Origin: Porphyra umbilicalis | Lineage: Eukaryota; Rhodophyta; Bangiophyceae; Bangiales; Bangiaceae | NCBI GenBank assembly: GCA_002049455.2 | Contig: KV918817.1 | Location: 58,962 to 122,961 of the forward strand | DNA length: 64,000 nt | Direction: 5' to 3' | Shown: positions 1 through 64,000 of the stretch, in pieces | How the letters are laid out: each line of letters starts with the position of its first letter | Numbering within the stretch: position 1 is the stretch's first letter | Made by a program: the position numbers and the translations under genes | Notes under the pieces: generated by a model | Database searches by the model: none | Told to the model about the DNA's origin: nothing | The model's input: only the letters and a program-made list of their open reading frames with translations

Positions 1-2677
1 CCGTACCTACACTGGGTATATGGCGGCGACTCGGGGGGGCGGCGCCATGCGTCTACGGCTGGGCGGAGGGGGGGGGAGGACACGAGGGGGGGGGGGCGCG
101 CGGCGCGCCGGCCGACGCTGCCCGGCGCCGCCCGCCGCGGCGCCTGTCGTTGCTGGCCGAGCGGGGCGCCCTCAAGGTGACCCGCTCGGCCCCCTTCTGC
201 ACGCCGCAGCCCTGTGGCTGGTGCTCCGCCGGTTGGCGGCCGCGCACCCGGGGAAGCTGGTGCGCGCCTTCCACGACGATGTCGTCGTGGTCGGCCGCGC
301 CCGCGGACCTGCCCCGCTCCTCGGCGACGCCGCCCGCCTTGGCGCTGAGGTGGACGCCGAGTTGGCGCCCGCCAAGTGCGTCGGTGGTCGCCGGCGGGTG
401 TGGCGGCGCCGGGGGGGTGGACGGCGGGTTGGACGACCGAGGGGGTGGATCAGTTCTCTGTCCCCCTCGGGTCGTCGGCGTTCATCGCCGCGGCGGTGGC
501 CGCTCGCGTGGGGGAGCAGCGGCGGCTCACGGACGCCATCGCCGCGCTCCCCCCCGCGGCGCTGCAGACGCAGCTGTTGCTGCTGCGTCTGTGCGCGGGC
601 CCCCGCGCCAACTACTGGCTGCGCGCCCTGCCCCTCCAGGCGGGCGCGCAGCTGGCAGGCGCGGTGGACCGCGACGCTGTCGCCGTTCTGTCCCGTCTCC
701 TGACCGACGGGGCAGACACGGCGACGACGCGCACGCGGCTGGTCGCCCGCGCGGCGCTGCCGCCCGCCATGGGCGGGCTTGGATTGGCGGCCGCGCGTCG
801 GTGGTGGTGGCCGCGGCGCTTGCGTCCTGGGTGGACGCCCTGCGCGCCGGCGCGCGGTACTCCCCCGCCCTCCGCGAGCTGGGGGGACTGGCTCAGGGGG
901 GGGGGGGAGGGGGGGATGCGGCCAGCTGCGCGTTGGCGCTGCCGCCCGCGGCGGCCGCGGCGCCCACCCGCGGCCGCCGCCGGTGGCTATTGCTGCTGCC
1001 GCTGGTGTCGCCCGCGCCTCGGCCGCGCCTGCCCCGACTCGGCGGTTGTCGCCGCCGGGACCGCGCCGCCCCACCGCGGGGGGGGGGCGCGTCTGCCACG
1101 CGCCCCCCCCCGTTTGGGGGTGGCGCCGACGCCGCGCGGCCGGCGCCGCGTCGCCCGGCCCATCCGGGGCCGCGACAGGGTGCGCCGGCCTGGCGGCGTC
1201 GGGGTTTTCCTTTTCCCCGGGCGTGCGTGTCGTCGCCCCGCCGCCGGCGCCGCCTATTCCGGCGGCGCCCCGCGCTGCCGCCGCGCCCGCGGCCCCACCC
1301 GCTGGGCGCCGACCGCCACGTGCCACCCCCCGCCCCCCGGCGGTCTCGGGGGGGGCATCGCCGGCGGGGACGGTGGGTCCGGCGGGGGGGGCGACACCGG
1401 TTGTGTGGTACGGGCACGACGACGTGCCCGTCACCCTGGCGCCTGTGTCTCTCTCCCCCCCGGCTCCCCGCCGCCGCCGCGCGGTGCTGGCGTGCCCCCC
1501 CCGGCCCCGCGGCCGCCCTCGGCGGCCACGGCTGCCCTGCGCGCGGACCTGCTGAGTCTTTGTGACTCGGCGGCGTGCCTCTTCCGCGCCCCGCCACGGG
1601 GGTGTTGTGGGCGCCGCCGCGGCGCGCCCCGCGCCCCGGCGGCCCTGCGGGCGCGCCCGCCGACTGCTCGCGGCCGCGTCGGCCGCCCCCCCCCCCCCCC
1701 CTCCCGCGGCGCCGGTGCGACCCCTCGCCCGGCCTCTGGCCAACACGGCCCGGCGCCGCCGGCGCCGCCCACCTGGGCGGCGCTGCTGGGGGAGGGGGAC
1801 GCGCCGCTGCGCACGCAGCGGGAGCTGTCGCTCCCGGTGCACGCCGCCGCGCGCGCGCGGCTTACGAGGACCTTCCTCTGGCCAGCGCGCGCGCTGGCGG
1901 CGTGCCATGGCCACGGCGCCGCCGCCTGGCTGTCGGCGCTGCCCACCCCGGGGGTGACCGGCACCGCCATCAGCGGCGCGGCCATGCGCGCGGCCGTCCG
2001 CATGTGGCTGGGGCGCCCGCCTACGCCGTGGGGGCGCGAGTCTGCTCCTGCGGGGCGGCCCTGGGCGCCGCGGGTGCCCACTTTTATGGGACCTGCGAGT
2101 CCAGCGCGGCCGCCACAGCGGCTCCACAATCAGTGGTGCTGCTTTGGCGGCCGCGCTGCGGCGGGCTGGGGGGTGGGGGATGTGGAGGTGGAGCGGGGGT
2201 TGGACGGGGCGCGGGACCGGCTGCGGCCGGACCTGGTCGCCACCCGGGTGGCGACGGGGGTGCGGACGTGGGGGGACGTGTCTTTTGCGTCCCCTTCGCC
2301 CGCCCCTTCCCCGACCGGGTGGCGGGGGAGCCCCTGCGGGCTGTGGCGGCGGAGGCGCGGGAGGCGTGGAAGGTGGGGAAGTACACCCCCGCCCTCCCCG
2401 CCTCCACGCCCCGCACGCGTTCACCCCACTGGTGTGGGAGGTCTGCGGGCGGGTTGGGCCCCAGACTGCGGCCTTTCTGCGGGATGCTTTGGGTTCCCCG
2501 GGCGGTTCAACCGCCCGGCGGTCGTTCCTAACGGCTGTGTCGGTGGCGGTCTGGCGCTCTAACGCGCGGGCCGCCGCCGACGGGATCAACGCGAGTTATG
2601 TGACGGGTGACCCGCCCGGGTCGGGGGCGGAGGGGCCTTCGGGCCCTGGTGGGAATTCAGCGAGGATTGGTGACTAG
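1..2677 (+). pseudogene. E1 ORF2, C-terminal part (RT-REL)
   Basis: The visible parts, in order, are RT block QGDPLGPLLHAAALWLVLRR (about 173-230) and the RT active-site block AFHDDVVVVG (about 264-295), where F-x-DD replaces the usual Y-x-DD. An RT thumb-like region follows (ALQTQLLLLRLCAGPRANYW, about 560-620), then a Pro/Ala-rich spacer containing the conserved GHDDVPV block near 1,413. Last come a CSCGAAL...GAHFYGTC zinc-binding motif (about 2,040-2,100) and the RLRPDLVATR motif of the PD-(D/E)XK restriction-like endonuclease (about 2,217-2,247). The product would reverse-transcribe element RNA at a nicked target. The blocks sit in different frames, and the switches fall near runs of G or C, so this copy is probably dead unless these are sequencing errors. 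The ending matches E4 closely. Confidence 0.75.
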
Positions 2678-2722
2678 GGGGGGCCACCTCCCTAGAATTC
2701 GGTCAGGGGAGTGAAAACTCTC
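1..2722 (+). mobile_element. E1: 3' part of a tRNA-Ile-associated LINE with REL endonuclease
   Basis: This is the downstream third of a non-LTR retrotransposon; its 5' part lies outside the window. It enters inside the reverse transcriptase and runs through the C-terminal endonuclease to a stop at 2,675-2,677. It then shows the two 3' UTR hairpins seen in E3 and E4: CTAGGG...CCCTAG at 2,675-2,696 and GAGT-GAAA-ACTC at 2,709-2,720. Directly after ACTCTC comes the 3' half of tRNA-Ile. The 3' UTR is nearly identical to that of E4, so E1 and E4 belong to the same subfamily. Base composition is far richer in GC than the flanks of the array. Confidence 0.85.
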
Positions 2723-2768
2723 GTGCCAATAAATACCAAAGTCAAGGGTTCGAGCCCCTTCTCCGTTA
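2723..2768 (+). pseudogene. tRNA-Ile(AAU) 3' half between E1 and E2
   Basis: The sequence runs from the anticodon arm (GTGCCAATAA) through variable loop, T-arm (AAGGG-TTCGAGC-CCCTT, the B box) and 3' acceptor strand CTCCGTT plus discriminator A. It matches the 3' half of the tRNA at 11,585-11,676 except for small changes in the anticodon loop and stem. The 5' half is absent, so it cannot make a tRNA. Pol III-type T runs (TTTTT) follow about 12 nt downstream. It marks the target site for E1 and the left edge of E2. Confidence 0.8.
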
Positions 2769-2849
2769 CGGTGGTTCGTTTTTCGCCGTTTTTTGGGGTG
2801 TCGCGGGGGTAGGGGGGGTGTTGGGTCACCCCCCCATCGCTTTTGTTTC

Positions 2850-5800
2850 ATGGCGGGGGGTGGTTTTGGGCCCGATCGGGCCCGGGTCGCGGCTGTAGCG
2901 GGGGTGGTGATGGCGATGGTCGACGCGGCGGCGGGCTACCGCGGAAAGGTAGCCTGCTTTGAATTGTTGGGTTTGGTATTGGCCGAAATTTCGGCCAATG
3001 GGGTGGCCGTGTTAGCGGGGCCGGACGTAGATAGCGCGGTTACGGGCGTAACCGCGCCCGTCTTGCCGCGCCGCTTCGGGTTAGGGGGGGGGGGGCACCT
3101 TCCTCCTCCCCCGACACGGGGGTTCCCGTCGGCGCCGGGGGGGGGACCCCCGCGCCACGACGGGGGGGTGTCCCCCGCGTCTTCCTGCCGCGGGCGGTGT
3201 CTCGGCGGCCGGCGGTGCCGGCGCGGCGGCGGTCGCGGTGCCTTTTGCGGCGGTCCCTGGGCGGGGCGCGGCGCGCGTTTCGGTCCCTGGCGGCTGCCTG
3301 GTGCCCCCCCCCCCCGGTTTTCGACCTGGGGCGGGCGGGGCGGTCCCTTCCCCCCCCTCGGCGGTGTCGGCGGGGGGGGGGAGCTGTTTCCCCCTCTGGG
3401 GCGGGCGGCGGTCGGCCGGCCGGCCGCCGCCCCAACGTTTGTCCCTGTTGGCGTTCTTCCTGGCGGTCGGCGCGGCGGTGCTCTACCTCCCGGCGGCCAA
3501 GGACACGGCGGCGCTCACCCTCGGCAAGGTCAAGATGGTCGCAAGTCGGCGGCCAAGGTCGTGTCGGGGGGGGTGCGGGTCGTGTCGGTGCGCGTGTCGG
3601 CGGGGGGGTGCTGTCGGTGTGGGTGGGCGGGGGGTGCTGGTGTTGCCCCGCGTCGGCGGGGGTGCCCCCCCCGTTGCTGCATCTGCTCCCCCTGCGGGGG
3701 GCATGGACGCTTGTTGTCCGTGGTGGGCGTCGGCGTGGGGGTGGACGTGGGGGTGCGGGGGTGGCTGCCGCTGGCGGGGATGCCGGTGCTGCCGCAGCAC
3801 CGCCGGCTGCCCCGCCTGTGGGTGGTCGCCCTGCCCCCCCTGTCGCCGCCGCGCCGGGGCACCGCGCCCCGCTGACGCCGGCGGAGCGGGCGGCGCGTGC
3901 CGCCGCGTTCTTGACGCGCGCGCGGCCGCGCGCGGGGGCGTTGGTCGCCCTCGAGACAATTTATGTCTCGGGGGTGAACCGGGACGCCCCCGCCCAGCGC
4001 CTGCGCGGGGAGCTGGCGGACCTGACGGGCGTCCACGTGCATAGCATCGTGGACGTCCGTCGGGTCGGCGCGGCCACCGCGGTCACCCTGACGTGACCGG
4101 GGTGGCCGCGTTTACCGCGGCCCTGGGGGTCGGCGCCGCGGCGGGTGTTCTGACCCTGCTGCCGGGCGCCGACCCCTGGTCCCCCGCCTTCTTGGGGCCC
4201 CGGCGGCGCTCGCAGCTGCCGGGCGCCGCCGCGGCGGCGGAGGCGGTCTCGGCTGCCGCCGCCGCCTGACTGCCCAGGTGGCGGAGGTGGCGACGCGGGC
4301 GGCCATGCCCGCCCACCTGCGTGCGTCGCTGGCGGCCCATTATCGGGCCGACCTAGCGGCGCACGCTGGTGCGGGGGGGTGGCCGCCGCGTCGTCGGCGG
4401 CCGCCCGCGGCGTTTCGAGCGCCGCGGCGGCGGTAGCAACCGCTGGCGCCGCCGCCAATTTGGCGGGCGGTGGTGGCGCGGCATCTACTGCCGCGCATCC
4501 CGCCGCCGTTGCGCCCCCACCAGGCCACGTGTCGGGCACGGGGGTGGCGGGGGCCGACGTTTCGCGCCGGGGGCGGCCGCCGCGACGACGGCGGCCACCC
4601 CCAGCGATTTCGCTGCGTTTGCGGCGGCCACCGCGGCCGCCGCCGCAATTTCTGCGGGCGGGGGAGACGCGGCGTTCACCGCCGCGCCCCCCGCTGCCAT
4701 CCCGCCCCCTCCCCGCCACGTGTCGGCCCTGGTGGCGGGGGAGGCCGACGTTTTCGCGCCGGCGGCGGCCGCCACAACGACGGCGGCCACCTCTGGCGTT
4801 GACGCCGCGTCGGAGGCGGCCGCCGCCGCCGCCGCCGCAATTTCCGCGGGTAGGGGCGCCGCGGCGTCCGCCGCCGCGCCCCCATTGCTCCCCCGCCCCC
4901 CCCCGGCCACGTGTCGGCCGTGGCGGCGGGGGGGGCCGACGTTTCGCTGTCGGCGGCGGCCGCCGTGACGACGGCGGCCCCCCCCGGCGTTTCGGCCGCG
5001 CCGGTGGCAACCGCCGTAGCCGCCGCCGCCCCCGCAATTTCGGCGGGTGGGGGGGCCGCGGCGTGCGCCGCCGCGGCGTCCGTTTTCGCCCCACCCTCCC
5101 CCAGGTCTGGGGCTGCGGCGGGGGTGTGCAACGCGGGGGCATCCGCGTCGGCGGCGGGCTCGGCAATGGACACTTCGTCCGACGCCGAGCCCGCTGCCAC
5201 CGTGGACCCTCTCGCTGCCGTGTCGCCGCCTGTGGCCGCCCCGCCTGCTGGGGGGTGATGGGCGCCGTCGCGGCTGCCCCCGGGGGTGACGTGGCGGGGT
5301 CGGCGGCGGCACCAGAAGCCGCCGCCGCACTCCCGGCCGGCGGGGGTCCCACAGTAACCCCCGCCGCGCCTGTCGCTGCCCCTGTTCCCGCCCCCCGCCC
5401 GGTGGAGGCCTCCGGGGTGGCCGACCCGGGTGTGCCCGCGTCGGCGGCGGACTCCGCAATGGACATATCGTCCGATGCGGAGCCCGCCGCCGCCGCGGTC
5501 CCCCCAGAGGTCCACCGCCGCCTGCCCCAACGCAGGCTGGCGGTGGGCCGCCCCGTGTCCCCCGCACCCCCACAGCGGCCCCACGGCCTGCCGCGGCCGC
5601 GCCCTCTCCCGGGGGGGGGTCCCCTAACCCCCCCCCCGCCAAGAAGGCGCGCCGCCGCCGGTCGGGCCGCCGCTTCGCGGCGTCGTCGCCGCCAGCCGCG
5701 CCCGCCGAAGCGGCGTTTGGCCTGGCGGTCGACGACGCCATGGCGGCGGCCACGGCGGCTGCCGCCCCCGTCGTCTCGGCGCCCGCGCCGCCCCCGGAGG

Positions 5801-6413
5801 GGGTTGTGCCCCCCCCCCCACCCTGCACGCGTCCACCCCGTGGCCCACTGCCGGGGTGACGCTGTCGGCGGCGGGGGCCGCCACGCCTGCTGCTGCGGCG
5901 GCCGTGCCTCTCCCCTCTGCGCGGGGTTCCGCGGCGGGTGGGGGGCCTGCCGCCGCCACGCGCTCGCGCCGTGCCACGTCGGCGGGGGGGGCCCGGGGGT
6001 GGCCAAGCGCCGCGCCCGTACCACCCCGGCCGGGCTGGCGCGGGCACTCGTCGCGGCCGGCCACGGCCTGCTGCCTGCTGGCCCCCGGTGCCCCTGTCGG
6101 TGGGGAGGTGGCGCCACCGGCGCGGTGGCCCCCGCTGCCCCCTCCCCTCGGTGCCCGCAACTGTGGGTGGGGGGCTGCCCCCTGCCCTCCCCCCATTCTG
6201 TGGCTGGTGGCCAACCCCCCCATCTACTGGGGGTTGGCCGCCGGCCCGTCCACGGGGGTGGCCGCGGCCGCGGACCCCCCGCGTCTGCCCCCCCGTCGTC
6301 GCCGCACCCGCTGCGCCGCCCGGCGGCCGCGGGCGCCACGCCGGCCGCCCCGCCGCCCTCGCCCACCACCCGGGGGGGACTCGGCTGTTGCCGCCGCGCG
6401 TCGCCATGAATGA
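2850..6413 (+). pseudogene. E2 ORF1 (RRM-like, Ala/Pro-rich)
   Basis: ORF1 starts at the ATG of MAGGGFGPDRARVAAVAGVV, which is present in all three 5' ends. Around 3,950-4,096 is an RRM-like block (IYVSGVNRDAP...LRGELADLTGVHVHSIVDVRRVG). This pattern is typical of nucleic-acid-binding ORF1 proteins of LINEs. A long Ala/Pro/Gly-rich stretch follows, with a basic patch near 5,640-5,690 that could be a nuclear localisation signal. The end is the conserved ARRHE followed by TGA at 6,411-6,413, overlapping the ORF2 start. The frame changes several times along the way, including directly after the RRM-like block. The copy is probably not functional as written. Confidence 0.6.
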
Positions 6414-6741
6414 CGACGCGCGGGGCGGCGGCGCCATGACGCCGCGGGTGGCTCTTCCCCGCGGTGTCGTCGGCGGCCGCGTCGCCCCCCACTCGTCCCG
6501 CTTAGCGCGGGGTGTCGGGGGGGGCTGCGGCGACGCCGGCTGCGCGCCGCCGGCCGTCGCCGGGGGGGGACGCTGGCGCCGGGGGGGTGCTCGGGGTGGC
6601 TGGTGCGGGTTGTCTGCCCTGTGCCGGGGTGTGGGGCTGTTTTGGGCGGGGGGGTCGCGTGCCCGGGTGGGTTCACGCACCTGCACCGCCACCACCTTTG
6701 CGGGAGATTCCCGCAGCGGTGGTGGCGGCGCTCCACCTGGA
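6406..6741 (+). CDS. E2 ORF2, N-terminal stub
   Basis: The ATG at 6,406 opens MNDDARGGGA, the same start as in E3 (MSDDARGGGA) and E4 (MIDDARGGGA). It overlaps the ORF1 stop in the pattern ATGAATGA. The zinc-finger region follows: a Cys pair, then the Thr-His-Leu-His-Arg-His-His-Leu helix near 6,675-6,700, in a shifted frame. The copy ends at the N before any reverse transcriptase. Confidence 0.6.
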
Positions 6742-6742
6742 N
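6742..6742. other. Unknown base, probable assembly join
   Basis: A single N separates element E2, which stops in mid-gene, from unrelated DNA. The left side matches E3 up to about 15,555 and the right side does not, which is the signature of a join or collapsed gap. Distances across this point should not be trusted. Confidence 0.8.
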
Positions 6743-8889
6743 TTTCGGGCGGTACGCAGTGTATCGATCACTCCTGCGGATCCTTTGGGCATGGTTCGGT
6801 GCGCAACATGCCTCCAGCACTTTCTGTAGCTTTTCTCGTTTGTAGCATGTCAGCCGCGATCATACGGACGCCGTACGCCGCTTTTCGTAGGATGTCCGGG
6901 TCAGTTGCCTCAGAATGAGGGTGGTGCTTTCAGACCCCCGGAAACGTCGATCTGGTCAGACGCGTGGACTGGATTTTGTGGTTAAGTCCGGCGATGGCGC
7001 TCCATGGGACAACCAAGGCACATTCTGTTCGAAATTTCAAGCAGACGCTCGCGACCCATCGTCCTGGAGGAGAGGGCTCCCGGACGGCCGGCGGGAGCTG
7101 CCGACAGCCGCACCACCGCTGTCGTCGGGGTCACCACCGCCGCGGCCGCACACGCCCGACACATCCCCGGCGCGCGCGTCCGTGGCGACCGCCCGCGACC
7201 AACACAGCCGGGGCGCGGTCGGCCGCCGTACCGACGAGGCGATAAGCCCCACCCACCCCCCGCGCGCGCGTGTGCGTGTCCCCGCCGGCGGCCGCACCGC
7301 CCGTCGCGCGCGATATGGCATGGTCCGAGGCGCCGCCGCCCCCGCGCCGACGCGGCGGCAGCGTTAACGGCGGCCCCGCCCGTTGCGGTGCCTCCCCACT
7401 CCTCGCCCCCGCCACTGTCTGACGGGGGACGAGCTCCGCCGCCGTTGGAAGCGGGGACGGGCGCCGGCAGCGCCACCGCCGCCTCCCCTGCCGCGGCTGC
7501 CGCCGCTCTCGCGCCCGCCATCGCCGCGACTGCGACGGGTGGTGGCTGCGACGGCGGCGGCGGTGGCGGCGGGCTGCGGTCCATGGCCCCACCGTCGCCG
7601 CTGCCGCCGCTAGCGGGCGTTCGCACCGCCGTTGACGCGCCGGCGGGGGACGGCGGCGCGGATTTCGACGGCGGCCTGCCTGCGGCAGCGGCGGCGTCGC
7701 CCAACTGCCGCGGCCGTGACGACCGGGACGGGTGCGACGGCAGGCCGGCGGCGGTGTGCACGTCTGGGGGTGCGGGGATATTCGTCTGCTTGTCTCTGGG
7801 GGGGGGGGCGCGGCGGTGATGGCGGCGGCGTGGGCGGCGTCGGCGGCGGTGCTTATTGGCGGTGGCTTGTTTGCCGAGGATGCGCGGCGGCGCGAGGGGG
7901 GTGGTTCGCGTGGGCTGGTCGTCGGCGGCTGCTTCGCACATTGTAAACAAAATCAGGGTATTTGCGCGAACGTTTGCGCGAACGTTTTTTCAGTTGTCGT
8001 GAGAATTTAATTGTGTGGTCGACCGAGTGCCCGACGACTCTGACTGCAGCCTCTATAGGCGCAGCAGCCCTGGCTGCAGCTGCCCCAGCGGTACGGCGGG
8101 AAGGGCCCGTAGGGAGGTGGCCATGGCAGCAGCGATGGCCCTCGTCTTGGCGCCAGAGCAGCGGCATCCTTCTCAATTACCTCCCACGACTGCAAGACAT
8201 CTTTGGCACGGATATATAATTGGCCAAGGCTGCAGACGTGAGAAGGTCGGCGTGACTGTGTATTGTGTGCGTGTATTTCTTGTCCTCATGGCCCGACGGT
8301 CTGGTTGTCTACATCACCACCTGGAACATATTCAGCTGCTCTCTTGCTTGTCCTTCGGAGCTGCCGCTGTGAGCGGCACGCAGACACATTGGGGCTTGTG
8401 GATGACCGTCAACAGTCCTTTTTTCTCATACATGGAGAAAGTTTTACAGATGGTCGCGAGTTTCCACGAAACACAGTCAAAAAGTAAGAACAAGAGGGGG
8501 CTACCTGACTATTTATGGGTGCTACAACGGGCGCTTGAGGAGCGCTCAGGGCGCACTGAACGCTCAAATGGCGCTCAGGGGCGCATTATCCACCAGCGCC
8601 CCGAAAATCGGGGTGCACTCGAGAAGCCTACGCAGGGTTGACTGCAAAGAACAGCGATTGACTTCCCAGTGCGAGTGTTGGCCGTTGCGGATCTCCCGTG
8701 TCCTTTCTTCCAACCTTTCCCTTCGATCCGTACTGCGCTCTCGACGGCCCTTATGACCCCCACTACAACCGGGTCCTCGTCGGCACCCATTCTTTTTTTT
8801 TTCAACACCCCCCGATCAGGGCGTCTCCCTCTTCTGTGGTGTCAACCGCAGTCGAGGCCACCCCCGGTCGCTCCAAGTGGGGCACATGA
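6743..8889. other. No supported gene; GC-rich then mixed DNA
   Basis: From about 7,080 to 7,900 the sequence is very GC-rich. It gives Pro/Ala/Gly/Arg-rich open frames on both strands (for example 6,982-7,950 minus and 7,004-7,819 plus), none with a recognisable domain. At 7,968-7,987 the unit TTTGCGCGAACG is repeated twice. From 8,000 to 8,889 composition is ordinary and I see no gene. Frames of 150-210 residues here look like chance. Confidence 0.4.
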
Positions 8890-10651
8890 ATGACGACTGA
8901 GACACGGGAGAAACTGGCGGCCGCTCGGGAAGAGCTTGGGACCGACAGGGTGGCCAAGCTAATGACTGCCACCGGTGCCTCGCGCTCCAACGTGCGGACT
9001 TGGCTCCGTTCTCCGGCTGCCCCCGTCAAGCAAGCGGCGGCCCTCCTTCATCTCGGAGAAGGAAGAGGATGTCATTGCCCATTACATGGCTTTCTGGACG
9101 AGGGGCGGCAATATCTTCACCTGTGGAGACGCCTCTGTTCTGTTGCGTCAGTATATTGGGGACGTGGGGCGGGTGGAAGAGGCCGAGCTTCGATTTGGCA
9201 GGGGTGGCATGCCCTGTCGGTCGTACTTTGTGAACTTTTTTTGCGTCGCCACCCGCAGCTCCGTCGGGTGAGGTCCGTGGGTATTGATAGTGGACGAGCG
9301 CATGCCTCAACGCCCGAGATTGTGGCCAAGTGTTTTGCTGCCTACCGATGTCTCTGTCGTGACTTTTAACATTTCCTGGGCTGCCCAGGTGTAAAATACC
9401 GACGAGTCGATGATGAACGGCCAAGAACAAATTCAGACAACCCCGGTGACGGCACTGGCGGATGCCGAAGCTACCGACCCCGAGTTTGTATTCCGAGCGT
9501 ACGAAATGGCGCAGAGGCGGACAACTTGGTCGCGACTGTGTGCGCCGACGGCACCCGCCTCCCACCGTTCGTAATCGTCGCCGAAAGTGGCGGGCGTCTC
9601 CCCTTCTCGGTGGGGGACGAGGGCAACGGCAAGAAGCGCCGAGTGCCGCTCGCGGCGTACCTCGACGAGGGCGCCGAGGTGCACCGCCGGGAGAAGCCCG
9701 GTTTCGACGCCTCTCTGTGGCAGACGTGCGCTGCGTTTGCGGCGCGGCACCTGCAGAGAAAGTGCCCAGGGGAGTGGAAGATGCTGCTCATGGACAGCTG
9801 TGCGGTCCACGCGTCTGTGGTTGGTCTTAAGGTTCTTCATGCGGCCAAGCGGTGGTCCTCATGTTTCCCTCGCACTTGTTCCACGTCCTACAGGCGCTTG
9901 ACAAGGACCCTTCCTCAAGACTAAAGCGTACGCCCGCTCCGCGCTCCGCGCGACGCTGCCCACCCTCCCCCGTAACTCCAAGTTCGACCTGGCCGACTTG
10001 ATGCGGGTCATTAAGGTGGGCGCCTTCCACGGGCAGTCATCTGTCAACATCATCAACGGCTTCAAAACGACCAGCACGTGGCCCATTGGCCTTGCAAAAA
10101 TCAACGTCGGCCGGCTGCTGAAGGGGTAGGGGGTCCGAGATGCGGCTAGAACGGTGGACTTGGAGCAGCTGGCCACCCGAATCGGCCCAGAGGTGCGTCG
10201 AAACACGCGCCAGCCGCAGATTTCTTTTGGGTCGGTCAGCACGCGCAGGCTCGCGCTGGAGGCGACCACCCCCGCCGTGCTAGCTGCCTTTGAGGCCCTT
10301 GACGCCAAGGCCGCCCGCAAGCAGGAGGCTGAGGAAGCGGTGCAGGCTACCAAGAAGGCCAAGACGGCGGCTGCAACCGCCCTGGTGGTCCGCTTGCCGT
10401 CCGAGGCGGCGGTCCGCCGCAGCAGCCCCGAGCTTCAGGAGCGCAAGCGCAGCCTGCGGGAGCGCGCAGCGCGCGCGCGGGCTGCGGGAGACGTCGAGCC
10501 GTACAGACGTAGGGAAGACAGCAATATGCTCAGATGCAGACACTGCATGGAAAAAACAACCTTCGCAAGGGCTCTCACCTCTTACGACGGGCGCCAGCGG
10601 GGCAAATCTGTAGCGCGAACGGGCCTCAGGATTGGTCGACATTTGAGCTAG
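8890..10651 (+). pseudogene. pogo/Fot-like (DDE_1) transposase remnant
   Basis: This is a decayed Tc1/mariner-superfamily transposase of the pogo type. The start (MTTETREKLAAAREELG...) reads as an N-terminal helix-turn-helix (AKLMTATGASRSNVRTWL). A CENP-B-like second DNA-binding region follows, including FLRRHPQLRRVRS and the STPEIVAK block near 9,240-9,340. Catalytic positions are visible: Asp in NTDESMM at about 9,401, Asp in LLMDSCAVHAS at about 9,793, and Asp in HVLQALDKDPF at about 9,899, giving DD35D spacing. A Lys/Glu/Ala-rich C-terminus ends at 10,651. The blocks lie in different frames with several switches in 1.8 kb, so it is a relic; unrecognised introns are possible but less likely. 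I could not identify terminal inverted repeats. Confidence 0.7.
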
Positions 10652-11584
10652 ACTGGCTATTGGGTGTGATCCACGACCAGCGTCCACGTACAGCATGGCG
10701 CGCGGGTGAGGTCAGGTTCAATCGTACAGGTACGTTCCAGACAGCAACGGGCATTCGTGAGTTCTCGCGTACATGATGAACCACATTTTGATAAAGGATG
10801 TTATCGAATATGGGTACTATTCGGGTGTTGAATGTCGTTAAAGTTTGAAAAACGGGCAACCTAATTTGATCGGCTGCCCGATTAGTGGGAATGTGCTTGA
10901 CAAAACACGCGTTCGAACGTCCAAGTCGCCTATTTCTTCATCCTCCACGTTGGCGTGAGCTTGAGTGTGAGAAATTCTGAATGATGTCACCTCAAGCGTA
11001 TCTTCGAATGGGCGAAATCACTGCGTATGGCTAACCTCGAAAAAATGGCGGTTGCAGAGAGAAGGGAGGCAGAGCCGACGACACAGCATAGAAATGAAGT
11101 CGGATTGGCTGTTCGACAAGCCACGATCGAACTATTGGCTGAGTGTTGCCGCCAGTCATCTTGCAAGCCAATCAACGTGTCTGGCAGGAGTCACGCGGAG
11201 CCATTGCAACCCACAATGAGATTTCCTGAGATTCTTCAGCCGCTTACTTGGGCCTGAAGAGGGCATGGGGACGGTTCTGGGCCAGACTTGTGATTTCTCA
11301 TGAGATCAACACATTTCTTCAGATTTCTTGAGATCCTGAGGTACGTTTCCAGTGCGCAGAGCTGCCTGAGGCGACTGTGGGCATTCACATGACTCCTAGC
11401 CTTTTCATTGGTCCACGTACGCTGTTGAATGATTGGAACCACTCTGCAACCGCCATGTTTTGGTGGTCAGCAATATCATCGAGTACTGTACATGCCTGAG
11501 TGCTGCCGAAGTCAAGCGTGTGTGTCAGCAGGCATTACAAACACAGGTTTGAATACAAGCAACAGCCCTGAAATCGCAGCGCAA
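10652..11584. other. No gene seen; moderate-GC DNA left of the tRNA
   Basis: Composition is near balanced and open frames are short (under 80 residues). I see no domain, RNA fold or repeat that I can support. It forms the left flank of the tRNA-Ile gene and of the E3/E4 array, and it does not resemble the elements. Confidence 0.4.
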
Positions 11585-11676
11585 GACGGTGTAACTCAGT
11601 TGGTTCGGAATTTCGTCTCAAACAGAGTGTGGTGCTAATAACGCCAAAGTCAAGGGTTCGAGCCCCTTCTCCGTTA
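11585..11676 (+). tRNA. tRNA-Ile(AAU), with enlarged D loop
   Basis: A cloverleaf can be drawn. Acceptor GACGGTG pairs with CTCCGTT (one U-U mismatch), the D stem is ACTC/GAGT, and anticodon arm TGGTG-CTAATAA-CGCCA has anticodon AAU at 11,637-11,639. The variable loop is AAGTC, T-arm is AAGGG-TTCGAGC-CCCTT, and the discriminator is A. T runs at 11,687 and 11,699 could terminate Pol III. No CCA is encoded. The D loop is about 27 nt instead of about 10, through an insertion after AGTTGGTT, so this copy may be inactive. It is the only copy in the window with a full 5' acceptor strand, and E3 starts immediately after it. Confidence 0.7.
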
Positions 11677-11786
11677 CGGTGGTTCGTTTTTCGCCGTTTT
11701 TTGGCTGTGGCGGTTTGTTTTTCGCCGTTTTTCGGGTGTGGGGTGGTTGGGGGGGTGTTGGGTCACCCCCCCACCGCTTTTGTTTC

Positions 11787-14700
11787 ATGGCGGGGGGTGG
11801 TTTTGGGCCCGATCGGGCCCGGGTCGCGGCTGTAGCGGGGGTGGTGATGGCGATGGTCGACGCGGCGGCGGGCTACCGCGGAAAGGTAGCCTGCTTTGAA
11901 TTGTTGGGTTTGGTATTGGCCGAAATTTCGGCCAATGGGGTGGCCGTGTTAGCGGGGCCGGACGTAGATAGCGCGGTTACGGGCGTAACCGCGCCCGTCT
12001 TGCCGGCGCCGCTTCGGGTTAGGGGGGGGGGGCACCTTCCTCCTCCCCCGACACGGGGGTTCCCGTCGGCGCCGGGGGGGGGACCCCCGCGCCACGACAG
12101 GGGGGTGTCCCCCGCGTCTTCCTGCCGAGGGCGGTGTCTCTGCGGCCGGCGGTGCCGGCGCGGCGGCGGTCGCGGTGCCTTTTGCGGCGGTTCCTGGGCG
12201 GGGCGCGGCGCGCGTTTCTGTCCCTGGCGGCTGCCTGGTGCCCCCCCCCCCGGTTTTGGACCTGGGGCGGGCGGGGCGGTCCCTTCCCCCCCCTCGGCGG
12301 TGTCGGCGGGGGGGGGAGCTGTTTCCCCCTCTGGGGCGGGCGGCGGTCGGCCGGCCGGCCGCCGCCCCAACGTTTGCCCCTGCTTCTGCCCTTCCTGGCG
12401 GTCGGCGCGGCGGTGCTCTTCCTTCTGTCGGCCAAGGTAACGACGGTGCACACCCTCGGAGCGGTCAAGACGGACGGCAAGTTGGCGGCCAAGGTCGTGT
12501 CGGGGGGGGTGCGGGTGGTGTCGGTGCGCGTGTTGACGGGGGGGGTGCTGTCGGTGTGGGTGCGGCGGGGGGTGTTGGTGTTGCCCCCGCGTCGGCGGGG
12601 GCTGCTCCCCCCTCTTCTGCTGCTGCTCCCCCTGCAGGGGGGGCATGGACCGTGGTGGTTCGTGGTGGGCGTCGGCGTGGGGGTGGACGTGGGGGTGCGG
12701 GGGTGGCTGCCGCTGGCGGGGTTGCCGGTGCTGCAGCAGCACTGCCGGCTGCCCCGCCTGTGGGTGGTCGCCCTGCCCCCCTGTCGCCGCCGCGCCGGGG
12801 CACCGTGCACCGCTGACGCCGGCGGAGCGGGCGGCGCGGGCCGCCGCTTTCCTGACGCGTGCGCGGCCGCGCGCGGGGGCGTTGGTCGCCCTCGAGACAA
12901 TTTATGTCTCGGGGGTGAACCGGGACGCCCCCGCCCAGCGCCTGCGCGGGGAGCTGGCGGACCTGACGGGCGTCCACGTGCATAGCATCGTGGACGTCCG
13001 TCGGGTCGGCGCGGCCACCGCGGTCACCCTGACGGCGACCGGGGTGGCCGCGTTCACCGCGGCCCTGGGGGTCGGCGCCGCGGCGGGTGTTCTGACCCTG
13101 CTGCCGGGCGCCGACCCCTGGTCCCCCGCGTTTCTGGGGCCGCGGCGGCGCGCCCAGCTGCCGGGCGCCGCCGCGGCGGCGGAGGCGGTCTCGCGTTGCC
13201 GCCGCCGCCTCACCGACCAGGTGGCGGAGGTGGCGACGCGGGCGGCCATGCCCGCCCACCTGCGTGCGTCGCTGGCGGCCCATTATCGGGCCGACCTAGC
13301 GGCGCACGCTGGTGCTGGGGGGGTGGCCGCCGCATCGTCGGCGGCCGCCCGGGGTGTTTCCGGCGCAGCGGCGGCGGCAGCGACAGCCGGCGCCGCCGCC
13401 AATTTGGCGGGCGGGGGTGCTGCGGCGTCAGCCGCCGCGCATCCCGCCGCGTTTCCGCCCCCGCCCGGCCACGTGTCGGCCCCGGGGGCGGCGGCGGCCG
13501 ACGTTTCCACGCCGGGGGCGGCCGTCGCGACGACGACGGCCACCCCCGGCGATTCCGCCATTGTGGCGGCGGCTACCGCCGCCGCAGCCGCAATTTCTGC
13601 GGGTGGGTGCGCCGTTGCGGCCACCGCCGCGGCCCCCGCTTCCTCTCCGTCCCCCCCCGGCCACGTGTCGACCCCGATGGTGGGGGGGGACGACATTGTC
13701 ATGTCGGAGGGGGACGGCGCGACGCCGGCGGCTTCCCCTGGCGTTTCCGCCGCGTCGGTGGCGGTCGCCGCCGCCGACGCCGCAATTTCCGCGGGTGGGG
13801 GTGCGGCGGCGTCCGCCGCCGCGCCCCCCATTGCTCCCCCCCCCCCCCGGCCACGTGTCGGCCCTGGCGGCGGGGGAGGACGCTGCCCCCGCATGTGGGG
13901 CGGCCGCCGCGTCGGCGGCGGCCAACCCCGGCGGTTCCGTGGGGTCGGCGGCGGCATTCGCCGCCGCCGCCGCAAATTCGGCTGGCAGGGGTCACCCGCC
14001 CGCCGCCGTGTCGCCGCCAGCGCCCGCCTTTTTCGCTGGGGGGGGGGCACGCGTGGTCGCGGCCGCCCCCGAGGCCAACTCGCCGGGGTTGGCGGCGGCA
14101 CCTGCCGCCGCCGCAGCACTTTCGGCCGGCGGGGGTCACACAATAACCCCCGCCGCGCCTATTGCTGCTACTGCGCCCCCTCGGCGCCCTGCGGTGGCCC
14201 TTGCGGCGGCCGACACGGGTGTTTCTGCGTCGGCGGTGGACTCCGCAATGGACATATCGTCCGATGCGGAGCCCGCCGCCGCCGCGGTTCCCCCCGGCGC
14301 TCCACCGCCACCTGCCCCCACGCCGGCTGGCGGTGGACCGCCCTGTGTCCCCCCCACCCCCACAGCGGCCCAAAAGCCTGCCGCGGCCGCGCCCTCTCCC
14401 GGGGAGGGGTCTCCCAACCCCCCCCCGCCAAGAAGGCGCGCCGCCGCCGGTCGGGCCGCCGCTCAGCGGCGTCGTCGCCGCCGGCCGCGCCCGCCGAAGC
14501 GGCGTTTGGCCTGGCGGTCGACGACGCCATGGCGGCGGCCACGGCGGCTGCCGCCCCCGTCGTCTCGGCGCCCGCACTGCCCCCGGCGGGGGTTGTGCCC
14601 CCCCCCCCACCCTGCACGCGTCTACCCCGTGGCCCACCGCCGGGATGGCGCTGTCGGCGGCGGGGGCTGCCACGCCCGCTGCCGCGGCGGCCGTGCCTCT

Positions 14701-15217
14701 TCCCTCTGCGCGGTGTTCCGCGGCGGGTGGGGGGCCTGCCGCCGCCGCGCGCTCGCGCCGTGGCGCGTCGGCGGGGGGGGGGCCCGGGGGTGGCCAAGCG
14801 CCGCGCCCGCACCACCCCGGCCGGGCTGGCGCGGGCACTCGTCGCGGCCGGCCACGGCCTGCTGCCTGCCGGCCCCTCGGTGTCCCCGTCGGCGGGGGGG
14901 GTGGCCGCCACCGGTGTGGCAGCCTCCGCTGCCCCCCTGCCCCCTGTGCCCTCAGCTGTCGGGGGGGGGCTGCCCCCCTGCCCTCCCCTCTTACTGTGGC
15001 GGCTGGCCAACCCCTGGCATTTGCCGGGGGGTCGGCCGCCGGCACGTCCACGGGGGTGGCCGCGGCCGCGGAATCCCCCGCGCCTGCCCCCCCGTCGTCG
15101 CCCCCACCCGCTGCTGCCGCCACGGCGCCGGAGGGCGCCGCGCCGGCCGCCCCGCCGCCCTCGCCCACCACACCTGGGGGGGACCCGGCCGTTGCCGCCG
15201 CGCGTCGCCATGAGTGA
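11787..15217 (+). pseudogene. E3 ORF1 (RRM-like nucleic-acid-binding protein)
   Basis: The predicted product starts MAGGGFGPDRARVAAVAGVV. The RRM-like block IYVSGVNRDAPAQRLRGEL...SIVDVRRVGAATAVTLT lies at about 12,893-13,040, followed by a long Ala/Pro-rich region. A basic cluster KKARRRRSGRR lies near 14,427-14,460 and the product ends AAARRHE-stop at 15,217. By analogy with LINE ORF1 proteins it would bind element RNA in a ribonucleoprotein. The frame that carries the RRM-like block is open from 12,645 to 16,613, but the conserved C-terminus is in another frame. At least two frame changes are therefore needed, and all fall in C- or G-rich runs. These may be real decay, sequencing error or slippage. 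Confidence 0.6.
11805..11994 (+). other. Hairpin-rich 5' leader of E3
   Basis: Four inverted repeats follow one another: GGGCCCGATCGGGCCC (11,805-11,820); GGCTACC/GGTAGCC (11,871-11,891, 7-nt loop); a 22-nt perfect palindrome centred on GAAATTTC (11,915-11,936); and GCGCGGTTACG/CGTAACCGCGC with a 2-nt loop (11,971-11,994). The same block occurs in E2 (from about 2,868) and E4 (from about 19,943). It overlaps the first codons of ORF1. R2-type LINEs often carry a self-cleaving or structured 5' RNA; whether this is one cannot be judged by eye. Confidence 0.65.
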
Positions 15218-18200
15218 CGACGCGCGGGGCGGCGGCGCCAATGACGCCGCGGGTGGCTCTTCCCCCGCGGTGGCGTCGGCGGCCGCGTCGCCCCCCACTC
15301 GTCCCGCTTCAGCGCGGAGGTGTCGGGGGGGCTCGGGCGACGCCGGCTGCTGGCGCCGCCGGCCGTCGCCGAGGGGGGGACGCTGGGCCGCGGGGGGGGT
15401 GCTCGGGGTGGCTGGTGCGCGGGTTGTCTGCCCCGTGCCGGGGTGTGGTGCGGTTTTGGCGGGGGGGGTCGCGTGCCCGGGTGGGCTGACGCACCTCCAC
15501 CGCCACCACCTCTTGCGGGAGATTCCCGCAGCGGTGGTGGCGGCGCTTCACCTGGAGGGGTGTCGGTGGTGTTCCCGCCCGTTTGGTGCGGCGGCGGGGA
15601 GACGCGGGCGCTCGGCTCTCTCGTATCACGAGCCGCAGTGCCCGCTGAACCCCCGCCGCCGGGGGGGGCGGGTGACCGCGAGCGGTGCCGCGGGGGGGGG
15701 GGGGGGTGCGCTTTCTGCCGGTGGCGCTTCGGCGCCGTGTGCGGCGGGGGGGCGGCGTCTTTTCGACAACGACCCCCCCGCGTGGGAGGCGGCGCGGGCA
15801 GAGTTTCTGCTCCGCGTCGCCCCCCCCGACGCCGACTGGGCGCCGCTGGTGGCGTCGGGTGCCCGCACTGCGGCCCACGTCCCGGCGGCGCTGGAGGGCG
15901 CGTGGCGCGCCCTGTGCGGCGACGCCCTCGACTGGGCGCGCCGGGTGCCGGAGCAGCGGCTAGCCTGGCTTTGGCTGCTGCTGCTCCCCACCCTCGCCCT
16001 CCACGTGCCGGGACGGCCGGCGGCGGATGGCGCCCGCCGCCGCTGTCGCACGCCGCCCGCGCGGCGGCGCTTTGGACGGCGACTTTGTCGCCGTCCTGCG
16101 GACCGCAACGCGGGGGTGTGGCGTCCGCCTCGGGGGGGCGCGGCTGTGCGGCGGGGGGGGGGGGGTCTGCTGCTGCGGGGGGTGAGGCGGGACGCCCCGC
16201 CTCCCCCGGCCGCCCGTCAGCGGCGCAGCGCCGCGCGCTGCGGCAGGCCGCCGTCGGGCGGCTCGGTGCCGCCGCGCGCTCGCTCGTCGCCGACGCGCCG
16301 GCGCCGCAGACGGGGGAGGTCTGGGAAAAGGCATGTCGCCTTTTCCCACCGGCCACCCCCCATCTGGCGACGCCGGGGCAGGTCGAGGAGGCTTTCGCCC
16401 CCGACCTGCGCGCCGCGGCGGCCTTCGGCGCCCGGCCAATGGCGGCGCGGGCGGCCACCCGCGAGGGGGTGGTGGCCGCCATCCGGGCGGCGCCACGGGG
16501 GAAGGCGCCTGGCCCGTCTGGCCTCCGCGTGGAGCACCTTTGGGCGCTCCATGGGGGGGGCGCGATGCTTTGGTGGGTGTTGTTTTGTTTTTGTCGGGGG
16601 CAGGCGCGGCTGAGCGCCTGCCCCCCGTCGCCGCACGCGCCCTGGCTGGCACGAACCTGCTCTTGCTGAGCAAGCCAGGGGGCGTGGGGGCGGACGGGCT
16701 GCCTGGGCTCCGCCCCATCGGCATGCCCGAGGTTTTGAGAAAGCTGGCCGCCACCGCACTCGCTCACGCGGTGCGGTCGGCGGCGGCGGCGCTTTTTGCG
16801 CCGCTCCAGCTGGGGGTGGGCGTGTCTAGCCCGTGCGAGCGCATCCTCCACGAGGTGCGCTCGCACGTGGCCGCCCACCCCACGCATGCGGTAGTCCAAC
16901 TGGACTACCGCAATGCGTTCAACCTCGTTTCCCGCACTGCCGCCGCCGCGGTGCTGGGCGCCGCCCTCCCCGCGTTGACCCCCTACCTGTGCTGGGTGTA
17001 CGGGGGGGACACGGGGGGGGCCATGCCTAGCGTCTACGGCTGGGCGGCGGCGGGGGACGAGGGGGGGGGGTGTGTGTGCCGGAGGGGGGGGTGCGGCGGG
17101 GCTGCCTCCCGCGTTGGGGGGGGGGGAGTGAGGTGACGGCGGGTGGCGCGCTGCCTGCGCCGCCGCCCCGCCGCCACGTGCTGCGGGCCGAGCGGGGTGC
17201 CCATCAAGGGGACCCCCTCGGCCCCCTCTTGCACGCCGCAGCGCTTTGGCTGGTGCTCCGCCGGCTGTCGGCGGAGCACCCCTCGCTGCTTGTCCGCGCC
17301 TACCACGACGATGTCGTCGTGGTGGGCGCGGCTCCGGCGCTGCGCACGCTCTTGGCGGACGCCGGCCGGCTCGGCGTCGCAATTAACGCCGAGCTGGCGC
17401 CCGCCAAGTGCGTCGCGTGGTCGCCGTCGGGGGGGTCGGCGCCGCCCGGGTGGGCGGCGCCTGGGTGACCGAGGGGGTGCAACAGTTTTTGTTCCCCTCG
17501 GCACCCCCGACTTCGTGTCGGCCGCCGTGCGTGCGCTGGTGGGGGAGCAGCGGCGGCTCACAGAGGCCATCGCCGCTCTCCCCCCCTCTGCGCTCCAGAC
17601 GCAGCTGTTACTGCTGCGTCTGTGTGCGGGCCCGCGAGCCAATTACTGGCTGCGGGCCCTGCCGCTCGAGGCGGGCGCTGAGCTCGCCTCGGCGGTGGAC
17701 CGCGACGCGGGGGATGTGCTCGCGCGTCTTCTGTGTGACGCGCGGGACCCCGCGTCGGTGCGGTCCGCCCTGCTCGCGCGCGCGGCGCTCCCCCCCGCGA
17801 TGGGGGGCTGGGCATAGGCGGGCGGACGCGAGTGGCGGCGCCTGCCGCCCTCGCGTCCTGGACCGACGCCTGCGCGCGGGGGTTTCATACTCCCCCGCGC
17901 TCCGCGACGTCGGCGCATGGCTGCGCGCCAGCTCGGCGGCGTCCGCCGGCTGGGTGGCGGACGCGCCCCCGTCGCCCGCCCCCCCTTCTCGCCGGCCCCG
18001 GTGGGGGGGGCTGCCGCTGCCCGCCCGCCCGACCGCTCCGGCGCGCGCCGCCGCGTGCCGCAGGGGGGGGGGGTGGGGGGTCCCGCTTTTCCGCCCCTGC
18101 GCTGGGGGTGGCCCCCAACCCCCGCGGCCGCCGCCGGCCGAGCGTGGGCTCGTCGGCCGCGGCGACGGGGTGTGCCGGTTTGGCGGCGGCGGGGTTCTCG

Positions 18201-19689
18201 TTTGCGGCGGGGCGCCACTTCTTGGGCGCCCCACCCCCTTCCACCGCCACCCCCGCCCGCACTCTGGTCGCTGGGGGTTCCGCGGCCGCGGCTTCACCGC
18301 CGGCCGCGCGCGGCGCCTCCCCCCCGCCGCCAAGCGTGCCCGGGTGCCGGGGGCGCCACGCGCGCGCTCCCCCGTGGTGTGGCTGGGGCACGACGACGTG
18401 CCCGTCGTGCCCCCGCCCCCACCGGCGTCCCCCCCGTCGCCCGCGCACCCCCCCCCCCCCCCCCCCCCCACCCCCGCCGTGCGCGCGCGCCGACCGCCGA
18501 GGAGGTTGCCCTGCGGGGCGACCTCCTCACGCTGCGTGACGCGGTGGCGTCCCTTTTTGTCGTCCCCCGTACGGGGACGCTGTGGGCGCCGCCGCCGCGC
18601 CCCCCCCGCCCCCCTGGCCCCCCTGTCGGCCTGCCTGGCGGCCGGCCGGACCCGCTGGCTAGCGGGCCGGCCGCCCCCACCCCCCCCCACCCTGCGGCGC
18701 CGCGGCGACCCCCAATCGCCCGGCCACCGGCCTACGCTGCCCGGCGCCGCACGTGCCCCCACATGGGAGGCACTTCTGGGGGAGGAGGCGGGGGGGTTGA
18801 GGTCCCAGCGGGACCTCTCCCTCCCCGTGCACGCCGCGGCCCGCGCGCGCCTTTTCGAGGGGCTGTCCCCCGAGGCGCGCGTGCGGCTCGCGGCGTGCCA
18901 CGGCCACGGCGCGGCCGCGTGGCTGTCGGCTTTGCCGACCCCGGGGGTGGCTGGGACGGCCATCCACGGGGCGGCCATGCGCACCGCCGTGCGCCTGTGG
19001 CTGGGGGCGCCGCCGCGCTCGGCACCGCCGCCGGCGTGGTGCAGCTGCCGGGCGGCGGTGACGCCCGACGGGTGCCACTTTCTGGGCACCTGTGCGGTGC
19101 AGCGCGGCCGCCGCCAGCGGCTGCACAACCACCTTGTGCACCTGCTGGCGGCGGCCCTGCGGCGGACGGGGGCGTGGGGGGATGTGGTGGTGGAGCGGGG
19201 CTTGGACGGGGCGCGCGCGCGGCTGCGGCCGGACCTGCGTGCCACCCGCCTGACCCGGGGGTGCGCACGTGGGGCGACGTGTCGGTGACGTGGCCGTCCA
19301 CCGACACGTTCGCGCGGCGGGTGGAGCGCGAGCCCCTGCGCGCGGTCCTGGCGGAGCTGCGGGAACGGGAAAAGGTACGCAAGTACGCTTCCTCCCTTCC
19401 CGCGGCTCCCCGACCGGATGCGTTCACCCCCCTGGTTTGGGAGGTGTTTGGGCGGATGGGGCCCCTCACTGCCACGTGGCTGAGGGAGGCTTTGGGGACG
19501 CCCGGCGGATCTTTGATCCGCCGGTCGTTCCTGACAGCTGCGTCGGTCGCCCTGTGGCGATCGAACGCCCGGGCTGTCGACGAGGGTTACACGAGTTGTT
19601 TTGGGACGGGTGACCCGCCGGGTGGTTCGGCGGAGGGGCGTTCGCGCCCTGGTGTGAATTCGGTGAATTCGGTGAGTATCTCCGACTGA
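15210..19689 (+). pseudogene. E3 ORF2 (C2H2 - RT - CCHC - REL)
   Basis: The ATG at 15,210 (MSDDARGGGAND) overlaps the ORF1 stop as ATGAGTGA. Visible parts are a C2H2-type finger CPVPGCGAVL...THLHRHH plus a second Cys pair CRWCSRPF and YHEPQC (15,428-15,650), used by R2-type proteins to bind target DNA. Next come RT blocks GKAPGPSGLRVEHLWAL, GLRPIGMPEVLRKLA, QLDYRNAFNLV (16,891-16,923), HQGDPLGPLL (about 17,205) and YHDDVVVVG (about 17,302). The C-terminal part has CSCRA...GCHFLGTC and RLRPDL (about 19,035-19,245), the zinc motif and restriction-like endonuclease. The stop is at 19,687. The open frame is long up to 16,613; later blocks are split over frames, with changes at G/C runs. Confidence 0.75.
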
Positions 19690-19748
19690 GGGGGTGAGAT
19701 CCCCCCGGATTTCGGTCACGGGAGTTGACCTCCCATAGCATAAAACAA

Positions 19749-19819
19749 GTGTAACTCAGTTGGGTTAGAGTGTGGTGCTAATAACGCCAAAGTCAAGGGT
19801 TCGAGCCCCTTCTCCGTTA
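19749..19819 (+). pseudogene. tRNA-Ile(AAU) lacking its first bases, between E3 and E4
   Basis: From GTGTAACTC onward this is a regular tRNA-Ile. The D-arm ACTC-AGTTGGGTTA-GAGT has normal length, the anticodon arm is TGGTG-CTAATAA-CGCCA, the T-arm is AAGGG-TTCGAGC-CCCTT, and the 3' acceptor is CTCCGTT plus A. The first four acceptor bases are replaced by the end of E3 (ACAA), so the acceptor stem cannot form fully. The internal A and B boxes are intact and T runs follow, so Pol III transcription is still conceivable. Confidence 0.8.
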
Positions 19820-19924
19820 CGGTGGTTCGTTTTTCGCCGTTTTTTGGTGTGCGGTTTGTTTTTCGCCGTTTTTGGGTGTGGGGTGGTTGGGGGGGTGTTG
19901 GGTCACCCCCCACGCTTTTGTTTC

Positions 19925-22900
19925 ATGGCGGGGGGTGGTTTTGGGCCCGATCGGGCCCGGGTCGCGGCTGTAGCGGGGGTGGTGATGGCGATGGTCGACG
20001 CGGCGGCGGGCTACCGCGGAAAGGTAGCCTGCTTTGAATTGTTGGGTTTGGTATTGGCCGAAATTTCGGCCAATGGGGTGGCCGTGTTAGCGGGGCCGGA
20101 CGTAGATAGCGCGGTTACGGGCGTAACCGCGCCCGTCTTGCCGGCGCCGCTTGGGTTAGGGGGGGGGGGCACCTTCCTCCTCCCCCGACACGGGGGTTCC
20201 CGTCGGCGCCGGGGGGGGGACCCCCGCGCCACGACGGGGGGTGTCCCCCGCGTCTTCCTGCCGCGGGCGGTGTCTCGGCGGCCGGCGGTGCCGGCGCGGC
20301 GGCGGTCGCGGTGCCTTTTGCGGCGGTTCCTGGGCGGGGCGCGGCGCGCGTTTCTGTCCCTGGCGGCTGCCTGGTGCCCCCCCCCCCGGTTTTGGACCTG
20401 GGGCGGGCGGGGCGGTCCCTTCCCCCCCCTCGGCGGTGTCGGCGGGGGGGGGAGCTGTTTCCCCCTCTGGGGCGGGCGGCGGTCGGCCGGCCGGCCGCCG
20501 CCCCAACTTTTGTTCCTGTTCTGCTCTTCCTGGCGGTCGGCGTGGCGGTGCTCTACCTCCGGCGGCCAAGGAACGGACGTGCACACCCTCGACTACCCAA
20601 GGACGTCAAGACGGCGGCCAAGGTCGTGTCGGGGGGGGTGCGGGTCGTGTCGGTGCGCGTGTTGGCGGGGGGGGTGCTGTCGGTGGGGTGGGTGGGCGGT
20701 GCTGGTGTGCCCCCGCGTCGGCGGGGGTGCTCCCCCCGTTGCTGCATCTGCTCCCCCTGCCGGGGGGGCATGGACCTTGTTGTCCGTGGTGGGCGACGGC
20801 GTGGGGGTGGACGTGGGGGTGCAGGGTGGCTGCCGCTGGCGGGGATGCCGGTGCTGCCGCGCACCGCCGGCTGCCCTGCCTGTGGGCGGTCGCCCTGCCC
20901 CCCCTGTCGCCGCCGCGCCGGGGCATCAGCCCCGCTGTCGCCGGCGGAGCGGGCGGCGCGTGCCGCCGCGTTCTGTCCGCGCGCGGCCGCGCGCGGGGGC
21001 GTTGGTCGCCCTCGAGACAATTATGTCTCGGGGGTGAACCGGGACGCCCCCGCCCAGCGCCTGCGCGGGGAGCTGGCGGACCTGACGGGCGTCCACGTGC
21101 ATAGCATCGTGGACGTCCGTCGGGTCGGCGCGGCCACCGCGGTCACCCTGACGGCGACCGGGGTGGCCGCGTTTGTCGCGGCCCTGGGGGTCGGCGCCGC
21201 GGCGGGTGTTCTGACCCTGCTGCCGGGCGCCGACCCCTGGTCCCCCGCGTTTCTGGGGCCGCGGCGGCGCTCCAGCTGACGGGCGCCGCCGCGGCGGCGG
21301 AGGCGGTCTCGCGTTGCCGCCGCCGCCTGACCGACCAGGTGGCGGAGGTGGCGACGCGGACGGCCATGCCCCCCCTGCGTGCGTCGCTGGCGGCCCATTT
21401 AGGGCCGACCTAGCGGCGCACGCTGGTGCTGGGGGGGTGGCCGCCGCGTCGTCGGCGGCCGCCCGCGGCGGTCTGGCGCCGGGCGGCGGTCGCGGCCGCC
21501 AGCGCTGCCGCCAATTTGGCGGGCGGGGGTGCTGCGGCGGTTGCCGCCGCAATCCCGCCGCCGTTGCGCCGCCGCCCGGCCACGTGTCGGGCCCGGGGGC
21601 GGCGGCGGCCGACGTTTTTGCGCCGGGGGCGGCCGTCGCGACGACGACGGCCACCCCCGGCGATTCTGCCGATTGGTGGCTGCCACCGCGGCCGCCGCCG
21701 CAATTTCGCGGGAGGGGGACGCGGCGTCCACCGCCGCGCCCCCCGCCGTCATCCCCCTCCCCCCGGCCACGTGTCGGCCTGGTGGCGGGGGGGGCGACGT
21801 TTTTGCGTCGGCGGCCGCCGCCGCGTCGACGGCGGCCACCCAAGCCGGTCTGCCGCGTCGGTGGCGGCCGCCGCAGCCGTCGCCGCAATTTCCGCGGGTG
21901 AGGGCGCCGCGGCGTCCACCGCCGCGCCCCCCGCTGCTTCCCCGCCCCTCCCGGGTCACGAGTCGACCCCGGTGGGGGCGGGGGACGACGTTGTCATGGC
22001 GGCGGCGGCCGCCGCGACGCCGGTGGCCACCCCGGCTCTTCGGCCGCGTCGGTGGCCGCCGCCGCCGCTGCCGCCGCAATTTCCGCTGGTGGGGTGGGCG
22101 CGGCGCCCCACCGCGCCGTCCGCTCCCGTCCTGCCCCCCCCCGGTCTGGGGCTGCGGCCTGGGCGCGCGACCGGGGGCGTCCGCGTCGGCGGTGGGCTCG
22201 GCGATGGACTTGTCGTCCGACGCCGTTCCCGCCGCCGGCGCGCCGCCCGCCGCCGCCGCGTCGCCAACGGCGACCGCGGCGTCAGCCGCCGAGCCCCCCT
22301 GCCCGCTGGCTCTCCCGTGGCTGTGCCGCCGCCCCCGCTGCTGCCGCCCCGCCCCTGGGCGGGCCGCCGGCCCGCCCCCGCCCAAAAAGGCCCGCCGCCG
22401 CCGGTCTGGCCGGCGGTCGGGGGCGTCGCCGACGTCTGCCGCGCCCGCCGAAGAGGCGTTCGGCATGGCCGTCGACGACGCCCTCGCCGCGGCCAACGCG
22501 GCGGCGGGCCAAGGCGCATCAGCGTCCGCCCCGCCCCCTGTGGCGGCTGTCGCCCTTCCCTCCGCCTCGCTCGGGTCCTCCGCGCCGCCGACCGCCGCCG
22601 CTGCGGTGGCGGCGGCGGCGAGCGCCACGTCGGCCGCTGCCGGGGTGCTGCCGCCGCCGACGGCGGGGACGCCGCGCGCGGTGGCGGCGCTGCCGCCGCC
22701 ACGCGAGCGCGGCGTGGACTGTCGGCGGGGGGTGGTCCGGGTGTCGCAAAGCGACGCACCCGAACCACCCCGGCCGGGTTGGCGCGCGCGCTTGCCGCCG
22801 CGGCGGCAGCTTGCTGCGTGGCGCCGTCTCGCTGCCGCCGCCGGCTGGGCGGGGTGCGGCCGCCGCGGCTGCCGCCCCCTCCCCTCCTGTGCCCGCTGCG

Positions 22901-23174
22901 GCGGATGGGGCAGCTGCCCCCTCCTCACCCCCACCTGTTGTGGCGTGCGGCCCCCCCCCTGGACCTGATGGGGGGACGGTCGCCGCTTCGCCGGCGGGGC
23001 TGCCCGAGGGGGCCCAGCCTGTCGGGCTGCCCCGCCGTCGCCGCCGCCGCCGGCGGCCGTCGACGCTGCTGTCGCGGCCGCCACGGCGGCTGCGCCGCCC
23101 CCTCGCCCACTACCCCCGGTCCCTCGACACCGGGGGGGGTGGCTGATGTTGCCGCCGCGCGTCGTCATGATTGA
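19925..23174 (+). pseudogene. E4 ORF1 (RRM-like)
   Basis: It shows the same start MAGGGFGPDRARV and the same RRM-like block (YVSGVNRDAPAQRLRGEL..., about 21,022-21,160). The Ala/Pro-rich body is long, with a basic patch KKARRRRSGRRSG near 22,385-22,420, and the end is AAARRHD-stop at 23,174. The Ala/Pro-rich body is much less like E3 than the leader is, as expected for a fast-changing linker. Several frame changes occur, again at G/C runs. Confidence 0.6.
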
Positions 23175-26100
23175 CGACGCGCGGGGCGGCGGCGCCGCGG
23201 GTGGGGCGGGGGGTTCGCACCCCACCTCGCCTGCGGCGGCCGCGTTGCCACCCGCCACGCCGCCTGTTGCTGGCGGCGAGCGGGTCGGCGGGGGGGTGCC
23301 GCGGTTGGCACCTTGGCGGGTGCGGGTCGGGGGGGGGAGGCGGCACGGGCACACCCGGCACCTCCGACGAGGTGGTCGTGGTGTGCCCGTGTGTGGCCTG
23401 TCAGGTGGGGCTGCCGGGGGGGGTGGGGTCCACGATGGGCCTCACCCACCTCAGCAAGCACCACCTGCTCCGGGACGTGCCGGCGGCGACGGTGGCTGAG
23501 CACCGCCTCGCCGGCTGCCGGTGGTGCTGCCGGCCGTTTCGGTCGGTGCGGGGGAGGACCGGGCGGTCCTCCCTGACCGCCCACGAGGCGCAGTGCCCGC
23601 GCAACCCGCGCAAGCGGTTCGCGCGGGAGGCGGCCGCGGTGGCGGCGCGGCGGGGGACGGCGGCGGCGTCGGCGGGGGGGAGTCGACGGGGGGGTGGGGC
23701 GGGAGGCGTCTGCGGGGGGGCGGCGCGGGGGGGGGCGGCGGCCGCCGGTGCTTCTCCCCTGGTGGGGCTGCGGCGGTGTCGGCGGCGGCGGGGGGTGGCC
23801 GTGGGGGGGGGGGGGGAGGGGCCAACCGCCTCTTCCACTCCAACCCCGCGGAGTGGATGCGGCGGCGGGACGACTTCCTCCGCCGCGTCGCCCCCGACGA
23901 GGCCAGCTGGCGGCCGCTGGTGGCGTCCGGCGCGCGGACGTCGCCGCACGTCGCGTCGGCGCTGGAGGGGGCGTGGCGCGCCGTCATGGCGGACGCCCTC
24001 TGGTGGGTGGGGAGGGAGCCTGGGCAGCGGCTTGCCACCGTTTGGCTGCTGCTGCTCCCCTCCCTCGCCCTCCACGTGCCGGCGCGGCCGGCGACCGACG
24101 GCGTGCCGCCGCCGCTCTCGCACGCCGCGAGGGCGGCGGCGCTCCTCGACGGCGACTTCTTGGCCGCCCTCGCCGACCGCAACGCGGGCGTGTGGCGGCC
24201 GGGGGTCGCCCCCGCGCGGCGTGCGGGGGGCTTGCGCACCCCGCGCGTCGACGCGGTGCCGGGGCGCACGGCGCCGACGCGGCTGGCGCCGGCGCAGCGC
24301 CGGGCGCTGCGGCAGGCGGCGGCGGGGCGGCTGAGCGCCGCCGCCCGCTCGCTGCTGTCTGAGCCACCCGCCCCCCAAACAGGGGCGGTGTGGCTCAAGG
24401 CCCGCGGCCTGTTCCCCCGCGCCACCCCCGCCCTCGCGACGGAGGGGTCGGTCGCCGCCGCCTTCCCAGACGCCCTGCGGGAGGCGGCGGCGTTTGGCGA
24501 GCGCCACAAGGCGCCGCCAAAGGTGACGCGGGAGGGGGTGGCCGCCGCCATCCGGGGGGCGCCCCGCGGCAAGGCGCCCGGCCCCTCCGGCCTCCGCGTC
24601 GAGCACCTTTGGGCGCTTGACGCGGGGGGGCGGGACGCGTTGGTGGGGGTGGTGCTGCTGTTGGCGGGGCCGGGGTCGGCGCGCTTCCCCGCGTGCGCCG
24701 CGGCCGCGCACGCGGGGACCGACCTCCTCCTGCTGGCCAAGCCGGGGGGGGTGGGGGGGGACGGGCTGCCTGGGCTTCGGCCCATTGGCATGCCCGAAAC
24801 CCTCCGCAAGCTGGCGGCTCGGCGCTGGCGGCGGCGGTGCGGTCGGCGGCGGCGGCGCTGCTTGCGCCGCTGCAGCTGGGGGTGGGGGTGTCAAGCCCGT
24901 GCGAGCGCATCCTCCATGAGGTGCGCGCGCACGTGGCCGCCCACCCCCATCACGCGGTAGTCCAGTTGGACTACCGCAACGCCTTCAACCTCGTGGCGCG
25001 GGCGGCCGCCGCCGCCGTGCTCGGCGCCGCCCTCCCCGTGCTGCTCCCATACATCACGTCGGTGTATGGGGGTGACACGGGGGGGGCGGCGCCGTGCGTC
25101 TACGGCTGGGCGGCCGACGACGCCGACGGGGGGGGGGGGCGGACGCGGCGGCGGACTCGGTGGCGGGCGGCGGACCTGTCGGGGGGGGGGGGATGCCCCG
25201 GCGGGGGACGCGGCGGCTGTCGGGGGTTCTGTCGGGGGGGGGGGGGAGGCGGCGGCGGGGGGCGACGGCGGGCTGCCGGCGCCGCCGCCCCTCCGCCGCT
25301 TTCTGCGCGCCGAGCGGGGCGCCCACCAGGGCGACCCGCTCGGCCCCCTCCTCCACGCGGCGGCGCTGTGGTTGGTGCTCCGCCGCCTGGCGGCGGACAA
25401 CCCGGCGCTGGTGGTGCGCGCCTTCCACGACGACGTCGTCGTGGTTGGCGCGCCCGCCGACATGGCCACCCTGCTGGCGGACGCGGCGGGGCTGGGCTCG
25501 GCGATTGACGCCGAGCTCGCCCCCGCCAAGTGCGTCGGCTGGTGCCCGTCGGGCGCGCCGCCGCCGCCCGGGTGGGCGGCGCCGTGGGTGACCGAGGGGG
25601 TGACGCAGTTCAGCGTCCCCCTCGGGTCCCCCGCGTTCGTCAGCGCGGGGGTGGAGGAGCGCGTGGCGGAGCAGCGCAAGCTGACCACCGCCATCGCCGC
25701 GCTCCCCCCCTCCGCGCTGCAGACGCAGCTGCTGCTGCTGCGCCTGTGCGCCGGCCCCCGGGCCAACTACTGGCTCCGGGGGCTGCCGCTCGAGGCGGGC
25801 GCGCGGCTGGCGGCGGCGGTGGACGCGGACGCGGCGGGGGCGCTGCGGCGCCTCCTGACCGACGCCCGCGACGCCCCCGGCGTCGTCGCGGAGCTGCTGG
25901 CCCGGGCGGCGCTGCCGCCGGCGATGGGGGGGCTGGGGATTGGGGGGCGGACGCGGGTGGTGGCGCCGGCCGCCCTCGCGTCGTGGACGGACGCGTTGCG
26001 GGCGGGGGTGGCGTACTCCCCCGCCCTTCGCGCGCTCGGCGAGTGGCTGCGCGCGCGGTCGGCGGGGGAGGGCGGGGGGCGGGGGGCTCACCCCCCCCTG

Positions 26101-27859
26101 CGTCATTGGCTGCTTTGCCGGTGACGTCGGGGGGGGTGGGGGCTGCCGCCCTCGCGCCCTCCCTCGCCCCCGACTGTCGGCCGCCGCGGCCCCTGCTTCC
26201 GCCGCTGCCCGGGGGGTGCGCGGGGTGGCCGCGCCGCGGGCCCGCCCGCATTGGGGGTGTCGCCCACCCCCCGCGCACGACGTCGGCCGCGCGCCGCCGC
26301 CCCTGGCCCCTCCACGGGGTGCGCCGCGCTGGCCGCCGCGGGCTTTTCGTTTGCGGGGGGGCGTCATTTCCTTGACGCCCCCCGCCCGCCGACGGGGATT
26401 CCCCGTGCCGGCGCCGCCGCACCTGCGGCCGCGGCTGGCGCCCAGCGCCCATCGGCCGGCCGCCCCCCCTCACCGCACCGTCCGGTTGCTGCCCCCCCGG
26501 CCTCGGCACCATCCGGGGCGCCTGTGGCGGGGGGACCGAGCGGGGTGGCACCGGTGGTGTGGCTGGGGCACGACGACATTCCTGTCGTCGCTGCCCCAGC
26601 CTCCCTGCCCCCCCCCCGCCTGCGCACCCCCCCCCCCCCTCCCCCCCCCCCCCAACCTGCGCGGGCGCCGACGCCCGAGGAGGTCGCCCTGCGGGGGGAC
26701 CTCCTCACCCTCCGCGACGCGGTGGCTTTCGCCTTTGTGGCCCCGGCCACGGGGGTGCTGTGGGTGCCCCCGTCGCGCCTCCGCCGCCCCGCCCCGCGTC
26801 CTGCCGGCCCCGGCGGCGGTCCGGCGGACGTTCTGGCGGGCGGGTCGCCCGCCCCCCCCCCCCCCCACCCCGCGGCGCCGCGGCGACTTCTTCTCGCCCG
26901 GCCACCGGCCAACACTGCCCGGCGCCGCCGGTCGCCCCCTCGTGGGGCGACCTGTTGGGGGGGGGGGACAGGGTGCTGCGCACCCAGCGGGACCTGTCGG
27001 TCCCGGCGCACGCCGCGGCCCGCGCGCGGCTTTATGAGGACCTTCCTCTAGGCCAGCGCGCGGGGTACGCGGCGTGCCACGGGCACGGCGCTTCCGCCTG
27101 GCTGGCGGCGCTGCCCACCCCCGGGGTGACGGGCACCGCCATCCCTGGCGCGGCCATGCGCGCGGCGGCGCGCACGTGGCTGGGCGCGCCGGCCTACGCC
27201 GGCCTGGCGGACCGCGTCTGCACTTGCGGGGCGGCCCTGGACGCCGCAGGTACCCACTTTTATGGGACCTGCGACGTCCAGCGCGGCCGCCACATGCGGC
27301 TCCACAACCACGTGGTGCTGCTGTTGGCGGCCGCGCTGCGGCGGGCTGGGGGGTGGGGGGAGGTGGAGGTGGAACGGGGGTTGGACGGGGCCCGGGACAG
27401 GCTGCGGCCGGACCTGGTCGCCACCCGGGCGGTGACGGGGGTGCGGACGTGGGGGGACGTGTCGTTTGCGTCCCCCTTCGCCCGCCCTTTCCCGACCGGG
27501 TGGCGGGGGAGCCCCTGCGGGCTGTGGCGGCGGAGGCGCGGGAGGCGTGGAAGGTGGGGAAGTACACCCCCGCCCTCCCCGCCTCCACGCCACCGCACGC
27601 GTTCACCCCACTGGTGTGGGAGGTCTGCGGGCGGGTTGGGCCCAAGACTGCCGCTTTTCTGCGGGATGCTTTGGGTTCCCCGGGCGGCTCCACCGCCCGG
27701 CAGTCGTTCCTAACGGCTGTGTCGGTGGCGGTCTGGCGCTCTAACGCGCGGGCCGCCGCTGACGGGATCAACGCGAGTTTTGTGACGGGTGACCCGCCCG
27801 GGTTGGGGGCGGAGGGGCTTTCGGGCCCTAGTGGGAATTCTGTGACGGTCGGTGACTAG
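23167..27859 (+). pseudogene. E4 ORF2 (C2H2 - RT - CCHC - REL), best-preserved copy
   Basis: The ATG at 23,167 (MIDDARGGGA) overlaps the ORF1 stop as ATGATTGA. The order of parts is: Cys/His finger CPCVACQ...THLSKHHLLRDV with CRWCCRPF and AHEAQC (23,386-23,605), then an N-terminal RT region open from 23,521 to 24,960. RT blocks are GKAPGPSGLRVEHLWAL, GLRPIGMPETLRKLA, QLDYRNAFNLV (about 24,963), HQGDPLGPLL (about 25,325) and FHDDVVVVG (about 25,424). The conserved GHDDIPVV block is near 26,570, and the C-terminal CTCGAAL...GTHFYGTC and RLRPDLVATR lie at 27,218-27,430. The product would nick tRNA-Ile DNA and prime reverse transcription there. About four frame changes separate the blocks. Confidence 0.75.
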
Positions 27860-27904
27860 GGGGGGCCACCTCCCTAGAATTCGGTCAGGGGAGTGAAAAC
27901 TCTC

Positions 27905-27950
27905 GTGCTAATAAACACCAAAGTCAAGGGTTCGAGCCCCTTCTCCGTTA
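27905..27950 (+). pseudogene. tRNA-Ile(AAU) 3' half between E4 and E5
   Basis: GTGCTAATAA, then the variable loop, T-arm with B box and CTCCGTT plus A, as at 2,723-2,768. The junction with the element end (ACTCTC|GTGC) is at the same tRNA position as for E1. The 5' half is absent. T runs follow at 27,960-27,976. Confidence 0.8.
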
Positions 27951-28140
27951 CGGCTGTTCGTTTTTCGCCTTTTTTCGAGTGTTGTGGGGTCGAGGGGGTT
28001 AGTCGCCCCCACCCTTTCACGGTGCGGCCGTCGGGGTGGACGGCCGCCACTTCCTGGGGACCTGCGCAGTTCAGCGCGGCCGCCGCATTCGGCCGCCCGG
28101 AGTCTGGCGGCGCTGGGACCTGGCCTTTCGATTGGCCCAT
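27951..28140 (+). mobile_element. E5: heavily deleted LINE remnant
   Basis: The copy starts with the family leader (CTGTTCGTTTTTCGCC...). It then jumps to a piece resembling the CCHC region of ORF2: DGRHFLGTCAVQRGRR at about 28,040-28,095, compare DGCHFLGTCAVQRGRR in E3. Everything between is missing. It shows that the array once continued to the right and has decayed. Confidence 0.65.
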
Positions 28141-28409
28141 CGCAACTGATTGAATAAGGGGTGGCGAAACTGGTCGAGGCCCCCGTGCGTCCCGGGATTA
28201 GGAATCAGGTCCTGTCTTCAAAGTTTTGAATTGAAAGTACGGGCCGGAACGCAGCAGGCCGGACGCACCTGGCTTGACTTGACGCAGGCGCGCAGCCGGG
28301 GCGCAGCGCAGCTCGAAGCCGTCAGTTGTCTTGGCGTCCTACGGCCTGCGGCGCTCAATGGTGCTGGTTGGCAGGCACCCACGTCACGCCTCACGCCCCC
28401 CCCCTGACC
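28141..28409. other. Gap between E5 and the next ORF; A-box-like sequence
   Basis: At about 28,158-28,172 GGTGGCGAAACTGGTCGAGG resembles the D-arm/A box of a tRNA-Leu or tRNA-Ser, but no convincing T-arm follows. The nearest candidate, GTTTTGAATTG at about 28,223, is a poor B box. It may be another degraded tRNA or chance. No gene is seen. Confidence 0.25.
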
Positions 28410-30443
28410 ATGGATGCGGCAGCCGAGCCGTCGAAGCCGCTGGCGCACTCCCCCCGCGCCCCCCCCGCCCCCCCCGCCTTGACTGTGCGGCCGACCGCGG
28501 CCGACCGGTCGGGTGAGGTGGGCTTGGAGACACCGGCAGCTGTGCTTTCCGGCCCCCGTCGGCTGCATCCTCCTTCCGCCTCTGTTCGGGCGCTGTCTGC
28601 CGAGGCTGCACGCCGTGCTGCGCTGTCCGCCACTGCCGCCCAGGCCACGGCCACTGCGGCGGCAGGGGCAGCTGGTCGAGTAGCGGCGGCGGCGGTAAGG
28701 ACGAGTCGTGCCGCATCTCGGCGCCGAACGCGCGGCATCGGCACCCTCGAGGCCGACCTACACGCTGGAGTGGATGCGTCGGCGGGTGCCAGTACGAACC
28801 CCGCCCGCGGCACCAGGGCGGGCGAGTCGTACCTCCCGGCGGTGCCCTTGCAGCTGTTGCGCGACGAGGCGACGGACCGGGCGACGCTGGCGGCGCTGTG
28901 CGCCGAGCGGAGCATCCCGACTGGCGAGAACGAATCCCTTTGGTCGTTCAAGACGAGTTTGCTGCGCCTCAACGCGTCAAGCAGCACGGTCAATGGGGCG
29001 CGGATGCTGGCGACGATGGCGTTTGTGCGTGGGGACGCGCAGCTGGGGCGAGGGGCGTTGGCCGACTACCAGGCTGTCGTAGCACACCCCGTGGGCGTGG
29101 GGGTAGACGGCGCCGCCAATCCCTCGGCAGCTGATGCCCATCGCCGGCAACCCCCACCTATATCCCTTTTTGGCGACACACCTGCGCCACTTGCGCCGTC
29201 CCCTTCCCCTTTCCCTCCTCCTTCCGCCACTCTTCGGACTCCAGGAGCTCCTACCTGGCGCGGTGCCGGCGCACCGCCCTCTCCCAACATCCCGAGCCGG
29301 GCGGCGAGCCGAGCGGCGTCACTGCCAACCACTACCCCCTCGTCGCTGCCCGTGGCGCCTTCAGACGGCGCCGCTATGCAGCACTCGGCGGCTCCGTGCC
29401 GACGGTCCCTGGTCCACGCCGGCCAGCTGGGGCAGGCCATGTTAGAGGAGGAGGCGGAGCGCGTCGACACAATGGCGACCGCCGCGGGCCTTGCCGACGT
29501 CAAGGAACTCCTGGAACGGGTGTATGACTGCGTCAGCGCGCACGCCAACTCACAAGCGGCGGCCAACACACGGACGGACACGGCGCTCGGTTCTGTGCTG
29601 AAAGCGCAGACGGAGCTCATCGTCGCTTCGGGCGCCGCTACGGCGCCACGAGCGGGCCGGCGTCGGACGGGCTCGGCGCAGGCGGGTCGGCATGCGAAGA
29701 GGACGAGGGGCGCCGGCGGCGCCGCGCCGGAGCCGGCGCTGGACGCCACCGGTGAAGGAGCGCACGCAACGACAAGCACCGCTAGTGCTGCTCGGGCGGT
29801 CGGCGTCTTCAAGCACCCCCTCGTGGCGGACTGGAGTTTGCCGCCCGAGATGATGTCACAGCGGTTTAGCACCGAGCCCCTCTCGCTGCAGCTGGCCAAC
29901 CTGGTGAGGATGTGTCACGTATCTGTCGGCCACCCAGGAATTTTTGGCTCGTTTGCGTCTGCCGAGCTGTATGAGAAAGGCCTCGCGCGGTCGGAAGACG
30001 TGGTGGGCATGGGGGGGACGGCAGTGGCGGCCAACGCCGCCAAGACGGAGAAGATGAGAGGCATCATCAAGAACAAGGCGAAGAAGTACATCATTATGAT
30101 GGGTTGGCTGCACGGCATCAAGCCCGAGGCCTTCAAACGGCCAGAGGAGGCAACGCATGGGGGCATGCAGCCCTTCTTCCTGAACGAGGACGACTGCACT
30201 CTGTTGTCGGCGGCAGTCAACCGTGACGCGGATGACCTGGGTTGGGCGGCCAGCCACACCATTCGCGTCCCGACGGCGGCGCGCGTCAACCAGCTACATA
30301 ACCTGGTCCAGTCGAAGGGCAAGCGGGGTGGTGGGGGGGTCGGCACGACGGCTGCTGGCGTACTGGACTCATCCCCGTTCATAGAGCTCCTCGCTGCGGC
30401 ACGCAAGAACGTGGAGGAAAAGTATGGGTGTGTCGATAAATAA
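28410..30443 (+). CDS. Unrecognised 677-residue protein
   Basis: A single open frame starts at an ATG in good context (GACCATGGA; MDAAAEPSKPLAHSP). The ORF is open upstream to 28,326 but has no earlier ATG that looks better. The first about 470 residues are Ala/Pro/Ser-rich and probably disordered. They include a helical, coiled-coil-like stretch MLEEEAERVDTMATAAGLAD...LLERVYDCV (about residues 345-380) and a basic stretch RRTGSAQAGRHAKRTRGAGG. The last about 210 residues (HPLVADWSLPPEMMSQRF to the end) are compact and of ordinary composition, so they are the likely folded domain. AATAAA at 30,438-30,443 overlaps the stop and could be the polyadenylation signal. I do not recognise the family. 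It could be a host gene or an accessory gene of a mobile element. Confidence 0.6.
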   Translation: MDAAAEPSKPLAHSPRAPPAPPALTVRPTAADRSGEVGLETPAAVLSGPRRLHPPSASVRALSAEAARRAALSATAAQATATAAAGAAGRVAAAAVRTSRAASRRRTRGIGTLEADLHAGVDASAGASTNPARGTRAGESYLPAVPLQLLRDEATDRATLAALCAERSIPTGENESLWSFKTSLLRLNASSSTVNGARMLATMAFVRGDAQLGRGALADYQAVVAHPVGVGVDGAANPSAADAHRRQPPPISLFGDTPAPLAPSPSPFPPPSATLRTPGAPTWRGAGAPPSPNIPSRAASRAASLPTTTPSSLPVAPSDGAAMQHSAAPCRRSLVHAGQLGQAMLEEEAERVDTMATAAGLADVKELLERVYDCVSAHANSQAAANTRTDTALGSVLKAQTELIVASGAATAPRAGRRRTGSAQAGRHAKRTRGAGGAAPEPALDATGEGAHATTSTASAARAVGVFKHPLVADWSLPPEMMSQRFSTEPLSLQLANLVRMCHVSVGHPGIFGSFASAELYEKGLARSEDVVGMGGTAVAANAAKTEKMRGIIKNKAKKYIIMMGWLHGIKPEAFKRPEEATHGGMQPFFLNEDDCTLLSAAVNRDADDLGWAASHTIRVPTAARVNQLHNLVQSKGKRGGGGVGTTAAGVLDSSPFIELLAAARKNVEEKYGCVDK

Positions 30444-31722
30444 AAGTGGAATGGCGTCTTGCCTGTGGAAAGCTTCTCAAGGCTCTCGCTGTCCCCTCAT
30501 GCCCGTCTTTCCCCTTTGCTCTTGTCGTGTACACCAACTTGGTCGGAAAAAGAGAGTAGCCGACGAGGTAGTTGGATAGAATTGCAGCATCCCGCTGCTG
30601 TGTGTCTTGGAATGTATGAGAATTTGAACCGGTAAAAGGGCGTGTCTGAACCGCATCTGGACCGTCAAGACGGGTGTCGGGATCTTGTCCGGGAACGAGT
30701 GCCGGTCTGGCCAGACGTCCGGGGAGGGTGCGCTCGTCGCTAGCTGGTGAGTGTGCCTTGCTGCTTCCGATTGGTGAGGGCGCACCGGGGTGGACCTGTG
30801 GCAGGGATAGTGCTCCAGATGGGGCAAAGGGGGGGTTGGTCGTGGGATAGTGGCGTGGCTAGAGGTTTGGGCGGGGTCGGACTGGAGGTGGTGCTTCGTT
30901 AAGGTCGGCGTCCCAGCCTGTGGTCAGCTACCACATACGACGGGGCCGCAGGCAAACACCAACAACAACGCTCACGCGTTGGCGACCCGGTGCACGGTTC
31001 AACAGTGAGCCTGCTGCCTGAGCTGTCAACGTTTCCCCTCTCGCACTTGCCAGCAGTGCCCACAATAGCAGGAGGCAAAAACACAAGTGAACAAACAGGC
31101 ACTCAGAAGTGCCTAGATCTCGGTTACTGCCCCCTATCGACCCTTTCTGGCCCAGCCTTGGCCTCCTCGGGACAGCCCAGCCTGGTGACGGGGCGTGTCG
31201 GCGCCTTGGAAATCGCCCTCGTCAGCCGAAGGTGGCGTGCACACGGTGGAGGTCACGTGTCCGTGTCACGGCTCTCGGGCCACCCGCTGGCGCGATTCGA
31301 CAGGCCACTGTGGCCGCTGGCGACGGTTCGACCGGCATGATTCAGGCTCTCACACCTTCCACGGCCTGAGGGGGTGCGACCGCAACACACGTCATGCACT
31401 CGAGCGGATTCGATCCCAGTTGGTACCGAAAGGCCTCCACGTGTCTCGTCAGATTGCCTTGATTTAAGCAGTTTGGCCTCCGTTCACACGCTTTCCGTGA
31501 CATGTTCGCCAGCTATTCGACGGACGCCTTTTCATTTCGATACTGGCGACGACGCTGACACGTGTCCCTCGTTGGCAAACACCCAGTGCGGCCAACAACG
31601 TCGAGGCCAACGGCGCTCAGATCTTCGAAAGGTAGCCCACTCCATTTTACCCATTACATTGCCCGTTGGCAACGCGTTGGCCTGTTGGCAACTGACCACT
31701 CGCAGGGCCACACGTAGCGGCT
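30444..31722. other. No gene seen
   Basis: Balanced composition, only short frames (up to about 137 residues) with no domain. GGTTCGACC at about 31,325 resembles a B box but has no tRNA fold around it. Confidence 0.4.
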
Positions 31723-34045
31723 TCATTTCACCGTTTCAGACCGTTGGCCCGACATTGGTGGGAATGCTCTTAGCTCCTTCCCGCTGAGGGTAGCTGGGGC
31801 GCTTCTTGTCGGCAACAGGGCGCAGTCGGCGCCGATATCTTGGGGTATCGACAGACTGCCACCAGGAAGCCCCGTCGCCGCTGGGCACTTCCCCGTTGCG
31901 TCCGCCCACTCCTCCGGTAAGTACCTTTCGCCAAAGGAGTTGATGAGTTCGGCCTTGCACTGCCGCGTTAAGTTCTCTACTAGACTTGCATGAGGCCTTG
32001 AGTGGGAAGGAATGAGCTTGCCCAGCATCTTAATATTGCGCTCCATCGGAAATTGCGAGAAGACCCAGGCCGGTCCGCACGCCCACAGCAGGGGTACGAT
32101 GTCTTGTAGAGTAGCAATCGTCGATAGATACAGCGGCAGGCGCTCAGTCGACCCGCGGTAGATCTTGGCGTAGTAGTTGGTGACGAAATACGTTATATCC
32201 CCGTCAATCGCCCAGATCTCGGCCCTTGTGACCCCCCTTGGCCGAAATAGCAGTCGGCTCGCCCGGCAAAGCGCCATGAACATGTCGTAGAAATCGCCAC
32301 GAAACCGCCCGGTATGTACGACTTCTCCGCTGCAGAGGATAAAGTGCAACCAATCGACAGCCTTGAAAGACTTGTGGTGGACATCAATGTTTCTTAGAGA
32401 CCGGGCTTGAGCCCGGGGCACTGTTCGTCGGGAGCCATGAAGTTCACGATCGACCAGCACCACTGTGGCATTAGACATAATGTAGGCTTCATCCTTATTC
32501 TTGTTCAAGAGCTTCAATCCCTCAAACAGCTTTCACATGTGTGGGACCACATTGAGGAGTACCAGGTGCATCGTGTCGTAGCGAGCAGCTGTAGGGCCCA
32601 TTTCCCACAAGGTCTTCAGGTGCGGGTAGGCTTCGCGCATGGCTGGACTGGGCGCGAAGAAGAGGGAGTAGCCTTTCATCCCGGTTTTTTGTTCCAGGCT
32701 TGTCTGGTAGGCAATGGACCTGCCGGCCGCGCGCGCATCCTCGACCACGGCGGCACTTAGGGAAATACTTGTGGCCGTCCGGGGTGTGGCAATGCTCTCT
32801 TGTCCTTCAATGCAGTCCTCGATTTCGAAAAGCGTGTTGCCACTGGCGGGGTCCTTGGGCGGGTAGCAGACGTGGTTGCTCGCGCAGAAGTAGACCCGTT
32901 TGGAAGGACGGAGCCGATTTTAGGTGTAGCTGTTGATGCCCTTAAATTGGGCCAGTTTATCGCCACTAGGTTGGCCCGTCGTAAAGGTAAGCACTGCCGC
33001 CGTTAAGACTTGCGGTGTCGTCGAGCCGGCCACCATAAGCCCAGGAACTCCCTTCACCAGCTCGTTCAGCTCCACCGCAATGGGGTGCGAAAAGGACTCT
33101 TGGTGCACAGGTTGTTTTGGGCCGGGGGTTACTGCCATCAGCAGCTGATACTTGTTTCGGGTCCGTTGATCCGGACTCATGCTAAGCGGGGTCATGACAA
33201 TTGGCCAGCCTTCAAACCCGTTTTGTCTCAAAACCTGGAAGCCGTCAGTACCGCAGTTTAGCATGACGCAGACGCCGCCAAGTAGCCCTTCGTCGAGGAG
33301 GAAACGGAAATTTTTGCGTGATAGTAGTCGTGCACCCCGTCTGCGCCTTCCTCCGCCGCCTTGCGGGCGGCCGCCATGTTCTCCAACATGGATTTCTCGA
33401 TGACGGGGTCACCAAGGAGGTGGGCCAGCCACGAAGTGAGGGACCAATATGTCATCTGCTTAGCTGGTTTCCCGTCCGCTTTGTAGCGGGGTGCGCCGCA
33501 TGCGTCGCATGCGTTCTGCTGTACGCGCTTGTGGGTGAAGGCGAGGCACGCGTTACGGCAGCAGTCCACGGTGCGAGTCTCCAAATTGACGCTCGCCTGG
33601 ATAAAGCCTTCCATTAGGTAGGGCGTTCGATACTTGGCCGCGCAGGTGCTGAGCTTAAGTAAGTCCGCTACCGACGCTTGCGTCAAATCGTGTTGAACCG
33701 TGAACGCGTACAGTCCCAAATCCGCCCGGTTGTCCTTGAATTGGCCAACTGGAAGCCGCCGACGGCGAGGCGGCGGCGATTTTCCGGCCTCTTGTGGGCG
33801 TACCAGGTGGCTCTTGACACCATCTTGGTTCCACTGAGTCCGCCGTCAGAGCACACGAAGCAGGAGCACGGGTACTTTTCTCCCGCCCTACCCGCGCAGG
33901 TAGGGGGGGCAGGTGCGGTCTCGTGCAGGAGGTGACAGGTGGGATGCACCCCGGCGGTGTACTCGTCGATGGCTCTCACATGAACAGTCATCGAGAAGTC
34001 TGAAGGGTACTCTATTATACAGAATTGGAAAATAGATCGGGCCAA
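31723..34045 (-). pseudogene. CACTA/EnSpm (Tnp2-type) transposase remnant
   Basis: Read on the minus strand, the blocks follow the Tnp2 transposase order. First is a Cys-rich start YPCSCFVCSDG...VSRATWYAHK (33,900-33,780). Next is the segment with CDACGAPRYKADGK and MTYWSLTSWL (about 33,510-33,420), then LNCGTDGFQVLRQNGFEGWP with QLLMAVTPGPKQP (33,262-33,105). YDTMHLVLLNVVPHM (32,580-32,536) is the DxMH block, and the C-terminal domain follows (WLHFILCSGEVV, LLWACGPAWVFSQFPMERN; 32,350-32,030). Frames change at about four places. A TGA stands at 32,533-32,535 where relatives usually have Trp in HMWKLFEG, and both sides of it are in one frame. This is a decayed cut-and-paste transposase; some breaks could be unrecognised introns. 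CACTA ends were not found. Confidence 0.7.
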
Positions 34046-35328
34046 TCAATGCGGAGGATCATGCTTCTGACAGTAGAAGGCAGTGGAAGCTTCGGTTGGC
34101 TTCGGCGCCTTTCCGATCGAGATCTCGGTTGGAAGCATTTGAAGCGTTCCAAGCCCAAGATTTTTCCGCGACGGCCACAGACCTCAGAAAAGCCTTCCAG
34201 CGTGATCTCGAGAGGCGGCCTGTGCATTGCTGTGTCTCTCTTCCTGCACCGTCCTCGCGTCCAGTGCTGGTGTGTGCGCGGGGTCGAGGCGCGGTGGGGC
34301 GCGGGCACCGGGTACCAGGGGAACGGTCGCTCAGAGCGTGCCCCCCCCCCCCAGCCCACTATCTGGGCGTGGCGCGGCAGCGTCGGGGCGCGGGGGCGCC
34401 AGGCACGGCGTGCAGAGGCGCCGGGATGAGCGCAGCGGTCGCGGCACGCGGGCGATCGGGCACTCAGGACACAGGAGCGCCGCGCCCGTGCCATGAGCTG
34501 ACCAGAAATCCCTGTTTGATCCGCACGAACCGGGCTCAGGGGCCCAATATCCTAGGTTGACCCGCATGAAGTGCTCCGATATCCCATAAAACCTAGGATT
34601 CCCGGTCAGAAACCTGGTATTTTGTGTCAGATATTCTTGTGGGGAACGTGGACGTGGCGAAGGCTGTATCCGAGTTGTCGAAAGCGAGCGTATAGTTCAC
34701 GCACGAGCGAGACCGCCTCTCCCATGCGTACAACCGTCGTGTCTTTCATAAAGAACACTCCGCCCCGCCCGTATCTGCAGCGGATCTAGTCGTGGCTATC
34801 ATTATGGTCGTTCCCGACCTTGGTTCCCTCCTCGTCTTTTTCTTGACGACCCATCGGTGAGACCGGACCGCGTGGTTGGGCTTTTCCACCATTTTCATCC
34901 TCGGCGCCCTGTCCCTCTCGGGCGTCATCACGCTGGCATCTCAAGAGGCTGCGGGGGCCGCCTGGCGAACACGGAACACCCGCACGGCGACCCACGCTGA
35001 GTTTCCTCCTGGAAGCGCAGTCAACGAGTGAGGGGATCGCACCCTGTCCGGCACGCTCGTAGTCGTCGAACGGTCCATTCTGCTGCTGGCGCCCACCGCG
35101 TACCGGCCGGTCCGGGTACGGGCGGTCGCGCTCTTCGTGAGCGGCGCATACGTGGTCCTCCAACACGGTCACACCCGCTTCATTCTGTTCGTCCCAGACA
35201 TTGAGGATGGTGGGTACCACAAAACAACTGCGTGCGGTGACAATAAACAGGCCGCAGCTGTCTTTGAAGCCAACACACAGAAGTGTCACATTAGAGCGAT
35301 CTCAACAATGTCGCTTATCAGGTCGCTG
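34046..35328. other. No supported gene
   Basis: Open frames (for example 34,786-35,289 minus, 167 residues, and 34,096-34,560 plus) have no domain that I recognise. The stretch separates the transposase remnant from the UFL1-like fragment and could hold further exons of either. Confidence 0.35.
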
Positions 35329-36292
35329 TCACGCGTCCACGTCGCTCAAGTCGTCCCACAACGCCCGCGGCGGCACCCCCCCCCCCCCTCTGGCAGCTCT
35401 GCCAACGTCAAGTACCCCGCCGCCGCGTACGACGCGGCGCCGGCCGCGACGCACGCCGCCGTCCACGCAATTGGCACCCACACCCCCCCCCCCCAAGGCC
35501 TCCCTCTTCCCGCTCCGCCGCCGCTGCCACAGCGGCGGTGACCGCCCGCGGCGGCACACGTGCGGCAGCTGCCACCGCGCACAGAACCGTCGGTGTGGCA
35601 ACGCCGCGCAGGGCGCCGCGGCCGGCGGCCGCGTGCCGCCCCGCTTGGGCGCCGCTCGTCAAGACGCCGCCGGCAAGGCCGTAGGTGCCTCCCGCGCAGC
35701 CGAGGCGCCCCCCGCTCGCCGCCAGCGTCGCGGTAAGCGCGTCGTCGAGGGCGGCGACGGGCACTTTGGCGGCGGCGGCGAGCGACGCAACGGTCGCCTC
35801 GCCGTCTGCGGCGCCGTCGACGGCCGTCGCCGTGTCTGCGCTCGCGTCGGGCATGGCGGCGGCGGACAACACGTCTCCCCCGCGGTCGGAGAGGAGGGTT
35901 TCCCGCGACGCTGCGAGCACGGCGGGCACCGCTGCCGCAAACGCGCCCGCGTCAACGCCGACGGCCGCCGCGAGGTCCGCCACGCCCGCCTGGCTGGAGG
36001 CAGTGGCCGCCGCCGCCACGGCGGCCGCGACGCCGTTGGGCGCGTAGAGCGCGTCGCGAGAAATGGTGGGCGTTAGCCAGGGGAGGCTTCCGGCGGTGGT
36101 CAGGTCCGCGAGGAGGGACAGGGCGGTCGCTGTGGAGATGCGGCGGCGGTCCCCAGTGGAGGGCGGGGGGGGGCCAGTGGGACCCGCGCCCGCCTGTGAT
36201 GAGGGGACTTGGGGGGCAGGGGGGGCAGAAGGGGCAGGGGGGGGCTTGAGCAGCTTAGAGCGCCGCCCTTAGGGCAGCGACCGAGGCGTCCA
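35329..36292 (-). pseudogene. UFL1-like fragment (UFM1-protein ligase 1, N-terminal half)
   Basis: On the minus strand one frame from about 36,140 to 35,490 reads DRRRISTATALSLLADL...PWLTPTISRDAL, then ATVASLAAAAKVPVAALDDA and RGVATPTVLCAVAAAARVPP. After a frame change in a G run (about 35,490) comes VWVPIAWTAAC...ASYAAAGYLTLAELP. The order and spacing resemble UFL1, the E3 ligase of the ufmylation pathway at the endoplasmic reticulum. UFL1 has ITPAQISKEM, VTISELCKTYDLP, the ITRPTAV block and VFVPDIYSRTQ...QNGYLEF in that order. The similarity is pattern-based and the protein is unusually Ala-rich. A further G-run frame change precedes the end PPRALWDDLSDVDA-stop, so only about 270 of the roughly 790 residues of the family are present. 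The first exon could be the short MDASVAALRAAL at 36,292. It could be a truncated or poorly sequenced gene. Confidence 0.45.
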
Positions 36293-37460
36293 TGGCGGCA
36301 GCGGGCGGCCACGCGGCACCGCCCCGGTGCGTAGGGAAAGACGCCCTTGAGTCGGGCCGAGGGTGAGATATACCAAAATGCCGGGAAGAAGAACAACAAA
36401 GAGGGCCACTCGTATGTAGTGGATATGAACGTGGCGGAGAGGAAGGCAATGGTGCGGGTGGGGACGGGGGCGGACGGAGGTTGGGGAGGATAGAGTCAAA
36501 TAGAGTTTATGCGGCCGCAGCGGTTGCAAAAGCGGCAGCCCGTCTCGCGCATGAGTAGGCCATCCGGCGTGCAGCGGAGAACGACCTCGGTGTCTGGCCG
36601 AAGGTGCACTGGCAAGCAGGGAGCTACCGCACAGTCCCGGCCGTATAATTGTTCACTTAATATTAATATGGAATGACCCATGTTACATGTAGTACCACAA
36701 TCTAGGGGGATACCTCAGTAGGAGGGAAGTAACGGCCGTCTTAGCCGCTCGCGCGACACCCGCTATGGGACTCGAGGTCCGGGAAGTCGGGCCGATCGAA
36801 ACGCCAAGACATCAAGACACGGTTTACTTGCCAGCGACGACGGTGCCTCCCACCGTCGTCGCCCTTCGTCCTAAAAGGGCGGAAACCGTCGCCCGGGCCC
36901 AATTTCCCCAAATGGGAATTGACCCGGGCCGTCACCAACCAATGCAGATAAGTCTCTCCATGCATGTCAAGTCCCCCGAGGCGATCATTACAGACGAGGG
37001 GGAGAAACCGTCCCGCGCGCAACGCGCTGCACCCGCCGCGTGGCGCCCAATCGGCCGTCGCCTGCCGCGCCCTCTCGGGCGCGCCAGCGCCCGCTCGGGC
37101 GCGCCAATCCGGCCTCCCGCGGGGCCCGCGTGCCGGGCGCGCGGATCGGGTACGCTCCCTCAGGTGGCCCGAGCCGGGCAGCGGGGCCGCCCCCTCGCCC
37201 CGCCATCCCGCATCGCCAACCCGTCGGCCACCACCGCCGCTGGCGTCGCCACCTCCCGTCGGGGACCGCGTCCCCCGCCGTCGCCGACGTCCCCGCGGTG
37301 GCCCCCTGGCGCATAGGGGGCCCCGTAGTACTACATTACATTCTACCAGAATAATCCAGCGTTCTTATGAATCGGGTAGAATTCGGTTCAGGTTTAGTAA
37401 ACCAAACCAAACGCTGACAACCCTGACGACAAAAGGGGTACACAGCGTTTTGCCCCCGAC
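36293..37460. other. Intergenic, with a cluster of stem-loops
   Basis: At 36,834-36,862 GCGACGACGGTG pairs perfectly with CACCGTCGTCGC across a 5-nt loop. CGCCCTT/AAGGGCG follows at about 36,860-36,882, then an imperfect pair of CCCGGG-containing arms (about 36,890-36,932). The 183-residue plus-strand frame at 36,765-37,316 runs through these hairpins and has no domain, so I do not call it. The stem-loops may belong to a small inverted-repeat element. Confidence 0.4.
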
Positions 37461-38160
37461 TCCAAGCACGTACGTGCAGTACCCTGGCCTTCAGGGCGGT
37501 GACGCGCTCGGCGACGCATAGATACCGGGTAAGCCGGCCGGCTCCATGGCTGCGACCACGCACGGGGGCACGGAAAGCCACGTTGCCGTGGCTGGGAGGG
37601 CGTGGGGTGCGGAAAGGGGTGCCGTCGCCACCGCCGCGGCGGCGGCGGCCCGCCGGCGTCGTGCAACGCCTACGGGCGGGGCCGTCACCCCGCAGCGCAG
37701 CGCACCTGCGCGCGGCTGACAAGGCGCGCAAGCCGGCGGATGGGATCGACCACCGGCGACGGGGCGCCTCTAACCATGCCACGAGATGCCGTTAGAAACC
37801 GCCGATTGCCACCGCAACGGAAGCCGGCGCGCAGGCACATTCACCCGCGGGCTCTTGCAGGCGCGTCGAACCCCCAAAGTCGCTGCACGCGGTTGCCGGG
37901 CGCAATTCGGGGCGGTGGGGGGGGGCAGGGGGGCAGGCGCCGTCTGGGCCCTGTGACCCTTGTGGCAGGACAGTCCTTCTCAGCCGCGTCACTCTGTTCG
38001 CTTTTAGCGTCATCGCCACCCTTTCAACACTGACACGCCCTCAGATCCCTGTGGACACGAATGCAGACTGCCACCTCTGAAACGGAGAGCAAGTCTCTTG
38101 ATCTAAGTATATATGTGCATCACTTCGTTTGGAGAGCACCCTGTCCTGAAGGCCAGGGAA
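37461..38160 (+). mobile_element. TIR element copy 1 (about 0.70 kb, non-autonomous)
   Basis: The left end is TCCAAGCACGTACGTGCAGTA followed by CCCTGGCCTTCAGGG; the right end is CACCCTGTCCTGAAGGCCAGGGAA. Ends therefore share an inverted CCCTGGCCTTYAGGG core, with about 22 extra bases on the left end. The inside is GC-rich with a fixed order of blocks: GGCACG...AGCCACGTTGCCGTGGC, then a GC-rich body. An ordinary-GC tail follows, including ACTTGCTCTCCGTTTCAGA (in reverse here). No transposase is encoded; frames over 100 residues shared with other copies look non-coding. Confidence 0.7.
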
Positions 38161-38240
38161 TTCCTTAAACCTGAGAACTGCGAGATTCTAACACGCCGAC
38201 CAACCGTTCGCAGAACTGTCGCACATTGATCATGGGACCA

Positions 38241-38876
38241 AATTCCCTAGCCTTTAGGACAGGGTGCTGTCAAAGTGTAGTGATGCAAGCATATACTTAG
38301 AACACGGCACTTGCTCTCCGTTTCAGAGGTGGCAGTCTGCATTTGTGTCCCCAAGGATCTGAGGGCGAGTCCACGTTGGAAGGGCCCCGATGACGCTGAA
38401 CTTGAATAGAGTTACGTGGCTGAAAAGGACCGTCCTGCCACAACGGTCACAGGGCCCGGACAGTGCCTGCCCCCCTACCACCCCCCACCGCACCGAGTTG
38501 GGCGCGGCGACCGCGCGCAGCGACTTCGGGGGTTGAACGCGCCCGCGATGACCCGTGGGTGATCGTGCCTGAGCGCCGGCTTCTGTTGCGGCGGCCCGTC
38601 CGCCTGCCCTCTACCGGCGCGGTTAGAGGTACGCTGCGCGGCGGGGTGAAGGCCCCTCCCGTCGGCGTCGCCCGATGTCGGCGAGCGGCCGCCGCTGCGG
38701 TGCCGGCGGCGGCACCCTTTTCCCCGCCCCACGTTTCCCCCGCCACGGCAACGTGGCTGTACGTGCCCCCGTGCGCGCTCGCGGCTATGGAGTCGGCCGG
38801 CGTGCCCGGTGTCGATGCTTCGCCAAGCGCGCCACCACCCTGGAGGCCAGGGTATTGCACGCACGTGCCTGGAATT
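38241..38876 (-). mobile_element. TIR element copy 2 (about 0.64 kb)
   Basis: Inverted relative to copy 1 and only about 80 bp away. It begins AATTCCCTAGCCTTTAGGAC and ends CCAGGGTATTGCACGCACG followed by TGCCTGGAATT. The same internal blocks occur. Copies 2 and 5 are the most alike, sharing long stretches that differ at few positions. Confidence 0.7.
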
Positions 38877-39620
38877 ATGCCCACTTTTTGTTGATCTCGG
38901 AGACAGAGCCCGCAGTGGAGTTCAGAAGTGCTCAAAGACTGTCTGCACCCATATTCAGTGGGAATCATCTTCACACCAGGACCTGCAGATTCGGCAATTG
39001 TCCGGCGAAGTTGCTGTCAAATGCTCATGAAGGATCATTCCCATTCGCTGGTTCTGATCGTTCTGCATATCGTGCTGAAAACTGTCCTGAAGTCGGAGTA
39101 AGATCATTCTGAGGATCTTGCTCAGGACTGTCCTGTCGTCGAAGTACAATCATTCTGGGGATCTTCGTCATAGACTGAGTGAACGAGTGCGCAAGATTGA
39201 TCTAGATTCCTGCCTCAAGGACTCGATCGTAGATGATAGCCTGGACTACTTCAAGTGACGTCGTGAGGAGGGTCTGCCGAAACCGACCGGAGAGCAAGAC
39301 GTGCCCATGGGGCGTCGCTCCTGGTCCACGAAACGTGTGCAGAGGGAGCCCCAATGTGACTTGGTAGTCGTGCGACCGACACGCTGTTGCCCGGTGCAGA
39401 GGGGATGGAAACTGGGCAAACATGCGTCGGCTCGCACATCGAGAATATCGTGAAGTCCCGGACGCACCCAGTCCCCATTCATGAATGATTGGATCTCTCC
39501 ACACGCAGTAAATTCGTATTCAGGCTCTGTCTGAACGACGCGTGCACGGCGTCGTGCACATGAGCGTGCTAGCCAATGAGAAGGCGACGTTCCAATCAAG
39601 CCCCAATCACGTCGACCAGT
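38877..39620. other. Spacer between TIR elements
   Basis: No gene seen. Around 39,050-39,175 there is a degenerate tandem pair of about 50 bp (ATCATTCTGAGGATCTTGC and ATCATTCTGGGGATCTTCG). Frames of up to 117 residues on the minus strand carry no domain. Confidence 0.35.
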
Positions 39621-40309
39621 TTTCCCTGGCCTTTAGGACAGGGTGCTCTCAAAGTGTAGTGATGCACACATATACTTAGATCGTGGGACTTGCTCTCCGT
39701 TTCAGAGGTGACATACAGCATTCGTGTCCTCAGGGAACTGAGGGTGTAACAGCGTTAGAAGGGTCGCGATGACGCTAAAAGCGAATAGAGTTACGTGGCT
39801 CAGAAGAACTGTCCTGCCACAGGGGTCACAGGGCCCCTCCCCCCCCCGCCCCCGCCCACCGCCCCGCGTTGCGCGCGGCGACCGACTTCCGGGGCTCGAA
39901 GCGCCCACGATGATTCGCGGGTGATCGTGCCTGCGCGCCGGCTCCTGTGGCGGCGGCGCGTCGGCGGTTGCTGACGCCATCTACCGGTACGGCTACAGGC
40001 GCCCCGTCGCGCGGTTTTCAATCCCATCTGCCCGCCCGTGCGCCGTGTCGGCCGCGCGCAGGTGCGCTGCGCGGCTGTAAGACGGCCGCGCCCGTAGGCG
40101 TTGCACGACGCCGGCGGGCCGCCGCCGCTGCGCCAGCGGTGACAGCACCCCTTTCTCCGCCCCACGCCCCCCCCGCCACGGCAACGTGGCTGTACGTGCC
40201 CCCGCGCGTGCTCGCGGCCATAGAGCCGGCCGACGTACCCGGTATCTATGCGTCGCCGGGCGCGCCACCGCCCTAAAGGCCAGGGTATTGCACCTACGTG
40301 CCTGGAATT
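39621..40309 (-). mobile_element. TIR element copy 3 (about 0.69 kb)
   Basis: It begins TTTCCCTGGCCTTTAGGACA and ends GCCCTAAAGGCCAGGGTATT with the longer end CACCTACGTGCCTGGAATT. Orientation is the same as copies 2 and 4. The internal GC-rich block and the CTTGCTCTCCGTTTCAGAGG tail match the other copies. Confidence 0.7.
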
Positions 40310-41782
40310 GGCGGTATTGGAGTGATCGGGTGACCCGCGCACGAACGGACTTACCGACCGAAGCGGGTCCACTTTTCCGACTCGGGCCGATCCGGGCCGA
40401 GCACGTTCCTATGTGAGAGATTCTTAAAACGTCTTGCACACGTGAACGTACTCGAAAACGAAATAGCCTGTTGGGCGGCCCTGCATCTGGCTCGCATGAT
40501 TGGACGAGAGCTCTCCTGGGATCATTTCGTGCGGCCACGTGACTGCAATAAGGCAAATCCTCATCGACGTGGCCCGCTTGCGTTGTTGCTGCAACGTAGC
40601 AGGCGCGCTGTGTCCGAAACTTCCTTGCGATCGCTGTGAGATGCGATCTGCCCATTCCAGATGCCGCGTTTCAAGAAATCTAATCACGACAGTTTTGGTG
40701 GCCCGTCAAGACCTCGGTGGTCGAATCACGCGCGCGCGACGGACTTATCCATATTCGGACCCAATCACGTGCACGTGCACGCGCCGTCAAGACACAGCCT
40801 CAGCTCAGTGGCAATCTCGTCCCTTGTCGTCCTAACACAGCACGTCCGGAACTTGCAATCCCCTGGTTCAACACATGTCTGAAGCTCTCGCACCAGAGTA
40901 CACAGTCGCATGAGTGATATGTCAGATTTCCACGATGGGCATTGGTCTGAGGCCTTGTCTTGACAGTGAGCACATGTGAACGTGATCGACCCGAACATGA
41001 CAACTAAGTCATGTTTTTTGTCGTGCTGGGGTGGGTGTGGTCTTGACGGCGCAGCAGAAATGCTCGCAAATCAGGTGAAAAAGAGATCGATGGACGCCAG
41101 CCACGCGATCTCGGTTGCTGTGGAACAGGCGAGAGCCGTGGCCGCAAGCGCCCAATCAGTGACGATCATCCATCTCTGCCCCCGTTGTGTGGTGCCTCGT
41201 ATCTTGGTCGGTCACGTGTCGGCATTATTTTCTGACAGTCGACACGGGTCCAAAAACCTACCTGGGATCATCTGATGGCCTCGCCACGCGTGTTCGTGTG
41301 CGAGATATTCCAGAACATCTCGCACACGCTCACGTCCCGACTACAATCGTCCCAAAAGGAGCCTGTTTTGAGCGTAAGTCCTTTGTGAGCGGAACTGCCG
41401 TTCGAGGCAGATTTATAGAACTGAAGCAGCCGTGATTGGAACGCAGCGCTCTCATTGGTTCACACGCGTGCGTGCACGCTGAGAGCCTGTCGTCAAGACT
41501 GGGCCTGAACAGAGGGAGTGTCACAAAGTGTTTGTTCACGCTGTTGATGGAATAGGAAGACATTTTGTTTGAGGAAGAGGCAGTCAGACTATCAGTTCAA
41601 CAAGTCCTCAAATATTTTTGAAGGACAGTCCCCAATATGATCTGTGGGTCAGGATGACACTGCTTCTGGAACGATCCCAGAATTAGACCCGAAGATGATC
41701 CGTCGAACGAGTCTAGAAACTGTAGTGATGAGTTGTCCAATCACAGAGGTAACTCGAGAATCAGGCAATCTGAAGTGTAGGA
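40310..41782. other. Spacer with a perfect stem-loop
   Basis: No gene seen in 1.5 kb; frames are under 115 residues. At 41,295-41,328 CGTGTGCGAGAT pairs perfectly with ATCTCGCACACG around a 10-nt loop. Confidence 0.4.
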
Positions 41783-42501
41783 TATTCCCGGGCCTTTAAA
41801 CCAGGGTGCTCTCAAAGTGTAGTGATGCACACATATACTTAGATCAAGAGACTTGCTCTCCGTTTCAGAGATGGCAGTCTGCATTCGTGTCGTCAGGGGT
41901 CTGAGGGCGTGTCAGTGTGGGAAGGGTCGCGATGACGCTAAAAATGAATGGAGTTACGTGGCTGAGAAGGACTGTCCTGCCACAAGAATCACTGAACCCG
42001 GACGGCGCCTGTCCCCGGGCCCCGTCTACCGCCCCGAGTTGCGCGCGGTGACCGCGTGCAGCGACTTCCAAGGCTTGACGCGCCCACGATGACCCGCGGG
42101 TGATCGTGCCTGCGCGCCGTCTTCTGTTGCGGCGGCGCGTCGGCGGTTGCTGACGCCATCTAGCGGTGCAGCTACAGGCGCCTCGTCGCGCGGCGATCAG
42201 TGCCACCCGCCCGCCCGTGCGCCGTGTCGGCCGCCATCCCACCGCGCGCAGGTGCGCTGCGCGGCGGAGTGACGGCCTCGCCTGTGGGCGCCGCGCGACG
42301 CCGGCGGGGGCCTCCGCCGCTGCGGTGGCGGAGGCGGCATCCCTTTGCCCGCCCGACGCACCCCCCACCACAGCAACGTGGCTGTACGTGCCCCCGTGCG
42401 CGCTTGCGGTCATAGAGCCGGCCGGCGTGCCCTGTGTCAATGCGTCGCCGAGCGAGCCACCGCCCTGAAGGCCAGGGTATTGCACGCACGTGCCTGGAAT
42501 T
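41783..42501 (-). mobile_element. TIR element copy 4 (about 0.72 kb)
   Basis: It begins ATTCCCGGGCCTTTAAACCA and ends CCTGAAGGCCAGGGTATTGC with ACGCACGTGCCTGGAATT. It is followed 133 bp later by copy 5 in the opposite orientation. Confidence 0.7.
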
Positions 42502-42634
42502 TGCCGATCTACGGAACTGATGTGCACATGATCCTCCGAATCTTGCTGAGGCATCGCACAGGAGCTTTGCATGGCTGTCTCAAAAACATTCTTTCGCGAT
42601 TACTCGTTACAGATTTGCAAACCGACAAAATTAG

Positions 42635-44275
42635 AATTCCAGGCACGTGCGTGCAATACCCTGGCCTTCAGGGTGGTGGCGCGCTTGGCGAAGCATCGAC
42701 ACCGGGCACGCCGGCCGACTCCATAGCCGCGAGCGCGCACGGGGGCACGTACAGCCACGTTGCCGTGGCGGGGGAAACGTGGGGCGGGGAAAAGGGTGCC
42801 GCCGCCGGCACCGCAGCGGCGGCCGCTCGCCGGCGTCGTGCGACGCCGACGGGAGGGGCCTTCACTCCGCCGCGCAGCGCACCTCTAACCGCGCCGGTAG
42901 GTGGAAGGCCGACGGTCCGACGCAACAGAAGCCGGCGCTCAAGCACGATCACCCACGGGTCATCGCGGGCGCGTTCAACCCCCGAAGTTGCCGCGCGCGG
43001 TCGCCGCGCCCAACTCGGTGCGGTGGGGGGTGGTAGGGGGGCAGGCACTGTCCGGGCCCTGTGACCGTTGTGGCAGGACAGTCCTTTCCAGCCCTGTAAC
43101 GCTATTCGCTTTCAGGGTCATCGCGACTCTTCCAAAGTCGACACGCCCTCAGATCCTTGGGGACACAAATGCAGACTGCCACCTCTGAAACGGAGAGCAA
43201 GTGCCGTGTTCTAAGTATATGTGCGCATCACCACACTTCGAGAGCACGCTGCCCTAGGGTTGTGCATGACGCCCCTTTTTGGGTGGCGGGGTGGGCGATG
43301 CACGTTTAATCACGCCCTTCTGCACGCCCCCAACATTGGCACGCCCCGCTTCACGCCTCTTATGTAGCCCCCATGTTTTGGCACTTACTTGATAAGCGAT
43401 TCAAAGTAACCAATATTCTTGCAATTTGGATGGTTGAAAGGACCACAAACATGCCAGAAAACATGAAGGAAACAGCTGCATGCGATACACTCTCTTGGCC
43501 TCTGCCACTCTGCGTCAAAGATGCTTTGCAGCATCACGGGACGTCGGATCGCCTGGCCTCCACCGACCGCCCCACCGCCCGCTGTCCCACCGATCTCACC
43601 GCGCACAAAGCCAGAGCAGATGGTCATCGAATCATTCTCGGTCGTGGCCGCGGGGGCGTCCTCGTCGCCGGGACGACCAAAGTTCTGTCCAGGGACGCCG
43701 GCGCCAACCATGGCGCATCGGGCGACCTCCTCGTTCAGGAGGCGCGTAGCTCGCCGCCGGCATCCCTCCATCACTGCCGTCGGCCTGGTCGTTGCCGGCG
43801 CGCGATGCGTCGCATTCAACGTCCTCATTGACGCCCGTGTCAACGAGCCCCTCTGCGTCCTCCCTGGCTGATGACAGCAGGTGGCCGTTGCTGTGCCGTC
43901 CCGCACAGATGGCGCCCGCGCATCATGGCGTCGAGCACCTTGTTTGTGGGCGCACGACGGAAAAATGGTTCCCACTCCTCATAGCGTCGAGCACCTTGTT
44001 TGTGGACGCTCGGCGGAGCAGTAAGACACCGCGCCCTGAAAATTTAACCAAGGTGGCACGGAACTGCACCGAAAAATATTCGGTGGACTGGCGCCCCAAG
44101 AGCGCATTTGAAATGATGTACTGTTTTTATCAAGCACGCCCCAATCACGCCCCTAAAATTCTGTGCGTGCAGGGCGTGACACGCCCAAAACACGTGAAAT
44201 TGCACGCCCCAGGCCTGCAATTTAGCACGCCCCGGGCGTGTTGCACAACCCTACGCTGCCCTAAAGGCCAGGGAA
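42635..44275 (+). mobile_element. TIR element copy 5, split by a hAT-like insertion
   Basis: The left end is AATTCCAGGCACGTGCGTGC then AATACCCTGGCCTTCAGGG; the right end is GCCCTAAAGGCCAGGGAA at about 44,262-44,275. Without the 999-bp insertion and its 8-bp duplication the copy is about 0.63 kb, like copy 2. The interruption lies in the last 20 bp of the element. Confidence 0.75.
43255..44253. mobile_element. hAT-like non-autonomous DNA transposon (999 bp)
   Basis: Ends are TAGGGTTGTGCATGACGCCC and GGGCGTGTTGCACAACCCTA, an imperfect inverted repeat. An exact 8-bp target duplication CGCTGCCC flanks it (43,247-43,254 and 44,254-44,261). The 8-bp duplication and the CAGGGTTGTGCA-like ends fit the hAT superfamily. 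Many ACGCCC/GGGCGT motifs lie near both ends, as expected for subterminal transposase-binding repeats. Frames of 152 (plus) and 196 (minus) residues inside show no recognisable hAT domain. Confidence 0.75.
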
Positions 44276-44524
44276 CTATCCCGGCGATGAAATACGGACC
44301 CGCAGTGTAGTCGGCGGGCGCTGGTCGGCTGGCCTTGGCCGAAGCGAGGACCGGATAAGCAGACTGGATCGCAGTTCGCGTTACAAGTGCCATTATTGTT
44401 CGCAACAATTCCTCAGTACCGCGTCACACCAAGGCACAGGCCCGCGTTCGTTTGCGTGTGGCCACGGTGCGTGTGATGGCCATCAACCTAACACAGTCAC
44501 AGCACAGGAAGCTCAACTTGAGTG

Positions 44525-44585
44525 CCAGGTCGATCCTGAGGCCCGTTCTTAGTTCAACTAAGAACGGGCCTCAGGATCGACCTGG
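44525..44585. repeat. Perfect 30-bp inverted repeat with a 1-nt spacer
   Basis: CCAGGTCGATCCTGAGGCCC (start of the left arm, 44,525-44,554) is followed by one C and then the exact reverse complement (44,556-44,585). No mismatch occurs in 30 pairs. It lies 46 bp left of the Harbinger element. It could be a young foldback sequence or a snap-back sequencing artefact. Confidence 0.9.
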
Positions 44586-44866
44586 CGAACCCAGACGCGT
44601 GACTGATTTCAACCAACCAGCGTTCGACAATAGGGAGTTTAAACAACCAGGTCGGGGCAACCGTTTGTGGCTATTTTGTAGGAAGAGCTTACGGTAAATT
44701 ATTTGCAACGTCGAGTGGGACGGGGGGTTTAAACAGCTGGGTTGGGGTTGTGGCAGTCGCTTTGCCGGGTGCACGTGTCCCCGTCGCCTCGACCGCTTCA
44801 CTGTCGGACTGCGTGCATCCGTCTCCACGAGCGGATGTGGCCATCTGCGCGGGGGTGGGCACCACG

Positions 44867-46006
44867 ATGGTCTCCATCAAGGACTTTTCTCTTCGGGAGC
44901 TGCAGCGCACGCGACGTCGGCTGCGCCGCGAGGTACTGGTGCGCCACATCGCGGGGGAGGGCGTGGTTGCACTTGGGCCTGTGCTGCTCCGCCTGTTGCG
45001 CGTGCGTCGAGACGTGCGCTGTCTGATGGAGCGCGTGCGGGGCGTGAGCGCGACGTCGTTCAACCTCGGCACATTTTCGACGGAGCAGGCTCTGTCTCTT
45101 TTTCGGGTCAAGCCTGCCGACGTCGGGCGCGTCGCTGGGCTTCTCCACCTGGAGGATGAGGTGTACCCCGGCAGGCACCGCGTGTCTGGCATCGAGAGGC
45201 TGTGCATCATGCTTCGGCGCCTCTCGTCACCCGCGCGTTGGGTGGATCTAGAGGGGCTCTTTGGGCGCCGCAGCTCGGCGCTGTGCGCCATATTTTTAGA
45301 AACCCTCGAGGTCCTTCTCACGCGCTGGGAGGGTGCCTTTTGCTCTTGGCGAGGAGATTTGATGGGGGAGCGGGCTGGTACATACGCAGAGTGCGTTTTG
45401 GAAAAAGGGGGTGCCATTGACAACTGTGTCGGTTTCATTGATGGCACAGGCATCTTTGTCGCGCGGCCCGGGGAGGGGCTGCAGCGCAGTGTCTACAGCG
45501 GGCACAAGAGGACGCATATGCTCAAGTTTCAGTCGATTGTGACCCCCGACGGGCTTCTGTTTCATCTGGCGGGACCTGTCGAGGGACGGCGGCACGACAT
45601 CACGCTGTACCGGGACGCTGGGACGGACGAGATGCTTGACGCAGGACTCCTGGTGCACGGGGTGCGCTACTGCCTCTTTGGTGACAAGGCCTATCTGGCG
45701 CGCCCCTGGTTGCAGGTGGCCTTCCCGTCAGGGCCCGGGGTGGAGCTGGATGAGGAGGAAGAGGCCTACAACGTGGATATGGCGGGTGTGCGGGTGGCTG
45801 TCGAGTGGGGGTACAAGGAGGTGAAGCAGGTGTTCACCAGCCTCGACTTCAAGCGGAAGCTGAAAATACAGGAGGGGCCTGTGGCGCTGGTGTACCGGGC
45901 GGCGGTCTTCTTCTGGAATATCCGCTGCTGTCTGTATGGCGGGCAGACGGCCACGTTTTTCAAGTGCGCACCTCCTAGCGTGGAGCGGTACCTCTCACTG
46001 CCGTAG
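44867..46006 (+). CDS. Harbinger transposase (DDE_4 nuclease)
   Basis: The 379-residue frame starts at the first in-frame ATG (MVSIKDFSLREL); the open frame extends upstream but without an ATG. The N-terminal half carries the helix-turn-helix-like YPGRHRVSGIERLCIMLRRL region. The nuclease core follows: first Asp in VGFIDGTGIFVARP, then HMLKFQSIVTPDGL and GRRHDITLYRD. The second Asp is in CLFGDKAYLARPW and Glu is in VRVAVEWGYKEVKQVF. All three catalytic positions are present and the frame is uninterrupted. It cuts and pastes the element together with its SANT/Myb partner. Confidence 0.88.
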   Translation: MVSIKDFSLRELQRTRRRLRREVLVRHIAGEGVVALGPVLLRLLRVRRDVRCLMERVRGVSATSFNLGTFSTEQALSLFRVKPADVGRVAGLLHLEDEVYPGRHRVSGIERLCIMLRRLSSPARWVDLEGLFGRRSSALCAIFLETLEVLLTRWEGAFCSWRGDLMGERAGTYAECVLEKGGAIDNCVGFIDGTGIFVARPGEGLQRSVYSGHKRTHMLKFQSIVTPDGLLFHLAGPVEGRRHDITLYRDAGTDEMLDAGLLVHGVRYCLFGDKAYLARPWLQVAFPSGPGVELDEEEEAYNVDMAGVRVAVEWGYKEVKQVFTSLDFKRKLKIQEGPVALVYRAAVFFWNIRCCLYGGQTATFFKCAPPSVERYLSLP

Positions 46007-46008
46007 AG

Positions 46009-46190
46009 GACGGCGGTGGGGCGCAGGGTGGAGGGGGAGGCACGTGGGGGGGAGTGTGGGATGCGGGGGGGGTGGGGGGGGGCCTGCGGGATGCGGGGGT
46101 GGGGGGGGGGGGGGAGTCTGGGATGCGGGGGGAGGGGGGGGAGGGGAGGAGTGTGGGATGCGGGGGGGTGGGGGGGACTCGTGAGTGGGG
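46009..46190 (+). repeat. G-rich minisatellite between the Harbinger genes
   Basis: Degenerate repeats of a GTGGGATGCGGGGG-type unit with long G runs (up to 14) fill the gap between the convergent transposase and SANT/Myb-like genes. Several runs of three or more G could form quadruplexes. It may act as a shared transcription-end region, which is inference. Confidence 0.7.
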
Positions 46191-46383
46191 CGTAGCGCAC
46201 CATTTTGCCGCCGTCGGCGTTGGCCGCCCGGGAAACGGCGCGATGTGTCGGGCGTACGCTCAAAACTACAACGTGTGTCAAGGACCACAACACACACAAA
46301 AAAAACAGAACGCGCCAGACGCGCCCGGCTGCGGCGCCCCCCCCCAAGCCCGCGCCCCAGTTCCCTCACCCCCCCCCACGCGC

Positions 46384-47529
46384 TCACTTGTCAAGTCGCC
46401 GCACGAGTGCCGCAATGAGGTCCAGGCTGCGGGCACGCTCTTCACGGTCAGCAGCCGCGGCTGCCAGCGCATCCGCCGCGGCTCGGCGGCTCGTGGCCTC
46501 TCTCGCCTCCTGCCGTCTCGCTTCTGCCAGGTACGCCTCGCGCTCGTGCTGTAGCTTTCGCTCTTCGAGGTCAAGCCGCCGCTCCTCGGCAGAGCAGCGC
46601 CGCTCCTCGGCCTTCCGCGAGCTCTCCGCGCTGCTTCTGACAACCTCCAGCAGCTCCTCCTCCTTCTCGTCCTCGATCTCCGCCCGGCGGCGGGAGCGCC
46701 CCCCAGCAGGCGACCTTGTGGTGCCACCACCGTCTTCCCCCCCCTCCCGCTTCTCCTCTCCGTCCCCATCGGCTGCCACACCAGCATCCCGCTCCTCCCG
46801 GCGGCGGACGCGCCGCGCCAGGGCCGAACGACGAGCATCTGCGCCGGCCTGTAGGAGCGCATTCTCTTTCTTGGTCGTCTCCCCCTTGGCCTTGGCGGCG
46901 CGCAGCCGGCTGTCGTTCATGGCCGAGCACGCGTCCGCCATCAGCGCGTCCATCTCCGTCACTTCCTCTACAGTCCCGCTCTCCTTGGCCACGGCCGCCT
47001 CCTTTTTCTCAAACTTCGCCTTGAGGAGCTTGAAGCGGTCCTTGACGGCTTTGCCGTCCACGTGAAAGGGCTTAGCCGGCTGCTGGTTAAAACGGTCCGC
47101 CGCCCGCTCGTAGGTCTCCTCGCCCTTGCCCCACTCGGCCAGGTGGGCGCCGGCCATTGTCACCACCGACGCGCAAAGCAGATCCACACGAATCCCCTCT
47201 GTTCCGACAGGCCAGACACGGCGCTTCTTGGGAGGCGGCGCCGCGTTGCCGTCCTTGTCCACCTCCTCCACGTCGCTCGGGCTACTGCTCGGTCGGGCCG
47301 CCGTTGGCGCCGGGGGAGGGGGGGCACCACTGCCGCCCGAGAGAGGGGGGCCAGGAAGAGCGGCGCCTCCCGTGCCCAACCCAGCGCCACGTCGGGGGGG
47401 AGCAGGGGACGGGACAGAGGAGGCGCCCGCGCCGCGCCCGGCGAGGCGCTCGGGTGGGGAGGGGGCTGCCCGGGTGGAGGCGTCCGCAGCACCTGCCGTG
47501 TCCGCAGCGTCCCCATCGGGTGACCCCAT
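46384..47529 (-). CDS. Harbinger SANT/Myb-like companion protein
   Basis: The 381-residue frame runs from ATG at 47,529. An N-terminal Ala/Pro/Ser-rich region is followed by a basic patch PPKKRRVWP (possible nuclear signal). A SANT/Myb-like trihelix region then spans about residues 108-165 (VDLLCASVVTMAG, FNQQPAKPFHVDGKAVKDRF). From about residue 230 the protein is rich in Arg/Glu/Ala and should form a long coiled coil (EEELLEVVRSSAESSRKAEE). In Harbinger elements this partner binds the ends and brings the transposase into the nucleus. The frame is whole and the gene converges on the transposase. Confidence 0.75.
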   Translation of the reverse strand: MGSPDGDAADTAGAADASTRAAPSPPERLAGRGAGASSVPSPAPPRRGAGLGTGGAALPGPPLSGGSGAPPPPAPTAARPSSSPSDVEEVDKDGNAAPPPKKRRVWPVGTEGIRVDLLCASVVTMAGAHLAEWGKGEETYERAADRFNQQPAKPFHVDGKAVKDRFKLLKAKFEKKEAAVAKESGTVEEVTEMDALMADACSAMNDSRLRAAKAKGETTKKENALLQAGADARRSALARRVRRREERDAGVAADGDGEEKREGGEDGGGTTRSPAGGRSRRRAEIEDEKEEELLEVVRSSAESSRKAEERRCSAEERRLDLEERKLQHEREAYLAEARRQEAREATSRRAAADALAAAAADREERARSLDLIAALVRRLDK

Positions 47530-47911
47530 CGCAGTGATGTCAACGGACGCCTCTCGCCGACGCCGGGCGAATGGCCGGCACGCACACAGGTGCGGCTCTT
47601 AGGTACGGGGGGAACAGGCGGTTGTCTGGCAGGACGACGGAGGGACCTCACTCGGGCAGATCCAGAGGGGCGCCCGCCGGGCGGAAAGGGGGCGTGCGCA
47701 TCGCCGTGGCCGAGAAATCGACGCCAGTGCGCCACACGTGTCACGATACGTCGAGAGAAACGATCCCCCGATGTCAACGCAGGAACGCCTCTGATAGCGA
47801 GAAATGGTAACCCATTCGTGGGATCCCTGGGCTGGATCTGCATACGTGGCATACGTGGCGTGCCACGCTAACGATTTTCTTCCCACAAACGGGTTGTTTA
47901 AACTCCCTAAT

Positions 47912-48655
47912 GTTCGCCACAAACGCTACATCTCACAAACGCCTGCCCGTGTCCCGGAACGAGCCTGAGCGGTAGATCGCAATCTCCCTCTGCGTGGGAG
48001 GCTGCCTTCCACCTCGCGCTTGCAGCCACTCACGCCCCGTGCACTGACGTTGTCGACGACGACTTCGTCCGCCGGATGCTACCGCAGTCTCCCTTGCAGC
48101 ACGCTGCCGCCCTGCCGCCCTATCCCCCTCCCTCTCGTCCACTTGCGGCTCATCGCCATCACCTTGCCTTCCCACCCGGTCTGTTGATGCATCCCCTCCG
48201 AGAGCGCTTCTCAAAGCCTAGCATACGTTTTATTGTATTAGTATGGCACATATGCCCGTGTGGCTATGCCTAGCCCCCCGTGTGTTCCTTCTTTCTGTCG
48301 CTAACTTGCGATCCAGAGCCGAGCACCCGAACAGCAATGTAACAGAATCGCGTGTGTGTGTGCACAGCTGCGAAGTGGTGCTGCTTGTCGTGTGGTCACG
48401 CGCAAACGCGTTTTTCTTGTAAAAAGCTCCGAAACCCCCTCGGTAAGGCCCTCCGCCAGGGCGTCGATTTGTGGAAGAACTGTGGAAGAACAGCGGGAGA
48501 GGCCGCAAGAGTGAGCAGCACAGCGCCGTCCCCGTGTCGCCGTCGCGGCGGCACGGCCCCTCGCCTCCCCCCGCGGCCGTCCTGCCCGTGCCGGCGCGGT
48601 TGGGGCGTGACGGCCGCCGCCGCTGCCACGGTTGGGGGCGCCGCGCAGACCCGCC
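47912..48655. other. Upstream region of the kinase gene
   Basis: No gene seen. TTTATTGTATTAGTATGGCA at about 48,230 is AT-rich. TGTGGAAGAAC is repeated twice at about 48,471-48,492. The long minus-strand frame 48,230-49,093 is antisense to exon 1 and intron 1 of the kinase and has no domain. Confidence 0.35.
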
Positions 48656-50317
48656 ATGGAGCTTCCCAAACTCACACCCGGCCGCAAGGTTGGTATGTGG
48701 GCGGGGGGCGGGGGTGGGGGGGCAGGGCGACGGGCGTGGCTCGTCGGACCCGTAGGGGTGGACGAGGGGGGGAGGGGGGATGGGGGGGGTGGGGTGCGGT
48801 GGACCCCGCCGACTGGCCCGCCGTTGTTGTCTGTTGCGACGGCGGGGCGGGGCGGGTGGCCGTGAGACCGGTCTGCTGATCCGCGGTGGGAGACGTTTTC
48901 TTTGTCTTTCTTGTGGTTTGTTGCCGATGGCTGTCATGGACCGTCCGTGGTCGTGCCGACCGGTTTGTCGGTGGTGGAACCTCCTGGTTGCATACGTGTT
49001 GCATGCGTGTTGCTGCGCAGGGGAGTACACGGTGGGCGAGGAGCTGGGTACGTGCTGTATTTCTGTGTCGCTGTGTGTATCGACCGCCGTCACCGCGTTG
49101 GCCGCGCCAGGGTGGGCGCCAACGTCGCACGGCGCCGTTACTTACGGCTCACCCCGGTGTGGTGCGTGGGAGGTTCGTGCGCGTCAGCACCAACCAACGG
49201 TCCGTGTGCTTCTGTCGCTCTTTCTTGTCGATGCCGTGGCCCTCCCCTCGCACCCACAGGCAGGGGCGGTTTTGGTGTGGTGTATCATGCCACGCATTCG
49301 GATCGGGCGACGGTGGAGGTGGCCATCAAGACCGTGCACAAGCGGCGATGCGGGTCGGTCTGCGACCGGGACATGAGGGAGATTAAGGTGTGGGAGCACC
49401 TCCAGAACGTGGCGCCAGGCCATGTTGTGAGCCTGCTGGACGTCAAGCAATCCAAAAGCAAAATATTCGTCATCATGGAGCTGATGCGCGGCGGTGACCT
49501 GTCCGACACCATGCGCCAAGGAAATGTGCGCGACGAGCGCGACGCGTGGCGCCTCTTTTCTCAACTCACCGCGGGGGTCGCTGCTTGCCACGGCGCGAGC
49601 GTTTGCCACCGAGATTTAAAGCCGAAGAACCTGCTCATGACGGGGCGCGATGGCACCCTCAAAGTCGCGGACTTTGGGCTGGCGACGCGGCTGGCCGGCG
49701 TCGCCGACGCGCTCCCCCCCGCCTCTGGATTGTCGCCCGACTATGCAGCGCCCGAAGTCTTGCGTAGGCTCACCTGTGACGGCTACGAGGCCGACATGTT
49801 GTCCTGCGGCTACAAGGCCGACATGTGGTCCTGCGGCGTCATCCTGTTCGAGCTGCTCACGGGGTACTTGCCGTTTGAGCCCTACCTGCAAGGCTACTTG
49901 AGCGACGCCATTGCAGCCCGCGACCACCGTCGCGTGCGCTACCCGCCGTGCATGGCCGACGGCGCCAAGCACCTCCTCTCCAAGCTGCTGGACGCGAACC
50001 CGACGAACCGGTGGTCGGTGTGTGAAGTGCAGGGCCACCCGTGGCTCAAAGGTGGCCTCGCGGCCCCGTCGGTCGGGGGCGGCGACGACGTGGTCAGCCT
50101 CGGCAATTTTGTCGCGACTGCCTTGGACGGAAGGCCGGCATGTCAGATCGCCGAGGTCGTCCGCCTCTTGGGCACCCACGACGTGTATTGTGTGCAAGAC
50201 CTTGAGGCGCTCGTGCGATCGACACGCACGTCCGACCGGCTGAAGAGCTGGCTGTTGCGCAAGGGGTTTCAGAGAATGACCGTCGAGCGGCTGACGCTGT
50301 ACCTTGTCGGTGCCTGA
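48656..50317 (+). CDS. Ser/Thr protein kinase (CAMK/SNF1-like), three exons
   Basis: Exons 48,656-48,692, 49,021-49,047 and 49,260-50,317 join in phase to 373 residues; both introns start GTA and end CAG. The glycine loop ELGRGGFGVVYHA is formed only by splicing exons 2 and 3, which supports the model. The catalytic Lys is in VEVAIKTV. Next come MELMRGGDL, the catalytic loop HRDLKPKNLL, VADFGLA, YAAPEV, and MWSCGVILFELLTGYLPF of the CAMK/AMPK kind. The activation segment is short on typical phospho-sites, and a C-terminal helical tail of about 75 residues (GNFVATALDG to LYLVGA) follows the kinase fold. A 27-bp tandem duplication (49,781-49,807 and 49,808-49,834) repeats GYxADMxSC just before helix F. 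All core residues are present, so it is probably active. Confidence 0.88.
49781..49834 (+). repeat. 27-bp tandem duplication inside the kinase
   Basis: Two adjacent 27-bp units encode GYEADMLSC and GYKADMWSC; they differ at a few bases. Normal kinases have one such block (Y-x-A-D-M-W-S-x-G). The frame is kept, so it adds nine residues between the APE motif and helix F. Confidence 0.9.
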
Positions 50318-51105
50318 AGCGAGTCGGGGACATGTGCGGTGGTGCGCCCGCGCCAGTCTGGTTTGGATTGTAAAGGTCGGTTGGTCTGGCGGCTCGCTGG
50401 TCAGTGCCCGCTGCGGCCGCACTGGGAGAAAACGCCCATACCACCACGCAAAACGCTTGCCGGCGGGGGGCAATCAGCATGGCCCACCGCCTCGGTGCGC
50501 GCACCCCGCACCGCCGCGACCATAAGCGGTCTTCGCCGCTGTGCCAGCGCTGCCCGTGCGTGCCCAGTCATCACCCGCCGACGCCCCGTCCCGCGCCCGC
50601 GTCGGTGACACGGCTACCAAGGACGGCCGCAGCGGGGCGACCGTGGCGCCAGTCACCGCCAGCCGCACCGCCGTGTCGGGCGTATCTCGGCGAGCACGTA
50701 GCCCTGCGACGGCCTTGTCTGGACACGAACAACGGGGCTCCCCCTGTGCGCCCACCAAGGCCGTGGACTGAATGCGCGGCCGAGTGAGCGGAATCACGCC
50801 GGTCCATGCCGCAGAAAGGTGCCGATGGCACGCGCTTGAACAACGGCGCCGGCTGCAGCCAGCTGGTGAGGCGGGCGGGCGAGCGTACGCCGCCACGGCC
50901 GCAGCAGCTACCACTCTGGGTGCAATGGCCTCTCCCCTCCGCCACAGCCTACTCAAGCGCATCAAGCACGTCCGAACGCGAGGTTTGATTGTCCTCTGCG
51001 CGTCCGGCTGACCCTTAGCGCCCGCCTCGTCCACCCCTTCACCGCCGCTACCCGCCCGCTCGAGCCCCCCCTCACCCCACCTTTCCCAATACCCCCCCCG
51101 CGCAC
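50318..51105. other. No supported gene
   Basis: GC-rich with frames on both strands (for example 50,474-51,034 minus, 186 residues) but no domain. It includes the likely 3' end of the kinase transcript; I see no clear AATAAA. Confidence 0.35.
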
Positions 51106-51852
51106 CTATGCGCCGGTCTCATCCGCCCTCTTCTTGGACCGCCGCTTGATCGACAGCAAGCCCCGCGACTTGCGGTCGAGCTTCTTGGACCGCCCCTCCT
51201 CATCCCCGCTGACCACCCCGTCCGAAGCGCCCGACGCGACCGACGCGAGGCTCGTACTCGACGGGGACGGCGACGCCAAGGAGCCCAGCGACGCGGACGA
51301 GGCCGACGAGGCCGACGACAAGCGGCCAACGTCAACCTCCCCGTCGGCCGAGCCAAGCGGCCGGCCCTTGCGGCGGCCGCGGGCGCTGACAGGCCCGCTG
51401 GCGCCGCCAGCCCCACCGCCGCCGCCGCCGCCGCCGCCGCCACTGGCGGCGCCCCCCCCCCCCCCCCCCCCGAGCCGCCGCCACCCGGGGCCCCAAACAG
51501 CCCCGACCCCCCCCCGACCAGCCGCTGCGGGGGGACACGGCCGGGGACCAGCGGCCGCCCCCCCCCCGCGGCCGCGCCGTCGACACGGTCGGCGAGGCGG
51601 GCGCGTGGATGTGAAGCGCCAAGTCAACATACTTTTCGTGCGTTTCCCGCGCAAGCCCAACGCCGCCCGTCGCGGGCGCCGCGGCGACGGGCGGCAGGAG
51701 GGCTGACAGACCGCCGCCGCCCGGCGATTTGGGCGTGCCGAGCGGGGCGGCGCCGCCACCCCAGCCGGGCGGCCGCCGGTTGACCGCCCCACCGGGGGGG
51801 GGGGGAGGTCCGCAAAGAGGCTCGACGGCAGCACCGGGACGGAAGGAGCCAT
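51106..51852 (-). CDS. Candidate low-complexity Ser/Gly-rich protein
   Basis: On the minus strand a frame from ATG 51,852 (MAPSVPVLPSSLFADL) ends in a Ser-rich stretch and a basic tail (KKLDRKSRGLLSIKRRSKKR) at 51,106. In the middle another frame reads ARETHEKYVDLALHIHAPAS, which looks more protein-like than the frame of the ends. Runs of C or G there (such as about 51,457-51,470) may have shifted the reading. A plus-strand frame (51,134-51,706) overlaps and is equally low in complexity. No family is recognised; the strand choice rests on composition only. Confidence 0.25.
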   Translation of the reverse strand: MAPSVPVLPSSLFADLPPPPVGRSTGGRPAGVAAPPRSARPNRRAAAVCQPSCRPSPRRPRRAALGLRGKRTKSMLTWRFTSTRPPRRPCRRRGRGGGAAAGPRPCPPAAAGRGGVGAVWGPGWRRLGGGGGGGAASGGGGGGGGGGAGGASGPVSARGRRKGRPLGSADGEVDVGRLSSASSASSASLGSLASPSPSSTSLASVASGASDGVVSGDEEGRSKKLDRKSRGLLSIKRRSKKRADETGA

Positions 51853-52605
51853 GGCGAACACGCCCGTGGCGCGGGTGTGGCGACGGGGGGGGGGAGCAGG
51901 TAGCTCAGGAAAGGCGGAAGGAGGCGAGGGGGAAGGACCCTGGCTGGAGGGAGCCGGCCGACGCAGGACGGCAGACTAACAGAACGGCAAGGCGCTCAAG
52001 CCTCCACCCCTGCGGCAGGCCCACCCCAAAAGGGCGTTTCGCGCCACAGGCGGCCGACGTTCGTGCGCACGACGACGCGGTCGCACCGGCCGTCCCGGGA
52101 AGCACGTGGGAGCCCACAAGAGACCGCATGGCTGGTCAACCAACTGACCAGGACCGCTGCGGCAGCACCGGTGCGTGCATGCACGCACGTGGGAGCATGC
52201 ACGCAACTGTGCGTGCGGGGCGCAGGTTGAGTCGTTGCCCGTGCACGCCCCCCACCCAAGCGTCGGGCAGCGGCACTGCGCGCGGAAACGACCCGTCGAC
52301 CACCGCCGTCATGATGAGCAGCGACCAAACAAAAAACAGAGTACAGCCTGCTTCTTCCCGCTCACAGCGATCAGCGCAGCGTATGCTGACCTTTGACGGG
52401 GTCGCGCCACGCCACCCGCCGCCGCCCCGCCTGCCTCGACCGTTGCGTGGCGGGCGGTGGCGGCACCAACGGCGGCCGGATCGACTGCGCGCTGTGCCAC
52501 CGCCGTCGAGGCGTGTCGCGACCCGAGGGCCGAGCCCGGGGGCGGCGTAAGCTGCCAGCTGGCGGCGGCCAGAGGTAGTGCTCATCAAGCGCAGCGACGC
52601 TAAAA
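51853..52605. other. No supported gene
   Basis: Frames on both strands (for example 51,729-52,550 plus and 52,136-52,588 minus) lack domains and overlap one another. Nothing else stands out. Confidence 0.35.
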
Positions 52606-53010
52606 GGGAGGTTGTATTTCGAAAAAACGCACCCCGTCGATTCGACGTGTAGGTGGGCTACAATCGACGGGGGGGGCTCGTAGGGGGGGTGTGGGGGGGG
52701 GGCGTGCGTGGGGTTTGGGATGGGGGGGTTGGGCTGCTGGGGGGGGGCTGGGGGGGGGGGGCTGCGGGGGGGGGCCTGGGGGGGGGCTGTGGGGGGGGGC
52801 TCTGGGTGGGAGGTTGTATTAAAAAAAAAACGCACCCCGTCGATTCGACGTGTAGGTGGGCTACAATCGACGGGGGGGGCTTTCAGGGGGGGTGTGGGGG
52901 GGGGGCGGGGGGCGTGCGAGGGTTTTGAGGGGGGGGGGGGTTGGGCTGCTGGGGGGGCCTGGGGGGGGCTGGGGAGTGCCGGCGGGGCACATCGCGACGA
53001 TAATTTTATA
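52606..53010. repeat. Two tandem 203-bp units with an 11-bp hairpin
   Basis: Each unit starts GGGAGGTTGTATT, followed by an A-rich stretch. A perfect stem CCCCGTCGATT/AATCGACGGGG around a 19-nt loop comes next (stems 52,632-52,642 with 52,662-52,672, and 52,835-52,845 with 52,865-52,875). G-run-rich sequence completes the unit. Hairpin and loop are identical in the two units while the G-rich part varies in length. Confidence 0.8.
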
Positions 53011-53920
53011 TCAATTGTGGACTGAGACATGGTATTTAGGACGCACTACAATGACGAGTGCCCCGGTAACATTTCGGGATCATCCTTCACATGTAGTACA
53101 GTCTTTCTCCATTCCTGTAGGTTCCTTTGCTATCCACCCCTGAATAAGAACGAGACAGCTTTGCACTGCCAGGAAGGGCGATTTTGCTATCTTCAGCACG
53201 AAAAAAGAGGGCTACTTAGGAGTCTGTCAGGCGACGAAAAGGGTGGACAGCACTGGAGAAAGACTGTATCTCATCCAGAAGGGCACCCTGACGATTGTGT
53301 AAGGAAAAATCGTCGTGTGGGCATTCACAGTGCTGGAACCACATTTCCGCGTCACATGTCCCACCGGCTGGGCATATTGCCCGCTGTTGACCGAGGAACT
53401 GGCCTCACGAAATTAGCGTCTTCGATTTCGCGCCTCGCACGAGTTCCTTCGTTGTTGGCACGTCTGGGAGGGGTCTCCCCCCGGCGTGGGTGCCGTTTTA
53501 GGTCTGTCGATCGGGGCCATATCGGGCGATCGTCACGATTGTCCAGCCCCGTTTTCCAGCCTGCAGACAGCTGGATTGAGGGAGTTCGTGCTTTACTCCA
53601 AATATTTTTCTTTAGGTGACTGCCCATACTCATTACCTCTAAAGGTAGCCGAACCAGATGACACGGTGGCAATGACAGCCTTCGGGGCTGGGTAGCGGCT
53701 GTTGTCCCGCCCCCAGGCTGGTGCTTGCCTAGCGGGTGAAGTGGTATGAGAAGTGGAGTCAGAACGTATCTGAAATGGCATGTGAAATGGCAAAAAGTCC
53801 CAGCGGCGATGACGGTGACGGTGGAGGGTGCGGAGGGGGCTCGCTGCGACAGTCGGCAGCCGCGGGGTGACTGATGGTTGATGGCTCCTCGGGCCATCTG
53901 AGTGGCATATAAAAGAAACA
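53011..53920. other. No supported gene; 196-residue frame of unknown value
   Basis: Composition is balanced. The plus-strand frame 53,029-53,619 (196 residues) and overlapping minus-strand frame 53,352-53,921 (189 residues) have no recognised domain. Neither has support beyond length. Confidence 0.3.
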
Positions 53921-55150
53921 ATGATCATAACCGCTGTTTGGGAGCTACCCGCGGCGCGTGTATGTCTGCCGCCGCCCCCACAGCGGCTGCCGCTGCACCT
54001 CGCTGCCCCCCCCGCAGCGGTTGCCCCCGTCCCCCGCTGCCGCCGTCCCCCGCTTCCAGTTCCCGTGGCTGCCGCCGCCTCCGCGGCGCGGCCGCTCCAG
54101 GCTGCCGCCGCCGCCGCCGCCCCCGGCTCTCGGCAACGCCGGGTGCCGCCGCCGCCCCCCTCTGGCTACCCAAACCCGCCCTCTCGCCGCAGTAGCCGGG
54201 AGAGATCCGGTCCCACCAGAAGCATCACCCGCACGAAGCACCTTGCGCGGTGGGCCACGGTCAAAACGCCGCCCTCGAAGCACACTGCCGTGACCGGCAG
54301 CAGCCGCACCTGCCGCGTCCTTCTGGCCGGTGGAGGCGCGCTGCACCGCCGTGCACCGGCCTCGTACACTGCTGATGCGCCGACAGCTGCGGCGGCTGCC
54401 ATGGTCACGACAGAAACTCCCACTCCCGCTGCTACTGCTGCCGCCGCCCTTCCGACCGTGGTCGAGACGACAACTGGAGTCGCTCCCGCTTGTGGTGCCG
54501 ACGTAACTGTCTTCTTCGCTGCTGCTGCTGCCCCTCCTGCCGTGTCCTCCGCCGTTGTCAATCCTGCCGTCGTCGCTGCACCAGCTGTCTTCGCTGCTCC
54601 CGTCGTCGCAGCCACCGTCCTCATCGCTCCTGCCGGGCGTCCCGCCGCCCGCCCCTCCAGCGGAGCCAGCGTGCACAACACCAACGCCAACACCATCCCC
54701 GGCGCTGCGGCCTACACAACCGCCGCTACTGGTACCTACTCCCAAACCAACTCCACCGGCTCCACGTCCCCAGCCGCCGCCGATGTCCCCGCTCGCTCCG
54801 AGACGGATGACAGCACCAATGGTGGCAGTTCAACGCCACAGAGTCCAATTAAGGTCGCGGCCACATGCCGTTGCCGGTTCACAGCGGCTCGGCCGGCCCC
54901 CACTGCAACATGCACAGCAGCACTCCGCCGCTGTTTTGCACCTTCCTTTGCTCTGTGGAATACACGAGTGACTGTGGGTAGCAGCTGCGAGCCCTCCCCC
55001 ATACACTCGCCAGCGTCGTCGCCAGGGTCGTCCCCCGAGTCCCCCGAGGAGCTGGCCGCCGCGAACCACTCCCGGACAAAGTCATATTCAAGCCCCACCA
55101 TCCCCCGCGCCCGCCTCGGGGGCGTCATGACCGGCAGAACCACAGTGTGA
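53921..55150 (+). CDS. Doubtful 409-residue Ala/Pro/Thr-rich ORF
   Basis: One open frame (MIITAVWELPAARV to the stop at 55,148) is rich in Ala, Pro, Thr and Val with no domain. Overlapping minus-strand frames (53,945-54,745; 54,736-55,215) are also long. Triplet-like runs such as GCCGCCGCC keep several frames open at once, so length is weak evidence. If real, it would be a disordered or secreted-type low-complexity protein; this is unsupported. Confidence 0.2.
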   Translation: MIITAVWELPAARVCLPPPPQRLPLHLAAPPAAVAPVPRCRRPPLPVPVAAAASAARPLQAAAAAAAPGSRQRRVPPPPPSGYPNPPSRRSSRERSGPTRSITRTKHLARWATVKTPPSKHTAVTGSSRTCRVLLAGGGALHRRAPASYTADAPTAAAAAMVTTETPTPAATAAAALPTVVETTTGVAPACGADVTVFFAAAAAPPAVSSAVVNPAVVAAPAVFAAPVVAATVLIAPAGRPAARPSSGASVHNTNANTIPGAAAYTTAATGTYSQTNSTGSTSPAAADVPARSETDDSTNGGSSTPQSPIKVAATCRCRFTAARPAPTATCTAALRRCFAPSFALWNTRVTVGSSCEPSPIHSPASSPGSSPESPEELAAANHSRTKSYSSPTIPRARLGGVMTGRTTV

Positions 55151-55453
55151 AGGTCGAAAAACCAACTACGCCACAAGACCGGTGTGACTGGTCCTGGGGA
55201 GTTGCTGAATCCCATTCAACACTCCCCCGAGCTCCACAGCGACCAGAAACCATTCCTCGATCGACTCGAAATTGCCAACCTGTAATTTCCAACCCGGCCT
55301 CGAAACCCTGGGGCAAGCCGCGGGATTCGAACCTGCGACATCTGTGAAGGTAACCGCGCATGCTGGGCCCATAACCTGTGTTGGTCGAAAACCCAGGTAC
55401 GCCACAAGACCGGTGTGACTGGTCCTGGGTAGTTGCTGAATCCCATTCAACAC
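55151..55453 (-). repeat. tRNA-derived (SINE-like) repeats
   Basis: Two copies of a 72-bp unit (55,151-55,222 and 55,382-55,453) carry, on the minus strand, the Pol III A-box TGGCGTAGTTGG (exact consensus, 55,173-55,162) or its variant TGGCGTACCTGG (55,404-55,393). Between them lies an exact B box GGTTCGAATCC (55,333-55,323), about 60 nt downstream of the second A box. I could not fold a complete functional tRNA, so a tRNA-derived SINE or a tRNA pseudogene is the likely identity. Confidence 0.5.
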
Positions 55454-56650
55454 ACAGAAATAGCATCACGAGCACGCGAGGACGCAAAGGTAACGGCGGC
55501 CGCACCAGGTCCCACCCACCTACCAGCCCCTGCTGCGCCACAGCCACACCTGCGACGTTATAGTCGCGACAGAAACACACACAAACACAGCGACGGCTGA
55601 CGGTGCGGAAGGACCGCCAAGAATCTGCGTGATCCTCGGAAAAGCCGGTCCTTGCACGGCCAAGATCAGATCCTGATCCGACCCACTGAGAAAAACATAT
55701 TAAAAATCGGGAACGCATTTCCGAATTTTGCAGCTGCAACTGTTTCCGCACAACCAGGTCACCGCCGCGGTCTATTTTCATGCGCTCGCGGGACAGAAAG
55801 AGGGGAGACACCAAGTCGCACAATGTGTATGGAACAGCTCATGGTATCGCGAGGTGCACTGCGGCTAAAAGTCGTCTCCCTCCCCATCATCTTTGTGGTA
55901 TTAATAACGTTAGTTCAATTACCAGTGTACTGAGACCGACCGTAGCCAAGCAATAAAGCGAGTTCTATCGCCGTCGCGGCGAGGAAGAAGGCCTTTTGTT
56001 GAAGGGCATCCGATGGGGAGCCGGGTGCTGCCCACGACGGCGACCCCGGACCCACGGTGGTTTAATACAAACAACGGCACTGGTCGATCGACCATCCGAT
56101 CAAGCGATCGTAATGAGTGCCGGCAGACAGATAAGACAGGCAAGCAAACAAGCAATAAAAAATAAACAATGCGGAAGTAACCCCCCAAAGGGCGTGCCAC
56201 AAGCCGAGTCACACACATCCGTGGATTCGGCCAGTCAAGGGGGCTACTCGTGGCTAATTGCCAATTGGTAGCAGAGATATGCTACATACCTCCAACGCGA
56301 GATTCGAACCGTCCCGGTGAGATCCGAGGATGGTGAAACCCGATTGGGCGATCGCCGCCCCTTACGGGCCCGCGCGGGCGCAACCGCCCAGGCGGTGGGA
56401 GCCGTGGGGGGCGCGCCGCCCAGTCCCGATTGGGGGGAGGTGGCGGTTCGCCGTCGTCGGTCGCGACCGTCCCGCCACACACGCGTGGGCGTGGGTGGCG
56501 GGCAGCTGACGCTGCGGATCCGACCGGCGCTTGCGCGTACACGCGCCCTCGCAGGGGAGTCGGCGTCGGCGTCGGCGTGGTGGCCAAGCGGCCGGTTGAC
56601 AGGCGACCAGCGTCGGGGTTAAGACCCGTTGGTGCGCGGGTGCGTCGTGC
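55454..56650. other. No gene seen; one isolated B box
   Basis: Mostly balanced DNA up to 56,340, then GC-rich. On the minus strand GGTTCGAATC at 56,310-56,301 follows a tRNA-Glu-like CTCGG-ATCTCA-CCGGG stem-loop (about 56,330-56,315). No A box or acceptor stem is found. It may be a further piece of tRNA-derived repeat. Confidence 0.35.
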
Positions 56651-56679
56651 AACACGCGTTGGGACAACCGTCGTCGGCG

Positions 56680-56930
56680 CCGAGTGGCGCCTCCTTCGTC
56701 GGGGGTTTGACTACCCCGACGACACGGCGAAAGCCGGGACGCGGGTCCGTGGTGCCGAGCGTGGGTGTGGGGTTCACACCTCCAGGCCGGTTAGCACCGA
56801 GTCGGGCGCGCGGGGTAGCACCAGCTGGTTGTCGTTGTGACGGCAGGCGCCGCCCTCGTCGGGGTGTTGACTCCCCCGACGACACGGCGGAAGCCGGGGT
56901 GCGGGTCCGCGTTGTTATCGGCACGGGGCC
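56680..56930. repeat. Two GC-rich hairpin repeats upstream of the unknown gene
   Basis: Two related blocks contain CGACGACACGGCG(A/G)AAGCCGGG and a hairpin GTCGGGG...CCCCGAC with a 9-nt loop around TTGACT (about 56,699-56,722 and 56,859-56,882). They are 160 bp apart. They may be part of the promoter or 5' repeat of the gene that follows. Confidence 0.55.
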
Positions 56931-57221
56931 ATCCCGTGTCTTCGTGCTCGCGCACAGGTCGCTGCCTAACGGCAAGGTTGAGTAGGGGTGCGTCGCCGCA
57001 AGGTGGCACACCGCGAGGTGTTGGGCCCGGTGAGTGTGGGTTTGCGCGGAGTGGGGGGGGGCGGCGAGCACGGCGGCAAAGTGGCAAGCCCGGCGGCAAG
57101 GGCGGCGAGCGCGGCGGCAAGGGCGGCAAGCGCGGCCAGCCCGGCGGGGACGGCGGCAAGGGCGGCAAGCGCGGCCAGCCCGGCGGCGACGGCCAGGGTA
57201 AACACCCCCCGGACGGCCAAC

Positions 57222-58085
57222 GCGATGGCGGATTCCGCCGCGATGGCGGTGGACGTCGGCGTTGCCGGTGGCGGTGAGGCCATCGACGGGGCGCATGCCG
57301 CCGCGGGTGGCCATCCGGAAGTGGATTGCTCCGCGGACCCAGAGGCCTTGCGCCAGTTTCGGCCTCGCGGCTCGTACTACGTGCATGCCAACCCTGTAGA
57401 GGTGGTCGATGGGGTCCCGCGGGTCACCGACAACCGTCTGTACGAGATGTGCGTACGCAATCGCGCTCGTGCGCACACGCGCCGTGTTTACGCTCACTAT
57501 GAGGCGTTGCCCGACTTCATCGACGTGATGGCGCAAGCCGGGTTGCCGGACCACGCGGGCGACCGCGTGGCCGAGGTCCATGGGGACCCGTACTTCGGGA
57601 ACCAGGGACCTCAGCGTCGTGTATACGAGGTGATGTCGTTTTGCAACGAGGTCGTGCGGTACCAACTGCCGTTGCACCCGTTCCACCGCTTGGTGTACGC
57701 CAATGCGCTTATGTTCCCTGTGAAGGGTACAGAGTCGATCGAGGCAGCGGCCAACTGGTTTTGTCGCTTGCTGCGCAACTGGCCGAAGGCCGTCTTCCTC
57801 AAGAGGGCTCTCGCCGAGGACCTTTCGGTCCCGTTCGGGCACGACTCCGGTCTGGAGCCGTACCTCGAGCAGCTTGCGCTGGTGAAGCACGAGGAGAACG
57901 ACAATGTCGAAGATGACCGCAGTCCGCGGGTCACCGGGTTGCCGAACCCCTTTCGGCTGCCGATGTTCCCATCCGACCACCGTCGGGCCGCTGACACGCG
58001 CTTCTTTCGCGGTCGCGAGTTGATGCCTACCGCGTGGGCGGCTGGATTTCTCCGTGCGCCACGGGCGTTCGACTTGTCCCGTTGA
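57222..58085 (+). CDS. Unrecognised protein, first ORF
   Basis: The frame is open from 56,988. I prefer the ATG at 57,222 (MADSAAMAVDVGVAGG), because the upstream part (AARAASAASP repeats, encoded by 30-bp GGCGGCAAGG-type tandem repeats) is low complexity. From FRPRGSYYVHANPVEVVDG on, the protein has ordinary composition and looks folded (LYEMCVRNRARAHTRRVYAHYEALPDF as separate helices; PFHRLVYANALMF; NWFCRLLRNWPKAVF). I recognise no family. The next ORF continues in the same frame after a very short gap, so the two may be one gene. Both a host gene and an unassigned mobile element are possible. Confidence 0.5.
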   Translation, partial: AMADSAAMAVDVGVAGGGEAIDGAHAAAGGHPEVDCSADPEALRQFRPRGSYYVHANPVEVVDGVPRVTDNRLYEMCVRNRARAHTRRVYAHYEALPDFIDVMAQAGLPDHAGDRVAEVHGDPYFGNQGPQRRVYEVMSFCNEVVRYQLPLHPFHRLVYANALMFPVKGTESIEAAANWFCRLLRNWPKAVFLKRALAEDLSVPFGHDSGLEPYLEQLALVKHEENDNVEDDRSPRVTGLPNPFRLPMFPSDHRRAADTRFFRGRELMPTAWAAGFLRAPRAFDLSR

Positions 58086-58121
58086 CTTCCGCCTATCCCG
58101 GACTGGGAGCCCCACACGGGG

Positions 58122-59213
58122 TTGTGGGTGGCGACCCCCGTGGTGGTGTCCTACATGGCGGACGCGTTGCGCAACGCCTACAGCTCCGTCTGGCAGGAGG
58201 TGTACTCCGAGTACTACTGCAACTTAGTTGCTGCGTGGGTTCACACCCTGCAGGAGGACAAGCTCTTCGTCCACTTGGACACGAAGACGCTTCGTCATTT
58301 CGACGCGTTGGATACGTCCAAGTTGAAGGGAGCGCCCGACGGAGAGGCCAAGTACGTCTTGTACGGCAAGATGCGTCAAGCCGTGACGGCGTTTCCCTGG
58401 CGGGAGGTCCTTAAGGACGTCGTCTGGCGCGACCGCGACTCCGGGGAAGCCCGGCAGGTGCGGGTCACGGTCGACCCGACCAAGGAATACGGCTTTTGCC
58501 TGCGCCACCCTTGTGTCGATTTCGACTGGGCGTTGGACCCGAACGCGCCACTCCCGATGGCTCGAATTACTTCGAACCATCCCGGGGTGTGGCGTCGTGG
58601 TCTTCGAACCTGGGCTCACGCCGTTGGCGACGCCCGCGAGGGCCGCTACCGCCCGCGTTCACCGCGGCGCGATCGCTCGCCCTCTCCGCCACGGTCGGTG
58701 GATGCCACTTGGCCGACCCGCGCGTCGTCAACCGCGGCGGTTGCCTTGTTTGGGTCGGCGCGCGCGCGCGATGTACGCGTTCGCGCGCCCCGCGGGGCAG
58801 CCTTGTCGGCGGTGGCTAGCGCCTGGGTCGAGCAGATCGCAGGCTTGCGTACCGCTGTTGAGCGCGCGGACGGACGGGGTGTCGAGTCGGCTTTGTCCAT
58901 TATTGGACATGCCGTGGCTCGCGCCGTTGACGGCGAGGCCAACTACGGGCGCTTCGCCCAGCACCTCGAGGCTATACAGCCAGAGGAGGAGGCCGCGCCG
59001 GCGCGCTTCAACGCGCAGAGCATCCTTGGTCGTCGGACCCACGAGGGCGAAGGCCCGTCGACGGGGGTTCCGCACTCGGCGCGCAACACGCGTGCGCGTA
59101 GTGTCTCGCAGGAGTCGGCGGCCAGTGTTGGCGCGAGCCGCGATTCCCGTCGGGACTCGCGTCGTCGTGACGACGAGAAGCGAGGTTCACTGCTCAGTGA
59201 CTTGCTGGGTTGA
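58122..59213 (+). CDS. Unrecognised protein, second ORF
   Basis: Same frame as the preceding ORF and closely spaced. The first about 170 residues are globular (YMADALRNAYSSVWQEVYSE, LFVHLDTKTLRHFDALDT, KYVLYGKMRQAVTAFPW). An Arg/Ser/Pro stretch follows (YRPRSPRRDRSPSPPRS), then an Ala-rich helical part, and a charged tail with SRRDSRRRDDEKRG that ends LLSDLLG. No zinc knuckle, protease or polymerase motif is seen. It converges on the Ty3/gypsy element, whose coding region ends about 110 bp away on the other strand. Confidence 0.5.
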   Translation: MWVATPVVVSYMADALRNAYSSVWQEVYSEYYCNLVAAWVHTLQEDKLFVHLDTKTLRHFDALDTSKLKGAPDGEAKYVLYGKMRQAVTAFPWREVLKDVVWRDRDSGEARQVRVTVDPTKEYGFCLRHPCVDFDWALDPNAPLPMARITSNHPGVWRRGLRTWAHAVGDAREGRYRPRSPRRDRSPSPPRSVDATWPTRASSTAAVALFGSARARDVRVRAPRGAALSAVASAWVEQIAGLRTAVERADGRGVESALSIIGHAVARAVDGEANYGRFAQHLEAIQPEEEAAPARFNAQSILGRRTHEGEGPSTGVPHSARNTRARSVSQESAASVGASRDSRRDSRRRDDEKRGSLLSDLLG

Positions 59214-59322
59214 CCCCGGTGGGGGGGTGGGGTTGACACTGTCGGGGTCTTACGCCTTTCTAGGGTGTTGATGTTTCTTCGTCTTGTTGTTGTTTGTCGT
59301 TTGACATGTTCGTATCCACTTG

Positions 59323-62300
59323 TCAGTTTTTCTGTTTATTGTCATAGCGATGAAGGAAGTGGCAGGCCATCATGGCCCATGTTGTGGGATTTGTATCCCT
59401 TGAGTCTGCTGATAAAAGCACTTCGTACTCGAAACATGCACGTATGGCAGTAGCGTACCAACTGGCGTTGGTCCATTGTGGTATTACCACGGTTGCTTCT
59501 TCTGTGGTTGTTACCAAGCGTCGAAGGACTGAGTCCAAGTGTTGCACCGGAGGTACCAGAAACCAGTTGGGGAGCACTGGTACGGGGGGATCGCTCCCGA
59601 TGAGTGTCGCCTGTGCGGATTTCGGCCACACATATGTGTACGGGCCGTAAACACGGTTCAGCCGAGAGAAATGTCGCAAGGCAAGTTGGGGGTCATACGC
59701 AAAGTTGCGCGTCATGGACGGCAGAGTGGACTTGAGCCACGCCACAGGAATTACTTCCTTAATTGCAACATTGGTACTTGACTCTGTCCAAGAGACATCG
59801 GCATGGATAACTCCATCACCGGTAACATGGACATGTTGGATAGTGGGTATCCACGTGGAGTCCATGACGATGTTGGCCACGGTTGTGAGCCCGGCCTGTC
59901 GGCGACTTCGTCGCGTTGGCGTTTGCCACTCGTACCCCGGTACATGCTTCTTCTTCTGTCGAAGGAAACGCACCACCAGGTTGCGGGGGAGGTTCTCCAG
60001 GGGTTCCCAGGTGTCGTCTTTCGACCCGTAGTCGAACCAGCGCACCTTAGCGCTATAGCTGTCACCCGTCTGGCGTAAGCCTAGGAGTTTGTCGATCACA
60101 TACTCATCGGCAGTTGCCGGGGTTGACTTGCGTTGGTCTAGACCATCTAGCAAGGGGTGTGGAACCTTGTCCGTCGTCGTTGGACGAGGAGCGGGGGTGA
60201 CATGGTCACTGCTGACGCATTTCTCCTCGCCGTCAATTTCAATGACAAACGTGGAGGCGTCCGCGTCCGCGTCGACGACCACGAAGGGTCCAATGGCTTT
60301 GCTTTGCAGCTTGTTTTGCCGATCGTGGTTGGTCGGTGTATACGTAGTCGCCGATCTTGACGTCCGCATTGCGGGTTGCGACCCGATGGTCGAAGTTACG
60401 TTTGTAACGTTGTTGCGTCTTACGCAAGGCCTCGACCACGATGGGGATCTGCTTGCGCAGGCGGGCCATGAACTCGCGCTTGCGAGCTAGGGGTGACCCA
60501 TCCTTGAGCGTTCCCTTATTGGTAAGCGGAGTGCCCGGGGGCAAGTTGCGAACCGTGAGGTTGGGGATCCGCCTTGGGATAACAAGCTCAAATGGGGCGA
60601 TGCCCGTCGACCGATGTGGTTGGCTATTATACGCCATGGTGATTACCGGGAGTAGCTCATCCCATCGTGATGGGTCGTCGGCGACGTAGTGTCGCAGCTG
60701 CGTAGCCATGGTACGGTTGTACCGTTCAACTTGCCCATTGGTTTGGGGATGATACGCCGTGGTGCGAACCGTTTCAATGCCAAGCATTTTCATCACAGCG
60801 ATGAAGAAGTTCGACATGAACTGGGGCCCTTGGTCCGATAGGATTCGGTCCGGTGGCCCGTAGGCTGACACCCACGCGTCGATGATGGCTGACGCTACTG
60901 ACATAGCCGTGATTCGCCGCAAGGCGACGCACTTGGTGAGCTTGGCGAAGCGGTCGGTGATAACCAAGATGAAGCGGTTGCCCTTCTTGGAGGCCGGGAT
61001 GGGCCCAAAGATGTCAACGGATAGCTCCGTGAGAGGCTCGGTAGCCTGGAACAGGGTCAAGGGCGTGGTGTGTCGCCGCAAGGCGAGGCGGTTTTGCGCA
61101 CACGTTGTGCATTTGGTGATGGTCGAATGAATATCCGTCACCATTGAAGGCCAGTAGTGTGCCTTGTGCATGGTGTAATACATCCGGTTCATACCAGGAT
61201 GGGCGGCCACGGTTGCGTGGTGCTCGAGGGTCAACACGCGTTCGCGTAGAGACTTTGGAATAACCAGTTGATTGCCGTAAGGCGCACGGCGGTACAGAGC
61301 GTGATGCTCATCGCGGAAGAAGGCCTTGGCCGTTCCGCGCTCCACGCGAGTGGACATCTCGACGCAGAAGTCGTCTGTTTGTTGTGCTTCGACAACATCG
61401 TCGAACTCCACCGGTTCCGGTGTGTCGGTACCCGTGTACCTCCCCGTTCTTAAGCCGTTGGCCGTCTCGGCCAACGCCAGACAAGGTATATCATCGTGGA
61501 TATCTTCCGGCGGCGCCACCGTAGAGGCGCGCGACAGGAAGTCGGGCAAGTGGTGCGATGCACCTGGTTTATAAACCATATCGAATGTGTATTCGGAGAG
61601 GCGAAGTCGCCATCGCATCAAGCGTCCGCTTGAGTCGGTCGTGCTGTAGATCCAGCTAAGTGCTTGGTGATCCGTTCGGATGAGGAAGCGTTGTCCGTCG
61701 AGGAAGTGCCTCAACTTGAGGACAGCCCACACAACGCCGAGGCATTCTCGCTCCGTGGTGGAGTAGTTTTGCTCTGCAGCAGTGAGTCCTCGGCTCCAAT
61801 ACCCGACAGGGTGAAGCAGTTCGCCCGGCTCCTCTTGGAGGAGGGTACAATTAACTTGGTCGGCGCAGGCGTCCACGTCAACGACGAGCTTCCGATTGGC
61901 CTTCGGCAAGGCAAGTACCGGTGGGCACAACAGTGCGTTGCGAAGGTCCTCGAAGGCGGCGATAGCCACGTCCGTCGGTGGTGGTAAATCCGGTGGGATC
62001 TCGGCCCTAGTCAGGGCGTTCAGGGGCTTTGCTCGCTTGGCAAAGTCTTTGACAAACCGTCGATAGACGTTGCACATTCCCAAGAAGCTTTTTTGCTGGG
62101 TCTTTGTGGTTGGGAACTTGGCATGCTTCAGAGCATCCACGTTCTTGTTGTGCACGTGCAGTTGCCCGGGGCGGACAATGTGTCCTAGGTACTCGACCTC
62201 ATCGGAGAACCACGTACATTTTTCCAAGTTGAGGGTGACCCGGGCTTCGCGGAGACGGTGAAGAACCGTGTCAACGTCTTTGACGTGTTGTTCCGCGTTT

Positions 62301-64000
62301 GCGGAGAAGATGATGACATTGTCTCAGTAGACGAGGCATATCTGCCACTTCAAACCCGAGAGGATAATATCCAACGCGCGTTCAAAGGTAGCGGGCGCGT
62401 TCGTCAAGCCGAAAGGCATGGATAACCAGTGGTATATACCACAGTGCGTCGTGAACGCCGTCTTCTCTTGGTCGTCCTTGCGTAAGGGTACTTGCCAGTA
62501 CCCCGCGGTGCAGTCGAGGGACGTGAACACCTGGGCATCTCCCAAGGAGTCGAGGCAGTCCTCCATCTGAGGCAAGGGATAAGCATCCTTCTTGGTGATG
62601 ATATTTTTAACCGACGATAGTCGACACAGAATCGGGCTTTGCCGTTCTTTTTTGGTACAATTACCACGGGGCTTGCCCAAGCACTGTGGCTAGGGGCAAT
62701 GACGTTGAGCTTCAACATCTTGTTGATTTGATCAGCGATGATCTGCCGTTTGAACGGCCCGGTTCGGTAGGGTTGGGCCCGTATGGGCAGAGCGTCGGGA
62801 GGAGTGACGATGGCGTGCTCCGTAGCACGGATGACGCCAAGGGTTCCATCCCACATAGACGAATGCGTCTTCAGCATGTCTCGAATCTGCTTGTGCAGGT
62901 ACTCGGGTGCCTCACTGAGGTCGAGGTCCTCGAGTGGGTCACGACTCGCGTCGTCCGATGCGTTATCGGTTCCACCCTTTGGGGTGTTGTCATCCAAGAC
63001 GGCGGAGAGCATCGGCCCTTGGTAGGGTTCTGCAAACCCCAAGGTAGAGTTCTTGCGAACAATGACTTGGTCCTTGCCGAAGTTGCATAACTTGACCAGG
63101 AATGGTTCGTCCGGTTTGACGATGGCGATGCCGCGGGCGACTGCCATGGATTGTGTCGGCACAACCGAATGTTCGGTGTGATGGTAACCATACCAGGCGT
63201 GTCGCACGTGGCCATGATCCACTCCTCCTTGTGTCCGTTGACACGCACCTGTTGCAGGCTCGAACCCGAGCGGGTTTATCTTGCCAGTGGCGGTCCCACG
63301 CGCTGTCGTTAAGACAAGCTAAGATCGGCGTTGGCCGAGGTTGCTCTTCCGTGCATCGCACGTGCTCTTGCCAGACGATCTTGCGCAAGCGCGGCAGAAT
63401 GCCCTCGATGTTTGTTCAATGAACTCGGTGCCAAGAATGCACGGGACTGACAAGTTGTCGGCAACGAGGAATCGGTCAAATAGACGCACACCTCCGGTGT
63501 CTACATACAGATGTATGGCATACTTCGTCACAAGACGATTGTTGTTTGCATCTCGGATGCGCGGAAGCGTAGTCAACTCTTCGGCGTAAGCCATCCAGTT
63601 CGAAGGGAGAACACTAGTTCGCACTATGTTCACCCCGCGCCCGTGTCTAAGACAGGGCGGCAACTTCGCATTACGCGCAGGCATGGGCCTAACGTGGCTG
63701 CGATTTCATAGTGCCGAAGGGCACGACGTAAGAGTCTTGTCACCGTACGCTTTCGCGTTCCGCCGGGCAACCCCAAGTCGGGCGCCCGGCCTAGACGTTT
63801 TTCGAGTCGTCCACGGCGTCGGCCGGATGCTCGACCTCGTCTTCCTCGACGTTAACGTCGGCAAGGGCATGAACGCCGATAGGCGGTTGCCGACGCTCGC
63901 GAGGGCGATAAGGCTCGGCACACTGTGCGGCGAAATGCCCCGGCTTGTTACAGTTGTAACAGATGTCAGTCCGATTGGCTTGAGGGACGGCGGCCCGAGG
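59323..64000 (-). mobile_element. Ty3/gypsy retroelement (chromovirus type), fossil, partial
   Basis: On the minus strand, from the right window edge leftward: a gag-type zinc knuckle (CYNCNKPGHFAAQC, about 63,965-63,920), a protease region, then reverse transcriptase (PVVIVPKKNGKARFCVDYRR; PFGLTNAPATF). RNase H follows, then an integrase with HHCC finger and DDE core (VDIFGPIP, LSDQGPQF, GQVERYNR) and a chromodomain (VRWFDYGSKDDTWEPLENL, about 60,080-60,000). An extra domain of about 200 residues follows to 59,323. The order integrase - chromodomain places it among chromoviruses. The pol region shows about three to five breaks, so it is broken. The integrase half is long and open, suggesting moderate age. 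The start lies beyond the window and no LTR was identified at the left end, so it cannot be dated. Confidence 0.85.

What the first reader, a model, noticed from the sequence alone, without database searches (positions are those of the whole stretch)
2723..27950. R2-type LINEs whose every junction is a tRNA-Ile(AAU) gene
Four boundaries between or beside elements (2,723-2,768; 11,585-11,676; 19,749-19,819; 27,905-27,950) hold tRNA-Ile(AAU) sequence in the same orientation. Each is followed directly by the same leader. The encoded protein has the zinc finger - RT - CCHC - REL order of site-specific LINEs such as R2, NeSL and CRE. Established targets of that group include 28S/18S rDNA, spliced-leader, U2 and 5S genes. 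Known tRNA-seeking LINEs (Dictyostelium TRE) are a different, APE-type clade that inserts beside the gene. A REL-type element inside tRNA-Ile would be a new target class as far as I know.
Basis: partly seen in the sequence, partly recalled or inferred. Interest (0 to 1): 0.92.

Follow-up and report, generated by a model that had tools for sequence, protein, structure and literature searches.

The report
LINE arrays seeded at tRNA genes
In the genome of what is probably a red seaweed, R2-like jumping genes stand in head-to-tail rows right behind tRNA genes for isoleucine, aspartate and glycine; each new copy likely inserts by duplicating most of the tRNA gene, which would leave the host's own gene whole and ready as the next landing site.

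Summary
In detail: all four boundaries carry tRNA-Ile(AAU) sequence in one orientation, followed by an element leader. One (11,585-11,676) is a whole native gene with a D-loop intron; three are 3' remnants. The protein is of the R2 type: the RT profile's best solved matches are R2 proteins, and the predicted C-terminal fold is the R2 endonuclease. Sister families form similar arrays at tRNA-Asp(GUC) and tRNA-Gly(CCC). Where the head of such an array is assembled (3 Asp, 2 Gly arrays), it is a whole tRNA gene; the junctions found behind it hold remnants that begin inside the D-arm. Asp remnants carry the ectopic intron of their own array's whole gene (7 of 7). This favours target-primed insertion with a long target-site duplication that spares the gene, over duplication of one locus or an element-borne tRNA. 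New, as far as my searches show: Ile/Asp/Gly targets, the probable red-algal host, intron-barcoded, apparently upstream-growing arrays. Unexplained: the native gene at 11,585 has an intron that the remnant behind e2 lacks. Clade placement (R2, NeSL, HERO) was not tested.

The parts
1..2722 (+). 3' half of a type-B Ile-LINE (e0): FHDD box, CCHC and restriction-like endonuclease (RLE) motifs
   Evidence: 70-78% identical to e2/e3 over ~2.7 kb; motifs at 269-295, 2043-2096, 2224-2286
2723..2768 (+). tRNA-Ile remnant, type-B junction (anticodon arm to 3' end); the first ~13 nt are probably the element's own 3' end
   Evidence: sequence (L017)
2769..6741 (+). 5' part of an Ile-LINE (e1), broken after 6741
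   Evidence: 89% and 83% identity to e2 up to window 15556, none beyond
11585..11676 (+). whole tRNA-Ile(AAU) gene with a D-loop intron and an AT-rich 5' flank; head of the e2-e3 array
   Evidence: Rfam tRNA 47.8 bits; sequence
11606..11623 (+). 18-nt ectopic D-loop intron; the genes on C122 and C169 have an insert at about the same place
11677..19752 (+). e2, full-length type-A Ile-LINE (frames broken)
15429..15641 (+). two CCHH/CCHC-like zinc-finger motifs upstream of the RT in e2 (homologous pair at 23384-23596 in e3)
   Evidence: pattern match
16499..17327 (+). reverse transcriptase of e2: GKAPGPSG, QLDYRNAFN, HQGDPLGPLL and YHDD boxes
   Evidence: homologous frame in L064: RVT_1 E 9e-4, below Pfam's cut-off; profile best to R2 structures
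19040..19386 (+). CCHC knuckle and RLE of e2 (RPD...GDVSV...KVRKY)
   Evidence: R2-like fold of the homologous L064 piece
19753..19819 (+). tRNA-Ile remnant from about nt 5, without intron (type-A junction)
19820..27904 (+). e3, full-length Ile-LINE with a type-B 3' end (frames broken)
27905..27949 (+). tRNA-Ile remnant, type-B junction
   Evidence: (L016)
27950..28050 (+). diverged leader-like stretch (T-runs, then a G/C hairpin by eye) with no similarity to an element body behind it; probably the oldest insertion or the native trailer

Best explanation
These are R2-like LINE retrotransposons whose copies lie head-to-tail behind tRNA genes, and they likely insert by target-primed reverse transcription in the D-arm (anticodon arm for one subtype) with a long target-site duplication that leaves the host tRNA gene whole. 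Shown: the protein parts (RT, CCHC, R2-like predicted endonuclease fold); arrays at tRNA-Ile, -Asp and -Gly; a whole tRNA gene with a non-element 5' flank at the head of three Asp arrays, two Gly arrays and e2; remnants that start at fixed D-arm or anticodon-arm points and, in the Asp family, carry their own array's intron. Inferred: the endonuclease nicks the tRNA gene beside the A box; the element's 3' end (AAACTAG in the Asp and Gly families) pairs with a TAG in the D-arm to prime cDNA; the second cut falls behind the tRNA 3' end, so the stretch between is duplicated. The upstream copy is the complete gene, so it serves again as target and arrays grow upstream, with the oldest, most decayed unit downstream. 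D-arm-type remnants keep the A- and B-box regions (by eye), so they could act as a Pol III promoter in front of the next element (untested).
Against: The remnant behind e2 (19,753) has no intron although the gene before e2 has one, and none of the 5 type-A remnants has one. C271 holds remnants of two intron types in one contig. No single insertion with host sequence on both sides was found, so the duplication is read from arrays, not from an empty/filled pair. The Ile type-A units on C57 are 99% alike and could have been multiplied by unequal crossing-over. The upstream C57 array begins with a 5'-truncated element without a tRNA gene. 5 of the 18 sister ends run into other repeats, and none of 15 more distant relatives showed a tRNA. 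Frames of e2 and e3 are broken. The polarity test has only 3 arrays.
Confidence: 0.8

Rival explanations
1. Tandem duplication: one element beside one tRNA-Ile gene was multiplied by unequal crossing-over, and the tRNA pieces were copied along.
For: Type-A junctions on C57 at 21418, 29699, 37942 and 46216 repeat every ~8.2-8.3 kb and the 3' regions are 99% identical to e2's; could explain why all type-A remnants lack the intron.
Against: Type-A and type-B 3' ends with different tRNA breakpoints are mixed in one contig; e2 has a whole gene with its own flank; Asp and Gly families repeat the arrangement at separate genes with separate flanks and, for Asp, array-specific introns.
Confidence: 0.1
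2. The tRNA 3' part belongs to the element: its RNA carries a tRNA-derived, spliced 5' promoter (SINE-like) from site to site.
For: Ile type-A remnants lack introns although genes on C122, C169 and C57:70585 have them; remnants keep the A- and B-box regions.
Against: In the Asp family remnants keep introns, and these follow the array (7 of 7); whole genes with host flank stand at the array heads.
Confidence: 0.07
3. TRE-like targeting: the elements are drawn to Pol III machinery beside tRNA genes, not to tRNA sequence.
For: The 5' ends lie just behind tRNA genes; one relative lies directly before a 5S rRNA gene.
Against: 3' junctions fall at fixed positions inside the tRNA, and the nuclease is of the R2 type rather than APE.
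Confidence: 0.03

Closest known systems
NeSL-1_TV (tRNA-Pro), LIN15_SM (tRNA-Arg), LIN25_SM (tRNA-Glu) RLE LINEs, Kojima & Jurka 2015 (PMC4640811; passages read, S6 Fig not seen)
   Same: LINEs of the restriction-like-endonuclease group specific for a tRNA gene
   Different: Other hosts (planarian; Trichomonas by recall) and other tRNAs; their duplication length, array growth and intron state are not in the passages I read; clade relation untested
Utopia, U2 snRNA-gene LINEs (same paper)
   Same: RLE LINE in a small-RNA gene; tandem arrays of elements and U2 genes in Phytophthora (supplement caption); 20-bp duplications in reptiles
   Different: Target is U2; here tRNA genes, and the inferred duplicated stretch, roughly 70-120 bp, spares a whole gene
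R2 (28S rDNA)
   Same: RT profile and RLE fold best match R2 structures
   Different: Not in 28S; long inferred target-site duplication; arrays
Dictyostelium TRE5/TRE3 and NLTR (review PMC5911963, passages read)
   Same: Non-LTR elements at tRNA genes
   Different: L1-type elements; TRE3 and TRE5 carry an APE endonuclease and insert beside the gene (TRE3 40-150 bp downstream)
Dada DNA transposons (PMC8869645, passages read)
   Same: Insert inside tRNA and snRNA genes
   Different: DNA transposons with 6-7 bp duplications

Membership tests
Restriction-like-endonuclease LINE group (R2, R4, NeSL, CRE, HERO) | Non-LTR reverse transcriptase closest to this group | tested here: met
   Profile best hits are R2 proteins, well above LINE-1; only solved structures were compared
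Restriction-like-endonuclease LINE group (R2, R4, NeSL, CRE, HERO) | C-terminal CCHC knuckle plus PD-(D/E)xK-type endonuclease | tested here: met
Restriction-like-endonuclease LINE group (R2, R4, NeSL, CRE, HERO) | N-terminal zinc fingers | tested here: met
   Two C/H motifs upstream of the RT in e2 and e3, by pattern only
Restriction-like-endonuclease LINE group (R2, R4, NeSL, CRE, HERO) | One open reading frame | tested here: inconclusive
   Frames of e2 and e3 are broken; RT matches lie in open frames of up to 2318 aa elsewhere
R2 clade proper | Insertion in 28S rRNA genes at the R2 site | tested here: not met
   10 of 10 listed complete Ile-family 3' ends at tRNA-Ile
R2 clade proper | RT branches with R2 | not tested
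   No labelled NeSL, CRE, R4 or HERO reference sequences at hand
NeSL clade (incl. Utopia, LIN) | RT branches with NeSL-1/Utopia/LIN | not tested
   Same reason
Dictyostelium TRE | APE endonuclease | tested here: inconclusive
   No APE family found in the pieces scanned, but frames are broken; the endonuclease found is RLE
Sequence-specific LINE | 3' junction at a fixed target position | tested here: met
   Asp after TAG at nt 8-10, Gly after TAG at nt 13-15, Ile-A about nt 4/5, Ile-B about nt 40, numbered by hand

The most novel reading that the evidence does not exclude
A radiation of tRNA-gene LINEs has turned single tRNA genes into self-renewing landing pads: every insertion rebuilds the whole gene upstream and leaves a stamped copy downstream, so each array is a time-ordered record of its tRNA gene, introns included, and the ectopic T-arm introns of the host's tRNA genes act as shields against insertion (genes with a T-arm intron: 3 of 6 unoccupied, 0 of 11 occupied; Fisher p 0.029, post hoc).
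Probability: 0.3. Interest if true: 0.8.

Novelty: new variant of a known kind. Interest (0 to 1): 0.62.

Why it matters
It would show how a site-specific LINE can live in low-copy tRNA genes without killing its host: a long duplication keeps the gene intact and renews the target. The intron barcodes would make insertion order readable from sequence, and one genome holds related endonucleases aimed at three tRNAs (plus, in one copy, a 5S rRNA gene), a natural series for learning how R2-type proteins choose sites, which matters for R2-based gene insertion.

Tried and rejected

Rows dropped before counts: C250 (broken inside the 3' region) from the Ile count; L081 (C457, broken before the 3' end) gives no target but is counted in the 18; remnants on C271, C628 and C457 are left out of the 7-of-7 test because no whole gene was found on their contigs. 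The 18 stretches are my pick from the upper part's list, not all of it.
Full report
Observation. The four tRNA-Ile(AAU) stretches are present at the stated places and in one orientation. The anticodon-arm pattern occurs 9 times in the 83.8-Mb genome (up to 1 mismatch) and its backward control never. They differ in kind: 11,585-11,676 is a complete gene with an 18-nt D-loop insert and AT-rich sequence upstream; 19,753 begins at about nt 5; 2,723 and 27,905 begin in the anticodon arm. The window holds e0 (3' half), e1 (5' part to 6,741), e2 and e3 (both full length), and a leader-like scrap at 27,950-28,050. In 500-base windows the elements are mostly 76-84% G+C, against mostly 50-72% in the rest of the window.

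Host. In the lists the RT and RLE homologues at 50% identity or more that bear an organism name are all from Pyropia vietnamensis or P. yezoensis, so the host is probably a bangiophyte red alga; the genome itself is unnamed. Its tRNA-Ile genes on C122 and C169 carry two inserts each, in the D- and T-arms. Ectopic introns in red-algal tRNA genes are known to me by recall (Cyanidioschyzon); a review (PMC3978253) appeared only in a search listing.

Genome-wide picture. RT and RLE searches of the genome list 117 and 120 matching pieces (lower bounds), many in arrays; the tRNA places of an array lie about 8 kb apart where nothing seems to interrupt (5 to 16 kb overall) on C57, C394, C24, C271, C36, C210, C596 and C481. 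Ile family: every listed copy whose 3' end is complete runs into tRNA-Ile, 10 of 10 (five type A, five type B), on C57, C15 and C415. Sisters: I took 18 3'-end stretches from the RLE hits. Seven run into tRNA-Asp(GUC), five into tRNA-Gly(CCC), five into other sequence, mostly repeats of unknown kind, and one is broken before its end. ARAGORN calls all five Gly remnants; Rfam's tRNA model finds four of the seven Asp remnants. Of 15 more distant relatives read, none showed a tRNA to ARAGORN, Rfam or the eye; one stands directly before a 5S rRNA gene, and seven share one unidentified repeated flank.

Whole genes and remnants. Pattern searches with up to 2 mismatches gave 22 tRNA-Asp and 9 tRNA-Gly(CCC) places, backward controls 0. 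Of the Asp places, six are whole genes followed at once by a leader (C394, C24, C36, C179, C491, C438) and three are whole and unoccupied (C137, C188, C334); the other 13 are remnants. Gly: three whole genes with a leader (C210, C481, C17; all three called by ARAGORN), one unoccupied (C147), five remnants. Asp remnants begin after a TAG at nt 8-10 and Gly remnants after the TAG at nt 13-15 (numbered by hand); in both families the element ends in AAACTAG, with small variants in single copies.

Why a target-site duplication. The Asp genes have D-loop introns that differ from gene to gene. The seven remnants on contigs that also hold the whole gene are each nearest to that gene's intron among eight native introns (0-3 edits, next best 3-6). 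By the first 35 nt of trailer the own gene is nearest in five and tied in two. Similarity within arrays stays above that between arrays to about 60 nt past the tRNA (distance 0.11 within, 0.24 between for nt 0-12; 0.11 and 0.11 for nt 60-90). So the duplicated stretch seems to run from the D-arm through the tRNA 3' end and some tens of bases beyond, and the upstream copy is the complete gene. An element-borne tRNA or duplication of a single locus does not predict this.

Array growth. In the three arrays with a whole gene and two or more remnants with introns, intron differences do not fall with distance from the gene (C394 0,0,1; C24 0,3; C36 1,1). Where a downstream end could be seen it is a scrap (C57:86866; C24:261298, a ~560-nt leader piece; the lone leader on C507); other arrays run off their contigs or into nested elements. 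This fits insertion always into the whole upstream gene. It is a small sample and the mechanism is inferred.

What does not fit. e2's native gene has a D-loop intron but the remnant behind e2 has none, and C271 mixes two intron types. Gene conversion of the whole gene between insertions, or recombination with the near-identical C57 type-A block, could explain both; neither was tested. The C57 upstream array starts with a 5'-truncated element and no tRNA gene.

T-arm introns. The three genes seen with a T-arm intron (C122, C169, C137) are all unoccupied: 3 of 6 unoccupied against 0 of 11 occupied genes (Fisher p 0.029; C507, with only a leader scrap, is counted as occupied). This is a post hoc lead only.

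Known or new. RLE LINEs in tRNA-Pro, tRNA-Arg and tRNA-Glu genes are in print (PMC4640811, passages), as are tandem Utopia/U2 arrays in Phytophthora (supplement caption, same paper). I found no report of tRNA-Ile, -Asp or -Gly targets or of red-algal RLE LINEs in the listings of searches; I read passages of four papers only, and the library lacks most subscription journals, so this is weak. I judge it a new variant of a known kind: a new set of targets in a new lineage, with a gene-sparing long duplication that the introns make unusually easy to see.

Noticed in passing
window 59323-62227 (-): Ty3/gypsy chromovirus pieces: RNase H, integrase and chromodomain.
   Followed up: no
window 44750-46003 (+): DDE_Tnp_4 transposase frame, PIF/Harbinger-like by recall.
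   Followed up: no
window 37450-43260: Dense cluster of direct and inverted repeats (arms up to 622 nt, 94% complementary); nature unknown.
   Followed up: no
window 4373-5029, 13317-13973, 21551-22099: About 191-nt tandem repeats inside the 5' coding part of the elements, in differing copy numbers.
   Followed up: no
window 28326-30443 (+): 705-aa open frame without a Pfam match right behind the leader scrap.
   Followed up: partly
L019 (C169), L020 (C122), L084 (C137): tRNA genes with ectopic introns: D- and T-arm in the two Ile genes, T-arm in one Asp gene; all three are unoccupied.
   Followed up: partly
L047 (C241): A relative whose 3' end directly precedes a 5S rRNA gene; one copy only.
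   Followed up: partly
L048-L054 (C504, C288, C283, C55, C438): Relatives whose 3' ends share one ~90-nt repeated flank, sometimes followed by the next element; target unidentified.
   Followed up: partly
L078, L079, L080, L082, L083: Relatives with a related 3' end (CACCGCACTAG) that run into satellite-like or other sequence.
   Followed up: no
L071, L072 (C271): LTR-retrotransposon-like sequence (gypsy integrase-like, copia gag-like, by eye) behind element leaders.
   Followed up: no
L089, L090, L094, L098: The last ~15 bases before four occupied tRNA-Asp genes look alike (GACAT..AAA, by eye); not tested.
   Followed up: no
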